Assembly: GCF_021372645.1 (NCBI RefSeq)
Contig: NZ_JAJFUC010000094.1
Coordinates: 1 to 53,208, forward strand
Reading direction: 5' to 3'
DNA length: 53,208 bases
DNA from: Clostridium sp.
GTDB lineage: Bacteria > Bacillota > Clostridia > Clostridiales > Clostridiaceae
The translations under genes and the position numbers were made by a program. Position 1 is the stretch's first letter. Every line of letters starts with the position of its first letter. Positions 1 through 53,208 of this stretch are shown here, piece by piece. The notes below the pieces were generated by a model. It saw only the letters and a list, made by a program, of their open reading frames with translations. It was not told where the DNA came from and ran no database searches.

Positions 1-324
1 AGTAGGCCTATTTGAGTGCGCTTAAAATTCAGAAATCTTCAAATAATTGATGTGATATTATAGGATATTTAGAGATTTCTTCTTTTAATCCGAAAAGGAG
101 CATCGCTCCTGATTAAAATTTAATCATTCTGCGACACTCTCTTTTCTTATAATAAAATATATATAATTATACTTTGGGTATTTATTGGTAATACTTGTAC
201 ATTTATGTATATAATTGTACAATTAAACAAGAAGGATAAATAAAGAAATATTAAATTTTTACAGGGTTTGTAAAATATAATGATATTAATATTTGTATAT
301 ATTAGCTGCATAGGAGGATTTAAA
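1..324. other. Left-edge non-coding stretch with an imperfect hairpin
   Basis: No coding region longer than a few codons runs in from the left edge; every forward frame meets a stop within about 25 bases. An imperfect hairpin lies at 83-118: TTTTAATC pairs with GATTAAAA, then a CGAAA bulge, then AGGAGC pairs with GCTCCT around an ATC loop. It has no following T-run, so I do not call it a terminator. The rest is AT-rich and presumably holds the promoter of the GGDEF gene. Its ribosome site AGGAGG is at 312-317. Confidence 0.5.
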
Positions 325-1368
325 ATGAATAAATTATATGAAAACGTAAAAGAAAAATTATCGCTAATAGAAAATATGTATGATATTATCAGAATTATTG
401 ATCCTATTAATAAAAATATAATAGATATTAAGAATGATGAGATTAAAAATATTAAGGGAAAATGTTATGAGAATTTTAATAAGGGCACAATATGTAGCAA
501 TTGTATTTCAATTAGAGCTAATATTGAAAATGATATATTTATTAAAATAGAGCATGTTTATAATAAGGTGATGTTAATAATTGCAATGCCTGCAATGATA
601 AAGGAAGAAAAGTATGTTGTTGAAATAATAAAAGATATATCAGTAAAGAATAATAAAATATCAAGTATTAATTATGATAAAAATGTTAAGGTTATGATTG
701 ACAATATGAATGAAAAAATCATTAAAGATGATTTGATGGGTGTTTATAATAGAATATATATAGAAGAAAGACTACCAGTTGATTTAAATAATAGTATACT
801 AAATAAATATTTATTATCTATAATTATGATAGACATAGATGATTTTAAAAATGTAAATGAAGAACATAGACAAGATATAGTAAAAAAAATATTAAAAGAT
901 TTTTACAAACTTATTGATGATTTAGTTGCACAAAATTCATACTGGATTGGAAGATATTCTAATGATAAATTTATTATTGTTTTGAATAATATAGATAAAG
1001 AAGATGTATGCAAGATTTCAGAACAAATAAGAATTTTATTAGAAGATGTTTCATTAGAATATAATGATAAAATTATTAAACTAAAAGCAAGTTTTGGCAT
1101 TTATTGCAGTGAAAATGAAATAACCGATATTAAAAATATTTTAACAGAATTGGAGAAAAATATTTTTGAGGAAAAGAAAAAAAGAATAGATGAAGAAAAA
1201 AATAAGGAAAAGAAATTATCAATATTAAATTATAGAATTCAAGAATTAAGAGATGTCTTAAATGAAATGTGTATATCATTAGATAAAACAGTAAATTATG
1301 AACAAACATTAAAGGTAAGCCAAGATTTAGATGAATTAATTGTTGAATATATGAAAAATATAATATGA
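325..1368 (+). CDS. GGDEF-domain protein with cysteine-containing N-terminal PAS-like domain; degenerate active site
   Basis: This 347-residue cytoplasmic protein has an N-terminal sensor-like domain (about residues 15-110) with the pattern C-x9-C-x2-C near residues 47-60, seen in many clostridial PAS-GGDEF proteins. A GGDEF domain follows (about 130-290). The family landmarks DDLMGVYNR and MIDIDDFKNVN are present, but the signature loop at residues 212-216 reads SNDKF instead of GG(D/E)EF. GGDEF proteins normally make cyclic di-GMP; loss of both glycines and the usual acidic residue suggests it does not, and may instead bind nucleotide or act as a sensor. The C-terminus is a lysine/glutamate-rich probable coiled coil. 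The start at 325 is chosen because AGGAGG lies 7 bases upstream; an in-frame ATG at 280 has no such site. Confidence 0.8.
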   Translation: MNKLYENVKEKLSLIENMYDIIRIIDPINKNIIDIKNDEIKNIKGKCYENFNKGTICSNCISIRANIENDIFIKIEHVYNKVMLIIAMPAMIKEEKYVVEIIKDISVKNNKISSINYDKNVKVMIDNMNEKIIKDDLMGVYNRIYIEERLPVDLNNSILNKYLLSIIMIDIDDFKNVNEEHRQDIVKKILKDFYKLIDDLVAQNSYWIGRYSNDKFIIVLNNIDKEDVCKISEQIRILLEDVSLEYNDKIIKLKASFGIYCSENEITDIKNILTELEKNIFEEKKKRIDEEKNKEKKLSILNYRIQELRDVLNEMCISLDKTVNYEQTLKVSQDLDELIVEYMKNII

Positions 1369-1547
1369 AATATAACTTTACTATTATTTCAGCAGTAAGT
1401 ATAATTAATATAGTTTTATTCTTATATAATAATAAAAAAATTGTATATTTATGGGTTAAATACAAATTATTATATTTAATAATATATATAATGTATAAAA
1501 ATATAGAATATAAAAGAGTTCTAAGAAATAATTAAGGAGTGAATATT

Positions 1548-3494
1548 ATGCCAGATAAAAAGACAGCTTTAATACAAAGTTCATTAGGTTCTGTATTTTC
1601 AGTTTTTAGTGAAAAAGAATTAAAAGAAATAACAAGTAATAATAAAAGAAGTATAGCTATTTGCGGAAAAATTAATAATCCAGGAATAATTGAAGTGCCA
1701 GAAGGTGCTACTCTTTCCGATATAATAGAGCTTTCTGGAGGAATTATAAATAAGAGCAACTTTAAGGCAGCTCAAATTGGATTACCTTTTGGAGGTTTTT
1801 TAACTGAAGATAGCTTAGATAAAGAATTTGATTTTGGATTATTTTATGAAAATATTAGTAGAACTGTTATTATTTTATCACAAGAAGACTGTATAATTCA
1901 GTTTGAAAAATTCTACATAGAGTATTTACTTGCAAAAATTAAGGATGGTTCTTATAAGAACTATGAAGTAGTTAAAACTGATATAACTGAAATGTTTAAT
2001 ATTTTAGATAGAATAAGTAAAGGTGTATCTAATATACGTGAAATTTACCTTTTGAGAAATCTTGCAGTGACTGTAAAAGGTAAAATGCATCAAAAACATA
2101 ATATAATGGAAGAGATAATTGAAAAATTCTATGAAGAAATAGAAGAGCATATAGAAGAAAAGAAATGTTATACATCACAATGTAATCATCTTATAAAATT
2201 AACAATTACAAAAAAATGTATTGGATGTGGAAGTTGTAAAAGAGCATGCCCTGTGGATTGCATTGATGGGGAATTAAAAAAACAACATACTATAGATTAT
2301 AATAGATGCACTCATTGTGGGGCATGTATATCAGCATGTCCAGTTGATGCTATAACAGCAGGAGATAATACTCTTTTATTTCTTAGAGATCTAGCTACCC
2401 CTAATAAAGTAGTAATTACTCAAATGGCACCAGCTATAAGAGTTGCAATAGGCGAAGCCTTTGGATTTGAGCCCGGGGAAAATGTAGAAAAAAAGTTAGC
2501 TGCAGGTCTTAGAGAATTAGGAGTAGATTATGTATTTGATACTACTTGGGGAGCTGATTTAACTATAATGGAAGAAGCTGCAGAGCTTCAAGGAAGACTT
2601 GAAAGATATTTATCTGGAGATGAGGATGTTAAGCTTCCAATGCTTACTTCATGTTGTCCTTCTTGGATTAAGTTTATAGAACAAAACTATGCGGATATGT
2701 TAGAAGTTCCTTCTTCTGCAAAATCTCCAATGGAGATGTTTGCAATAGTGGCAAAGGAAATATGGGCAAAGGAAAAAGGGCTTTCAAGAGATGAAGTGAC
2801 TTCAGTTGCTATCATGCCATGTATTGCAAAAAAATATGAAGCATCAAGACCAGAGTTTTCAGTAGAGATGAATTATGATGTTGATTATGTAATTACAACA
2901 AGAGAGCTTATAAAAATATTTGAAAATTCAGGGATAAATTTAAAGGAACTTGAAGATGAAGAAATAGATACAGTTATGGGAGAGTATACTGGTGCTGGAA
3001 TTATTTTCGGTAGAACAGGCGGAGTTATAGAAGCTGCTACAAGAACAGCTCTTGAAAAGATGACTGGAAAGAGATTTGATAACATAGAATTTGAAGGACT
3101 TAGAGGCTGGGATGGCTTTAGAGTTTGTGAGCTTGAAGCTGGAGACATAAATCTTAGAATAGGAGTTGCCCATGGTCTTAAAGAAGCTGCTAAGATGTTA
3201 GATAAAATAAGATCAGGTGAAGAATTCTTTCATGCAATAGAAATCATGGCTTGTGTAGGTGGTTGCATTGGTGGTGGTGGTCAACCTAAAATAAAAAAGA
3301 ATAAACAAGAAGTTCTACAAAAAAGAGCAGACGGTTTAAATGATATAGATAGATCTAAGACTCTTAGAAGATCGAATGAAAATCCAGAGGTACTAGCTAT
3401 TTATGAAAAACATTTAGATCATCCATTAAGTCATAAGTCTCATGAATTACTTCATACTACATATTTCCCAAGAATTAAGAAAAATAATGATTAA
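1548..3494 (+). CDS. [FeFe]-hydrogenase with N-terminal SLBB domain
   Basis: This 648-residue enzyme catalyses proton reduction to H2 or H2 oxidation, most likely with ferredoxin as partner. In order it has an SLBB-like domain (about residues 38-110), a helical linker like the C-terminal part of NuoF/HydB proteins, two [4Fe-4S] ferredoxin motifs (CIGCGSCKRACP near 224 and CTHCGACISACP near 254), and the H-cluster domain. The three H-cluster signatures are intact: TSCCPSW near 366, MPCIAKK near 422 and ACVGGCIGGGG near 567, followed by the small-subunit-like tail. It lacks the [2Fe-2S] and histidine-ligated cluster domains of the classic CpI-type enzyme. ATG 1548 follows AAGGAG at 1534-1539; the in-frame GTG at 1539 overlaps that site. 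No maturation genes lie nearby, so it appears monocistronic. Electron partner and direction are inference. Confidence 0.93.
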   Translation: MPDKKTALIQSSLGSVFSVFSEKELKEITSNNKRSIAICGKINNPGIIEVPEGATLSDIIELSGGIINKSNFKAAQIGLPFGGFLTEDSLDKEFDFGLFYENISRTVIILSQEDCIIQFEKFYIEYLLAKIKDGSYKNYEVVKTDITEMFNILDRISKGVSNIREIYLLRNLAVTVKGKMHQKHNIMEEIIEKFYEEIEEHIEEKKCYTSQCNHLIKLTITKKCIGCGSCKRACPVDCIDGELKKQHTIDYNRCTHCGACISACPVDAITAGDNTLLFLRDLATPNKVVITQMAPAIRVAIGEAFGFEPGENVEKKLAAGLRELGVDYVFDTTWGADLTIMEEAAELQGRLERYLSGDEDVKLPMLTSCCPSWIKFIEQNYADMLEVPSSAKSPMEMFAIVAKEIWAKEKGLSRDEVTSVAIMPCIAKKYEASRPEFSVEMNYDVDYVITTRELIKIFENSGINLKELEDEEIDTVMGEYTGAGIIFGRTGGVIEAATRTALEKMTGKRFDNIEFEGLRGWDGFRVCELEAGDINLRIGVAHGLKEAAKMLDKIRSGEEFFHAIEIMACVGGCIGGGGQPKIKKNKQEVLQKRADGLNDIDRSKTLRRSNENPEVLAIYEKHLDHPLSHKSHELLHTTYFPRIKKNND

Positions 3495-3502
3495 TTAGGG
3501 AT

Positions 3503-3728
3503 AAGGCACATTCAAAAAAATAATAAGTCAGCATGCTAGTTTATTTTGCCTTAAGGTAAGTTCAACTAAATTCATGTGGAATATAAAATTCCACATGAAA
3601 AGTTTCAATTTATGTCATACTGTGTTAGCATGTTCACCTAATAGATCACTATGAGGAAAACATACTTCCTTGTCTGACGCAAAATATACATCGCATCATT
3701 GACTTGTTATTTTCTTTCACATGCCTAA
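3503..3728. mobile_element. MITE-like element with about 34-bp imperfect terminal inverted repeats
   Basis: The left end (AAGGCACATTCAAAAAAATA..., 3503-3536) and the reverse complement of the right end (3693-3728) match at most positions over about 34 bases. The 226-bp element has no coding capacity. Inside it, 3571-3582 and 3588-3599 form a perfect 12-bp hairpin around an ATAAA loop. Related ends occur near 10117, 10424, 19103, 20034 and 50335. It sits between the hydrogenase stop codon and that gene's likely terminator. The mobilising transposase is unknown. Confidence 0.65.
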
Positions 3729-3740
3729 TATAAAATATCT

Positions 3741-3785
3741 AAATCATGCCAAATATGACTATGCATATTTGGCGTGATTTTTAGG
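3741..3785 (+). terminator. Rho-independent terminator of the hydrogenase gene
   Basis: Arms 3741-3757 and 3764-3780 form a 17-bp stem with one T-G type pair around a 6-base loop, ending in a short T-run. It is the only strong hairpin with a T-run downstream of the hydrogenase, although the MITE-like element now separates the two. Confidence 0.7.
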
Positions 3786-3923
3786 TTTAGTTAACAATGT
3801 AGCATATATTTCATTTATTTAGTGTAGTTACCTAAAATGGATTATACTAATCTACAAAGAAACTGGTTTATAAGTAAGAATAAAGAAATTTGTTAAGTAA
3901 AAGGCAAGTAATATTAAATTTAG

Positions 3924-3973
3924 GTTAAGTTTTATTAAAAGTAGTTTAAAATTAATAAAAAATAGAATATACT
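3924..3973 (+). promoter_or_regulatory. Pho-box-like repeats and -10 box of the first pit operon
   Basis: TTAA cores occur at 3925, 3935 and 3946, and a weaker match near 3957, about 10-11 bases apart. A -10-like TATACT follows at 3968-3973. The same arrangement precedes the second operon copy. Repeated TTAACA-like hexamers on an 11-base period are the known PhoP box design in Bacillus; use here by a PhoP orthologue is inferred from that and from the phosphate-transport genes downstream. Confidence 0.55.
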
Positions 3974-4027
3974 TGAACAGGATTACGAAATGTCGAATGT
4001 TTATATTTTATAGGGAGATGTGATATA

Positions 4028-4654
4028 ATGTTTAACTTAAAGCCAAAAGAAGATAAATTTTACAAATTATTTTTAAAAGCAGCACAAAATGTAAATGAAG
4101 GAGCAATTGTTTTAAGAGGTAGTTTAGATTCTTTATCTAATAAGGAAATTAATGTTGGTAAAATTGAAGATTTAGAACATGAGGTAGATAAATTAATAAC
4201 TATTGTAGTTAAAGAATTAAATGAAGCATTTATAACTCCAATAGATAGGGAAGATATCTATTCATTAATTAAGAAGCTTGATGATGTATTAGATTTAATT
4301 AATTCAACAATGCATAGATTTTTAATGTATGATATTAATGAAAGTACACGTGAATCTAAGCTTTTAGCTGATATGATAGTAGAATGTACTAAACATATTT
4401 TGGAATTGATGGATGGGCTTAATTCAGTAGGTAACAAAGCACAATGTATAAGAGAAAAAATTATAAGTATACACAAAATTGAAAGTGAAGCAGATTCTTT
4501 ATTTAGAAAAACAGTAGCAGAACTATTCAAAAATGAAACTAATCCTATAGAAATTATAAAATGGAAAGAAATATATCAAATTTTAGAAAATACTATTGAT
4601 AATTGTGAAAAAATTGCAAATACTGTAGAGGGAGTTGTCATTAAGAATGCTTAA
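4028..4654 (+). CDS. DUF47/PhoU-like accessory protein of Pit transporter (copy 1)
   Basis: This 208-residue, mostly helical, charged protein belongs to the DUF47 (PF01865) family, which resembles PhoU and is usually encoded beside Pit phosphate permeases. Such proteins are thought to regulate or couple the permease. The start ATG follows GGGAG. Its stop codon overlaps the start of the downstream permease gene, suggesting translational coupling. It is highly similar to the protein at 5904-6530 and has the same length, so the pair arose by tandem duplication. It has no signal peptide or membrane segment. Function is from family knowledge. Confidence 0.88.
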   Translation: MFNLKPKEDKFYKLFLKAAQNVNEGAIVLRGSLDSLSNKEINVGKIEDLEHEVDKLITIVVKELNEAFITPIDREDIYSLIKKLDDVLDLINSTMHRFLMYDINESTRESKLLADMIVECTKHILELMDGLNSVGNKAQCIREKIISIHKIESEADSLFRKTVAELFKNETNPIEIIKWKEIYQILENTIDNCEKIANTVEGVVIKNA

Positions 4655-5645
4655 TACTATGACCTTAACGATATTAATAGTAGCTTTAGTATTATTGTTT
4701 GATTTTATTAATGGATTTCATGATACAGCTACAGCAGTAGCTACTACTATTACAACTAGAGCACTTAAACCAACAACTGCTATAGTAATATGTGCTATAT
4801 TTAATTTTATAGGTGCATTTTCTGGAACAGCAGTAGCTAAAACGGTAGGGGAAAGTATCGTTAGTCATAACGATATACAACAATGGGTTATATTGGGTGT
4901 TTTAATTTCATCAATAGTCTGGAATATAATCACATGGTATTTTGGTATTCCAAGTAGTTCTTCTCATGCATTGATAGGTGCATTAATAGGTGCAGGAATA
5001 GCTTATAATAATAGTTTTAATGTAGTTAAATGGAATAATCTTTTTCATGAGGTAATAATATGGATATTTATTGCACCAGTCATAGGATTTACAGTAGGAT
5101 ATATATTAATGAAATTATTAAATTATATTTTAAAGCCATTCAAGCTTAAGATAATAAATAAAATATTTTTAAAATTGCAAATCGTAGCAGGTGCACTTAT
5201 GGCTTTAAATCATGGTAGCAATGATGCTCAGAAATCTATGGGACTAATAACTATGGCTTTATTAAGTGGTAAACTTATTAATACATTTGAAGTGCCTACA
5301 TGGGTTATTGCATCTTGTGCTTTAGCTATGGCGCTAGGAACTGCATCAGGAGGAAAAAAAATTATCAAAACTATGGGAAGTGGGATGGCAAAGCTAACAC
5401 CAGTAAATGGATTTGCAGCTCAAACTGGTGGTGCAGCGGTAATATTTATTGCAACATTATTCCATGCTCCAGTTAGTACAACTCACATAATTTCAACAAC
5501 TGTAATGGGTGTTGGAGCATCTAAAAGATTTAAATCAGTAAAATGGGGCGTAGCTAAAAACATAGTTTGGGCCTGGGTTATAACTATACCAATAACAGCA
5601 TGTCTTTCAGCGTTAATTATATATATAATGAAGTTATTTGTATAA
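4647..5645 (+). CDS. pit: Inorganic phosphate transporter, Pit family (copy 1)
   Basis: This 332-residue polytopic membrane protein has about ten hydrophobic segments and the two Pit half-signatures: DFINGFHDTATAVA near the N-terminus and NHGSNDAQKSMG in the second half. Pit permeases take up metal-phosphate driven by protons or sodium. I start it at ATG 4647, which overlaps the DUF47 stop, with GGAG at 4631-4634; an in-frame TTG at 4635 is less likely. The last third is almost identical to copy 2, while the middle has diverged, suggesting either gene conversion or strong constraint at the C-terminus. Confidence 0.92.
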   Translation: MLNTMTLTILIVALVLLFDFINGFHDTATAVATTITTRALKPTTAIVICAIFNFIGAFSGTAVAKTVGESIVSHNDIQQWVILGVLISSIVWNIITWYFGIPSSSSHALIGALIGAGIAYNNSFNVVKWNNLFHEVIIWIFIAPVIGFTVGYILMKLLNYILKPFKLKIINKIFLKLQIVAGALMALNHGSNDAQKSMGLITMALLSGKLINTFEVPTWVIASCALAMALGTASGGKKIIKTMGSGMAKLTPVNGFAAQTGGAAVIFIATLFHAPVSTTHIISTTVMGVGASKRFKSVKWGVAKNIVWAWVITIPITACLSALIIYIMKLFV

Positions 5646-5710
5646 TTTTTAAAAGATTATTATATTTCGTAGCTATATAGTTTACAAAGTAAATACTGTA
5701 TGAATTAAGT

Positions 5711-5760
5711 AAATAAACCTGTAGATTTTCAAATATGAATCTGCAGGTTTATTTTTATTA
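5711..5760 (+). terminator. Terminator between the two pit operons
   Basis: A 17-bp stem with one G-T pair (5711-5727 with 5738-5754) is followed by a T-rich tract. It separates pit copy 1 from the promoter of copy 2, so the two copies are probably transcribed independently. Confidence 0.85.
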
Positions 5761-5788
5761 TAAAATTTGTAACTAATATTAAAATTAG

Positions 5789-5837
5789 GTTAAGTTTATT
5801 AAGAAGAGTTTAACATTTGGTTAAAAAAGAATATACT
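5789..5837 (+). promoter_or_regulatory. Pho-box-like repeats and -10 box of the second pit operon
   Basis: TTAA cores lie at 5790, 5799, 5810 and 5821 (spacing 9, 11, 11), including TTTAACA at 5809-5815. TATACT follows at 5832-5837, exactly 11 bases beyond the last core. A -35 box is not obvious, as expected for an activator-dependent promoter. PhoP binding is inferred. Confidence 0.6.
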
Positions 5838-5903
5838 TTAATATGTACTATAATATTTAATGAATATGTCGAGTGTTTACACTTTATAGGAAGAGGTGAT
5901 AGT

Positions 5904-6530
5904 ATGTTTAACTTAAAGCCAAAAGAAGATAAGTTTTATAAATTATTTTTAGAAGCAGCGCAAAATGTAAATGAAGGAGCAATGATTTTAAGAGCAAGTT
6001 TGGACTCTTTATCAGAGAAAGAAATTAATGTTAGTAAAATTGAAGAGTTGGAACATAAAGGGGACAAGTTAGTTGGTATTATAACTAAAGAATTAAATGA
6101 ATCATTTATAACTCCAATAGACAGGGAGGATATTTATTCATTAATTAAGAGAATGGATGATGTATTAGATTTAACTAATTCAACAATGCATAGATTTGTA
6201 ATGTTTGATATTAATGAAAGTACTGAATCATGTAAGCTTTTAGCTGACATGATAGTACAATGCACTACGTGCCTTGTGGAATTAATGGACGAGCTTAATT
6301 CAGTAGGTAATAAATCAAAGCATATAAAAGAGAAAATTATAAGTATAAATAAAATTGAAAGTGAAGCAGATCGCTTATTTAGAAAAACAGTATCAGAATT
6401 ATTCAAAAATGAAGTAAATCCTATAGAAATTATAAAATGGAAAGAAATATACCAAACTTTAGAAAATACTATTGATAAGTGTGAAAAAATTGCAAACACT
6501 GTAGAAGGAGTTGTCATTAAAAATGCATAA
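5904..6530 (+). CDS. DUF47/PhoU-like accessory protein of Pit transporter (copy 2)
   Basis: This is the 208-residue paralogue of the 4028-4654 product, same family and same length, with strong identity throughout. I use ATG 5904 because AAGAGGTGAT lies just upstream and because it aligns with the start of copy 1; an open frame extends up to 5817 but reads through the promoter and Pho-box-like repeats. It overlaps the second pit gene by 8 bases exactly as in copy 1. Presumed role: regulatory partner of the permease. Confidence 0.88.
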   Translation: MFNLKPKEDKFYKLFLEAAQNVNEGAMILRASLDSLSEKEINVSKIEELEHKGDKLVGIITKELNESFITPIDREDIYSLIKRMDDVLDLTNSTMHRFVMFDINESTESCKLLADMIVQCTTCLVELMDELNSVGNKSKHIKEKIISINKIESEADRLFRKTVSELFKNEVNPIEIIKWKEIYQTLENTIDKCEKIANTVEGVVIKNA

Positions 6531-7521
6531 TATGATGACCGTAACAATATTAATAGTAATTTTGGTAATAATATTTGATTTTATAAATGGATTTCACGAT
6601 ACAGCTACAGCAGTTGCTACCTCTATTACTACAAGAGCACTTACACCAACAGTTGCTATAATAGTATGCGCATTATTTAATTTTATGGGTGCATTTACTG
6701 GAACAGCGGTTGCTAAAACTGTAGGTGAGGATATTGTAAGTTATAAAAATATACCTCAATGGGTTATATTAGGTGTTTTAGTTTCGGCTATAATATGGAA
6801 TTTAATTACGTGGTATTTTGGTATTCCAAGTAGTTCATCTCATGCATTAATAGGAGCGTTAGTAGGTGGTGGAATGGCTTATACTTGTACAGTTAACGTA
6901 GTTAATTGGTATAATCTTTTTCATAGTGTAGTATTGTGGTTATTTATTTCGCCGGTTATAGGATTTATAGTAGGATACATACTAATGCAATTCTTAAACC
7001 TGATTTTAAAGCCGTTTAAGTATCATGTAGTAAACAAAATATTTTTAAAACTTCAGGTCATTGCAGGTGCGCTTATGGCTTTTAATCATGGTGGAAATGA
7101 TGCTCAAAAATCTATGGGAATAATAACAATGGCTTTAGTAAGTGGTAAGGTTATTCAAAGTTTTGAGGTTGCTACCTGGGTTATAGTAGTTTGTGCTTCA
7201 GCTATGGCGCTGGGAACTTCTATAGGTGGGAAAAAAATTATTAAAACTATGGGAAGTGGAATGGCAAAATTAACACCAGTAAATGGATTTGCAGCTCAAA
7301 CAGGTGCAGCGGCAGTAATATTTATTGCAACATTATTTCATGCTCCAGTTAGTACTACTCACATAATTTCAACAACTGTAATGGGGGTTGGTGCATCTAA
7401 AAGATTTAAATCAGTAAAATGGGGAGTAGCGAAAAATATAGTTTGGGCTTGGGTTTTGACTATACCAATAACAGCGAGTTTTTCAGCATTAATTATATCT
7501 ATAATTAAGTTATTTGTATAA
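6523..7521 (+). CDS. pit: Inorganic phosphate transporter, Pit family (copy 2)
   Basis: This 332-residue integral membrane protein is the paralogue of the 4647-5645 product. Pit signatures are FINGFHDTATAVA and NHGGNDAQKSMG; the C-terminal stretch from about residue 240 is nearly identical to copy 1. The start ATG 6523 lies inside the last codons of the DUF47 gene with AAGGAG upstream. Keeping two low-affinity Pit systems side by side may reflect dose or different expression; the upstream regions are similar but not identical. Confidence 0.92.
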   Translation: MHNMMTVTILIVILVIIFDFINGFHDTATAVATSITTRALTPTVAIIVCALFNFMGAFTGTAVAKTVGEDIVSYKNIPQWVILGVLVSAIIWNLITWYFGIPSSSSHALIGALVGGGMAYTCTVNVVNWYNLFHSVVLWLFISPVIGFIVGYILMQFLNLILKPFKYHVVNKIFLKLQVIAGALMAFNHGGNDAQKSMGIITMALVSGKVIQSFEVATWVIVVCASAMALGTSIGGKKIIKTMGSGMAKLTPVNGFAAQTGAAAVIFIATLFHAPVSTTHIISTTVMGVGASKRFKSVKWGVAKNIVWAWVLTIPITASFSALIISIIKLFV

Positions 7522-7590
7522 TTTTCTAACATTATAGGTAGAAGTTTATTCAATTAATAATATTATGCCGTCTTATTATTTTTTAATTCA

Positions 7591-7642
7591 AAAAAAGTTA
7601 CTACTATTTAATTTCTAACAGTAGTAACTTTTATTATTTTAA
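7591..7642. terminator. Bidirectional terminator between pit copy 2 and the CDF gene
   Basis: Arms 7591-7605 and 7620-7632 pair around a loop of about 14 bases. There is an A-run before and a T-run after, so it can serve both converging genes. Confidence 0.85.
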
Positions 7643-7651
7643 TTTTTAAAT

Positions 7652-8548
7652 TTAGTTGCAATTTTTTTTACATTCGCAGCAATTACATGTTATTTCAGAA
7701 GCTTCTAAATGTATCATAACCTCAGCATATTTTAGAACTTGTTCTATATTCTGTTCAATTTTGTCACATATATCATGGGCCTCTTTAATTGATTTATTTT
7801 CAGGAAATACTAGATGTAAGTCTATATATCTTATTCGTCCAGATTTCCTTGTTTTAAGATCGTGATAATTACAAAATACAGAAGAATATTTGATTATATT
7901 ATTTTTAATAAGTTCAATTTCTTCATCAGATAATTTAACATCTAAAAGAGGATTGAAGGCAGTTTTTAATAATTCAAAAGATTCTTTTAGTATAAATATC
8001 GCAACTAAAATTGCAACGATTGGATCCAAGTAATTTAAACCAGTAACCCATATAAGAAATAATCCGGTGCCTACACCTAATGATGTATATACATCAGCTT
8101 TTAAGTGAAGGGCGTCAGCCTCTAATGCAATAGAATCCTCTTGCTTAGCTACTTTGTATAACTTTTTAGATACCATCAAATTTATAGCAGCAGAGATAAA
8201 CATAACTATAAATCCAACTCCAACAGATTCTATGTCAGAAGGATTAATAATTTTCTTTACAGCTTCAATTATTATCCAAACAGATGCTACCAATATAAGT
8301 AAAGCTTCTATTACTCCAGAAATGTTTTCCACCTTACCATGTCCATAAGGGTGAGTATCATCAGCAGGTCTATCTGATATTTTTACAGAAAAAAATGCTA
8401 TTATAGCAGCAAGCAAATCCATAGTTGAGTGTATAGCTTCAGATATTATACTTACTGATCCTGTAAAAAGTCCAACAATTAATTTCATGATTATTAAGCT
8501 TGTATTTGAAAGTAGAGATAATCTAGCTACTTTGACCTTAGGATTCAT
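7652..8548 (-). CDS. Cation diffusion facilitator (CDF) metal exporter
   Basis: This 298-residue membrane protein has six probable transmembrane segments and a C-terminal cytoplasmic dimerisation domain (about 210-285). CDF proteins export divalent metals such as Zn, Fe, Mn or Cd in exchange for protons. The metal-site regions EAIHSTMDLL (segment 2), DDTHPYGHGKVE (loop) and DALHLKADVYTS (segment 5) are visible. The C-terminus ends in a cysteine-rich tail, CNCCECKKNC, which could bind metal and is not part of the standard fold. GGAGG lies upstream of the ATG. The exact metal cannot be read from the sequence. Confidence 0.92.
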   Translation of the reverse strand: MNPKVKVARLSLLSNTSLIIMKLIVGLFTGSVSIISEAIHSTMDLLAAIIAFFSVKISDRPADDTHPYGHGKVENISGVIEALLILVASVWIIIEAVKKIINPSDIESVGVGFIVMFISAAINLMVSKKLYKVAKQEDSIALEADALHLKADVYTSLGVGTGLFLIWVTGLNYLDPIVAILVAIFILKESFELLKTAFNPLLDVKLSDEEIELIKNNIIKYSSVFCNYHDLKTRKSGRIRYIDLHLVFPENKSIKEAHDICDKIEQNIEQVLKYAEVMIHLEASEITCNCCECKKNCN

Positions 8549-8885
8549 ATAAAAACCTCCATATTTTAACTAAATATTTATCACTTGATAAGATAAATTA
8601 ATATTATAATATACCCAAGATTAATAAAAGTCAAGGATTTAAGGCGATTAGAATAAACTATCAGTTGAGAATGAATTGTAATATTATATTGTAAGTATCA
8701 TCCAATGAATTCAAATTTAAATATATGAAATTTGTGAAAATATTGATGGTTAAAACAAATAGAAATATAAATTATAGGAGTTTTCTGCAATAAAATTGAA
8801 TAACTTAGTAATAGAGATATTATTAATATAAAGTGAAACTTTCCAGGTGGAGTTTTATACTCCAGATGAATTTAATGGAGGTATA
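8549..8885. other. Intergenic stretch between divergent genes
   Basis: This 337-bp AT-rich region separates the CDF gene (leftward) from the lipase-like gene (rightward) and should hold both promoters. A short dyad GGAGT-TTTAT-ACTCC lies around 8849-8863, just before the lipase-like gene. No repeat copy or coding region was seen. Confidence 0.45.
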
Positions 8886-10088
8886 ATGTATAAGCTAACC
8901 TATGAGGATTTAATACTTTTAGATAATTTAATATACTTAGAATGGGATGCTAAAGAAGATGAAGAACTTATAAATATTGTATATAATATATTGACTAATG
9001 AAGAACTTAATGAGCTCATAAATAATATGGGAAATTGCACAATAAAATTGCCTAAAAGTGAATGGATAAATATATTAGATCAAATTAAAAATAAACCTAA
9101 TTTAAAAGAACTTAGAATTAAAAATGTATACAATTATAAAAGTGGAATGAGAGTTGCATGTTTTATAGATGGTGAAAATAATGCAACAGTAGTCTTTAGA
9201 GGAACAACTACAATAAAGGAATGGGAGGATAATGGTCAAGGAGCTTATGAATATGATACCATAGAGCAAATAGATGCCTTAAGTTATATAAATAACCTTG
9301 AGGTTAACAATATTACTGTAACTGGACATTCAAAGGGAGGGAATAAAGCTCAATATGTAACTGTTTTGTCTCCTAAAATAATTAAGTGTATATCAATTAA
9401 TGGACAAGGTTTTTCTAATGAATTTATAAACAAGTATAAAGATGAAATCAATAAAAATAAGTCGAAAATAGTATGCATAAATTCAAAATATGATTATGTT
9501 AATTGTTTATTTAACTCAATTGCAGAAGAATGCCAGTATATACAAACAGAATTTCAAATTAATCCCCTAGATTATCACAAGGCTAATATACTTTTAGATG
9601 AAAATGGAGATTTAAGACAGAAAACAAATGAAGGAATATTTCCGAGGATAATCAAGTATTTTTCAACATCTCTTATATCAGATTTACCAGAAGACATACA
9701 AAATTTAGTTATTAATGGAATGATAGGGGTAATAGAATTAATTTTATGTAAGGGAGAAATTAAAGATAACATTTTAAAAATAGTAGGGGAACTTTTGATA
9801 ATGCTATGTTATGAAAATTGCTTTAATTATAAAGAAATTTTTAATATAAGTTATAAAGTGTTAGAAGCTTTAATTTTACCATTGTTATTTTGGGGAGAGT
9901 TTGTAAATTGGGAAGAAACTAAGTCCAAAGATCTTCTTAATAAAGTTATAGACGAAATAAATTTATTTGGAAATAGAATAATAAAAAAAATAGAGATTAT
10001 AGATAGCGAACAAACAAATTTAATTGATAGTGTTTCAAAGGCAATTACAAATCTGACTTTGAAACTTGAAAATGAAACTTTATTATAA
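8886..10088 (+). CDS. Lipase-like alpha/beta hydrolase, DUF2974 (Mbeg1-like) family
   Basis: This 400-residue protein has an alpha/beta-hydrolase core resembling class 3 lipases. VFRGTT (oxyanion region), the nucleophile elbow TGHSKGGNKA, a later Asp in SKYDYVN and a His in DYHKAN form a plausible Ser-Asp-His triad. The substrate is unknown. The C-terminal 140 residues are helical and carry no motif I recognise. No signal peptide is seen, so it is probably cytoplasmic or released in some other way. ATG 8886 is preceded by GGAGG at about 8877; the open frame from 8847 starts at a GTG lacking a better site. Confidence 0.72.
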   Translation: MYKLTYEDLILLDNLIYLEWDAKEDEELINIVYNILTNEELNELINNMGNCTIKLPKSEWINILDQIKNKPNLKELRIKNVYNYKSGMRVACFIDGENNATVVFRGTTTIKEWEDNGQGAYEYDTIEQIDALSYINNLEVNNITVTGHSKGGNKAQYVTVLSPKIIKCISINGQGFSNEFINKYKDEINKNKSKIVCINSKYDYVNCLFNSIAEECQYIQTEFQINPLDYHKANILLDENGDLRQKTNEGIFPRIIKYFSTSLISDLPEDIQNLVINGMIGVIELILCKGEIKDNILKIVGELLIMLCYENCFNYKEIFNISYKVLEALILPLLFWGEFVNWEETKSKDLLNKVIDEINLFGNRIIKKIEIIDSEQTNLIDSVSKAITNLTLKLENETLL

Positions 10089-10100
10089 TAATAAAAACTA

Positions 10101-10149
10101 GATCAGTAATTATTTTTTTGAATGTGCCTAAACAAAATAGTTACTGATC
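10101..10149 (+). terminator. Hairpin after the lipase-like gene, with a MITE-like end in its loop
   Basis: GATCAGTAATTATTTT (10101-10116) pairs fully with 10134-10149, allowing one G-T pair. The 17-base loop reads TTTGAATGTGCCTAAAC, whose reverse complement matches the left end of the MITE-like element at 3503. It can act as a transcript end, though the T-run sits inside the arm rather than after it. Confidence 0.45.
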
Positions 10150-10558
10150 ATTAACTTGGAAGAATGGGTAGCTTTATTGGTATTTATAAATAAAACATTT
10201 AATACATTACATTCAATTTTTGAACTTATATGTGATATGATATTTACTTTCTTTTTTTTAATCTTTCTTAGATTTAGATAATATTTCTTCTTTAAAATAT
10301 AACTCTACATCATCGTGTAAGGTCTTTTGATTTTCTCATTAGTTCTTTCATCTACTTTTTTTTGTCCTAAAACTAATTTATTTTCATTAGCCCATGCACT
10401 TACAACATGAATTGTAGACTTGTATTCTTAGTTTATTTCATATGCCTAAGTATTTCATTTTTTTATAAAATACTTTTAATATTTATATAATTAAAGTATT
10501 ATATTAAAAGAAAAGATTAAAGCTAATATACATAATATAAAAGAAACGGAGATAACAG
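10150..10558. other. Intergenic stretch with IS debris
   Basis: The 409-bp region between the lipase-like and metallophosphoesterase genes holds the ISAs1-type transposase remnant and, at about 10424-10450, another MITE-type end (TTTATTTCATATGCCTAAG). The last 100 bases are AT-rich with the promoter and GGAGAT ribosome site of the next gene. Confidence 0.5.
10260..10415 (-). pseudogene. Remnant of an ISAs1-family transposase
   Basis: Read leftward from 10415, one frame gives IHVVSAWANENKLVLGQ followed by KKVDERTNEK, which is the characteristic core of ISAs1-type DDE transposases (IH-VSAWA---LVLGQ-K-DEKSNEI). After a frame change near 10325 the neighbouring frame reads LHDDVELYFKEEIL, another conserved stretch that normally lies some way downstream. 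So the gene has lost its start, internal sequence, reading frame and end. It is non-functional. This region was too broken to appear as an open frame. Confidence 0.75.
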
Positions 10559-11398
10559 ATGATTAACATCCTAATAGTATTAGTAGCTTTTGCTATACTT
10601 TCTGGGCTAATATTTTTACAAAACACTTTAATAGAAGTATCTAAATATAAAATTAAAAGTGATAAAATTTCAAAAGAATTTAATAAATTTAAAATAGTTC
10701 ATTTATCAGATTTCCATAGCTATGGTTTTGGGAAAGATAATATTAAATTGATTGAAAAAATTAATAATGAGAATCCGAGTATTATTGTTATGACTGGAGA
10801 CATGGTTAATAAATATGATAGGAATTTTGAAAAATTTTTAAATTTAGCAAAAACTTTGAGCAAAAAGTATGATATATATTATATTATAGGAAATCATGAA
10901 ATAAGATTAAGAAACAATGATTTGGACTTTATTATACAAAAACTTAAAAAAATTGGGATTAAGGTATTGAGAGATGAAAAAATAACTATAATGAGAAAAA
11001 AAGATTTGATTAATATTTATGGACTTGATATTCCTCTTTCATATTATAAAATAAAAAATAGATCTTCTAATATAGAAGAAGTACTTAACGCAGTTCTTAA
11101 TAAATGTAATGAAAAAGAATATAACATTTTATTAGCACATAATCCGCTATATTTTGATGAATACATTAAGCATAATGTAGATTTAACTTTATCTGGTCAT
11201 GTTCATGGTGGAATGATAAGATTACCTTTTATAGGAGCATTGCTTTCACCAGAACGAAAATTCTTTCCTAAATATAGTAGTGGCGTGTATGAGGTAAATA
11301 ATAAAAAGCTTATTGTAAGCAGAGGTCTTGGACATAGCAAACCAGGAATAAGATTATTTAATAAGCGAGAAATAGTTAGTATAACTTTATTCTATTAA
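10559..11398 (+). CDS. Membrane-anchored metallophosphoesterase (YkuE/YaeI-like)
   Basis: This 279-residue protein has an N-terminal hydrophobic anchor (about residues 3-22) and a calcineurin-like phosphoesterase domain. The metal-binding motifs appear in order: HLSDFHS, MTGDMVN, IGNHE, LLAHNP and SGHVHGG. Related proteins cleave phosphodiester bonds of lipids or nucleotides at the membrane; the substrate here is unknown. The start ATG is preceded by GGAGAT. It is a single gene flanked by IS debris upstream and a tautomerase gene downstream, with no sign of an operon. Confidence 0.88.
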   Translation: MINILIVLVAFAILSGLIFLQNTLIEVSKYKIKSDKISKEFNKFKIVHLSDFHSYGFGKDNIKLIEKINNENPSIIVMTGDMVNKYDRNFEKFLNLAKTLSKKYDIYYIIGNHEIRLRNNDLDFIIQKLKKIGIKVLRDEKITIMRKKDLINIYGLDIPLSYYKIKNRSSNIEEVLNAVLNKCNEKEYNILLAHNPLYFDEYIKHNVDLTLSGHVHGGMIRLPFIGALLSPERKFFPKYSSGVYEVNNKKLIVSRGLGHSKPGIRLFNKREIVSITLFY

Positions 11399-11590
11399 GA
11401 AAATAGATAATGGTATATAATAAGGTTATAAACAAATTATGAAAAATATTAAAAGCAAAATAATAATTTATTGAAGAAAAACAATACAAAATAAGGAATG
11501 AGATTTACAGAAGAAATTATATTATTTATAAAATATATAATTACTAATAAGTAAAAAGTTATTAATTAACGTTAGAAAGGGGATTATTAC

Positions 11591-11935
11591 ATGCCATTTA
11601 TAGGATCTAAAATAACAGTAAAAACTTCAAAAGAAAAAGAAGAAACAATAAAGAAAAGACTAGGTGAAGCAATAAAATTAATTCCAGGAAAAAGTGAAAC
11701 ATTTTTAATGATTGGATTTGAAGATGAATATTCACTTTATTTAGGTGGAGAAAAATTAGAAAAAGGTGCTTTTATAGAGGTAAAAGTATTTGGAAAGGCA
11801 AGTAAAGAAGCTTTTTCTGCATTAACTAAAGAAATTTGTAGTATTTATGAAGAAGAATTACAAATACCACAAAATAAAATATATGTTAAATATGAGGAAG
11901 TTGACAATTGGGGATGGAATGGAAGTAATTTTTAA
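11591..11935 (+). CDS. MIF-like tautomerase
   Basis: This 114-residue protein belongs to the macrophage migration inhibitory factor branch of the tautomerase superfamily. The N-terminal Pro that acts as catalytic base is residue 2 (MPFIGSK), exposed after Met removal, and the C-terminal motif NWGWNGSNF matches the MIF family. Expected activity is keto-enol tautomerisation of phenylpyruvate-like compounds in the cytoplasm as a trimer. The physiological substrate in bacteria is not known. A strong AAAGGGG site precedes the ATG. Confidence 0.88.
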   Translation: MPFIGSKITVKTSKEKEETIKKRLGEAIKLIPGKSETFLMIGFEDEYSLYLGGEKLEKGAFIEVKVFGKASKEAFSALTKEICSIYEEELQIPQNKIYVKYEEVDNWGWNGSNF

Positions 11936-12320
11936 GTGAAATATTATGCTAAATATGAATTTTTAGTATAATTTTTATTAATAAAAAGATAAAACTGTAG
12001 AATAATATAGCTAATCATATATAATTAACTAAGCTGTGTTTAGAATGAGAACTCTATGATAAATAAAAAAATCATAGAGTTCTCATTGTTTATCTAGAAA
12101 AAATTAAAGATAATATTAAAAAATATAATATTTTTTAATATTATGGGGAAAATATATTTAAGCTCATGAAAAGTGAACTTTTTTAGGTAAAATTTTATAT
12201 TTTATTTGAAATTAGTTGAACTTTTAGAGTGATAAAGTTCTTAGGTCATGTCTAAATGGATGTGAGTGTTAGAACTTCCATATATCAGATAAAATTTAAT
12301 TTTTAAAGGAGGAATTATAA
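11936..12320. other. Intergenic stretch with two hairpins
   Basis: This 385-bp stretch holds the terminator at 12044-12090 and a second AT-only hairpin around 12112-12145 (AATATTAAAAAATATAAT...). The last 140 bases lead into the small membrane protein gene. No gene was seen; a short reverse open frame over 12241-12429 overlaps the real gene and has no ribosome site. Confidence 0.5.
12044..12090. terminator. Terminator after the tautomerase gene
   Basis: A perfect 17-bp stem (12044-12060 with 12071-12087) around a 10-base A-rich loop. It is followed by a modest T-containing tract. Confidence 0.75.
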
Positions 12321-12698
12321 ATGGCACATCACAAAGAAAATTCAATAAGAGAACATTCTGGCGGTAAAAGTATTTGGGGTTGGTTAGGAAGGTTAGTATT
12401 AACTGCAGTAATTTTGGGAATAGCATCATTTTTTACACCGGGTTTTAGCATTAATGGATTATGGTCATATTTATTAGCTGCACTTGTAATAAGTGTAATA
12501 GATTATTTAGTTGAATCATTTATGGGAGTTGACGCATCACCTTTTGGAAAGGGAATAAAAGGATTTATTATTGCTGCTGTAATATTATATATAACACAAT
12601 TTTTTGTTCCCAATATGAGCGTATCTATATTTGGTGCATTGTTAGCAGCATTAGCAATTGGAATAATAGATGCAATAATTCCTGGTAGAGCAATGTAA
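12321..12698 (+). CDS. Small four-helix membrane protein, Phage_holin_4_2/YvlD family
   Basis: This 125-residue protein has a short charged N-terminus (residues 1-20) and about four hydrophobic helices. The pattern of two similar halves, each with an FxPG/FVPN segment followed by an ALxIxxID segment, is that of the family named phage holin family 4_2 (B. subtilis YvlD). Despite the name these are chromosomal membrane proteins of unclear function, often linked to envelope stress. No phage genes are nearby, so a lysis role is unlikely. AAAGGAGG precedes the ATG. Confidence 0.8.
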   Translation: MAHHKENSIREHSGGKSIWGWLGRLVLTAVILGIASFFTPGFSINGLWSYLLAALVISVIDYLVESFMGVDASPFGKGIKGFIIAAVILYITQFFVPNMSVSIFGALLAALAIGIIDAIIPGRAM

Positions 12699-12726
12699 TT
12701 ATAACTTTTAATATTTGAGTAAAAAT

Positions 12727-12752
12727 TAGGGGTGATTATATAATCACCCCTA
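12727..12752. terminator. Palindromic terminator after the YvlD-like gene
   Basis: A perfect 26-base palindrome centred on GGGGTGATTATATAATCACC. The following tract is A/T mixed rather than a clean T-run, so strength is uncertain. Confidence 0.6.
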
Positions 12753-12921
12753 TAAAAATAAAAATTTTTATATACTTCATAATTAGAAACGATACTAAAC
12801 AAACTGGTGAAACATTATTGGTACAAATTAGTTGCATTGTTAATCAGTTTTAACCTTTTCATCATCGGCTGTTAAAGGATGCTATAAGTAAGAAATTAAA
12901 CAATCATTAAAAAATATATTA

Positions 12922-12950
12922 TTGACAAAATTTATACAATAATATATTAT
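12922..12950 (+). promoter_or_regulatory. Promoter of the valS leader
   Basis: TTGACA (12922-12927) and TATTAT (12945-12950) are separated by 17 bases, close to the housekeeping consensus. The palindromic repeat begins at 12951, directly after the -10 box, so the transcript should start inside the repeat. Confidence 0.75.
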
Positions 12951-13020
12951 AAGTGAAAGTCCAAATTTTAATTTGGCCACTCGAACTTACTCAGCGAACG
13001 CATGTGAGTCGAGTTTCATA
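12951..13020. repeat. Palindromic repeat copy at the 5' end of the valS leader
   Basis: About 70 bp matching the repeat at 16446 and 23563: AAGTGAAAGTCCAAATT, then ACTCAGCGAACGCATGTGAG, then GAGTTTCAT. It can form two hairpins, one from CCAAATT/AATTTGG and one around ACTCAGCG. Its position makes it the first transcribed part of the T-box RNA. Confidence 0.75.
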
Positions 13021-13037
13021 TATTAAATTAATAAATT

Positions 13038-13361
13038 AAAAGCAATGAAAAAGAGGAGTAAAAACCTAAAAGCATTTTAGGAAACTCACTCAGACGAGTT
13101 GAGGAGTACAGTTTTTTTATCTAAATCATAGATTTAGAAAGAAATAGTAAGAGAGAGGGAGTAGCTGAAAACCCTTATGCTGAAAGTTTTGAAGGTAGCT
13201 TTTGAGCTTCTTTAGTGAAATTAATAGTAGCTAAAGACGGTTTGTCTAAATCGTTATTTAAATTAAGAGTCCATAAGAGCATATATACTTGGATTTAATG
13301 CTTATGTGGAAATAAAGGTGGTACCGCGAGTCTTCGTCCTTTTTGTGATGAAGGCTCTTTT
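13038..13361 (+). promoter_or_regulatory. T-box leader controlling valS (valine tRNA sensor)
   Basis: A T-box RNA reads uncharged tRNA and switches between terminator and antiterminator. The invariant core AAAGGTGGTACCGCG is at 13315-13328. Stem I features are visible: GAGGAGTA near 13054, AGAGAG near 13150, and a specifier region GAAG-GTA-GC near 13191 with GTA (valine) at 13195-13197 followed by a purine and TTTGAG. Stem III is TCCATAAG/CTTATGTGGA near 13269-13310. Stem I contains extra hairpins at 13064-13140, including CTAAATCATAGATTTAG, which resembles an arm of the palindromic repeat. Specifier and product agree. Confidence 0.92.
13328..13361 (+). terminator. T-box-controlled terminator before valS
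   Basis: GAGTCTTCGTC (13328-13338) pairs along its whole length with GATGAAGGCTC (13347-13357), followed by TTTT. The left arm overlaps the sequence used by the antiterminator with the GGTACC bulge, as usual for T-boxes. Confidence 0.9.
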
Positions 13362-13380
13362 GGCGTTGAGAATCCAAATG

Positions 13381-13490
13381 TGAGAGTCCGAATTTTATAT
13401 TGGGCGCCTTGAACTTTCCCTTTGTGAGCATCTTGTATTTGGTTATTCGAAAGCCCCAAAAATGAACGTATGTGAGTCGGGTTTCCTTTA
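13381..13490. repeat. Interrupted palindromic repeat copy between T-box terminator and valS
   Basis: The start (GAGAGTCCGAATTTTATATT) resembles the copy at 12951, and the end (GAACGTATGTGAGTCGGGTTT) matches the repeat's 3' half. About 45-50 bases of unrelated sequence separate the halves. It lies in the 218-base gap between the leader terminator and the valS start. Confidence 0.6.
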
Positions 13491-13579
13491 TAAAAGATAT
13501 ATATAACTAAGTTCAACTAAAATTTGTTCATTTATTGTGAATTGTACATTGAGTAAATTAAAAGCTTGGAGGAATGAAA

Positions 13580-16222
13580 ATGTTAGAAATTAAAAACATA
13601 TCAACTACATATGATCCAAAAGAATTTGAAGATAGGATTTATAAAAATTGGGAAGAAAAAGGTTATTTTACACCAGTAATTGATAAAAGCAAAAAACCTT
13701 ATACAATAATTATGCCGCCACCAAACATAACTGGTGAGCTTCACTTAGGTCATGCATTTGATGATACTCTTCAAGATATGCTTATTAGATTTAAGAGAAT
13801 GCAAGGATATTGCACATTATGGTTACCAGGAGAAGACCATGCTTCTATTGCAACAGAAGTTAAAGTTGCCAATGAATTAGCTAAGCAAGGTTTAAATAAA
13901 AAAGAAATGGGAAGAGAAGCATTCCTTGAAAAAGTTTGGGAATGGAGTGATGAATACAGGGCAAAAATAAGAAATCAAGTTAAGAAACTCGGTGTATCAG
14001 CTGACTTTACAAGAGAAGCTTTTACAATGGATGAAAATCTTAGTGCTGCTGTAAAACATGTATTTGTCAAGCTTTATAATCAAGGCTTAATTTATCAAGG
14101 AAATAGAATAACTAACTGGTGTACTCATTGCCAAACTGCATTATCTGATGCAGAAATCGAATATGAAGAACAAGCAGGTCATTTCTGGCACATTAATTAT
14201 CCATTAGCTGATGGCTCTGGGGTTTTAGAAATTGCAACAACTAGACCTGAAACATTACTTGGAGATAGTGGTGTTGCTGTTAATCCTAATGATGAAAGAT
14301 ATAAGCACCTTATTGGTAAGACTGTAATATTACCATTAGTAAACAGAGAAATCCCGATAGTTGGAGATGACTATGTAGATTTAGAATTTGGTACTGGTGC
14401 TGTTAAAATGACTCCAGCTCATGATCCTAATGACTTTGAAGTTGGGAAAAGACATAACTTAGAAATTATTAGAGTTATGAATGACAAAGGTGTTATAAAC
14501 CACTTAGGCGGGAAATATCAAGGCTTAGATAGATACGAAGCTAGAAAAGCTATAGTTAAAGATTTAGAAGAGTTAGATCTTTTAGTTAAAATTAAAGATC
14601 ACTCTCATAATGTTGGAACTCATGATAGATGTGGTACTACAGTAGAACCAATAATATCAAAGCAATGGTATGTTAAAATGGAATCTTTAGCAAAACCAGC
14701 TGTAGAAGTAGTTAAGAATAAGAAAACTAAATTCGTTCCAGAAAGATTTGAGAAGACATACTTCAATTGGATGGAAAATATACAAGATTGGTGTATTTCA
14801 AGACAATTATGGTGGGGACATAGAATACCAGTTTTCTATTGTCAAGATTGTGGTGAAATAATGGTATTAGAAGAAGCACCAAAGACTTGTACTAAATGTG
14901 GATCTAGTAATATAGAACAAGACAAAGATGTATTAGATACATGGTTCTCTTCAGCATTATGGCCTTTCTCAACACTTGGTTGGCCAAATAAAACAGAAGA
15001 TTTAGACTATTTCTACCCAACAAGTACATTAGTTACTGGGCATGATATTATATTCTTCTGGGTTGCTAGAATGATATTCTCAGGACTTCATTGTATGGAT
15101 GAAACTCCATTTGATACAGTGCTTATTCATGGTCTTATAAGAGATTCTGAAGGAAGAAAAATGAGTAAATCCTTAGGGAATGGTGTTAATCCATTGGAAG
15201 TTATAGACACTTATGGTGCTGATGCTTTAAGATTTATGATAGCTACTGGTAATGCACCAGGAAATGATATGAGATATTATCCAGAAAGAGTTGAAGCTTC
15301 AAGAAACTTTGCTAATAAGATCTGGAATGCTTCAAGATTTGTTATGATGAATCTTGATAAAGAAATTATGAATAAATACAAAGACTGCAAAGAATACTCT
15401 TTAGCTGACAAGTGGATTTTATCAGAAATGAATACAGTAGTAAAAGAAGTTACAGAAAACATGGATAAATTTGAACTTGGAATTGCTATGCAAAAAGTTA
15501 ATGACTTTATGTGGACTGAATTCTGTGACTGGTATATAGAACTTGTTAAGCCAGTGTTCTATGGTGATGATGAAAAAGCTAAAGGAATAGTTTACAATGT
15601 ATTAAATACTGTATTAATTACAGGATTAAAATTATTACATCCAGCTATGCCATTTATAACAGAAGAAATATTTACTCATTTAAGTGATGAAGAAACAATA
15701 ACAACTTCAGCTTGGCCAGAATTTGATGAAGCTTTAGTAAGTAAAGACTCTGAAAATGATATGGCATATATAATTGAAGCAATAAAAGGATTAAGAAATG
15801 TAAGAGCTGAAATGAATGTACCACCATCTAGAAAAGCTAAAGTAATTTGTTATATTGCAGAAGATGCTAAGAAAGCATTTAATGCAGGAAGTGCATATAT
15901 AGAAAAATTAGCTTCAGCTTCAGAAGTTGAGTTTATAGATGATAAAGTTAATGTTCCTGGTAATGCAGTTTCATTAGTAGTTAAGGGTGGAGAATTATTT
16001 ATGCCATTACTTGACCTAGTAGATAGAGAAAAAGAATTAGATAGATTAAATAAAGAAGTTAAAAAGCTAGAAGGCGAAATTGATAGAATAGACAAGAAAC
16101 TAGGAAATCAAGGATTTGTAGCTAAAGCACCAGCAGCAGTTATAGATGCAGAAAAAGAAAAAAGAGTAAAATATGTAGAGATGCTTGAAGCTGTAAAAGT
16201 TAGAATTGACGCTTTAAACTAA
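13580..16222 (+). CDS. valS: Valyl-tRNA synthetase
   Basis: This 880-residue class I synthetase charges tRNA-Val with valine in the cytoplasm. The HIGH-type motif is [14 protein letters not shown] (about residue 48), a zinc-binding CxxC pair lies near residues 430-445, and the KMSKS motif [11 protein letters not shown] is near residue 530. The C-terminal coiled-coil arm, typical of ValRS, is present (about 815-880). I start at ATG 13580 because GGAGG ends 7 bases before it; an in-frame ATG at 13574 is too close. Expression is controlled by the T-box leader upstream. Length and motifs are complete. Confidence 0.97.
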
Positions 16223-16238
16223 ATATTATGATAGTTAG

Positions 16239-16283
16239 AAAAAGATATTACTAGATAATTAATTCTGGTAATGTCTTTTTTTA
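16239..16283 (+). terminator. Terminator of valS
   Basis: A 16-bp stem with G-T pairs (16239-16254 with 16265-16280) around a 10-base loop, ending in a run of T. Confidence 0.88.
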
Positions 16284-16407
16284 TGCTTATTTTTTTAGTT
16301 TACAATTCCTAAAATATGGTAATAATGAAAAATAATTCACAATAAATATAATATTAAAGATAAAGTTATGTTAATAAAAATAATATTACCATTAAAAATA
16401 AACTAAG

Positions 16408-19053
16408 ATGGAGGATACGGTTATTAGAAAAAAGAAATTTACTCTAAGTAGAAAATCCAAATCTTTGATTTGGTGTGACTCACGTATTCAACGAAGGTAT
16501 GTGAGTCGAGTTTCATTTATAATTTTTATTACTATAATATTTGGATTCACACATAGAGAGGTTTATGCACAAACAGAAATAAATAGTGGACAGGAACAAG
16601 AGACAGAGGATATGATTGATAGCAATAAAGAGGTTGCAGAATCTGAAATATTAGAATTTTTTACAGTTGATAATAATACTTATAAAGTTTTATCACAAAA
16701 TAAAGATGATAATACAGTGATGTTTTGGAAATATGAAAAACTAGATGATTCAAAAAGTATAATTATAAATAATAATGTTAATTATAATGGACATAATTTT
16801 AACGTTAAATATGTATATGAAGAAGCTTTTTATAAGAGTAGTAAAAATGTGAAAAATATAATTATAGGGAAAGGGGTTTTAGGTTTTTGCGATTCATCTG
16901 GAAATTTAATTACAATTTTAAATAAAGTCTTTAAAGATCAAAAAGAACTTCAAAGTGTAGATTTTGGAAATACTAATTTTATTTTTGGCGAAAATTGTTT
17001 TGAAAATTGTAAAGCGATAGTGAATGTTGAAATGCCAGAGAATATGAATAAGATGGAAGGTTATTGCTTTGATAAATGCTCTTCGCTAAGAAATATAGAT
17101 TTAAGTACTATAACAGAACTTAAAGGACAGAGCAATTTTGCAAATTGCAATAAATTGGAAGGGATAGGACAGATAAATAATGAAGTAACTGAATTACCAG
17201 ATAAGACGTTTATGTGGTGCTCTAATTTGAGGATAAATAGTCTAAATAATACAACTAAGTTAGGTAATGAATGTTTTGAATATTGTAGAGCATTAAATGA
17301 AAATATAGTAACTGATGTTGAAGAAATCGGAGATAAATGTTTTTTTGGTTGTAATTTTAAAGAAGTTTATTTAAAAAAAGCTAAAAAAGTTGGATATAAT
17401 GCTTTTGGTGAAATTCAAAATTTAAAAAAAATAAGATTTGGTAATCCTAGTATTCCTTTTTTGGAAAAGAATATAGCAGAAGGTAGTAGTGTTAACGAAT
17501 GGGTTTATCCACTAGATTATAAAACTCAACCAGATTATTTGGAGTTTTTAAGTAAGTTAAGAATATCAAAAGTTATTTGGTTCTGTAATTATGAAAATAT
17601 GAATGGTAAAGTAACCCAGGATGTTAGACTAAACTCATTAACACCGCCATCTAGTACTAGAGAGGGCTATGAAATAGAAGGTTGGTACAAAGAACCAGAA
17701 TGTATTAACAAAGTTAATATGATAGCTGATTTAGGAGAAATTGTTGATTCTGACTTAGTTATAAAGAATCCTGTATTGTATGCAAAGTGGACAACTAAAA
17801 AACCCACAATGCCAGAAGAATCAAGTGATTCTAAAGAACCAACTATACAAGGAGAAACAAAAGAATCAAGTGACTCTAAAGAATCTATGACAACGGAAGA
17901 AGTAAAAGAAGAAAACGATTTTGAAGAACCTACAACGCCAGGAGAAGAAAAAGAGCCAATTGATCCAGGAAAACCTACAAAACCAATACAAACAAAAGAA
18001 CCAAGTGATCATGGGGAACCAACCACATCAGAAGAAACAAATGAATCAAGTGGTTTCAATCAACCTACTGCTCCAGAAGATATAAATAGTCAAAGTGATT
18101 TTGATAGCGCAGGAAATTTAAATAATTCTAATACTTCAAATAATCAAAATGAAAATAATGATGACAATATAGAATACGAAAATAATAATTTTTCAAGTAT
18201 GTTATATGAACCGAGAAAAACTAAAAATTATATTAATAATTTTATCGTAAAAATTGAAGATGAAAATAAAGACGTTTATATTAAACAAACTAAAAATTTA
18301 TCTTTAGAAAATGAAATTATTAAAAATATATTTGTATCAACAGTTAAAAAAAGTGATATTGAAATCAAAAATTTAAATTGGTCATATAGAGATAATGTAA
18401 ATAGTAATATAGAAATTATTAAGAGTGGTGATCTTAGTGAAATTATTAAAAATGGCCAATGTATTGGGATTTATCTAAAGAGTAATGATTATTTTAATAA
18501 TAACACAATAATAGAGATGAATATTACTAATATAATAAAGCCAAGTAAACTTTATTTTTATAGTGAAGAATTAGGAAAGTTCGTATTAGTTGATGAGAAA
18601 TTACAAATTAATAATGGCATAATTAAGATTAAGCCAAATAATAGAAAAGAATATTTAATTACTCAATTTGATTTAAATGAAGATAATGTTGCAACGCAAG
18701 GATGGAATAAAGTATTACCACAACAATCAAATGCTATATTAAGTAAACATATTAATGAATTAAGTTGGGTATATATTCAAGATCAAGAATTATCTAAGGG
18801 ATGGATTAAAGATGTTCAGGAAAATAATTGGTACTTTATGAATGAGAAAGGAATAATGGAAACAGGATGGTTAAAAGATAAAGATGACAAGTGGTACTAC
18901 TTAAATACAATAAGTGATGGAAGTAAAGGTGCTATGAAAATTGGATGGAATAAGATAAACAATAAGTGGTATTATATCCAAAATGATGGTGTTTTAGCAG
19001 TTAATACAGTTATTGATGGATATGCAGTTGGATATGATGGAAAATTAATTTGA
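16408..19053 (+). CDS. BspA-like leucine-rich-repeat surface protein with cell-wall-binding repeats
   Basis: This 881-residue secreted protein is probably attached to the cell wall and may bind host or substrate polymers. A hydrophobic signal segment (about residues 36-50) ends near VYA-QTE. BspA/TpLRR-type repeats (about 75-395, with recurring CFxxC and L-x-IxL patterns) are followed by an InlB B-repeat-like module (about 395-465, GYEIEGWYKE). Then come a Pro/Glu/Ser/Thr-rich stretch of imperfect repeats (466-590), a beta-rich domain, and C-terminal choline-binding-type repeats (GW-K, WYY) from about 765. Residues 14-37 are encoded by the palindromic repeat, in frame. The ATG lacks an upstream ribosome site; GGAGG at 16410-16414 would suit an ATT start at 16423. 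Confidence 0.85.
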   Translation: MEDTVIRKKKFTLSRKSKSLIWCDSRIQRRYVSRVSFIIFITIIFGFTHREVYAQTEINSGQEQETEDMIDSNKEVAESEILEFFTVDNNTYKVLSQNKDDNTVMFWKYEKLDDSKSIIINNNVNYNGHNFNVKYVYEEAFYKSSKNVKNIIIGKGVLGFCDSSGNLITILNKVFKDQKELQSVDFGNTNFIFGENCFENCKAIVNVEMPENMNKMEGYCFDKCSSLRNIDLSTITELKGQSNFANCNKLEGIGQINNEVTELPDKTFMWCSNLRINSLNNTTKLGNECFEYCRALNENIVTDVEEIGDKCFFGCNFKEVYLKKAKKVGYNAFGEIQNLKKIRFGNPSIPFLEKNIAEGSSVNEWVYPLDYKTQPDYLEFLSKLRISKVIWFCNYENMNGKVTQDVRLNSLTPPSSTREGYEIEGWYKEPECINKVNMIADLGEIVDSDLVIKNPVLYAKWTTKKPTMPEESSDSKEPTIQGETKESSDSKESMTTEEVKEENDFEEPTTPGEEKEPIDPGKPTKPIQTKEPSDHGEPTTSEETNESSGFNQPTAPEDINSQSDFDSAGNLNNSNTSNNQNENNDDNIEYENNNFSSMLYEPRKTKNYINNFIVKIEDENKDVYIKQTKNLSLENEIIKNIFVSTVKKSDIEIKNLNWSYRDNVNSNIEIIKSGDLSEIIKNGQCIGIYLKSNDYFNNNTIIEMNITNIIKPSKLYFYSEELGKFVLVDEKLQINNGIIKIKPNNRKEYLITQFDLNEDNVATQGWNKVLPQQSNAILSKHINELSWVYIQDQELSKGWIKDVQENNWYFMNEKGIMETGWLKDKDDKWYYLNTISDGSKGAMKIGWNKINNKWYYIQNDGVLAVNTVIDGYAVGYDGKLI
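16446..16518. repeat. Palindromic repeat copy inside a coding sequence
   Basis: About 72 bp, from AAGTAGAAAATCCAAATC to GAGTCGAGTTTCATTT, close to the copies at 12951 and 23563. CCAAATC/GATTTGG and GACTCAC/GTGAGTC form two hairpins. Because it contributes a multiple of three bases it keeps the reading frame of the surface-protein gene. Confidence 0.8.
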
Positions 19054-19094
19054 AAAGTTTTATTTAATAAGGATATAACAGAATAAATATTAAT

Positions 19095-19180
19095 ATACAT
19101 AGTTTAGGCACATTTGAAAAAATATTAAACCAATATGCGTATTTATTATTTTATTTCATGTGCCTTAGAGTACTATGTAT
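19095..19180. mobile_element. Compact MITE-like palindrome upstream of terC
   Basis: TTTAGGCACATTTGAAAAAA (from 19103) is inverted as TTTCATGTGCCTTAGA (ending 19169). The symmetry extends outward to ATACATAGT (19095-19103) and ACTATGTAT (19172-19180). The element has little more than its two ends. The ribosome site of the next gene begins at the very next base. Confidence 0.6.
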
Positions 19181-19194
19181 GGAGGTGTTTAAAT

Positions 19195-20031
19195 TTGAAA
19201 ACAAAAAAATCTTTACTTAATTTGATTTTTTGGATAACTTTATCAATCTTGTTCAATATTTTTATATTCTACACAAGAGGTGAAACAGCAGCTATTGAAT
19301 ATTTTGGTGGTTACATAGTAGAAATGTCATTAAGTTTGGATAATTTATTTTTATTTTTAATGGTGTTTTCAAGCTTTAAAATAAAAGAAGAATATCAAGA
19401 AAAAGTGCTTTTATATGGAGTTATAGGCGCTATGATACTACGTCTCATATTTATATTATTAGGTGTAGTGATAATAAGTAAGTTTAGCTTTCTACTTTCT
19501 ATTTTTGGCGTAATATTATTACTTAGTGGTTTTAAATTGTTTTTTAAAGAAAATGACAATATGCAATTTCATGATAATTTTTCAGTTAAACTCCTAAGAA
19601 AAATAATGCCAGTAACAAATAATTTGCAGGGACAAAAATTTTTTGTAAAACAAAATAAAATTCTTTATGCAACCCCTCTTTTTGCAGCACTTATAATAAT
19701 TGAATTTTCTGATATTATATTTGCAATAGATTCCATACCAGCTATTTTTTCAATAACTACAAATACTTTTATAGTATATACGTCTAATATATTCGCAATA
19801 CTCGGACTTAGAAGCATGTATTATATATTACAAAAGATGAACAATATGTTTAAATTCATGAGGTATGGTGTAGGGTGTATATTGATATTTACAGGCTTAA
19901 AGCTTGTAATGCTATTTTGGAGAATTAAAATTTCAGTTACAAATTCTGTATTAATTATTATTTCTATTTTATTAAGTAGCATTTTGATATCTTTCATATG
20001 GGATGAATTAAATAATAAGTTGAAAAATTAA
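19195..20031 (+). CDS. TerC-family integral membrane protein
   Basis: This 278-residue protein has about seven to eight transmembrane segments and matches the TerC family (PF03741; Alx/YjbE-like). These are implicated in manganese export or metal-dependent membrane functions rather than only tellurite resistance. Conserved acidic residues sit in membrane segments: EMSLSLDNLF near residue 40 and FAIDSIPAIF near 180. The start is TTG 19195, 7 bases after GGAGGTG. An upstream in-frame ATG at 19135 falls inside the MITE-like palindrome and would add 20 artificial residues. Confidence 0.87.
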   Translation: MKTKKSLLNLIFWITLSILFNIFIFYTRGETAAIEYFGGYIVEMSLSLDNLFLFLMVFSSFKIKEEYQEKVLLYGVIGAMILRLIFILLGVVIISKFSFLLSIFGVILLLSGFKLFFKENDNMQFHDNFSVKLLRKIMPVTNNLQGQKFFVKQNKILYATPLFAALIIIEFSDIIFAIDSIPAIFSITTNTFIVYTSNIFAILGLRSMYYILQKMNNMFKFMRYGVGCILIFTGLKLVMLFWRIKISVTNSVLIIISILLSSILISFIWDELNNKLKN

Positions 20032-20033
20032 CT

Positions 20034-20070
20034 GCATCTTCGACTTGTTATTTTCTTTCATATGCATTAA
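20034..20070. mobile_element. Solo MITE-type end after terC
   Basis: GCATCTTCGACTTGTTATTT continuing to TTTCATATGCATTAA matches the right end of the element at 3693-3728 in about 30 of 36 positions. No matching left end is close, so it is a fragment. Confidence 0.5.
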
Positions 20071-20207
20071 TTAGAAGTTTGTAAAGAATTTCTGCTTGAT
20101 TTTTTATATTAGTCATTTACTTATAATTAAAGTATAATGTAAAGTATACAAATGATTTTATATAAATATTATTAGAAGAAAGCATAAAAGACAAGAGGTA
20201 AAGAAAA

Positions 20208-21515
20208 ATGAATATGACTTATGAAGAAGCAATGAACTATATATCAAGTGTTGGAAGATTTGGCTCTAATTATGGACTTGAGAGAACTTTTAGGCTCTTA
20301 GAGTTACTTGGAAGTCCTCAAGAAAAGATTAAATTAATACACATAGCAGGAACTAATGGTAAGGGATCCACTACTGCAATGATCACCCAAATTCTTAGAG
20401 GTCTTGGATATAAAGTTGGAATGTATACTTCACCTTATTTAGAAGAATTTGAAGAGAGAATTCAGATAAATGGAGAGAATATTAACAAAGATATATTAGT
20501 AAACCTATTAGAAGAAGTTAAAATTGCTATAAATAAAGTAATTGAAGAAGGTTATGAACATCCAACAGAATTTGAAATCATAACTGCACTTATGTTTTTA
20601 TACTTTTATAATGAAGAAGTAGATTATGGTGTAATTGAAGTTGGACTTGGTGGAAGACTAGATTCAACTAATGTACTAACCCCCATAGTTAGTGTAATAA
20701 CTTCCATAAGTTTAGATCACATGAATATTTTAGGCGATAATTTAAAAAATATTGCAAAAGAAAAGGCTGGAATAATTAAAGAAAATGTGCCAGTTATACT
20801 ATATCCTCAAGAAAAAGAAGTAGAAGAAGTTATATTAAAGACAGCAAAAGAAAATAATTCAAGAGTATATTTTATGAAAAAAGAATCTGGAAGGTTAATT
20901 GATATTAATTATGAAGAGTTATATCAAAATGTAGAAATTGAAAGTTATAAAAATAAATATACAATTAAACTGCCTTTATTGGGAGAACATCAAATATTAA
21001 ATTTAACTGTAGCTTTAAACACCATAGAAGTATTATGTGAGCAAGAAAAGATTAAATTTGATAAAAAGTTAGTAGAAAAATCTTTGCAAGATGTTAAATG
21101 GATAGGAAGACTTGAAGTTTTAGGAAAGAAACCTACTATAGTAATAGATGGAGCACATAATATAGATGGAATTAAAGCCCTTAGAAAAAATACAGAGAAG
21201 TATTTTAAGTATAATAAAATATATTTATTACTTGGTATTTTAGCAGACAAGCAAGTTAAAGAAATGATAGAAGAAATAGCACCGATAGCAGAAAAAATTT
21301 ATGCTTTAACACCTCATAGTGAAAGAGCAGAACTTAGTGAAGATTTGAAAAATGAAATAATAAAATATAATTCTAATACTATAGCTTTGGAAAGTTATGA
21401 AGAAGCATTTTTATTAGCATTAAAAGAAGCTAAGGAAGATGATTTAATCTTAATAAGTGGATCATTGTACATGATAGGAGATATGAGAAAAATTATAAAT
21501 TCGAAGATTAAATAA
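20208..21515 (+). CDS. folC: Dihydrofolate synthase / folylpolyglutamate synthase
   Basis: This 435-residue Mur-ligase-superfamily enzyme adds glutamate to dihydropteroate and to folates in the cytoplasm, using ATP. The P-loop GTNGKGST is at about residues 48-55, and family stretches EVGLGGRLDSTN, SLDHMNILG and DGAHNIDGI follow. Length is normal. Neighbourhood with valS is common in clostridia. AGAGG lies 9 bases before the ATG. The TAA is followed by a short gap and the HIRAN-domain gene; no terminator is evident between them, so co-transcription is possible. Confidence 0.95.
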   Translation: MNMTYEEAMNYISSVGRFGSNYGLERTFRLLELLGSPQEKIKLIHIAGTNGKGSTTAMITQILRGLGYKVGMYTSPYLEEFEERIQINGENINKDILVNLLEEVKIAINKVIEEGYEHPTEFEIITALMFLYFYNEEVDYGVIEVGLGGRLDSTNVLTPIVSVITSISLDHMNILGDNLKNIAKEKAGIIKENVPVILYPQEKEVEEVILKTAKENNSRVYFMKKESGRLIDINYEELYQNVEIESYKNKYTIKLPLLGEHQILNLTVALNTIEVLCEQEKIKFDKKLVEKSLQDVKWIGRLEVLGKKPTIVIDGAHNIDGIKALRKNTEKYFKYNKIYLLLGILADKQVKEMIEEIAPIAEKIYALTPHSERAELSEDLKNEIIKYNSNTIALESYEEAFLLALKEAKEDDLILISGSLYMIGDMRKIINSKIK

Positions 21516-21587
21516 TTATAGTTATATGTTAATTGTCGACTGTAAATTGGAGATATTAATTTAAAGAGAAGGAGTAATGACAGTTAT

Positions 21588-23564
21588 ATGGTTAAGAAAG
21601 ATAAAGAGAATTTGACTTATAATGAAAAATCAATCTATTATGATTTAAAAGAGTTTCATCATAGAAACCCTGGTGTACTTTATAGCTATCAAGACTTTGA
21701 AGCAGCTGGCATAAGAGAATTTGAAATTATTACAAACAAATTACGTCCCTTTAAAAATTATGAAAAAAATAGATTGTCTAATGAATTAATGAAAATATTA
21801 TTAAATGATATTAATAATAATGAAAAATTAGATAATGTAAATGTATATATAACCTTAAATCCAATTATTAATTATTATGAGAGTTTTATTAAACTTTTTA
21901 AAGACTCAGTAGAAGATAATAAAGATATGAGCTTAAAAATAAAGGATATTATAAAAAAAATTCTTACAGATAGTGATTCGAGTGAAGAAATAAAGCTAGG
22001 CTTAATACTTGCACCAATTTGTAATATAGAAAATATAGAAGATATATTAGAGGTATTTTCTATTCATAACGATTATCTTTTTTATGTAATTAAGGCTTAT
22101 GAATATATAGGAGGCTATAATAATACTATTTTTGAAATGGCAAAGAAATCTAATGGGTATGGCAAAGTATTTTGTATAATGAATCTTAGACCAACAACGT
22201 ATGAAATAAGAAAATGGATGATAGAAAAAGGTTCAGATAACAGTGTGGGAGTGCAAGAATTATTATCGTATAGTATGCTTTCATTAGATCTTCTGGATTA
22301 TTTGGAAAACAATGAATTTGACGGAGAAGAAATTGAAGTTTTAGCAAAGTCATTTAGTATGTTACTTTCAGATTATGGATTAGATGATATTAAAGATGGA
22401 AAAAAAGTTTACAATAAATTATTAGAAATTATTGATAAGATTAATGGAGGAATATATTCTTTATATGTTGTGATTTCAATTATTTATTCCATAGAAGCTA
22501 TTGTAATTGATGATTATAAATCAAAAAGAAGCGCTACTTCCTTTAAATTCAATAGTGATTATAAAGACATAATTCAAAAATGTAAAAAAATCTGTAAGAA
22601 AGATATATGGCACGAAATAATAACAAACCAAGTATCAAATCTAGAAATTGAAAGTAGTGTTTTAATAAGTTGTTCAGAAAAAACAAAATATAAATTAAAA
22701 AAGAAAGAATTTAAGACAATTTTAAATAGAGATTACACTAATCCATTATTATATAAGTATGCATTTTCAACAGTGAATAAATCAATAAGAAAATGTGCTT
22801 TTAGCATAGGGTTACAAAAACTGCCAATGAATGAAGTATTAAGTGGTCAAGATGAATTGAAAATAGATAATTTACTTTATGAAGATATAGAACAAATTTG
22901 TTTTTTTATAATAATAAAATACTCACAGTATGAAGATTTTCAAGATGAATATAAAGATATTAATCTTCAGGCTTTAAAAGCACCTTTAATTGAGACAAGG
23001 ATTCAAGCGGCAACAAACCTTCAAAGATTTAGAGAAGAATTTAATTCTTTGGATAAGGAAATTATTAATGATGCCATTAGTACAGAAATGGTAGGAAATA
23101 TACGAAGATCTCTTAATTCTTTATTAATTAAAACAAATGATAAAGAAAAAAAATATGTTGAAGTTTATGATAATATGCACATAGACGCTCATGTTAAAGA
23201 TATATATTTAATTAATATAAATATTGCTGGAACAAATTACATCGATATGAGTGAAATATATAATAATTTATTAGAAGATGATATGTTATATTTAAAAAGA
23301 GAGCCTAACAATGCATATGACTCAAACGCAATTGAAATTATAACTACAAATGGATATGTAATTGGATATGTTCCTAAAGAAAATAATCTTATCTTAAAAA
23401 ATTTAATGGATAAGGGAAAATATATATATGGAAAAATAAAAGAAATAAGTGATGATTATAATCATATAAATATTGAAATTTATCTAAGTTATAAAGATAT
23501 AATAGAAGAAATAACAAGTACTTTATCATTGTTATCAGGAGAAAGAGAACATTATCTTCAATAA
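21588..23564 (+). CDS. Large protein of unknown function with C-terminal HIRAN domain
   Basis: This 658-residue cytoplasmic protein has no signal peptide. The first 520 residues are helical, highly charged and match no family I recognise. Residues about 531-632 form a HIRAN domain (AGTNYIDM, LKREPNNAYDSNAIEI, GYVIGYVPKENN), a small beta-barrel that binds DNA 3' ends or stalled forks in HLTF/Rad5. In bacteria HIRAN occurs alone or beside nucleases. No helicase or nuclease motif was visible in the rest. A GGAG site at 21571 lies 13 bases before the ATG. The palindromic repeat begins exactly at the stop codon, so the natural 3' end could have been altered. Confidence 0.7.
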   Translation: MVKKDKENLTYNEKSIYYDLKEFHHRNPGVLYSYQDFEAAGIREFEIITNKLRPFKNYEKNRLSNELMKILLNDINNNEKLDNVNVYITLNPIINYYESFIKLFKDSVEDNKDMSLKIKDIIKKILTDSDSSEEIKLGLILAPICNIENIEDILEVFSIHNDYLFYVIKAYEYIGGYNNTIFEMAKKSNGYGKVFCIMNLRPTTYEIRKWMIEKGSDNSVGVQELLSYSMLSLDLLDYLENNEFDGEEIEVLAKSFSMLLSDYGLDDIKDGKKVYNKLLEIIDKINGGIYSLYVVISIIYSIEAIVIDDYKSKRSATSFKFNSDYKDIIQKCKKICKKDIWHEIITNQVSNLEIESSVLISCSEKTKYKLKKKEFKTILNRDYTNPLLYKYAFSTVNKSIRKCAFSIGLQKLPMNEVLSGQDELKIDNLLYEDIEQICFFIIIKYSQYEDFQDEYKDINLQALKAPLIETRIQAATNLQRFREEFNSLDKEIINDAISTEMVGNIRRSLNSLLIKTNDKEKKYVEVYDNMHIDAHVKDIYLININIAGTNYIDMSEIYNNLLEDDMLYLKREPNNAYDSNAIEIITTNGYVIGYVPKENNLILKNLMDKGKYIYGKIKEISDDYNHINIEIYLSYKDIIEEITSTLSLLSGEREHYLQ

Positions 23565-23634
23565 GTAGAGAATCCAAATCTATGATTTTGTTTGAGTCAC
23601 TTACTTAGCGAAAGCAGTGAGTAGAGTTTCATTA
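23563..23634. repeat. Palindromic repeat copy at the stop codon of the HIRAN gene
   Basis: AAGTAGAGAATCCAAATC through AGAGTTTCATT, about 70 bp. The TAA stop of the upstream gene uses the first bases of the element. One hairpin is CAAATC/GATTTTG; the other is around TCACTTACTTAGCG. Confidence 0.75.
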
Positions 23635-23643
23635 ATAAATATA

Positions 23644-23680
23644 TAGATCCCCAAAGTGAAGGTTTCACTTTGGGGATCTA
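23644..23680. terminator. Bidirectional terminator, 17-bp perfect stem
   Basis: 23644-23660 pairs perfectly with 23664-23680 around a 3-base loop (GGT). It lies between the converging HIRAN and TSCPD genes. Confidence 0.85.
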
Positions 23681-23683
23681 TAA

Positions 23684-23941
23684 TTATTTTGAAACAGTCT
23701 CTTTTTTCCATTGTAATAAAGCTTTTGATAGTTGATCTGGACAAGAGGTACCTTTTCTTTTACAATCTATACCGTTTAATTTAGCAATAACCTCATCTAC
23801 AGGCATACCTTTTACTAATTGACCAATACCTAAAAGATTTCCTGCACAACCTCCAACAAATTCCACATTTTCAACAATATTTTCCTTAATTTCAAGGTTA
23901 ATTGTAGATGAACAAACACCTGATGTTTTATATGAATACAT
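23684..23941 (-). CDS. TSCPD-domain small protein (TIGR03905-type)
   Basis: This 85-residue cytoplasmic protein has the TSCPD signature near its C-terminus (GTSCPDQLSKAL) and conserved cysteines at VCSST, GGCAGN and DCKRKG. The TSCPD domain also occurs at the end of some ribonucleotide reductases; the stand-alone protein's role is unknown, possibly metal or Fe-S related. ATG 23941 is chosen, 8 bases after AGGAG; an in-frame GTG at 23950 overlaps that site. Confidence 0.82.
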   Translation of the reverse strand: MYSYKTSGVCSSTINLEIKENIVENVEFVGGCAGNLLGIGQLVKGMPVDEVIAKLNGIDCKRKGTSCPDQLSKALLQWKKETVSK

Positions 23942-23980
23942 TACATACACTCCTTATAATAAATTTAATTTAAAAGTTAA

Positions 23981-24016
23981 TATTACTCAGCGAACCTACG
24001 TAAGGTGAGCTTAATA
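23981..24016. repeat. Partial palindromic repeat copy
   Basis: TTACTCAGCGAACCTACGTA followed by AGGTGAGCTTAATATATT matches only the second half of the repeat. It lies in the shared promoter region of the TSCPD and beta-propeller genes. Confidence 0.5.
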
Positions 24017-24134
24017 TATTATACAAGAAATTTGTCAATAAATAAAGATAATACAATTAATAAGTTGTACCAATAATATAATTTTAGAATATATTAAAGA
24101 TAGTAATATGATTATCTTATAAGGGGGAAATGGT

Positions 24135-25025
24135 ATGAGTTATATTGTTTTATGCAATACTGGTTCAGATAGTTTAAATAAGATAAATACTGAAAATTTA
24201 AAGAATCAGAGTATATTTTTATCTGCTGGTGAAAGTCCATTTGGTCCTCATGGATTATCATTATACAAAGATAAAATTTTAGTGGCCAATAATTATAATA
24301 ATAGTATTTCTTTAGTAAATTACGAGAGTTTTAAAGAAGAAAATAATTTATATATAGGAGCACATCCTAATGATATAGTAGCCCATGATGATATAGCATA
24401 TGTTTCATGTGGAGAATCAAATTCACTTATAATATATGACATGATAAATGACAGAGTTAATTTTGAGGTTCCAACAGGGATGTTTCCTCATAATATTACA
24501 TTATTTGAAGAAAAAAATCTTATATTTATAAGTAATATGGGTGAGGATAGTATATCTGTAATTGACTATATAAATAATAAGGAAATAAAAAGAATTAAGG
24601 TAGAAAACACTCCTACAAAAATAAATATATCTAAAAATAAAAAATACTTATATGTATGTATGAGTTACCTTGGCTATGATAGAAAAGGAAGTGTAGGAAT
24701 TATTGATTTAAAAACTTTAGAACTAATTAATAAGGTTAAGGTTGGATTGTCTCCTGTAGATTTATTTGAAGAGGATAATTATTTATATGTTTCAAATTTA
24801 TGTGATGGATCTATAAGTATTATAAATTTAAAAGATATTAAGGAAGAAAATAAAATAATTATTGGTGGAATGCCAAGAGGAATAGTAAAGGTTAAGGAAA
24901 ATATATTTGTTGGAGATTACTTAAATGGAATATTAAATATAGTAGGAGTAGAAAATAAAAAAATAAAAGCCATACCAATAGGCTGTGAGCCTAATGCTAT
25001 GACTTTAGTTGAAAGCATTAATTAA
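24135..25025 (+). CDS. YVTN/YncE-like beta-propeller protein
   Basis: This 296-residue protein is built of about seven repeats of roughly 40 residues, each with a pattern like GxxPxxI---YVSN/VCNxxxxSIxIID, typical of the YVTN/YncE beta-propeller family. No signal peptide is present, so it is likely cytoplasmic or spore-associated. Function is unknown; such propellers bind ligands or proteins. AAGGGGGAAA precedes the ATG. Its 3' end overlaps the convergent DUF4364 gene by 8 bases. Confidence 0.8.
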   Translation: MSYIVLCNTGSDSLNKINTENLKNQSIFLSAGESPFGPHGLSLYKDKILVANNYNNSISLVNYESFKEENNLYIGAHPNDIVAHDDIAYVSCGESNSLIIYDMINDRVNFEVPTGMFPHNITLFEEKNLIFISNMGEDSISVIDYINNKEIKRIKVENTPTKINISKNKKYLYVCMSYLGYDRKGSVGIIDLKTLELINKVKVGLSPVDLFEEDNYLYVSNLCDGSISIINLKDIKEENKIIIGGMPRGIVKVKENIFVGDYLNGILNIVGVENKKIKAIPIGCEPNAMTLVESIN

Positions 25026-25545
25026 TTAATATATTAATTATATTAGTGTATATATCAGATGGATTATCCTTCCATCTATTACAAATTGAAGTTGCTTGTT
25101 TTTTCGTAGGAACTGATAATTTTAGTTCCATTAATAAAGCTTGATCTTCTATGGCCTTAAGATCAACTATAAAGCTATTATCACTATTACCAAGAGTATA
25201 GTCAGCGTGTATAGTTAATTCCTTTTTTATAGATCCTATTTTTTCTTTTATATATTCATCAATAATAGATATTTTTGAGGGGGATATTCTATCTTTAAAT
25301 AAAGAAAGAACATTATCGCCCTTTTCTGTAAGCATCAGTAATTTTTTATCGTTAGATTCATGATATTCAACAAATTTAGATTCCTCGAGCTCAGCCAAAT
25401 ATTGTTGGAATGTAAAATAATTCATAAAGTTATTTTCAAGAATTATTTCAGTAAGCTGAGTATTTGATATTGGCTCTTTTATTGATCTTAATACATATAA
25501 CATTAATAACTTGTTTTCTGCGAGTTCTGATGAATTTTCGTACAT
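25018..25545 (-). CDS. DUF4364 family protein, probable winged-helix regulator
   Basis: This 175-residue protein starts with a winged-helix-like domain (about residues 8-85: NTQLTEIILENNF, YLAELEESKFVEY, LTEKGDNVLSLF) and ends in an alpha/beta region. It matches DUF4364, conserved in clostridia and considered a transcription factor-like family. Its targets are unknown. ATG 25545 is preceded by GGAGG at the right distance; the ATG at 25557 would place that site inside the gene. The 3' end overlaps the beta-propeller gene. Confidence 0.82.
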   Translation of the reverse strand: MYENSSELAENKLLMLYVLRSIKEPISNTQLTEIILENNFMNYFTFQQYLAELEESKFVEYHESNDKKLLMLTEKGDNVLSLFKDRISPSKISIIDEYIKEKIGSIKKELTIHADYTLGNSDNSFIVDLKAIEDQALLMELKLSVPTKKQATSICNRWKDNPSDIYTNIINILIN

Positions 25546-25637
25546 AAATACCTCCATAACTAATGAAAATCTATTTTTATTATAACATAAAATGTTTTTT
25601 AGTGAATAGCAACTAATAAAAGAATATGTAATTATAT

Positions 25638-25688
25638 TATAATGTTACTAATATTTATGCTATGCAAAGTTTCTTTACATAGCATAAA
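25638..25688 (+). promoter_or_regulatory. -10 box and 5'-UTR hairpin before the deacetylase gene
   Basis: TATAAT is at 25638-25643. An 11-bp perfect hairpin follows (TTTATGCTATG 25654-25664 with CATAGCATAAA 25678-25688), which would lie at the start of the transcript. It could be an operator or mRNA-stabilising element; function is inferred. Confidence 0.4.
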
Positions 25689-25746
25689 AGAATTTGGAAT
25701 GAATATAGTTTTATTATGAAATACAAGATTATAAGGAGTATAAAAA

Positions 25747-26505
25747 GTGGCATGGAAGAAAAAGAGGATATGGGTAGATTTAATTTTAATATTTTTTTTA
25801 ATATTTCTGTCTATCGGTATTAATAGAACTACTCAAGTTATGGGGAATATTGATGAAGAAGAACCTATTTATCGTGTTGATACAAATGAGAAAGTAGTTA
25901 GCTTAACTTTTGATGTAAATTGGACAGAAAAAGATAATCTAGAAGTAATATTAAACATATTAGAAAAATATAATGTAAAAGGAACATTCTTCATAATGGG
26001 TGGATGGGTTAATTATAGTGAAGATAATGTAAATAAGTTGAAGTTAATAAAAGAAAGGGGGCATGAAATAGGAAATCATAGTTATAAGCATCCGAGCTTT
26101 ACCAAAATTGGAGCAAATAAAATGAAGGAGGAGATAGAAAAAACTAATGAAATAATTGAAAAATATACAGGTGAAAAACCTAAATTATTTAGATTTCCAA
26201 GTGGGGATTACAATAAAGATGCTTTTTTGAAAGTAAGAAACTTAGGATATATGACTATACAATGGGATGTTGATTCTGTTGATTGGAAGGAGCTATCAGC
26301 TGAAACAGAATATAATAGGGTAATGAAAAATGTTAAGCCAGGTTCTATTATTCTTTTTCATAATGCAAAGTATACTCCTAGTAATATAGATAGGATTATA
26401 AAAGAACTAAAAGAAAAGGGATATGAGTTTAAAACTGTAGGCGAAATGATATCTTTTGAAAACTATAGTGTAGACAAGCAAGGCATTCAATATAAAAATA
26501 ATTAA
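25747..26505 (+). CDS. PdaB-like polysaccharide deacetylase
   Basis: This 252-residue protein has an N-terminal membrane anchor (about residues 8-26) and a NodB domain (about 45-240), so it faces the cell wall. NodB enzymes remove acetyl groups from peptidoglycan or chitin-like sugars. The metal-binding HSYKH and FRFPSGDYN motifs are present. Motif 1 is LTFDVNW, with one Asp rather than the usual TFDD; PdaB-type sporulation proteins share this change. Sporulation role is inferred. The start is GTG 25747, 8 bases after AAGGAG. Confidence 0.83.
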   Translation: MAWKKKRIWVDLILIFFLIFLSIGINRTTQVMGNIDEEEPIYRVDTNEKVVSLTFDVNWTEKDNLEVILNILEKYNVKGTFFIMGGWVNYSEDNVNKLKLIKERGHEIGNHSYKHPSFTKIGANKMKEEIEKTNEIIEKYTGEKPKLFRFPSGDYNKDAFLKVRNLGYMTIQWDVDSVDWKELSAETEYNRVMKNVKPGSIILFHNAKYTPSNIDRIIKELKEKGYEFKTVGEMISFENYSVDKQGIQYKNN

Positions 26506-26511
26506 TATTTA

Positions 26512-26572
26512 TTGAAAATAAACTAGTTTTTGTATTATAATGGTAATATATGCTAGTGGGAGCATATATTAC
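26512..26572 (+). promoter_or_regulatory. Promoter with perfect hairpin at the start of the SSB-like gene
   Basis: TTGAAA (26512-26517) and TATAAT (26536-26541) are 18 bases apart. A perfect 12-bp inverted repeat, GTAATATATGCT (26543-26554) and AGCATATATTAC (26561-26572), begins right after the -10 box. It covers the expected transcription start and could be an operator or a 5' mRNA hairpin. Confidence 0.6.
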
Positions 26573-26611
26573 ACAAAATAAAATAATTTCCGGTGGAGAG
26601 AGGGATTACAA

Positions 26612-27262
26612 ATGGATAATTTAATGCTAAATAACAAGATTTACCTTGAAGGTAAAGTAACATCTGGATTAGAGTTTAGTCATGAAATGTATGGAGAGGG
26701 GTTCTATACTTTTGATTTAGATGTAATGAGATTAAGCGACTCAGTAGATACATTAAATATTACTGTTTCAGAAAGATTGCTTAGTGATATTAAATTAGAG
26801 GTGGGAATAGACGTAATTGTAGAAGGACAACTTAGATCTTACAATAAGTTTATAGATGGATCTAATAAACTTATACTTACTGTTTTTGCAAGAAACATTG
26901 AACCATGCATGGAAAGAAGTAAAAATCCTAATGAAATATTCTTAGATGGATATATCTGTAAGGAACCTATTTATAGGACAACACCTTTTGGTCGTGAAAT
27001 TGCTGATGTGTTGCTAGCTGTAAATAGAGCTTATAATAAATCAGATTATATCCCAACTATTGCATGGGGAAGAAACTCAAGATTCTGTCAAACATTAAGT
27101 GTTGGTGATAATATTAAGGTTTGGGGAAGACTTCAAAGTAGGGAATACCAAAAAAAGGTATCAGATAGTGAAGTAATAAGAAAAATTGCATATGAGGTTT
27201 CAATTTCAAAAATGGAAAGAGCTCCAAAAGAGGAGATAGCAGGAGAAGAAGGTGCAGTATAA
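26612..27262 (+). CDS. Single-stranded-DNA-binding-like protein with two OB folds
   Basis: This 216-residue protein contains two SSB-like OB domains, about residues 5-100 and 108-200. The second carries the typical VNRAYNKSDYIPTIAWGR pattern of SSB. It lacks the acidic DDDIPF-type tail that recruits partner proteins; it ends EEIAGEEGAV. Clostridia encode such tandem proteins beside a canonical SSB. It may bind ssDNA in a special setting. A GGTGGAGAG site precedes the ATG. Monocistronic with its own promoter and terminator. Confidence 0.78.
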   Translation: MDNLMLNNKIYLEGKVTSGLEFSHEMYGEGFYTFDLDVMRLSDSVDTLNITVSERLLSDIKLEVGIDVIVEGQLRSYNKFIDGSNKLILTVFARNIEPCMERSKNPNEIFLDGYICKEPIYRTTPFGREIADVLLAVNRAYNKSDYIPTIAWGRNSRFCQTLSVGDNIKVWGRLQSREYQKKVSDSEVIRKIAYEVSISKMERAPKEEIAGEEGAV

Positions 27263-27337
27263 TACATCATTAAGATAGTTAATAGCTTTAGAACAATCTA
27301 TATTGGTCAATAATTAATGTTTATTTATCAAATATTT

Positions 27338-27388
27338 AAAACAAAAGGTTTCAATAAATTATAAATTTATTGAAACCTTTTGTTTTTT
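27338..27388. terminator. Strong bidirectional terminator
   Basis: A perfect 23-bp stem (27338-27360 with 27364-27386) around a 3-base loop, with A-run and T-run flanks. It separates the SSB-like gene and the convergent dapH. Confidence 0.92.
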
Positions 27389-27431
27389 AGATTCATTATG
27401 TAAGTTATAGATTATAAGCTAAAAATATTTT

Positions 27432-28142
27432 CTATTTTCTTAAATCGTCTAAAATTTGAGTTTTATCTTTTGTTTTTTCATCTACTGATTTAATTATTTT
27501 AGCAGGTGAACCAGCAACAACAACGTTCTCTGGAACATCTTCAGTAACAACAGAACCAGCAGCAACAACAGAACCAGCACCAATCTTAACTCCTTCAAGG
27601 ATTACAGAATTGGCACCAATTAAAGCATTATCACCAATCATGCAAGGTTCTTTACTTGGTGGTTCCAGTACTCCAGCAACAACAGCACCAGCACCTAGAT
27701 GAACATTCTTACCTAATTGTCCACGAGCTCCAACTACTGCATTCATATCAATCATAGTTCCATCGCCGATTTCAGCTCCAATGTTAATTACAGCACCCAT
27801 CATTACTATAGCATTTTTACCAATGATAACTTTGTCTCTTATGATAGCACCTGGTTCAATTCTAGCATCTACTTCAAGTAAATCTAACATAGGAACGGCA
27901 GAATTTCTTCTATCATTTTCTATTCTAAAGTGTTTAATAAGGTGTTTATTATCTAATACTATTTTAGTTATAGAATCAGATTCTCCCATTAGTATATAAA
28001 ATCCATTAGTACCATACCATTCTACATCATTCATTTCAGCATTGCTTAAATCCCCATTAACATAAACTTTCACTGGAGTTGATTTTTTTGACTCCTTAAT
28101 GAATCTAGCGATTTCGTAAGGATCCGTTAAATTATATGACAT
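27432..28142 (-). CDS. dapH: Tetrahydrodipicolinate N-acetyltransferase
   Basis: This 236-residue cytoplasmic enzyme acetylates tetrahydrodipicolinate with acetyl-CoA, the first step of the acetylase branch to meso-diaminopimelate and lysine. The N-terminal DapH domain (about 1-85) precedes a left-handed beta-helix of hexapeptide repeats (about 90-215: [35 protein letters not shown]). Length is normal. It is transcribed away from the aminotransferase gene at 28480, which probably acts later in the same branch. AAGGGTGA precedes the ATG. Confidence 0.94.
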
Positions 28143-28479
28143 TATATCACCCTTTCCATTATTTTAGCGATCTACATTATTATAATAAAGATTGAACACA
28201 ATTAAAAGAGGAATACGCAAAAAAATACAAATAGTTTGAATGAATATTCATAATGTTGTAAAATGAATTTATATTACAGTATAGATACCTACAATGCATA
28301 ATTAACAATTGAGAAACAAGATCATAGAGAAAGTTCAAGAAACCAAATATAAAATGCTAGGGTATTTCTATATAAAATAATTAAATGACATTAGAAATTG
28401 TATCATCATTGTGAATAGTTAATAAAAAAGCTTTGGTATCTATAAATAAAGGTTATTAAATATAGGAGGCATTATAAGT
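28143..28479. other. Divergent promoter region between dapH and the aminotransferase gene
   Basis: This 337-bp AT-rich stretch separates two divergent lysine-pathway genes. I looked for the conserved parts of a lysine riboswitch and saw none on either strand. GGAGG for the aminotransferase lies at about 28464. Confidence 0.45.
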
Positions 28480-29625
28480 ATGAATAAACAAGTTGAAAAA
28501 ATACAGATTTCAGGGATAAGAAGATTTGCAGAAAAGGTTAAAAAGGTAGATGGAGCAATTTCATTAACGCTTGGGCAACCAGATTTCTGTGTGCCATTAA
28601 ACATATCAGAAGGGATGATTAATGCTATTAAAAGCAATAAAACAACATATACATCAAATGCAGGTATAGATGAGCTTAGAGACGAGATTTGTAAATATCT
28701 AAAAACCTTCCATATTGAGTATAATAAGGAGGAAGTGTGTATAACAGTTGGCGGTAGTGAAGGATTGTATTCAGTATTATTTGCTTTAATGAATGAAGGT
28801 GATAAGATTTTAATACCAGGACCAGCTTATCCAGCTTATGAAAATATTTCAATAATGATAGGAGCAGAAGTTGTAAATTATGGTTTAAATGAAGATTTCA
28901 CCTTGAATATAGATGAAATAAAAGAAAAATTGGAAAAAGAAGATATAAAATATTTAATGTTATCTTTTCCTTCAAATCCTACAGGTGCAATTTTGTCTAG
29001 AAAGCAAAGAGATGAGCTTGTTGAATTAATAAAAGAAAGAGATATTATAGTAATAACTGATGAAATGTATTCAGCTATAATTTTTGATGATTATTATTCA
29101 GTAGCTCAAGTAAGTGAAATAAAAGATAAAATTATATATGTAAGTGGATTTTCAAAAATATTTTCTATGACAGGGCTTAGAATTGGATATGTAGCATGTA
29201 GTGAGAAGTATATGAGAGAAATAATCAAGGTACATCAATATGCAGTATCTTGTGCTCCATCAATAGCTCAATATGGTGCACTTGAAGGATTGAAAAATTC
29301 ACTTGGTGATGTTGAAGATATGAAAAAATCTTTTGAAAAAAGAAAAGATTATTGCATGAATAGATTAAAACAACTTAATTTAGAAGTTGCAGAGCCTAAG
29401 GGAGCATTTTATATCTTCCCTTCAATTAAAAAATTTAATATGCTTTCAGAAGATTTTTGTGAGAAATTATTAAATGAAGGAAAACTAGCTTGCGTACCAG
29501 GTACAGCCTTTGGTGATTTAGGAGAAGGATATATGAGAATATCATATTGTTATTCTGATGAAATTTTAAAGGAAGCATTTGATAGACTTGAGAACTTTTT
29601 AAAATTTAATTTTCCAAATTGTTAA
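28480..29625 (+). CDS. PLP-dependent aminotransferase, probably N-acetyl-LL-diaminopimelate aminotransferase
   Basis: This 381-residue fold-type I class I/II aminotransferase has the usual landmarks: TSNAGIDELR, SFPSNPTGA, DEMYSAI and the PLP-lysine motif SGFSKIFSMTGLRIGY (Lys near residue 228). Its position beside dapH, and close to dapB, dapA and asd, suggests the PatA role, transferring nitrogen to N-acetyl-2-amino-6-oxopimelate. Sequence alone does not exclude another aromatic or aspartate aminotransferase activity. TAGGAGGC precedes the ATG. Confidence 0.85.
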   Translation: MNKQVEKIQISGIRRFAEKVKKVDGAISLTLGQPDFCVPLNISEGMINAIKSNKTTYTSNAGIDELRDEICKYLKTFHIEYNKEEVCITVGGSEGLYSVLFALMNEGDKILIPGPAYPAYENISIMIGAEVVNYGLNEDFTLNIDEIKEKLEKEDIKYLMLSFPSNPTGAILSRKQRDELVELIKERDIIVITDEMYSAIIFDDYYSVAQVSEIKDKIIYVSGFSKIFSMTGLRIGYVACSEKYMREIIKVHQYAVSCAPSIAQYGALEGLKNSLGDVEDMKKSFEKRKDYCMNRLKQLNLEVAEPKGAFYIFPSIKKFNMLSEDFCEKLLNEGKLACVPGTAFGDLGEGYMRISYCYSDEILKEAFDRLENFLKFNFPNC

Positions 29626-29737
29626 TTAACATAGATACCCAACTTCTCAATTAAATAAAATTATATTTTAATATATAATTATAGCTTTGACTTTGGATGT
29701 CTATATTAAAATAAAGTTATAAATAGGAGGACTTACA

Positions 29738-30055
29738 ATGAGTGAATTTAAAAATGTTACAGCAGTAAAAAAAGCAAATGTGTATTTTGATGGAAAGGTT
29801 ACTAGTAGAACAGTCATATTTGAAGATGGTGAAAGAAAAACTTTAGGAATAATGTTGCCAGGTGATTATGAATTTGGTACAGGAGATAAAGAAGTGATGG
29901 AGATTTTAGGTGGATCAATGGATGTTAAATTACCAGGTTCAGATAAGTTTGTTACATATAAAGAAGGAGAAGCTTTTTCAGTTCCAGCAAATTCTAAGTT
30001 TAGTTTAGTTGTAAAAGAAGTAGCAGATTATTGTTGTTCTTATATTAAAGAATAA
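29738..30055 (+). CDS. ppnP: Pyrimidine/purine nucleoside phosphorylase PpnP
   Basis: This 105-residue protein is a single cupin-like domain of the PpnP (YaiE, DUF1255) family, which phosphorolyses diverse nucleosides. Family pattern is seen in [38 protein letters not shown] and [15 protein letters not shown] precedes the ATG. It sits between lysine genes without an obvious functional link. Confidence 0.9.
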
Positions 30056-30123
30056 TTTAGAATATATAATTCAATTAGAACAGTTAATTAAAGAACTAAT
30101 TGAATAGTATTTCACCATATAAC

Positions 30124-30166
30124 AAAAAAGCAGAAGAGACAAAAATATCCTTCTGCTTTTTTATGC
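30124..30166. terminator. Bidirectional terminator between ppnP and dapB
   Basis: AAAAAAGCAGAAG and CTTCTGCTTTTTT form about a 13-bp stem around a loop of roughly 13 bases. A-run and T-run flanks let it serve both converging genes. Confidence 0.88.
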
Positions 30167-30176
30167 TATAGTAATA

Positions 30177-30932
30177 TTATCTAAGTACTATAACATCATT
30201 CATGTCATATAGTCCTGATTTAGTTACAGTAGCCATATATTCACAGGCTTTTAAAGCACCAATTGCGAAAACTTCTCTTGATATTGCTTTATGAGTTAAT
30301 TCTATTACTTCACCAGTTCCAGCAAAAATAACTTCGTGGTCTCCTATAATAGAGCCACCTCTAACTGCATGGATACCAATTTCATTTTCTTCTCTTTTAG
30401 AATTACCTTCTCTTCCATATACATATTTAGTGGAATCTTTTATAGAATCTTTTATAGCATCAGCAAGCATTATTGCAGTACCACTAGGTGCATCTACTTT
30501 TTGGTTATGATGCTTTTCAACTATTTCTATATCATAATTTCCATAAAGAAGTGGAGTTATTTTCTTTAAAAGAGAGCTTATTAAATTAATTCCAAGCGAC
30601 ATATTACCTGATCTAAATAACTTAAGAGATTTACTTTTCTCATCTATTAAAGCTAAATCTTCCTGTGAAAATCCAGTTGAACAGATTACTAATGGTTTGT
30701 TATTTTTTTCAGTTAATTCTAATAGACTGTGAAGAGCATCAGCTCTTGAAAAATCTAGTAAAACATCATAGTCAACATTTAAATCTTTTAAACTTTCAAA
30801 GATAGGGTATGATGAAATGCTAGGAAATTTATCAATTCCAGCAATTATTTCTACACCCTTAAATTTAGTAGCACATTCCGTAATCATTTTACCCATTTTA
30901 CCTGAGCAGCCATTTAATACTATTTTAATCAT
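30177..30932 (-). CDS. dapB: 4-hydroxy-tetrahydrodipicolinate reductase
   Basis: This 251-residue cytoplasmic enzyme reduces the DapA product with NAD(P)H to tetrahydrodipicolinate. The nucleotide-binding loop [10 protein letters not shown] is at the N-terminus and the catalytic motif [15 protein letters not shown] is at about residues 138-152. It lies 9 bases after the dapA stop, so asd-dapA-dapB form an operon. The ribosome site AAGGTGAT overlaps the dapA stop codon. Length is slightly short of some homologues but all motifs are present. Confidence 0.96.
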
Positions 30933-30941
30933 CTTATCACC

Positions 30942-31820
30942 TTACATCAATTTATTATCTATTAAAGCAGCTTTTAATATTTCTTCGTTGTTACTATCCA
31001 TTTCACAAAGAGGAAGTCTTAAGGGGCCAACTTCAAGTCCCATAAGATTCATGGCTGTTTTAATTGGGATTGGATTTGCTTCTATAAATAAAGCGTTTGC
31101 TAAAGATAAGGTATCTAACTGAATATCTAAAGCTTCTTTATAATTATTATTTAAACATTTCTGAGCTATTTCATGAACTTTACTTGGAATTATATTAGCT
31201 AAAACAGAGATAACTCCCTTTCCACCAAGAGATAGTATAGAAACTATTTGATCATCATTACCAGAATAAATATCAACAGAATCTCTGCATAATGCTCTCA
31301 TTTGAACTATTTGACTGATATTTCCACTAGCTTCTTTTATAGCAACAACATTGCTTAGTTCTGCAAGTTTAACTAAAGTTTTAGGGGTAATATTAATTCC
31401 AGTCCTTCCAGGAACATTATAAAGTATTATAGGTGTACTAACTTCATCATTTATAGCTTTAAAATGTTTTACCAAACCATTTTGAGTAGTTTTGTTATAA
31501 TATGGAGTAATAACAAGAAGCCCATCTACCCCAACACTTTCTGCATATTTACTCATTGAAATAGCAGAAACAGTATTGTTTGAACCAGTCCCTGCGATTA
31601 CAGGGATTCTTTTGTTAATTACATCAACTGTAAATTTAATTGTATCTTTCTTCTCTTTTTCTGTCATTGTAGTAGCTTCACCTGTAGTGCCACAAATAAC
31701 AATGGCATCAGTACCTTCTTTTACATGCCATTCAAGTAGAGCTTTAAGTTTTTCAAAATGAACTCCATTGTCATTAAAAGGGGTAACTATAGCTACAGCT
31801 GAACCCTGAAATATTGACAT
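30942..31820 (-). CDS. dapA: 4-hydroxy-tetrahydrodipicolinate synthase
   Basis: This 292-residue TIM-barrel aldolase condenses pyruvate with aspartate semialdehyde, the committed step to lysine and diaminopimelate. Motifs: [10 protein letters not shown] near residue 44, LYNVPGRTG near 135, and the Schiff-base lysine in VAIKEASG near 163. A TTGGAGGAATC site precedes the ATG. It is the middle gene of the asd-dapA-dapB operon, 28 bases after asd. Confidence 0.97.
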
Positions 31821-31848
31821 TTAGATTCCTCCAACAAATTATTATAAG

Positions 31849-32841
31849 CTATTTATTGTTTTTTATTATCAATTCTGCAATTTGAATAGCGTTAAGTGCT
31901 GCTCCTTTTCTTATGTTATCACCAACAACCCATAAGTTTAGACCATTATCTACGCTAAAGTCTCTTCTTATTCTTCCAACATAGACATCGTCTTTACCTG
32001 TAACTTCAAGTGCAGTTGGATATTTTAATTCCTCAACATTATCATATACAGTTACACCTTGAGTGTTTCCTAATAATTCAAAAATATCTTTTATATCAAA
32101 TTCAGAATTAAGTTCTACATTTATACTTTCACTATGGCTGTTAAGTACAGCAACTCTTGCAGTTGTTGCTGTTACTCTTAAGTCTGGTTCATGAAGTATT
32201 TTTCTTGTTTCTTTAATCATTTTTTCTTCTTCTTTAGTGTAACCATTTTCTAAAAAAACATCTATATGAGGTAATACATTACCAGCTATAGGATAAGGGA
32301 ATTTTTTAGGTGCAATACCTTTAATGCCATCTTCTAAATCTTTAATACCTTGTACACCTGCTCCTGAAACTGCTTGATAAGTAGAATAAACAATTCTCTT
32401 TATTCCATATTTATCATTTAAAGCTTTCATTATAGGCATTGCTTGAATTGTTGAACAATTTGGATTTGCAATTATTCCTTTATGAAGCTTAATGTCTTCT
32501 GGATTAACTTCAGGTACTACAAGTGGCACCTCAGGATCCATTCTCCAAGTACTACTATTATCAATTACTACAGCCCCATACTGTGCAAAAACAGGTGCAA
32601 ATTCTTTACTTGCATCTCCTCCAGCTGAAAATAGTGCATAATCTATTTTTTTATCTTTTATATTTTTTTCGCAAGTTTCTTCAACTAAATAATCCTTCCC
32701 TTTAAATGATAAAGTACTACCTTCTGATCTCTTTGATGCGAAAAGATACAAATTTTTTACTGGAAAATTTCTTTCTTTTAAGATTTCTAAAAACTTTCTT
32801 CCTACATTTCCAGTAGCCCCAACTATTGCAATATTATACAC
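31849..32841 (-). CDS. asd: Aspartate-semialdehyde dehydrogenase
   Basis: This 330-residue enzyme reduces aspartyl phosphate to aspartate semialdehyde with NADPH. It has the nucleotide-binding GATGNVGRKF loop at the N-terminus, the catalytic cysteine in NPNCSTIQ near residue 129, and the GAGVQG stretch. The start is GTG 32841, about 6 bases after GGAGGG. It heads the leftward asd-dapA-dapB operon. The 281-bp upstream region shared with the divergent SASP gene shows no riboswitch that I can recognise. Confidence 0.97.
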   Translation of the reverse strand: MYNIAIVGATGNVGRKFLEILKERNFPVKNLYLFASKRSEGSTLSFKGKDYLVEETCEKNIKDKKIDYALFSAGGDASKEFAPVFAQYGAVVIDNSSTWRMDPEVPLVVPEVNPEDIKLHKGIIANPNCSTIQAMPIMKALNDKYGIKRIVYSTYQAVSGAGVQGIKDLEDGIKGIAPKKFPYPIAGNVLPHIDVFLENGYTKEEEKMIKETRKILHEPDLRVTATTARVAVLNSHSESINVELNSEFDIKDIFELLGNTQGVTVYDNVEELKYPTALEVTGKDDVYVGRIRRDFSVDNGLNLWVVGDNIRKGAALNAIQIAELIIKNNK

Positions 32842-33122
32842 AATAATCCCTCCTAAATTTAATTATATATATTTTAATATATACAAATACTATAGTTAAA
32901 TATTAAATAAATATCAAGTCAATAGGGTAAATAAGTTGAAAAAATCTATTCATTACTTTAATATATTCCATTAATTGAGAATATGATAAAGATTTATGCA
33001 TAGTTATGCAGATATTTAGAAATAATGAAGTCTTAATTTTTAGAAAAATATAATTTCATAGAATAGTAATAAAATAGCAGGAAATAATAGTACTAATACA
33101 TTTGAAATTGGAGGAATTAAAA

Positions 33123-33344
33123 ATGAGTAGTGATCGTATAAAAAAAGTGATAAAGTCAAAAATCAAAGCTAATAAAGAACTTACAGAAGCTGAAAAAATG
33201 AGAGAAGAAATTAAGTATGAAATTGCAGAAGAGCTGGGATTAGCTGATAAGGTTAATAAACAAGGATGGGGTGAATTATCTGCTGAGGAAACTGGACGAA
33301 TAGGAGGACTTATGGCTAAACGAAAAAAAAACTACCTTAAATAA
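33123..33344 (+). CDS. Small acid-soluble spore protein, SspF-like alpha/beta type
   Basis: This 73-residue protein ends in EIKYEIAEELGLADKV followed by GWGELSAEETGRIGG, the pattern of SspF-type alpha/beta SASPs that coat and protect spore DNA. The N-terminal 25 residues are lysine-rich. ATG 33123 is chosen because GGAGG at 33110-33114 precedes it; an in-frame TTG at 33102 lies before that site. Expression in the forespore is expected from the family, but I could not pick out a sporulation promoter with confidence. Confidence 0.85.
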   Translation: MSSDRIKKVIKSKIKANKELTEAEKMREEIKYEIAEELGLADKVNKQGWGELSAEETGRIGGLMAKRKKNYLK

Positions 33345-33441
33345 AGACTGTTAAGGGTGCTTACTAATTGACTAAGTAAATAATTACGATATAATATATT
33401 AGATGAATTAGTACACTAAAGTTAAGGACGTGATAAATTAA

Positions 33442-34179
33442 ATGGCATATAGAGAATTTGCAAATATATATGATGAATTAATATATGAAGATATTAATTA
33501 TGATAAAGTTGCAGAAAAGATTATAGATTTATATACCGAAAACAGTATAAGTTTCGAAGATTATTTAGATTTAGCATGTGGAACAGGTAATGTTGCAATT
33601 AAGGTAGCAAAATACTTTAAAAACACATATGCAGTAGATTTATCAGATGATATGTTAAATATTGCCTTCGATAAGTTTAAGAAGAATAAAATTAAAGCAA
33701 AAGTAATATGTCAAGATATGCGTGAATTAAGCTTAAATAAGAAATTTAATCTTATAACTTCTGTGCTTGATTCGACTAATTATATAATAGAGGATGAAGA
33801 TTTGTTTAATTATTTCAAAAAGGTGTATGAACATTTAAAAGAAGATGGAATATTTATTTTTGATATAAATTCATATTATAAACTTTCTACAGTCATTGGA
33901 AATAATATTTATACATATAGCTCAGATGAAATTTTTTATACATGGGAAAATTCTTTTGAAGAAGAAGTATTAAATATGTTCTTAACTTTTTTTGTAAAAC
34001 AAGATAATGGACTTTATGAAAAATTTGAAGAAGAGCATTTTGAAAGGGCATATAAAGAAACATATATAGAACAAGTTTTAGAGCAATGTGGCTTTAAACT
34101 TCTTAAAAAATTTGCAGGGTATTCTGAGAAAAAAGTAGACGAAAATAGTGAGAGAATACTTTATGTAGTAAGAAAATAG
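33442..34179 (+). CDS. Class I SAM-dependent methyltransferase
   Basis: This 245-residue cytoplasmic protein has a Rossmann-like methyltransferase fold. Motif I is LDLACGTGNVAIK (about residues 40-53), the acidic end of strand 2 is YAVDLSDDM, and ICQDMREL follows. The substrate is unknown; relatives with this length are annotated only as methyltransferases. A weak AAGGACG site precedes the ATG. Confidence 0.85.
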   Translation: MAYREFANIYDELIYEDINYDKVAEKIIDLYTENSISFEDYLDLACGTGNVAIKVAKYFKNTYAVDLSDDMLNIAFDKFKKNKIKAKVICQDMRELSLNKKFNLITSVLDSTNYIIEDEDLFNYFKKVYEHLKEDGIFIFDINSYYKLSTVIGNNIYTYSSDEIFYTWENSFEEEVLNMFLTFFVKQDNGLYEKFEEEHFERAYKETYIEQVLEQCGFKLLKKFAGYSEKKVDENSERILYVVRK

Positions 34180-34246
34180 TGTAAAAAATTTATTTTGATT
34201 TTGAGTATTAAGATACATTTAAATTAAAATGTAAATAGGAGATGAA

Positions 34247-35131
34247 ATGATAATGGATGATAAAATAATCAGAGCAACGGCTAAAGATGGAATGGTTAGA
34301 ATAATTGCAGGAATTACAACTAATTTAGTAAATGAAGGTACTAGTATACATGAATGTACACCAGTAGCAGCTGCCAGTTTTGGAAGAATGATAACTGCTG
34401 GAGCATTAATAGGAACAACATTGAAAAGTGAAAAAGAAGTTATAACTTTAAAGATAGATGGTAATGGAGAAGCAAAGGGAATAACTGTAACTGCTCATAA
34501 TGATGCGACTGTTAAAGGCTTTATAGGAAATCCATATATTGATAGACCACTTAATGAAAAAGGAAAATTAGATGTTGGTGGAGCTATAGGAAAAGACGGA
34601 ATTTTATATGTAATAAAAGATTTAGGATTAAAAGATCCATATGTTGGACAAGTTCCAATACAAACAGGAGAAATAGGAGATGATTTTGCATATTACTTTA
34701 CAGTATCAGAACAAACACCATCAGCAGTATCACTTGGTGTACTAGTTGATAAAGATTTATCTATAAAAGCTGCTGGAGGTTTTATAGTTCAAATGATGCC
34801 AGGGGCAGATGAGCTTCTTGCAGATGTTATAACATATAGATTGGAAGAAATTCCACCGATAACTACTTTGATAAGTGAAGGAAAAACTATAGAAGAGGTC
34901 TTAGAATATATTTTTGATGGAATGGATTTAAAAATATTAGATTCTCTTAAACCAGAATATAAGTGTGATTGCTCTAGGGAAAGAGTTGAAAAAGCATTAA
35001 TATCTGTTGGGAAAGAAACTCTTAAAGAAATATATGATGATGAAAAAACAGAAGAAGTAGTATGTAACTTCTGTAACAAGAAATATGAATTCACTAATAA
35101 AGAAATAGGTGAATTATTGAATAATAAATAA
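34247..35131 (+). CDS. hslO: Redox-regulated chaperone Hsp33
   Basis: This 294-residue chaperone is activated by oxidation and unfolding. The N-terminal core (about 1-230) holds typical stretches such as [17 protein letters not shown] and [10 protein letters not shown]-like segments, and the C-terminal zinc switch has CDC near residue 246 and CNFC near residue 280. The start at ATG 34247 is 5 bases after AGGAG; ATG 34253 is also possible. Single gene followed by a strong terminator. Confidence 0.94.
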
Positions 35132-35210
35132 GAATAAGTATTTACTTTCTCGATTAGATACATATTAATGTGTTAAGTATTGAATATATATATAATTAAT
35201 AAAATAAATG

Positions 35211-35258
35211 AAAAAAGGATAATCTGATAAATTTTAAATATCAGATTATCCTTTTTTC
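35211..35258 (+). terminator. Terminator of hslO
   Basis: A perfect 19-bp stem (35211-35229 with 35239-35257) around a 9-base loop, with A-run and T-run. Confidence 0.92.
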
Positions 35259-35327
35259 GGTAGATTATACGCATAAATATGATTCTCACCGTGGAAATCT
35301 ATATTTTAGTGATATAACATTTGTAGA

Positions 35328-35342
35328 AAAATGTGGTATAAT
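35328..35342 (+). promoter_or_regulatory. Extended -10 promoter before the amylase gene
   Basis: TGGTATAAT (35334-35342) is an extended -10 element. No good -35 is present at the usual distance. It lies 115 bases before the amylase start in a 325-bp gap with nothing else recognisable beyond the hslO terminator. Confidence 0.4.
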
Positions 35343-35456
35343 TTAAAGGAATTACTAAGATTAAGTTATTTATAATTCAATTTCCAAAAGAAATTGTACC
35401 ACAATTATCAACTGTAAATTAAAAAGATGGCATTGTCACTTTATGTGGAGGTAGAG

Positions 35457-37217
35457 ATGAGTAGAATTAGTAAGGCTATTAAATTAAAACTTCAGGAATT
35501 AAGGATAGATGATATCTTCAAAGATGGGATATTAAGATATAAAGAGTTACTTTCAAAGGATGATGCAAAAAATGTGGAGTTAGAGAAGAATTCAGAAAAA
35601 AATATATCAGATAATAATGACTTAAATATAGAAAATAATTTTGAAGATAATGAGGTTGGAGAAAATAATAAAGAGGAAAAAGTAGAGCAGAAAAAACAAA
35701 AAATAGATGATTGTTATAAAAGTGATTCAATAGAAAATGAAGAGATAAATTTAAACGATATTAATAAAGAGAATATGAATGAAACAATGATGCAATATTT
35801 TGAATGGTATTATCCATGTGATGGTTCTCTTTGGAATAAGGTTAAAGAAAACTCCAAGGAGTTAAGTGATGTAGGAATTACAGCTCTATGGCTGCCACCA
35901 GCTTGTAAGGCTGCTGATGGGATTTATGATGCTGGATATGGACTATATGACTTATATGATTTGGGAGAATTTGATCAAAAAGGCACAGTTAGAACAAAAT
36001 ATGGTACAAAGGATGAATATTTAAAAGCTATAGATGAAGCACATAAAAATAATATAAAGATTTATGGAGATGTAGTATTTAATCATAAGGGAGGTGCAGA
36101 TGAGTCTGAGATTGTATCTGCAAGACCTGTAGCAAATTACAATAGAAATGAGTTTGTAGGAGATAAAAGAGATATTAGAGCTCATACAATTTTTAATTTT
36201 CCGGGTAGAGGAAATAAATATTCTGAATATAAGTGGACTGCAAATGATTTTGATGGTGTGGATTTTGATGATATTACAAAAGAACACGGCATATTTAAAT
36301 TTGAAGGAAAAGAGTGGGAAAAGGATGTAGACCTTGAAAATGGAAATTATGATTTTTTAATGTTTGCAGATTTAGATATGGATAGTCCTCATGTGATTAA
36401 CGAACTCAAAAGGTGGGGAGAATGGTATTTAGAGCAGACTAATATAGATGGGTTTAGATTAGATGCCATAAAGCATATTAGGTTTAATTTTTTTTATGAA
36501 TGGCTTGAAAATGTGAGGAAATATAGTAAAAAGAATCTTTTTGCAGTAGGAGAATATTGGACTCATAATGTTAATAGTCTTGAATATTATATGGATAAGT
36601 GTGGAAACTCCATGAGTTTATTCGATGCACCACTTCATTTTAATTTTCATAGTGCTAGCAATTCATTTGGATTCTTTGATATGCGAACATTAACAGAGAA
36701 CACTTTTTTAAATGTCAATCCAGATAAAGCAGTTACCTTTGTTGATAATCATGATACACAACTTGGACAATCCTTAGAATCATGGGTACAACCTTGGTTT
36801 AAACCATTAGCTTATACATTTATTTTAACAAGAAAAGAAGGATATCCATGTGTTTTTTACGGAGATTATTATGGAATACCAGAAATGAATTTTGACGGAA
36901 TAAAGGATGAATTAGATATAATCCTAAAAGTAAGAAAAAATTATGCTTATGGAACACAACATGATTATATGGATAATGAGTCTATTATAGGATGGACTAG
37001 AGAAGGTGCCGATGAACATGAAAATTCTGGAATGGCAGCAGTGATTACAGTTAGCTATGGTGGTGCAAAAAGAATGTACGTTGGATTCCATCATAGAGGA
37101 GAAGTGTGGAAGGATGCTACCAAGCAGTCTAAGGATAGAATTATTATTGATGAGAATGGATGTGGAACTTTTAGAGTTTTTGATGGGTCTTATGCTATAT
37201 GGATAAAAGAAAATTAA
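35457..37217 (+). CDS. Alpha-amylase (GH13_5 type) with acidic N-terminal extension
   Basis: This 586-residue enzyme hydrolyses alpha-1,4-glucans. The catalytic TIM barrel starts at about residue 105 (MMQYFEWYYP) and contains the four GH13 regions: DVVFNHKGG, DGFRLDAIKH (nucleophile Asp), FAVGEYW (acid Glu) and FVDNHDTQ. There is no signal peptide, so it should act inside the cell, like other GH13_5 enzymes. The first 105 residues are unusual: a short basic helix then a Glu/Asn/Lys-rich, probably disordered stretch. ATG 35457 follows GGAGG; an in-frame ATG at 35427 has no site. Confidence 0.92.
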   Translation: MSRISKAIKLKLQELRIDDIFKDGILRYKELLSKDDAKNVELEKNSEKNISDNNDLNIENNFEDNEVGENNKEEKVEQKKQKIDDCYKSDSIENEEINLNDINKENMNETMMQYFEWYYPCDGSLWNKVKENSKELSDVGITALWLPPACKAADGIYDAGYGLYDLYDLGEFDQKGTVRTKYGTKDEYLKAIDEAHKNNIKIYGDVVFNHKGGADESEIVSARPVANYNRNEFVGDKRDIRAHTIFNFPGRGNKYSEYKWTANDFDGVDFDDITKEHGIFKFEGKEWEKDVDLENGNYDFLMFADLDMDSPHVINELKRWGEWYLEQTNIDGFRLDAIKHIRFNFFYEWLENVRKYSKKNLFAVGEYWTHNVNSLEYYMDKCGNSMSLFDAPLHFNFHSASNSFGFFDMRTLTENTFLNVNPDKAVTFVDNHDTQLGQSLESWVQPWFKPLAYTFILTRKEGYPCVFYGDYYGIPEMNFDGIKDELDIILKVRKNYAYGTQHDYMDNESIIGWTREGADEHENSGMAAVITVSYGGAKRMYVGFHHRGEVWKDATKQSKDRIIIDENGCGTFRVFDGSYAIWIKEN

Positions 37218-37318
37218 GGTATTTGCTTTCAAGATTAAATCTTTACATTAGGGATTTAATCTTAATTTATTTATATATATGGTGTCTATAGAAATAAATT
37301 AATAAGGGGAAATGAAGT

Positions 37319-38077
37319 TTGAGAAAATTTTGGGACATTGCATTAGGAATAGTATTAATTTTATATATAATAGCTATAAATATTATGAGTAGTGCAAGAC
37401 TTGCATTTAGTTTGCCAATTGTAATTTTAGGTATTATATTAATATCATATCATTTTGTTAAGAATAAAATAAATGAAGGTAAGTTTCTGTCTAAAGAATT
37501 TAAGTTTATAAAGATGTTTTTATGTATTGGATTTATATGTTTCTTGGTAATAGAATCTGTAATAATAAGTTATCCTAAGCATAATGAAAATAAGGATGAT
37601 TATATTCTTGTATTAGGAGCTGGACTTAGTAATAAAACAACTCCTAGTTTAATACTTCAAGGGAGACTTTATGCAGCAATAAAGTGTCTAGAGAAAAATG
37701 ATACTGGATATATTGTTTTATCTGGAGGGCAAGGGATAGATGAGGATTTACCAGAATCTCATGTCATGAGTAAGTATTTACAGGACTGTGGTGTAGATAA
37801 GGAAAGAATAATAATTGAAGATGAATCTAGAAATACTAATCAAAACTTTAAGTATTCTAAGGAAAAAATAGAAGAACATAGTCATAAATCATTGGATGAA
37901 GTTAATGTTAAGATAATAACAACGGATTTTCATGCATTTAGAAGTAGTATTTTAGCAAAGAGAAATGGATATGTGAATTTTGATAATTATTCTAGTGCTA
38001 CAGTGTGGTACTTGATTCCTGTAACATATACTAGAGAGGCTTTTGCAATTGTAAAGAGTTTGCTGTTTGATAAATAA
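37319..38077 (+). CDS. YdcF/SanA-type (DUF218) membrane protein
   Basis: This 252-residue protein has two or three N-terminal hydrophobic segments (about 5-85) and a DUF218 domain (about 95-240: YILVLGAGL, YIVLSGGQG, ESRNTNQNF, TTDFHAFRS). Family members such as ElyC and SanA act in envelope integrity; their biochemical activity is unsettled. The start is TTG 37319, 8 bases after AAGGGGA. An ATG at 37312 is out of frame. Confidence 0.83.
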   Translation: MRKFWDIALGIVLILYIIAINIMSSARLAFSLPIVILGIILISYHFVKNKINEGKFLSKEFKFIKMFLCIGFICFLVIESVIISYPKHNENKDDYILVLGAGLSNKTTPSLILQGRLYAAIKCLEKNDTGYIVLSGGQGIDEDLPESHVMSKYLQDCGVDKERIIIEDESRNTNQNFKYSKEKIEEHSHKSLDEVNVKIITTDFHAFRSSILAKRNGYVNFDNYSSATVWYLIPVTYTREAFAIVKSLLFDK

Positions 38078-38191
38078 ACAGTTAATACAAAAAATTAACA
38101 TTGAAATTTGAGAAAAATAATAACAAAATATATATTACATTGTGACGAGTTATTTTTTGATGATATTTATATGAAAGGATAAGTTTTTAGA

Positions 38192-39049
38192 ATGAGAATA
38201 AATAAACTTTTTAGTAACTATGGAATTTGTTCTAGAAAAGAAACTAATAGGCTAATTGAGGAAAAAAGAGTTAAAGTAAATGAGGCGTTTTGCGTTTTAG
38301 GACAATGGGTGGAAATAGAAAAGGATAAAATTCTTCTTGATAATAAACCTATTTCAGTACAGAAAAGAGTTTATATTGCACTTAATAAACCAGTTGGAAT
38401 TACTTGTACGGCAGAAGATAAAGTTAAGGATAATATAATTGATTTTATGAAATATCCTCAGTATATATTTCCAGTTGGTAGGCTAGATAAGGAATCTCAA
38501 GGCCTTATAATTATGACTAATGATGGAAATTTAGCTAATGAAATTTTAGAATCAGAAAATATTCATGAAAAGGAATATATAGTTACGGTTCATAAAACTT
38601 TTGATGATGAGTTTCTTGGAAAAATGGCTGAGGGAGTTGAAATTGCAGGGAATGAAAGTTCTGGGATTAAGAGAATATCAGATACATTGGGTGTATACAA
38701 GAATGAAAATGACAATGAACTTAATTTGGGAAAAGAGAATTTTGATAAGTTAAATAAGGTACAATTAACAGAATTAAAGAAAAACAAAGCTAATAAGAAG
38801 AACTTTGTTAGAACAAGACCCTGTAAAGTTAGTAGAATTAATGAAAATACATTTAGAATAATATTGACCCAAGGTCTTAATAAACAAATTCGAAAGATGA
38901 GTGGGGCTTTAGGATATAAGGTTATAAAACTTGAAAGAATTAGAATTATGAATATAAGTATTTCTGGAATAAAGATTGGAAAATGGAGAGAACTTAACGA
39001 AGAAGAAGTAGAAGACCTTAAAGCTAGAGTTGCTACTAAAATAGAGTAA
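38192..39049 (+). CDS. RNA pseudouridine synthase, RluF/RsuA family
   Basis: This 285-residue enzyme has an N-terminal S4 RNA-binding domain (about 1-60) and a catalytic RsuA/RluB/E/F domain. The active-site Asp is in GRLDKESQGL near residue 97. RluF-type proteins modify 23S rRNA; the exact site is inferred. A lysine/asparagine-rich insert of about 40 residues (roughly 165-205) splits the catalytic domain before RPCKVSRI. A weak AAAGGAT site precedes the ATG. Confidence 0.85.
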   Translation: MRINKLFSNYGICSRKETNRLIEEKRVKVNEAFCVLGQWVEIEKDKILLDNKPISVQKRVYIALNKPVGITCTAEDKVKDNIIDFMKYPQYIFPVGRLDKESQGLIIMTNDGNLANEILESENIHEKEYIVTVHKTFDDEFLGKMAEGVEIAGNESSGIKRISDTLGVYKNENDNELNLGKENFDKLNKVQLTELKKNKANKKNFVRTRPCKVSRINENTFRIILTQGLNKQIRKMSGALGYKVIKLERIRIMNISISGIKIGKWRELNEEEVEDLKARVATKIE

Positions 39050-39197
39050 CTAATTTATAATAAAGTTTTTATTAATAAAAACCTTATATTTAAATTAGAG
39101 TTTATATAATTAGGAAGACATTTTGTGAAAGAAATACAACGTGAGGTTAAATATTTTGTTAATAATAAAACTTTAAGGAATATGGAGAGATAATGAG

Positions 39198-39527
39198 ATG
39201 GATAAAAAATATATAAATGCAATAGAAGCTTCAAAGAAATATAATTTATGTTTAAAAGTAGTTACATCAGTAAAAAGCTTTGATTCATACAATAGTTTCT
39301 TTAATATTTATGATGAAGCAGAAGAACCCTGCAGGAGAATTGTTGTTCTTACTAAAACTAAAGAATTAGAAGAAGTTTATGATGAAAATCCCACTGAAAA
39401 ATTAGAAGAATGCAGAATTGTAGATGGAAACATATGGATTAGAGATTATTCTTTACTTGTTAGTCCTAAAAAAATTGATTTGGCAGATTTAATTGTTGAT
39501 AAAACATTGGTTGAGAAAATAATATGA
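39198..39527 (+). CDS. Unknown small protein coupled to the histidine kinase
   Basis: I do not recognise this 109-residue protein. It has no signal peptide or membrane segment; it looks alpha/beta with an acidic middle and one CRRIVV and one ECRIV segment. Its stop codon overlaps the kinase ATG (ATGA), which implies translational coupling and a possible role in the two-component system. GGAGAG lies 8-9 bases before the ATG. Confidence 0.65.
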   Translation: MDKKYINAIEASKKYNLCLKVVTSVKSFDSYNSFFNIYDEAEEPCRRIVVLTKTKELEEVYDENPTEKLEECRIVDGNIWIRDYSLLVSPKKIDLADLIVDKTLVEKII

Positions 39528-40987
39528 GAATAAAAAAGAGGCTTACAATATCAAATATTCTTATGCTTTTAGTACCTATAGTAATTATATTTATTATTGC
39601 TGGCATAATGAATATACCATTTTCTAAGGCATATGAAAGTAAATTCGAAAGTAAAAGAGAGAGCGATCAATATGCTTATTTTATTCAGCAGAGCTTAAGA
39701 CCTGATATGAAGAGATTTGATAACAAAGATGATTTTGCTAAGTTACCAGTGGAGTTACAGAATTTTCTTGGACCTAAAGGATATCATTTAGTAATTACAT
39801 ACGATGGAGAAATAATTTCATCTAATATTACAGATGAAGACAAAGATGCTATTTCTAAAATAGGAGATGATATGCTTTTTAAGTCCAATTCTTTAGTACT
39901 TGAGATGAATTCAACTTCTTTAGTTAAAAATAGTTTTATAAAGGAAAATAAAATTGTAAATATTATTGCAATTAATTCATCGTATAAACCTACAAGGATT
40001 GATATGAAACATGAAATGGCGAGTTTTATGATGAGCTATATAATTATAGTATTTATTATTTCGCTTATTGTGGTTACTTTAACTAATGGTATACTATCAA
40101 CTAAAATTTACAAGAAATTAATTGTTCCTCTTGAACTTTTAAGTTACGGAGCTGAACAGATTAAAAATGGTAATCTTGATTTTAAAATGAATTATGATAG
40201 TGACGATGAGTTTAGGCAAGTTTGCGGTGATTTTGATGAAATGAGATTAAGGTTAAAAGATTCTGTTGATTCTCAATTAAAATATGAGGAAGACAGAAAG
40301 CAATTGGTAGTTGGAATATCTCATGATTTAAGAACTCCACTCACAGCAATTAAAGGATATGTAGAAGGATTAATAGATGGCATAGCCAAAACACCTGAAA
40401 AACAAAAAAAATATCTAAATACAATTTATACTAAAGCATGCGACATGGATATACTTGTAGATAGGTTATTTTTATTTTCAAAATTGGATACAGGTAATTT
40501 CCCATTTAAATTTGACATAGTAAATATAAAGGAATATATGGAAAGATTTTATAATTATGTAAAAGACGAGTTTTATGGAAAAGATGTTGAGCTTTTTTTC
40601 TATAGTAAATGTGACGATTTATGTAGAGTAAAAATAGATTGTCAGGAAATGAATAGAGTTCTTTTGAATATAGTAGAAAATAGTGTTAAATATAAGGGTG
40701 ATTGTAAAGGTAAAATCAAAATTAATTTATATGAAGAAGAAGATTATGTAGTTTTAGAACTTAATGATAATGGAAAAGGTGTAATGGAAGAAGAAATTTC
40801 TAATTTGTTTGTAAGTTTTTATAGAGGTGATGCTTCAAGGACAAATCCTAATGAAGGAAGTGGACTTGGACTCGCTATAGCAAAGAATATTGTAGAAGCC
40901 CATGGAGGGGAGATCGTAGCTTATAATATGAAGGGGCTTACAATTAAGATAACTCTTCCAAAAGTTTTTGATAAAAATTTTATATAG
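39524..40987 (+). CDS. Sensor histidine kinase
   Basis: This 487-residue membrane kinase has two transmembrane segments (about 12-30 and 166-190) flanking an extracellular sensor of about 135 residues. A HAMP linker, HisKA (phospho-His in GISHDLRTP near residue 266) and HATPase_c follow, with N box LLNIVENSVKY, G1 NDNGKGV and G2 GSGLGLAI. It should phosphorylate the response regulator 47 bases downstream. The signal is unknown; the adjacent export operon suggests an envelope stress, peptide or toxic compound. Confidence 0.93.
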   Translation: MRIKKRLTISNILMLLVPIVIIFIIAGIMNIPFSKAYESKFESKRESDQYAYFIQQSLRPDMKRFDNKDDFAKLPVELQNFLGPKGYHLVITYDGEIISSNITDEDKDAISKIGDDMLFKSNSLVLEMNSTSLVKNSFIKENKIVNIIAINSSYKPTRIDMKHEMASFMMSYIIIVFIISLIVVTLTNGILSTKIYKKLIVPLELLSYGAEQIKNGNLDFKMNYDSDDEFRQVCGDFDEMRLRLKDSVDSQLKYEEDRKQLVVGISHDLRTPLTAIKGYVEGLIDGIAKTPEKQKKYLNTIYTKACDMDILVDRLFLFSKLDTGNFPFKFDIVNIKEYMERFYNYVKDEFYGKDVELFFYSKCDDLCRVKIDCQEMNRVLLNIVENSVKYKGDCKGKIKINLYEEEDYVVLELNDNGKGVMEEEISNLFVSFYRGDASRTNPNEGSGLGLAIAKNIVEAHGGEIVAYNMKGLTIKITLPKVFDKNFI

Positions 40988-41034
40988 TATGAATATTACA
41001 ATATTGATTTTTAAAACAAAAAGGAGGAATTTAA

Positions 41035-41733
41035 GTGAAAAGTATACTTATTATAGAAGATGATCAAAGCATTGCTGAATTAGAACAAGATTATCTTGAA
41101 GTATCTGGTTTTCAAACTGAAATTGCAAGTACAGGAACTGAAGGATTAGAACTTGCATTAAATAAAAAATTTGATTTAATATTATTAGATGTAATGCTAC
41201 CAGGCAAAGATGGATTTAAGGTATGTGAGGAAATAAGAGCTGTTAAGGAAATTCCAATTTTAATTGTTACTGCTAAAAAAGAAGATATTTATAAGATACA
41301 AGGACTTGGAATTGGAGCAGATGATTACATTGTAAAACCATTTAGTCCCAGCGAACTTGTAGCACGAGTAAATGCACATATATCCCGTTATGAACGTCTT
41401 ACAAACATAGAAAAAGATAATAATATTGAACGAAGCTCAATAACTATTGGAAGAATTAAAATTCTACTTAAGGCAAGACGAGTTTATATTGGAGAAGAGG
41501 AGGTTAAGTTTGCCAATAAAGAATTTGAATTATTGATGTTCTTAGCATCAAATCCGAATATTGTTTTTTCTAAGGAGAAGCTATTAGATCGAATTTGGGG
41601 AGAAGAATCTTTCGGTGATAGTTCAACTGTCACGGTACATATTAATAGAATAAGAGAAAAAATTGAGTTAGATAGCAGCAATCCTGAGTATATTGAAACT
41701 GTGTGGGGAGCTGGATATAGATTTAATATATAG
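41035..41733 (+). CDS. OmpR/PhoB-family response regulator
   Basis: This 232-residue protein has a receiver domain (about 1-118; phospho-Asp in LLLDVMLPG near residue 52, Lys in YIVKPF) and a winged-helix DNA-binding domain (about 130-232). Partner of the upstream kinase. OmpR-family regulators usually bind tandem direct repeats with a 10-11 base period, and exactly such repeats precede the exporter operon at 42060. The start is GTG 41035, 7 bases after AAGGAGG. Confidence 0.95.
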   Translation: MKSILIIEDDQSIAELEQDYLEVSGFQTEIASTGTEGLELALNKKFDLILLDVMLPGKDGFKVCEEIRAVKEIPILIVTAKKEDIYKIQGLGIGADDYIVKPFSPSELVARVNAHISRYERLTNIEKDNNIERSSITIGRIKILLKARRVYIGEEEVKFANKEFELLMFLASNPNIVFSKEKLLDRIWGEESFGDSSTVTVHINRIREKIELDSSNPEYIETVWGAGYRFNI

Positions 41734-42059
41734 ATAACAAAAGTAAAAACTACACTAATGCGTATAACCCGCTGAAATAAAGGGCATGCAATTGTTCCGG
41801 TTACTGAAGATTTTTCTGGGTGCTTATAATAAAGGAAACTCGAATCTTATTCACTCGCTGAGTAAGTGATTCACACCAAATCATAGATTTGAGTTCTCTA
41901 CTTAAGAAGCACAGCCATCAAAATCTTTTGATGTAACACTGCACAAAAGCATGACCTTTATTTCTGGTTTTGGTTATATATCCAAAGTATAAGCGTAATT
42001 TAGAACTTGGATATTTATATGAAATTTATAGAGCAAAAATATAAATTACGGGGTAAAAA
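41734..42059. other. Intergenic stretch with nested palindromes
   Basis: The gap between the regulator and the export operon contains a large imperfect palindrome (41775-41963) with a palindromic-repeat copy at its centre. The arms AAATAAAGGGCATGC (41775-41789) and GCATGACCTTTATTT (41949-41963) match at 14 of 15 positions; closer in, GGGTGCTT faces AAGCACAGCC. It could act as the transcript end of the two-component operon. No coding region is seen. Confidence 0.5.
41830..41905. repeat. Palindromic repeat copy (reverse orientation)
   Basis: Read on the minus strand: TTAAGTAGAGAACTCAAATC, then GATTTGGTGTGA, then CACTTACTCAGCGAG, ending GAGTTTCC. It sits precisely in the loop of the larger palindrome at 41775-41963. 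Confidence 0.7.
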
Positions 42060-42122
42060 TTTAACAAAAATTTAACATAAGTTTATATTTTGTTTATATT
42101 TGTTTTATAGGAAGGTTATAAT
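42060..42122 (+). promoter_or_regulatory. Five direct repeats in exact 11-bp register before the export operon
   Basis: TTTAACA at 42060 and 42071, TTTATAT at 42082 and 42093, and TTTATAG at 42104 are each exactly 11 bases apart, so they lie on one face of the helix. TATAAT follows at 42117-42122, and a second -10-like TATACT at 42130-42135. No -35 box is evident, consistent with activation by a bound regulator. The likely binder is the adjacent OmpR-type regulator or PhoP. Confidence 0.7.
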
Positions 42123-42201
42123 TAACTATTATACTAAAAACAGAAATAAAATTACATTTAAACAAAAAAATTTATAATGGCAAATTGAGGAGGAGACAAA
42201 A

Positions 42202-43416
42202 TTGAAAAAAGCATTTATAAGTTCTTTAATTATGACTTTAATGGTAGCAAACATATCTTTAGCAAATATATTTAGTGTACAAGCAGCTACAACTGACAAC
42301 ACTGTAGCTACAACTGACAACACCATTAAAGTATCTTTAGACAACATAAGAGATATCATGAGTGAAAATAATTTGGATATGAAAGTATACTATAATAATC
42401 AACAACTAGCAAAAGAAGAATATGAGAACGCTAAAGATGTAACCATTCCTGATTTAGAAGCTGCTGAAAAAACTGCACAAGATAATTATGACAATTTTAC
42501 CCTAGCAGCTGATGGATTAAATGCTACTGATCAGATAAAGTTTAAAACAGCACTAACTTCTGCTACGTCAGCTTTAGAAAATGCTCAAAATAATTTAACA
42601 ACACTTAAATATAACTTGAGATCAGCTAATATTGAATATGAACAAAAGGTAGAAAAGGCAGTTTATCAAGCACAACAAGATTATATAAAGTATTTATCTT
42701 ATTTGTCTGATGAACAATTAAATGAGGATACTGTAAAGTCTCAAGAAAAAGTAGTACAAGTATCCAAGCTTAAATATGACTATGGATTTATTTCTAAAAA
42801 TGAATATACTTCTTCATTACAAAACAATACCGACTCAATTAATAAATATAATGAATCAAAGGATGCAGAAGAACTTGCAAAAACAAATTTATATACTACT
42901 TTAGGAATTTCATCTGGAGAAAAAGTAACATTCAATACAGATATAAACGAAGACTTTGCAAAGATTTCAAAAATTAACTATAATGATGATTTAGCAAAAA
43001 TGTTAGATAATAATGTAGACATACAACTTCAAAATATAGCAATTGATAAATTAAATGATCAAATAGATGCAGAAACTACTACTACTGACTATACGGACAC
43101 TATTGATCAGTATAATACAGACAATAATCAAATTTTGTTAAAGCAAAAAATGAGTGATGCAGAGGCAAGCTTTAAGGGACAATATAATATCCTTATGAAT
43201 TCTTACAATTCCATAAAGAGTAGCTATGATGAGATAATTCAAAAGCAAAAAGAGTATCAAACTATACAAACAAAATATGATTATGGCTTTGCATCTAAAA
43301 AAGAAGTAGATGATGCAAAACTTGCTTTAGATAATGATAGTTCTACTTTTAATGCAAGCAAAAATACGCTTTATGTAAATTATTTACGTTATATTCAAAT
43401 GAAAGAAGGATATTAA
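42202..43416 (+). CDS. TolC-family protein of a Gram-positive export system
   Basis: This 404-residue exported protein has a signal peptide ending near VQAATT (residues 1-30) and long coiled-coil helices in two similar halves, each with a KYDYGFxSKxE motif (near residues 190 and 360). This internal duplication is typical of the outer membrane efflux (OEP/TolC) family. A single-membrane Clostridium has no outer membrane, so it may bridge the thick wall or scaffold the adaptor. A short tandem repeat (TTDNTVATTDNTI) follows the signal peptide. Start is TTG 42202, 7 bases after GAGGAGGAG. First gene of a four-gene operon. Confidence 0.82.
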   Translation: MKKAFISSLIMTLMVANISLANIFSVQAATTDNTVATTDNTIKVSLDNIRDIMSENNLDMKVYYNNQQLAKEEYENAKDVTIPDLEAAEKTAQDNYDNFTLAADGLNATDQIKFKTALTSATSALENAQNNLTTLKYNLRSANIEYEQKVEKAVYQAQQDYIKYLSYLSDEQLNEDTVKSQEKVVQVSKLKYDYGFISKNEYTSSLQNNTDSINKYNESKDAEELAKTNLYTTLGISSGEKVTFNTDINEDFAKISKINYNDDLAKMLDNNVDIQLQNIAIDKLNDQIDAETTTTDYTDTIDQYNTDNNQILLKQKMSDAEASFKGQYNILMNSYNSIKSSYDEIIQKQKEYQTIQTKYDYGFASKKEVDDAKLALDNDSSTFNASKNTLYVNYLRYIQMKEGY

Positions 43417-43417
43417 A

Positions 43418-44905
43418 TTGAAGCTATTATTTAACAAGAAAAGTTCAGAGAACAAAGAAATTACCAATAAAGGAATTATAACTAAAAAGTTCCTAAATAA
43501 AAAGATAATAAGTGTAATATGTGTATTACTTGTTATAGCTTTAGGATTTACAATCTACAAAGTTAAATTTGCTAAAAAAGCGAATACAACACAAAGTAAT
43601 GTTAAGTATACTACCCTTAAGAAAACAAATATTTCAACTGCCATTAGTTCTTCAGGGGCTATAAAAAGTGGAGATTCTACAAATGTGTATTCAAACTTTT
43701 CATATAATGTTGAAAGCATCAAGGTAGAGGTTGGAGATGTAGTGAAAAAAGGAGATGTATTAGCAACAATAGATACTACAACTTTGGAAGAAGACATTGC
43801 TCAGTCAACTCAAAGTGTTACTGCTAATGAAGCAAAAGCTAGTTTAGCAGTAAATACTGCAAAGCAAAAATATGACAATTTACAATATTTATATGATAAT
43901 AATTTGAATACAGACATAATAAATGCAGAAAAAGCTGTTGATACAGCAAAACTTGATTTAGAAGATAAAACTAAAACTTATGAATATGATAAAGCAATGC
44001 TTGCAAATGGAGCAATGTCACAAGATGCAGTGAACAAAGCAGAAATAGCTGTTGAGAATGCACAAAGTACTTCTGACAAAGCAACTGTTGCATTAGAAGC
44101 TACAAAGGTTACTACTAATCAAAGTCTAGCTGAAGCAAAAACTGCTTATGAAACTGCACAGGCAAGTGCTAATGATAAAAGTGCTAGACTTCAATTAGAA
44201 AATAAGCAAGCAGAATTAAAAAATCGTGAAGTAGTAGCTCCGGTTGATGGAACAATAACTAATGTAAATGCAGTAGTAGGTGTACAAGCTAGTGGGGCAC
44301 TATTCGTAATTCAAGATTTAAATAATTTAATAGTAAATGTAAGTGTTGATGAAACAGATATTGCCAAGGTAAAAGTTGGACAAAGAGCTGAAATAACAAC
44401 AGATGCATCAGGCGCAGATATTATTGCGGGTGAAGTTGTAAGTGCTGAACCGGTTTCTAGTACAGCTAGTGCAAGTACTAGTAGTACTAGTAGCAGCAGT
44501 GGTAGTAGCAAAACTACTACTAGTACTACTAGTAATTCAACAAGTAGTGATGTAACATTTAATGTTAAAGTGCAACTAACAGGTAAAAATGATAAGGTAA
44601 AAATAGGTATGAATTCCGTAGTAAACATTATTACAGATGAAAAGAATGACATATACTCAGTACCATATGGAGCAGTGGTTAAGAATAAGGGAGAAAGTTC
44701 AGTATATGCTGCAGTAAAACAAGGTACACAATATATTGTTAAAGAAATTCCTGTAACTAAAGGTATAGAATCAGCTGCTAATGTTGAAATTGAGGGTGCA
44801 GATCTTTCGGATGGGATGATTATACTTAGTGATCCATCAAGTTATTCAGTTGGAAGTAATGTAGCAATAAGTGATGCAACACCAAGTAGGAAACAAAATA
44901 AGTAG
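43418..44905 (+). CDS. HlyD/MacA-type membrane fusion adaptor
   Basis: This 495-residue protein has one N-terminal transmembrane segment (about 28-48), a biotinyl-lipoyl-like half-domain, a long coiled-coil hairpin (about 125-260, rich in Ala/Lys/Glu), and beta-barrel and membrane-proximal domains. A Ser/Thr-rich, low-complexity insert (about 345-385) interrupts the barrel. It should link the ABC permease to the TolC-like protein. The TTG start at 43418 follows AAGAAGGA, and the gene begins 1 base after the upstream stop, so it is translationally coupled. Confidence 0.9.
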   Translation: MKLLFNKKSSENKEITNKGIITKKFLNKKIISVICVLLVIALGFTIYKVKFAKKANTTQSNVKYTTLKKTNISTAISSSGAIKSGDSTNVYSNFSYNVESIKVEVGDVVKKGDVLATIDTTTLEEDIAQSTQSVTANEAKASLAVNTAKQKYDNLQYLYDNNLNTDIINAEKAVDTAKLDLEDKTKTYEYDKAMLANGAMSQDAVNKAEIAVENAQSTSDKATVALEATKVTTNQSLAEAKTAYETAQASANDKSARLQLENKQAELKNREVVAPVDGTITNVNAVVGVQASGALFVIQDLNNLIVNVSVDETDIAKVKVGQRAEITTDASGADIIAGEVVSAEPVSSTASASTSSTSSSSGSSKTTTSTTSNSTSSDVTFNVKVQLTGKNDKVKIGMNSVVNIITDEKNDIYSVPYGAVVKNKGESSVYAAVKQGTQYIVKEIPVTKGIESAANVEIEGADLSDGMIILSDPSSYSVGSNVAISDATPSRKQNK

Positions 44906-44918
44906 GGAGGTGAATTTT

Positions 44919-45656
44919 TTGAGTAATAATATAATAGAAATGAAAAATATTATTAAAAGCTTTTATATAGGAACTCCAAATGAATTAAATATTTTAAAAG
45001 GGATTGACATTACAGTAAAAGAAGGGGAATTTGTATCTATTATTGGAACATCGGGTTCTGGAAAAAGTACTTTGATGAATATTATAGGTGCACTTGATAG
45101 ACCAACATCTGGAAAATATGTATTAGATGGTACTAATATTGATGAAATATCAGATAATGGTTTATCAGAAGTAAGAAATAAGCAAATAGGATTTGTATTT
45201 CAAACCTATAATTTAATACCAAGAAGTTCAGCTTTAAAAAATGTTGAATTACCAATGCTTTATTATGGTATGAATAAAAAAGATAGAAGACAACGTGCAG
45301 AAGAGCTTCTAGAACTTGTTGGAATGAAAGACAGAATGTCTCATCAACCTAGTGAATTATCAGGAGGGCAAAAGCAAAGAGTTGCAATTGCTCGTGCTCT
45401 TGCAAATAATCCCAGTATAATACTTGCAGATGAACCAACAGGAGCTCTTGACTCTACAACTGGAAGAATGGTTATGGATTTATTTCATAAAATTCATGAA
45501 GAAGAAGGAAAAACCATTGTGCTTATAACTCACAATAATGAACTTGCAGAAGAAACTCAAAGAATTATAACTTTAAGAGACGGAAATATAACATCAGTTG
45601 CAGATAATGAAAAGTATTATAGAAGATTCCGAGAAGAGGAAAAAATATGTTTATAA
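44919..45656 (+). CDS. MacB-type ABC transporter ATP-binding protein
   Basis: This 245-residue ATPase powers the exporter. Motifs: Walker A GTSGSGKST, Q-loop VFQTYNL, signature LSGGQKQR, Walker B ILADEPTGALD and switch His in ITHNN. It belongs to the LolD/MacB/FtsE branch. The start is TTG 44919, about 6 bases after GGGAGGTG that overlaps the adaptor's stop; an open frame from 44871 overlaps the adaptor gene and lacks a site. Confidence 0.95.
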   Translation: MSNNIIEMKNIIKSFYIGTPNELNILKGIDITVKEGEFVSIIGTSGSGKSTLMNIIGALDRPTSGKYVLDGTNIDEISDNGLSEVRNKQIGFVFQTYNLIPRSSALKNVELPMLYYGMNKKDRRQRAEELLELVGMKDRMSHQPSELSGGQKQRVAIARALANNPSIILADEPTGALDSTTGRMVMDLFHKIHEEEGKTIVLITHNNELAEETQRIITLRDGNITSVADNEKYYRRFREEEKICL

Positions 45657-47086
45657 AAGAAAATATACTGCTTGCTATAGCAGGCCTTAGAGCTAATAAA
45701 ATGCGTTCGTTACTTACAATGCTTGGAATAATAATAGGTATAGCATCTGTAATTGGTGTTGTTTCAGTTGGAAATGCAATGACATCTTCTGTAACAAGTT
45801 CAATGTCTTCAATGGGTGCTACTAATATTACGGTTAATGTTCAAGAAAAAAGCACAACAAGTACTACTAGTAAAAATAATACAAGTGGAAATAATTCAGC
45901 TGGCAGCTCACAAGCTGGTAACAAAGGAACACAAGCCGGTGGTAACGCACAAGGTGGTAACAGAGGTACACAAGCTGGTGGCGGTGGAATACCAGGTGTC
46001 GGTGGCGGTGGAAGTTTTGGTGGTGGTGGAGCACCAGGCGGCGGTGGTGGCAGGCAAGGTAAGTCAAGTAGTACGGCAAAGGATATTGATCTTATGACTA
46101 TGGATCAGATAAACACATTACAAGAAAATTTTAGTGATAAAATAAGTTCCATAAGTATGAATGAAAGCGATGTTTCAGGTAAAGTTAAAAATGAGACAAC
46201 ATTTGCTAATATAAATACAGTGGGTACAAATGTTGGCTATCAAGATGTTAAGAATATAGCAATGCAAGAAGGAAGATATCTTGGACAAAATGATATTGAT
46301 GAAGTAAAAAATGTTGCAGTAGTTTCTGATAAATTAGCAGTAAAAATATTTGGTAATACGGATCCTATAGGTCAAGATATAAAAGTTTATACATCAAATG
46401 CTATTTTCACATATACTGTAGTTGGAGTATATAAATATCAAGCGTCAGGTAATAGTAGAACAACATCTGATGATAATTTAACTACAGATTTATATATTCC
46501 GATAAGTGTTGCAAAGAAAACAGCAACTAATAAAAATTATCAAACATTTACAATAAAACCTAAGGATGGTGTGGATGTTCAAGCATTTACAACTGAAGTA
46601 ACAACTTATTTATCTACGCTTTATGCAAGAAATAGCAAGTTTGAAGCTGTGGCAAGTAATATGGAAAGTATGCTTGAATCAAGGACATCAATGATGAGTT
46701 CAATATCAATTGCTATATCTGCAATTGCTGGAATATCACTTTTAGTTGGTGGAATTGGAGTAATGAATATAATGCTTGTTTCTGTTACTGAAAGAACAAG
46801 AGAAATAGGAACGAGAAAAGCACTTGGAGCCAAGAGCAGTCATATACAAATGCAATTTATAGTTGAATCAATTATAATATGTTCAATAGGTGGCATTCTG
46901 GGAATACTCCTTGGTGTAGGACTTGGTACAATGGGTTCAAAAGCAATGGGATATTCAGCAGCAATATCACCATGGGTAATTATAATAAGTTTCGGATTTT
47001 CAATGTTTATTGGTGTTTTCTTTGGATATTATCCAGCTAAGAAGGCAGCAAAGCTTGACCCAATTGAAGCACTTAGATACGAATAA
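45647..47086 (+). CDS. MacB-type ABC permease with glycine-rich extracellular insert
   Basis: This 479-residue permease has an N-terminal transmembrane helix (about 20-42), a large extracellular MacB_PCD domain (about 45-330) and a C-terminal FtsX domain with three helices (about 355-475), including the conserved RTREIGTRKALGAK segment. Right after the first helix, about 80 residues (67-145) are Ser/Thr/Asn/Gly-rich, then almost pure Gly with Ala/Gln, absent from typical MacB. Start ATG 45647 overlaps the ATPase gene by 10 bases. Substrate unknown; peptide, lipid or drug is possible. Confidence 0.92.
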   Translation: MFIKENILLAIAGLRANKMRSLLTMLGIIIGIASVIGVVSVGNAMTSSVTSSMSSMGATNITVNVQEKSTTSTTSKNNTSGNNSAGSSQAGNKGTQAGGNAQGGNRGTQAGGGGIPGVGGGGSFGGGGAPGGGGGRQGKSSSTAKDIDLMTMDQINTLQENFSDKISSISMNESDVSGKVKNETTFANINTVGTNVGYQDVKNIAMQEGRYLGQNDIDEVKNVAVVSDKLAVKIFGNTDPIGQDIKVYTSNAIFTYTVVGVYKYQASGNSRTTSDDNLTTDLYIPISVAKKTATNKNYQTFTIKPKDGVDVQAFTTEVTTYLSTLYARNSKFEAVASNMESMLESRTSMMSSISIAISAIAGISLLVGGIGVMNIMLVSVTERTREIGTRKALGAKSSHIQMQFIVESIIICSIGGILGILLGVGLGTMGSKAMGYSAAISPWVIIISFGFSMFIGVFFGYYPAKKAAKLDPIEALRYE

Positions 47087-47148
47087 AATTATAATGATAA
47101 CTTTAAAGAATTAATTATTAATTAAGGATAAAAACTCAGAGTTAAAAT

Positions 47149-47187
47149 GACAGTCCAAAGCTAAGATTTGGATTGTCACTTTTTTTG
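47149..47187. terminator. Terminator of the export operon
   Basis: GACAGTCCAAA and TTTGGATTGTC pair with one G-T pair around a GCTAAGA loop, followed by seven T. It faces the convergent YtaF-like gene. Confidence 0.85.
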
Positions 47188-47195
47188 ATTATGCC

Positions 47196-47819
47196 TTATA
47201 TAAAGGCTTCATATATTCCTAAAATTATTAAAATTATTCCAGAAACTAAATTTGAATATTTGTTAAACCATTTTGAGATATAAATATCAGAATTTAAATA
47301 TCCTAAATAAACACTAACTATAGTAATAATAAAATTAAAGAATACACTAATACTAATACTAATTCCAGTCATACTAGCTGCAAAACCAGTGAATAGATTA
47401 TTTTGTAGAAGAGCAAGAGAAAGATTTAAACATTCTTTTATATCTATATGATTTGATTTATCAGAATCTATTGCATTAGTATCCTCTAAAATATTTTCAT
47501 ATTTCAATGAGCTTTCAAAATAATAAGAAGTATCATAGCCAGCATGTTTTGTTTCTAATCTAATATATTCAACTATAAAATAAACTCCAATAAAGCTTAA
47601 AAGGATAGCACCAAATATGTTACCAAGCGACCGTTGAAATAAATGCAGAATTAATTTACCAAAATACATGGAAATAAATGTACCCATAGAAGTTATTATT
47701 GCAAGTAATAGTGTGATAAATTTAGTTAAATGTATTTTTTTGATTCCATAAGATAAAGAAACTTTTAAGGTGTTTAAATTTGAAGAAATAGATAATAAAA
47801 ATGGTGATAAAAAAATCAT
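47196..47819 (-). CDS. YtaF/MntP-like membrane protein
   Basis: This 207-residue protein has about six transmembrane segments in two repeats, with a polar loop (about residues 115-145) between. The opening ISSNLNTLKVSLSYGIKK resembles the SxDN/xxVxxxYG motif of MntP manganese exporters and sporulation protein YtaF. In MntP the conserved Asp binds metal; here the position reads Asn-Leu-Asn-Thr, so transport ability is uncertain. AGGAG lies 7 bases before the ATG. Role is inferred. Confidence 0.75.
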   Translation of the reverse strand: MIFLSPFLLSISSNLNTLKVSLSYGIKKIHLTKFITLLLAIITSMGTFISMYFGKLILHLFQRSLGNIFGAILLSFIGVYFIVEYIRLETKHAGYDTSYYFESSLKYENILEDTNAIDSDKSNHIDIKECLNLSLALLQNNLFTGFAASMTGISISISVFFNFIITIVSVYLGYLNSDIYISKWFNKYSNLVSGIILIILGIYEAFI

Positions 47820-48138
47820 ATGAAACTCCTAAGAATTACTTTAATACAATATATTCATATAATCCAAAAAGGATTATATTTTGATAAATTTATAAAATAT
47901 GTGCACAAATATTATGAAAAATGACTGAAATGTTTACATATAATCAACAGTATGGTAAAATACAGGTAATGTTTTTAAAATTTAAAGAGGTGATGATAGG
48001 TGGGGTTAATAAGAAAGTAGATAAGAAAATAATATTTATTATTAAGCTTCGAGGTGTGGTTGAAGGACTGTATCTGGAAATTAAAAAGCACATGGAAGCG
48101 AAGATTATAATAAATATATATTTTGGGAGGCTAATTAA
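47820..48138. other. Upstream region of leuA
   Basis: This 319-bp gap between the divergent YtaF-like gene and leuA contains a possible 50-codon leader ORF at 47993. I saw no T-box core (TGGTACCGCG-like) or leucine-rich leader peptide. Confidence 0.4.
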
Positions 48139-48145
48139 ATGTTAA
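47993..48145 (+). CDS. Possible 50-residue leader ORF overlapping leuA
   Basis: This small frame would encode a basic peptide (KKVDKKIIFIIKLRG..., ending LIKC). Its stop overlaps the leuA start as ATGTTAA, suggesting possible translational coupling. GAGGTGAT is adjacent but only 2 bases from the ATG, so the start is poor. It is not leucine-rich, which argues against a classic attenuator. May be spurious. Confidence 0.3.
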   Translation: MIGGVNKKVDKKIIFIIKLRGVVEGLYLEIKKHMEAKIIINIYFGRLIKC

Positions 48146-49809
48146 ATTATAAAAAATATAAAAGATTTGAGACAATAAAACTAAAGGATAGAACATGGCC
48201 AGATAATGAAATAACTAAGGCACCAATTTGGTGTAGTGTTGATTTAAGAGATGGAAATCAAGCTCTTATAAATCCAATGACGGTAGATGAAAAAGTAGAA
48301 TTTTTTAATTTACTTGTTAAGCTTGGATTTAAAGAAATTGAAGTAGGATTTCCTTCAGCATCACAAATTGAATATGACTTTTTAAGAAAACTAATAGATG
48401 AAAATCATATTCCTGATGACGTTAAGGTACAAGTATTAACTCAAGCTAGACCACATCTAATTGAAAGAACTTTTGAAGCTTTAGAGGGTGTAAAACAAGC
48501 AATTGTTCATATATATAATTCAACTTCAGTACTTCAAAGAGACGTTGTATTTAATATGAGTAAAGAAGAAATTAAAGAAATTGCAGTTGAAGGAACTAAA
48601 TTAGTTAAAGAATATGCAAAAGACTTTAATGGAGAGGTATTTTTAGAATATTCTCCAGAAAGCTTTACAGGAACAGAAGTTGAATATGCACTAGAAATTT
48701 GTGATGCTGTTTTAGATACATGGGGAGCAACTAAGGAAAATAAGGTTATAGTTAATCTTCCATCAACAGTACAAATGGATACTCCAAATATTTATGCTGA
48801 TCAAATTGAATGGATGTGTAGAAACTTTAAAGATAGGGAAAGAGTAATTGTAAGTTTACATCCTCATAATGATAGAGGAACTGGAGTTGCTGATGCAGAA
48901 CTTGCTCTTTTAGCAGGAGCTGATAGAGTTGAAGGAACTTTATTTGGTAATGGAGAAAGAACTGGGAATGTTGATGTATTGAATATTGCATATAACATGT
49001 TCTCCCATGGAGTTGATCCTAAGTTAAATATTGATAATATAAACGAAATAATAGAAGTATATGAAAGATGTGTTAAAATACCAGTACATGTAAGACATCC
49101 ATATGCAGGTAACCTTGTATTTACAGCATTCTCAGGTTCACATCAAGATGCTATAAATAAGGGAATGAAGAAATATCAAGAAAGACATGATAATATATGG
49201 CAAGTACCATATTTGCCAATAGATCCAAGTGACTTAGGCAGAGAATATGAAGCTTTAGTTAGAATTAACAGCCAATCAGGCAAAGGTGGAATTGCTTTTG
49301 TTATGGATCATTGTTATGGATTTAAGATTCCAAAGACTATGCAAAAAGAATTTGCAGATGTAATTCAAAAACTTTCAGAAGAAAAAGGAGAAGTATCTCC
49401 AGCAGAAGTTATGGAAGCTTTTGAAAAGGAATATTTAAAGATAGAAACACCATTTAAGTTAGTTAAATGTACGATTTCTGATATCTCAGATGACGATGGT
49501 GAAGAAGACACTAAGGTAAATGTAACTATAGTTCATAACGGACAATCAAAGGAAATTGAAGGTATAGGAAATGGACCTATAGATGCATTTAAAAACTCAC
49601 TAGCTGAAAGTAGATTAATCAATATTAATATTATAGATTACACAGAACATGCTTTAAGTACTGGTTCTGAAGCAAAAGCAGCATCTTATGTATATATGGA
49701 AAGAAATGATACAGGAAAGAAGACCTTTGGTGTTGGCGTTGATAGCAATATTACAAGAGCATCAATTAAATCGATGATTAGTGCAATTAATCGTCTATAT
49801 TCTAAATAA
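48139..49809 (+). CDS. leuA: 2-isopropylmalate synthase
   Basis: This 556-residue enzyme condenses acetyl-CoA with 2-oxoisovalerate, the first step of leucine synthesis. The HMGL-like TIM barrel (about 30-310) has the metal/catalytic motifs CSVDLRDGNQAL and LHPHNDRGTG; the C-terminal LeuA_dimer domain (about 420-550) is the leucine feedback domain. It matches the longer type-2 LeuA that starts with an extra N-terminal segment (RTWPDNEITKAP). GGGAGG precedes the ATG. leuB/C/D are not adjacent in this window. Confidence 0.95.
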   Translation: MLNYKKYKRFETIKLKDRTWPDNEITKAPIWCSVDLRDGNQALINPMTVDEKVEFFNLLVKLGFKEIEVGFPSASQIEYDFLRKLIDENHIPDDVKVQVLTQARPHLIERTFEALEGVKQAIVHIYNSTSVLQRDVVFNMSKEEIKEIAVEGTKLVKEYAKDFNGEVFLEYSPESFTGTEVEYALEICDAVLDTWGATKENKVIVNLPSTVQMDTPNIYADQIEWMCRNFKDRERVIVSLHPHNDRGTGVADAELALLAGADRVEGTLFGNGERTGNVDVLNIAYNMFSHGVDPKLNIDNINEIIEVYERCVKIPVHVRHPYAGNLVFTAFSGSHQDAINKGMKKYQERHDNIWQVPYLPIDPSDLGREYEALVRINSQSGKGGIAFVMDHCYGFKIPKTMQKEFADVIQKLSEEKGEVSPAEVMEAFEKEYLKIETPFKLVKCTISDISDDDGEEDTKVNVTIVHNGQSKEIEGIGNGPIDAFKNSLAESRLININIIDYTEHALSTGSEAKAASYVYMERNDTGKKTFGVGVDSNITRASIKSMISAINRLYSK

Positions 49810-49819
49810 GATATATGTT

Positions 49820-49858
49820 AAAATATTCCTATATATTTATATATAGGAATATTTTGTT
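49820..49858 (+). terminator. Terminator of leuA
   Basis: AAAATATTCCTATATA pairs with TATATAGGAATATTTT around a short AT loop. It lies just upstream of the truncated nuclease-domain gene. Confidence 0.8.
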
Positions 49859-49861
49859 GGA

Positions 49862-50158
49862 ATGTTAATTTCTTTAAACGATACTCATGAAGTTTTATCT
49901 AATAGAGAAAGTGGCTATGGCAGATATGATGTAATGATAATACCTAGAGATACTTCTAAATTAGGTATTGTTATAGAATTTAAGAAACTTGATCCAGATG
50001 ATTATGAGACTTTAGAGGAGACAGCAGCAGAAGCATTGAGTCAAATCAAAGATAAAAAATATTCTATAACTTTGGAAAATAGAGGCGTAGAAAATATAAA
50101 AGAGATTGGTATTGTGTTTAAAGGTAAAGATATATATATCAAAGAAAATGGAAAATAG
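49862..50158 (+). pseudogene. 5'-truncated PD-(D/E)XK nuclease-like fragment (DUF1703-type)
   Basis: The 98-residue frame matches only the C-terminal part of the AAA-ATPase-like/PD-(D/E)XK nuclease family common in clostridia: VLSNRESGYGRYDVMII and GIVIEFKKLD, where the Asp and the E-x-K are the nuclease core. The ATPase half (about 400 residues) is missing, and the fragment begins directly after the leuA terminator with no good ribosome site. It is probably a leftover from a recombination or deletion event. Confidence 0.7.
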
Positions 50159-50163
50159 ATTAG

Positions 50164-50200
50164 GGTCTTGGCAGTATTATATTACGGTCAAGACCATTTT
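50164..50200 (+). terminator. Hairpin after the truncated nuclease gene
   Basis: GGTCTTG (50164-50170) pairs with CAAGACC (50189-50195), followed by ATTTTAATTTT. The loop is 18 bases. Confidence 0.6.
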
Positions 50201-50334
50201 AATTTTACGAAAAAATTATTGTAATTTGAATAAGTTTGATAGAGCTGTAATATAGAAAAATTAGTGAATTAATTTTAGGAAAATAGTTTTAAATGTTCCT
50301 AGAAAACTTTGTTTATAGACTCATATAGGAAGAT

Positions 50335-50394
50335 TTAAGGTATATTAAAGAAAATAACAAGCATGCTGATTTGTTTTTATTTTAATATGTCTAA
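50335..50394. mobile_element. Compact MITE-like palindrome
   Basis: TTAAGGTATATTAAAGAAAA at the left and TTTTATTTTAATATGTCTAA at the right are inverted copies related to the ends at 3503 and 19103. Both halves include a GCATGC-like centre. About 60 bp, non-coding. Confidence 0.5.
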
Positions 50395-50648
50395 GTAAGT
50401 TGATAAAGAATTAATTTAAGCATAGACAGTTGGTCTGTGCTTTTTGCGTAAAGGGATATAATTTGAAATTAAGTGTAACTATTTAGGTAGTTTTGGAAAA
50501 AATAATGTTATTTGGTATAAGTTGTAGTACAATTATATTATAAATTATCAAATGATGAGTATGTCTATAATGGGAAGTTGGAAAGCACCAGTGATTCAAT
50601 TTTATAATAATGTTGATAAACTAAAATGTATACTTTGAGGAGGGTTTT

Positions 50649-51497
50649 ATGATGTATTTTTTTGAGTTATATAATTCGTTAGATGGGAAAGAAAAGGTAA
50701 CTTTTGTCGGAATAATAATAACTTTTGTAGGAGTTTTTTTTACATTTATAGCTGGTGTGGTGAATATCTATATTTCCCAAAAAAAATTAAGCATTGAAAA
50801 CATTACATCCAATAGAGTTGAATGGATTAATACCTTACGAAAATATGTTTCTGATTTTATTATTGTATCAGATCTTAATAATATACAATCAATGGAAGTG
50901 AATAAAACAAGTGCTAGTAAATTTAGAGAAGATTTGTTGAGAGCAAGTTCGTTAATTAAATTACATTTAAACTTTAAAGGAGTGATTGATAAAAGAATAC
51001 TTATTGAACTTGAAGAAGCTATAAATAAACTAAATTTGTTTGTTCATTTGAGATTAATTAATAAGGCAATGAACATTGAAAATTCAAAAAGTGGACTAAA
51101 ACTATACTTTGATAAATATACGGATAGTAATTTATTAGATTATTTAATTAATTACTATAATAAAGATAATGAAGTTATTGAATCATCAATTAATAGCAAT
51201 CAATTAGCGTTGAAAGAATTGAAAAAAACAATAATTGATAAATATTTCATGGAAACTAATGGGGAATTTTATGGGGAAAAATTTAAAACAGAAATTGATA
51301 GTCAGCTAGATTCAATTATTGAACAAGTAGGTAATAGTCGTTATAATATTATAAAATTGACACAGATATATTTAAAATCTGAATGGATTAGAGTAAAAAA
51401 GGAATCAAAGGCATGGCCATTTAATATATATTTTGAAAAACATATAATCAAAAAATTAGAAACAGAGTGGGATGAATTTAATTCAAATTTATGTTGA
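50649..51497 (+). CDS. Unknown protein with one N-terminal membrane segment
   Basis: I do not recognise this 282-residue protein. Residues about 20-42 form one hydrophobic segment (GIIITFVGVFFTFIAGV), followed by a long helical cytoplasmic part (NRVEWINTLRKYVSDF near residue 57). Such single-pass proteins occur in accessory regions of many bacteria without a known role. AGGAGG precedes the ATG. The genes around it look like an accessory tail. Confidence 0.65.
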   Translation: MMYFFELYNSLDGKEKVTFVGIIITFVGVFFTFIAGVVNIYISQKKLSIENITSNRVEWINTLRKYVSDFIIVSDLNNIQSMEVNKTSASKFREDLLRASSLIKLHLNFKGVIDKRILIELEEAINKLNLFVHLRLINKAMNIENSKSGLKLYFDKYTDSNLLDYLINYYNKDNEVIESSINSNQLALKELKKTIIDKYFMETNGEFYGEKFKTEIDSQLDSIIEQVGNSRYNIIKLTQIYLKSEWIRVKKESKAWPFNIYFEKHIIKKLETEWDEFNSNLC

Positions 51498-51660
51498 TAT
51501 GACTTTATATGTTACTGAAAGAAGTATGAAAAGAGATTTTGATTATAGGTAATCGTTGAATTAATTGGGTTTTTATGTAATGATTATATATGTTGAAATA
51601 GAAATTATTTTATAGTAGATTGACTGGTGGATAAATATGTTAATTGGGGGATGAACAAAA

Positions 51661-52446
51661 ATGAAAAAAATAATTAGTGTTCTTTTAGCATGTATTATGG
51701 TTATGGCATTAGTTGGATGTGGTGGCAATTCGAACAAACATGAAGGTGAAGCAAAAACGCCGTCAGGTTCAAAGATTCAAAAAGGTAAAGATTATAACAA
51801 GGTAGTTGATGACTTTAAATCAAAAGGATTCAAGAACATCAAAACAGAAAAGCTTGAAGATTTAATTACAGGTTTGATGACAAAAGATGGAGAAGTTGAA
51901 GAAGTATCTGTTGGCGGCGATGTCAATTATTCTGCAGATGAATGGATATCTGAAGATGCAGAGGTTATTATTAAGTATCACACATTCAAAGGAAAAGATA
52001 CTGAGAGTTCAGTAGAATCTGAGGCAAAGGCTGATTCAAATGCAAAAAAAACGACAGTAGAACTCTTAACAATAGATAATTGCAAAGATTTGGCAGAAAT
52101 ACTTAGTACAAAAGATGAGTTTAATCCTCTTATTAAAGAATTTGCTAAGAAGTATGCTGGAAAAACAATTGAGTTTGATGGTAATACCGCTGCTGTGAAT
52201 CAACACGGAGATTATAAAACAAGATTTGACTATCTAATTCATACTGGAGACTATAATAAAACTAGTGTCTCGGGACCTTCTTTCCAATTTAGAGATGTTA
52301 ATTATTTAGATTTGCATCTCACAGGAGATAGTGTTCCAGATACTTTAGGTGCAGGTCTTAATATCCATATCATTGCTACGGTTGGAGAATATAATGAAAC
52401 TTCCGGTCTTTTTCAACTCAAGCCAGTTTCTATTAAAATGAGATAA
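51661..52446 (+). CDS. DUF4839 lipoprotein with PASTA-like region
   Basis: This 261-residue exported lipoprotein has a lipobox LVGC (Cys near residue 20) after a typical signal. Residues about 40-118 resemble a PASTA domain (KVVDDFKSKGFKNI... EDAEVIIKY), which may bind wall fragments. The C-terminal part (about 135-260) matches DUF4839: FAKKYAGKTIEFDG, YKTRFDYLIHTGDY, FRFDVNYLDL-like. A poly-G ribosome site GGGGGATGAAC precedes the ATG. Function unknown; anchored outside the membrane. Confidence 0.82.
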   Translation: MKKIISVLLACIMVMALVGCGGNSNKHEGEAKTPSGSKIQKGKDYNKVVDDFKSKGFKNIKTEKLEDLITGLMTKDGEVEEVSVGGDVNYSADEWISEDAEVIIKYHTFKGKDTESSVESEAKADSNAKKTTVELLTIDNCKDLAEILSTKDEFNPLIKEFAKKYAGKTIEFDGNTAAVNQHGDYKTRFDYLIHTGDYNKTSVSGPSFQFRDVNYLDLHLTGDSVPDTLGAGLNIHIIATVGEYNETSGLFQLKPVSIKMR

Positions 52447-52470
52447 ATGTGATTAAAGAGGTGAGTAACA

Positions 52471-52656
52471 GTGGCGAAAAATAAATGGATATCATTCTTC
52501 TTATGCTTGTTTTTAGGTGTATTAGGAATACATAAATTTTATGAAGGTAGAATACTTTTGGGGATATTATATCTTTGTACAGGTGGGATTTTCGGAATAG
52601 GTATACTTATTGACTTAATTATCCTTTTGTTTAAGCCTAACCCATATTATCCTTGA
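52471..52656 (+). CDS. Small TM2-domain membrane protein
   Basis: This 61-residue protein is a single TM2 domain: two transmembrane helices with the turn motif GVLGIHKFYEGR and a C-terminal ILIDLIILLFKPNP. TM2 proteins often accompany other membrane or secreted proteins; role unknown. The GTG start follows GAGGTGAG and is 24 bases after the lipoprotein stop, so the two genes may be an operon. Confidence 0.82.
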   Translation: MAKNKWISFFLCLFLGVLGIHKFYEGRILLGILYLCTGGIFGIGILIDLIILLFKPNPYYP

Positions 52657-53016
52657 AATTGATATTAAAATATCTTTGACACTTAACTTAATAAGATACT
52701 ACTTGTTACGAGCAATATATTGAGAAAAAATTCGATCTATGCATAAAATTTTTGAGTAGAATAAAACTTCATAACTAGAATATACGGGGCTCCAACTATA
52801 AACAAAAACAGAGATAAACACTAGAAAATAATTAGAGTGTCTGACCTACGTACAGTTGTTTTGTATAAATTTAAATTAAACCATAATATCTACTAATTTA
52901 ACTTATTATGGTTTTATTTGTTTTTATAAAATGTAACATTATATTATAAATAGAATTAAATGTAATTATATTCTTTCAGTTATGGCAATGTATCTTGTCA
53001 ATGTAAATTTTAAACA
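52657..53016. other. Intergenic stretch before the right-edge transposase
   Basis: This 360-bp region has one hairpin with T-run (AAACCATAATA near 52877 with TATTATGGTTT near 52906-52916), a likely terminator. No gene or repeat copy was recognised. Confidence 0.45.
52877..52922 (+). terminator. Terminator after the TM2 gene region
   Basis: AAACCATAATA and TATTATGGTTT form an 11-bp stem with a loop of about 18 bases followed by a T-rich tract. It could serve either direction. Confidence 0.65.
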
Positions 53017-53208
53017 TTAACTTCCATAGAGTGTGAAGCAAAATTTTAAATAATAACCACTTCTACAAGAATAATAACATCTCTTAAACCATTTGATTCC
53101 GGATCTAAATAAACTGTAAATTCTAACTTGTTGTCCTTTTAAAGTTTTAGTAGCACCTATAACTTTATTCTTTCTATCTTTTTTACAAGAAACTCCAAGT
53201 GTTATAAT
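53017..53208 (-). CDS. Probable transposase, C-terminal part (runs off the right edge)
   Basis: An open frame on the minus strand enters at the right edge and ends with TAA at 53019-53017 after 63 codons. It reads KTLKGQQVRIYSLFRSGIKW, then YYSCRSGYYLKFCFTLYGS, which resembles the C-terminal tail of DDE transposases of clostridial IS elements. I cannot assign the IS family. The start and most of the gene lie outside the window. Confidence 0.5.
   Translation of the reverse strand: MITLGVSCKKDRKNKVIGATKTLKGQQVRIYSLFRSGIKWFKRCYYSCRSGYYLKFCFTLYGS

Follow-up and report, generated by a model that had tools for sequence, protein, structure and literature searches.

The repeat that recurs in the 53,208-nt stretch of Clostridium DNA analysed here (the window) belongs to a dispersed, structured family: its copy number, its spread over the genus and the compensatory changes in its first hairpin (hairpin 1) all bear out what the sequence-only reading had proposed. 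We put at about 0.5 the probability that the family consists of small mobile elements of Clostridiaceae that are non-autonomous and are moved in trans by an HUH enzyme of the IS200/RAYT kind. If this is right, many Clostridium genomes hold a REP-like mobile repeat population undescribed in the literature searched, copies in T-box, glmS-ribozyme, tRNA and rRNA loci would add variation to structured RNAs, and the spread of a palindromic repeat without an adjacent transposase would become testable in a new phylum.

Copies in the window and across Clostridium

The four main copies of ~70-75 bp lie where the sequence-only reading had placed them (Table 1), scoring 84-89 bits against the R1 covariance model, with E values of 1e-12 to 1e-13 over the genome. 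R1 was built from nine sequences that include these four, so independent support comes from the remaining matches. The further copies that this reading had asked to be sought with such a model are present: 48 matches in the window's own genome at E<=0.01, some of them adjoining, while blastn with one copy found 13 places at E<=3.6e-4, including itself. Within the genus R1 matched 29 of 36 genomes, vs 0 of 23 other genomes in one search; weaker kin of the element occur elsewhere in Clostridia, and the load reaches ~90 matches per genome. In searches spanning more than 40 genomes few candidates are scored for each, so that their counts are lower bounds. For G029/G008 150 of 181 matches were listed, and for G017/G074/G060 150 of 151. 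A distant blastn with one copy gave no match on plasmids or phages, and one 36-nt pattern had no exact match in viral contigs.

Table 1. The element and its surroundings in the window
Feature	Position	Strand	Score or domain	Hairpin 1	Site
Element copy, sub-type B	12951..13019	+	R1 84.2 bits, R2 48.3 bits	12951-12988	immediately upstream of valS T-box leader
T-box leader (context, between two copies)	13036..13344	+	Rfam RF00230, 94.1 bits
Longer modular copy	13376..13490	+	R1 37.6 bits, R2 34.8 bits	13378-13416	immediately downstream of T-box leader
Valyl-tRNA synthetase gene (context)	13574..16222	+	Pfam incl. Val_tRNA-synt_C		3' of T-box leader
ORF with leucine-rich-repeat and choline-binding-type repeats (context)	16408..19053	+	Pfam LRR_5, Choline_bind_3
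Element copy, sub-type A	16446..16518	+	R1 87.1 bits; translation		in frame, close to N-terminus of ORF 16408-19053 (true start codon uncertain)
HIRAN-domain gene (context)	21588..23564	+	Pfam HIRAN		stop codon meets 23563 copy
Element copy, sub-type A	23563..23633	+	R1 84.6 bits		inserted at stop codon of ORF 21588-23564
Probable decayed remnant	23956..24018	+	R1 23.2 bits, E 0.15
Element copy, sub-type A	41830..41905	-	R1 89.1 bits		tip of imperfect palindrome between ORFs 41035-41733 and 42202-43416; flank-pairing score 26 (L035)

Two lesser copies need a different description from the one first given. The supposedly interrupted copy at 13381-13490 is real but is better taken as a modular form of the element with greater length; its site carries simple ~75-nt copies in G027 and G073 (L206 1732-1807, L210 1697-1772) and longer, diverged copies in G066, G008 and G033. 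The partial copy reported at 23981-24016 is a weak match, yet gains credibility from G064, which has a tandem pair at the orthologous place (L204), with 95 bits for one of the units. Nor does the element lack coding capacity everywhere: copies are mostly non-coding, but the one at 16446 lies in frame within an ORF that reads through it. A shared ancient copy in the N-terminus of the G031 homologue of this ORF was considered and set aside: the proteins align there by eye, but the DNA has diverged too far to bear on it.

Comparison of filled and empty orthologous sites shows that the element is an insertion. The site of the 12951 copy is filled in 3 of 10 relatives (G073, and in diverged form G008 and G033) and comprises just 7-15 bases in the seven others; at the site of the 23563 copy the gene ends with CAATAA, without an element, in five relatives, G073 being filled at the homologous place. 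Conversely, an insertion in G027 corresponds to an empty site in the window's genome, and there are paralogues of a larger repeat that are empty of the element. Copies are also inherited and decay.

Copies sit between genes or at their edges, in either orientation. Of 130 copies, 104 had enough flank for gene context to be read, and only 3 of these lie inside ORFs of >=120 aa, vs 54% of random positions, so the earlier impression that sites are not random stands in this respect; where the upstream gene is on the same strand (46 copies), its stop codon is touched or overlapped by the element in 11. Palindrome tips, another of the sites first proposed, are a real excess but a minority: mutually pairing flanks surround 7 of 89 copies (from 129) vs 1.8% expected from re-paired flanks, which rules out palindrome-tip targeting as a general rule.

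Fold and ends of the element

The unit runs from TAAG to TTTCCTT(T)A and has two parts: hairpin 1, which is conserved and imperfect, with a 2-nt bulge and GA/GA mismatches, and hairpin 2, which is variable. A single consensus hides two sub-types of hairpin 1 (A and B) and several second hairpins that are interchangeable. Aligning 129 matches drawn from 100 loci, we could parse 102 into the full hairpin layout and kept 59 distinct hairpins of sub-type B together with 28 of sub-type A. Hairpin 1 is conserved as a fold. In 42 of the 59 sub-type-B hairpins, hand-picked for diversity, its stem holds the predicted compensatory changes, with 69 double-change cells vs 15.0 (sd 3.2) in shuffles and a covariation score of 0.317 vs 0.086, a signal that collapses once the partners are slid. 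Across all 59, 200 of 236 cells of the mid helix are paired; reduced to 35 distinct combinations the figure is 116 of 140, vs 79.2 in 20,000 shuffles (sd 3.8, maximum 95). G-U pairs outnumber A-C mismatches on the written strand (21 vs 10), a weak difference. The fold is constrained enough for designing binding assays.

The left junction is conserved as S-W-T/AAG, the slash marking the boundary. Left ends were readable in 109 of the 129 matches, and 71 independent flanks were left after 6 tandems and like flanks had been dropped; in these, T stands at -1 in 66, A or T at -2 in 65, and C at -3 in 32 (vs 16% background, p 7e-9). The right flank beyond the element end has no motif comparable to that of the left junction, so that the S-W motif is one-sided, and the terminal inverted repeats are poor, the ends being ~6/10 alike by eye. 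The element also forms head-to-tail tandems. We infer that an HUH transposase of the tyrosine type, related to IS200/RAYT and acting in trans, would recognise hairpin 1 as a folded single strand, with its bulge and GA/GA mismatches, and would join the element on the 3' side of an SWT target, duplicating no target. The resemblance of the right end, TTTC[C/A]TT, to the SWT target would explain the tandems.

Candidate enzymes and competing explanations

The associated RayT/Tnp-like gene that had been suggested did not materialise, at Y1-transposase or at IS630-type loci. At the 30 best Y1-transposase loci, examined out of more with 1.5-kb flanks, R1 found 0 copies and R2 one decayed match, beside but outside an IS200 (L099); hairpins at the IS200 ends of 15 loci differ from hairpin 1, and Y1_Tnp was not found in G008, G017, G021 or G033 despite 45-77 element matches there. 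A resident RAYT/IS200 partner is thus unsupported, the element not being at the ends of the 30 loci examined.

The element could instead be a TA-targeting MITE, mobilised by a DDE transposase of IS630/Tc1-mariner type that duplicates TA at both ends. We consider this unlikely. In its favour, TA is present at the left junction of nearly every copy and of the empty sites inspected, as a TA-duplicating enzyme also predicts, and is in excess where the element ends on the right (at two offsets 59% of 77 vs ~10% per offset in the flank). In many copies TA stands at both junctions, a pattern that in these between-species comparisons is indistinguishable from a 2-bp duplication. Against such an enzyme speak the poor terminal inverted repeats, the one-sided S-W motif and the distribution of IS630-type genes, which occur in just 6 of 22 genomes searched and were not found in nine copy-rich ones (G017, G021, G022, G026, G029, G030, G031, G005, G066). 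The 18 IS630-type loci (DDE_3) held no copy by R1 and one marginal R2 match (E 0.12); IS630 as a partner is likewise unsupported.

Part of the copies have spread as cargo of larger repeats. Copies lie within a ~390-bp repeat with terminal inverted repeats in G060, a ~900-bp repeat in G021, an rRNA operon in G008 and tRNA arrays in G009. Some high-identity copies move solely within larger repeats, which counts against movement by an HUH enzyme. One might therefore regard the element as an old passenger, no longer self-moving and spread by larger palindromic repeats, rRNA and tRNA operons, tandem slippage and recombination, and the many diverged, vertically inherited copies would fit. We rate this somewhat lower still, since the solitary copies with unrelated flanks (the 71 left flanks above) and their common junction motif require mobility of the element's own, at least in the past.

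Replication strand was at one point a candidate proof of single-strand insertion, and we have dropped it. Clusters run against the fork in 228 of 352 cases in six genomes (p 3e-8), but a seventh, G017, is contrary (12 of 34; together 240 of 386, p 2e-6), and a C-containing target combined with GC skew could yield ~60-62% (observed p 0.07 and 0.41 vs 0.60 and 0.625). The origin was checked through dnaA at base 1 in G029 and G008 only and taken as base 1 in the others, and the copies of G060, carried within a larger repeat, weaken the proof further. Had the target-bearing strand served as lagging template, the bias would point to the opposite strand, which tells against the HUH reading.

That selection maintains the element at many loci as a cis-acting RNA (terminator, processing site or regulator) seems improbable: the hairpin covaries and copies occur at a T-box leader, a lysine riboswitch, the glmS ribozyme and tRNA/rRNA loci, but orientation relative to neighbouring genes is unbiased (both on the same strand 37, both opposite 41), orthologous sites are filled patchily and there is no Rfam family.

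Likeness to known repeats, and possible RNA-gene insertions

The sequence-only reading knew of no described family, and this has held: Rfam 15 gave no match over the element (the window and 8 loci at gathering thresholds; 17 and 11 loci at lax ones), and we found no describing paper in the open-licence literature searched. Rfam glmS matches in four loci are host RNA, and a Clostridiales-2 match near L250 scores 29.3 bits vs 58.6. The comparison with REP/RUP-type elements survives as an analogy but fails as membership, given the lack of a canonical GTAG/GTGG tag and the poor terminal inverted repeats. The element works like a non-autonomous element of the REP, PATE or MITE type; we file it under none of them because defining features of REP and MITE were looked for and not found, and those of PATE gave no clear match.

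RUP targets TA and is moved by an IS630/Tc1-mariner-type DDE transposase. Like RUP and other MITEs the element is small, intergenic and dispersed with TA at its junctions, and differs in its ends, its one-sided motif and the lack of a matching IS630-type element at the 18 loci. The BOX element of pneumococcus is also modular, with internal units that are exchangeable and repeated, and is probably set apart by sequence and fold. Rickettsia palindromic elements occur in frame inside ORFs as the 16446 copy does, an arrangement that is rare here (the 3 of 104 above). With REP/BIME repeats, which go with RAYT transposases, the element shares a short palindrome with a bulge or mismatches inside it, many intergenic copies, tandems and the lack of a gene of its own (PMC3733652, PMC6006769); the former account also mentions the Rickettsia elements. 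By the GTAG REP rule, GTAG or GTGG precedes the foot of the hairpin on its 5' side by 0-2 nt (PMC6006769), whereas sub-type B reads AAGTGA and the AAGTAG of sub-type A overlaps the basal helix, 13 of 28 reading AAGCAG, so that neither has the tag in canonical position. The element further differs in having no flanked RAYT, in being two hairpins and in forming head-to-tail rather than alternating tandems. GTAG repeats are listed from Proteobacteria, Cyanobacteria, Chloroflexi and PVC in PMC3733652, the main text of which does not contain 'Firmicutes' or 'Clostridi'. PATE of Haloquadratum is similar in lacking clear terminal inverted repeats, evident target duplication and a transposase, and in its near-terminal palindromes and nested elements; its palindromes correspond to ones in the IS605-type elements resident there (PMC3119063), unlike hairpin 1, which does not resemble the IS200-type loci examined.

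We speculate that hairpin 1 may be the recognition site of a candidate single-strand transposase or recombinase across class Clostridia. In distant families it would have entered tRNA genes (Lys, Gly, Leu) at their D-loop, as well as 5S rRNA genes, in the form of a bare ~40-nt hairpin, with a partial copy of the gene left next to an intact one; in Clostridiaceae it would have gained interchangeable second hairpins and become a genome-wide repeat. Copies lie beside or inside tRNA, 5S rRNA and glmS-ribozyme loci, the last in L085, L258 and L259 and overlapping in L072, and a lysine riboswitch adjoins a copy in L040.

Classification and anatomy of the element

We place the element among the transposase-less palindromic repeats, which are already known as a kind, and assign it to none of the GTAG-REP, PATE and MITE families, since part of the features that define those families were looked for and not found. 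Rfam holds no family that matches it, and we found no paper describing it in the open-licence literature. Its first hairpin comes in two sub-types. Sub-type B is laid out as AAGT-GA-NNNN-apical stem-bulge of 2-N'N'N'N'-GA-ACTT and shows strong covariation in its mid helix, where the combinations include CACC/GGTG, GCCT/AGGC, GTCT/AGAC and TAGT/ACTA. Sub-type A is laid out as AAGY-A-GA-GA-AC-apical stem-T-GT-GAA-TC-RCTT, and at its fourth basal position 15 of the 28 hairpins pair T-A and the other 13 pair C-G. Hairpin 2 is variable: a frequent form is ACTCAGCGAA..GAGT, which can be replaced by AGTTAACTCG..CGAGTTAACT or by stems of quite a different kind. The right end reads TTTC[C/A]TT(T)A. Some copies are arranged as tandems, head to tail, and longer modular versions also occur.

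Distribution in Clostridium and beyond

The sequence-only reading had reported four copies in the window, and their positions were borne out (table). A covariance model of the whole element (R1) was built from nine copies that blastn collected from the window's genome; across the 3.12 Mb of that genome it finds 48 matches (E<=0.01), part of them adjoining or overlapping. Among relatives, R1 has matches in at least 29 of 36 genomes of the same genus, the window's own included, with counts reaching at least 77 per genome, and in none of the 23 genomes of other genera covered by the same search. In a search confined to them, two genomes reached 93 (G029) and 88 (G008) matches. A class-wide sample yielded matches in at least 18 of 291 genomes; five of these 18 carriers belong to the same genus, four to other genera of the family and nine, with weaker matches, to other families. 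Across a phylum sample, a model of hairpin 1 (R2) found matches in at least 4 of 398 genomes, two of the four being marginal. One exact pattern is carried by Clostridium uliginosum, C. puniceum, C. chromiireducens, two further Clostridium strains and two MAGs. The window also holds a short palindrome with a weak hairpin 1 match, which is possibly another decayed copy.

Positions in the window and loci (L numbers) in compared genomes (G numbers)
Feature	Position or loci	Context
Copy	12951	upstream of valS T-box leader
Copy	16446	
Copy	23563	stop codon of HIRAN-domain gene
Copy	41905	reverse
Short palindrome	47145-47181	14.4 bits, E 0.26
Partial tRNA and 5S rRNA duplications	L245, L261, L246, L262, L248, L249; L253, L263	other clostridial families
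AATAACAAGTCCA/TGGACTTGTTATT repeat	L208, L202, L205, L206, L211, L218, L159, L236-L238	
~900-bp palindromic repeat	L222-L228 except L225	G021
~390-bp repeat	L285-L300	G060
Relatives of the ~390-bp repeat	L301-L304	G029
glmS ribozyme match spanning element	L085, L258, L259	three genomes
glmS ribozyme match overlapping element	L072	fourth genome
Copy between 23S and 5S rRNA	L229	G008
RAYT-like Y1 genes	L113-L119 (L114 excepted)	Clostridium genomes

Filled and empty sites and the candidate enzymes

Sites can be compared with and without the element. The copy upstream of valS is shared by one relative (G073) and present in diverged form in two more (G008 and G033), and 7 of 10 relatives carry 7-15 bases in its place. 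The HIRAN-domain gene ends in CAATAA without an element in five relatives, and G073 has the element there. The reverse arrangement is seen in G027, where a longer version sits at a gene end whose counterpart in the window's genome lacks the element. Copies avoid ORFs, and their orientation relative to genes shows no preference. That the element is a non-autonomous mobile element is well supported, with HUH and DDE enzymes as the candidate classes. Transposition of the HUH type is favored by the covarying, bulged hairpin and by a one-sided junction: the left junction is S-W-T|AAG, and the sole enrichment on the right side is a TA located at the element end itself. A DDE enzyme that targets TA is favored by the TA at the element ends. 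Strand bias does not decide between these mechanisms, and across the genomes and loci surveyed for Y1 and IS630-type genes no partner of either kind turns up consistently. Several Clostridium genomes do encode RAYT-like genes, of which L119 lies above the NCBIfam cut-off for REP-associated transposases and L115 and L118 lie below it; at the RAYT-like Y1 loci in the table, no element and no recognized repeat adjoins.

Copies at RNA genes and within larger repeats

In other clostridial families we observe partial duplications of tRNA (Lys, Gly, Leu) and 5S rRNA genes in which hairpin 1 marks the junction and the intact gene lies next to it. Three genomes (G301, G337 and G166) have a truncated 5' part of a tRNA that ends in the D-loop, then a bare hairpin 1, then an intact downstream tRNA (Lys, Gly and Leu). 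G362 carries a two-hairpin version within a partial tRNA-Leu, and in G107 the hairpin stands between a copied 3' end of 5S rRNA and an intact 5S gene. In G301 and G107 the loci are close to the end of a contig. Assembly ends do not explain the loci of G166 and G337, because the former genome is a single contig and the loci of the latter are internal. Copies also lie between tRNAs in G009 and between rRNA genes in G008. Matches to the glmS ribozyme span or overlap the element in four genomes (table), and these copies share the left flank CGTCAAC.

Larger repeats host the element as well, and one of them has empty paralogues at five places. A repeat with AATAACAAGTCCA and TGGACTTGTTATT at its borders carries the element at the tip in some copies and lacks it in others. 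A repeat of ~390 bp, which has terminal inverted repeats and the ends TATAGATATCCAAA / TTTGGATATCTATA, occurs in many copies in G060 with the element as a module, and G029 holds related loci. The element is likewise hosted by a ~900-bp palindromic repeat in G021, two copies of which (L224 and L228) are 96.6% identical over 902 bp.
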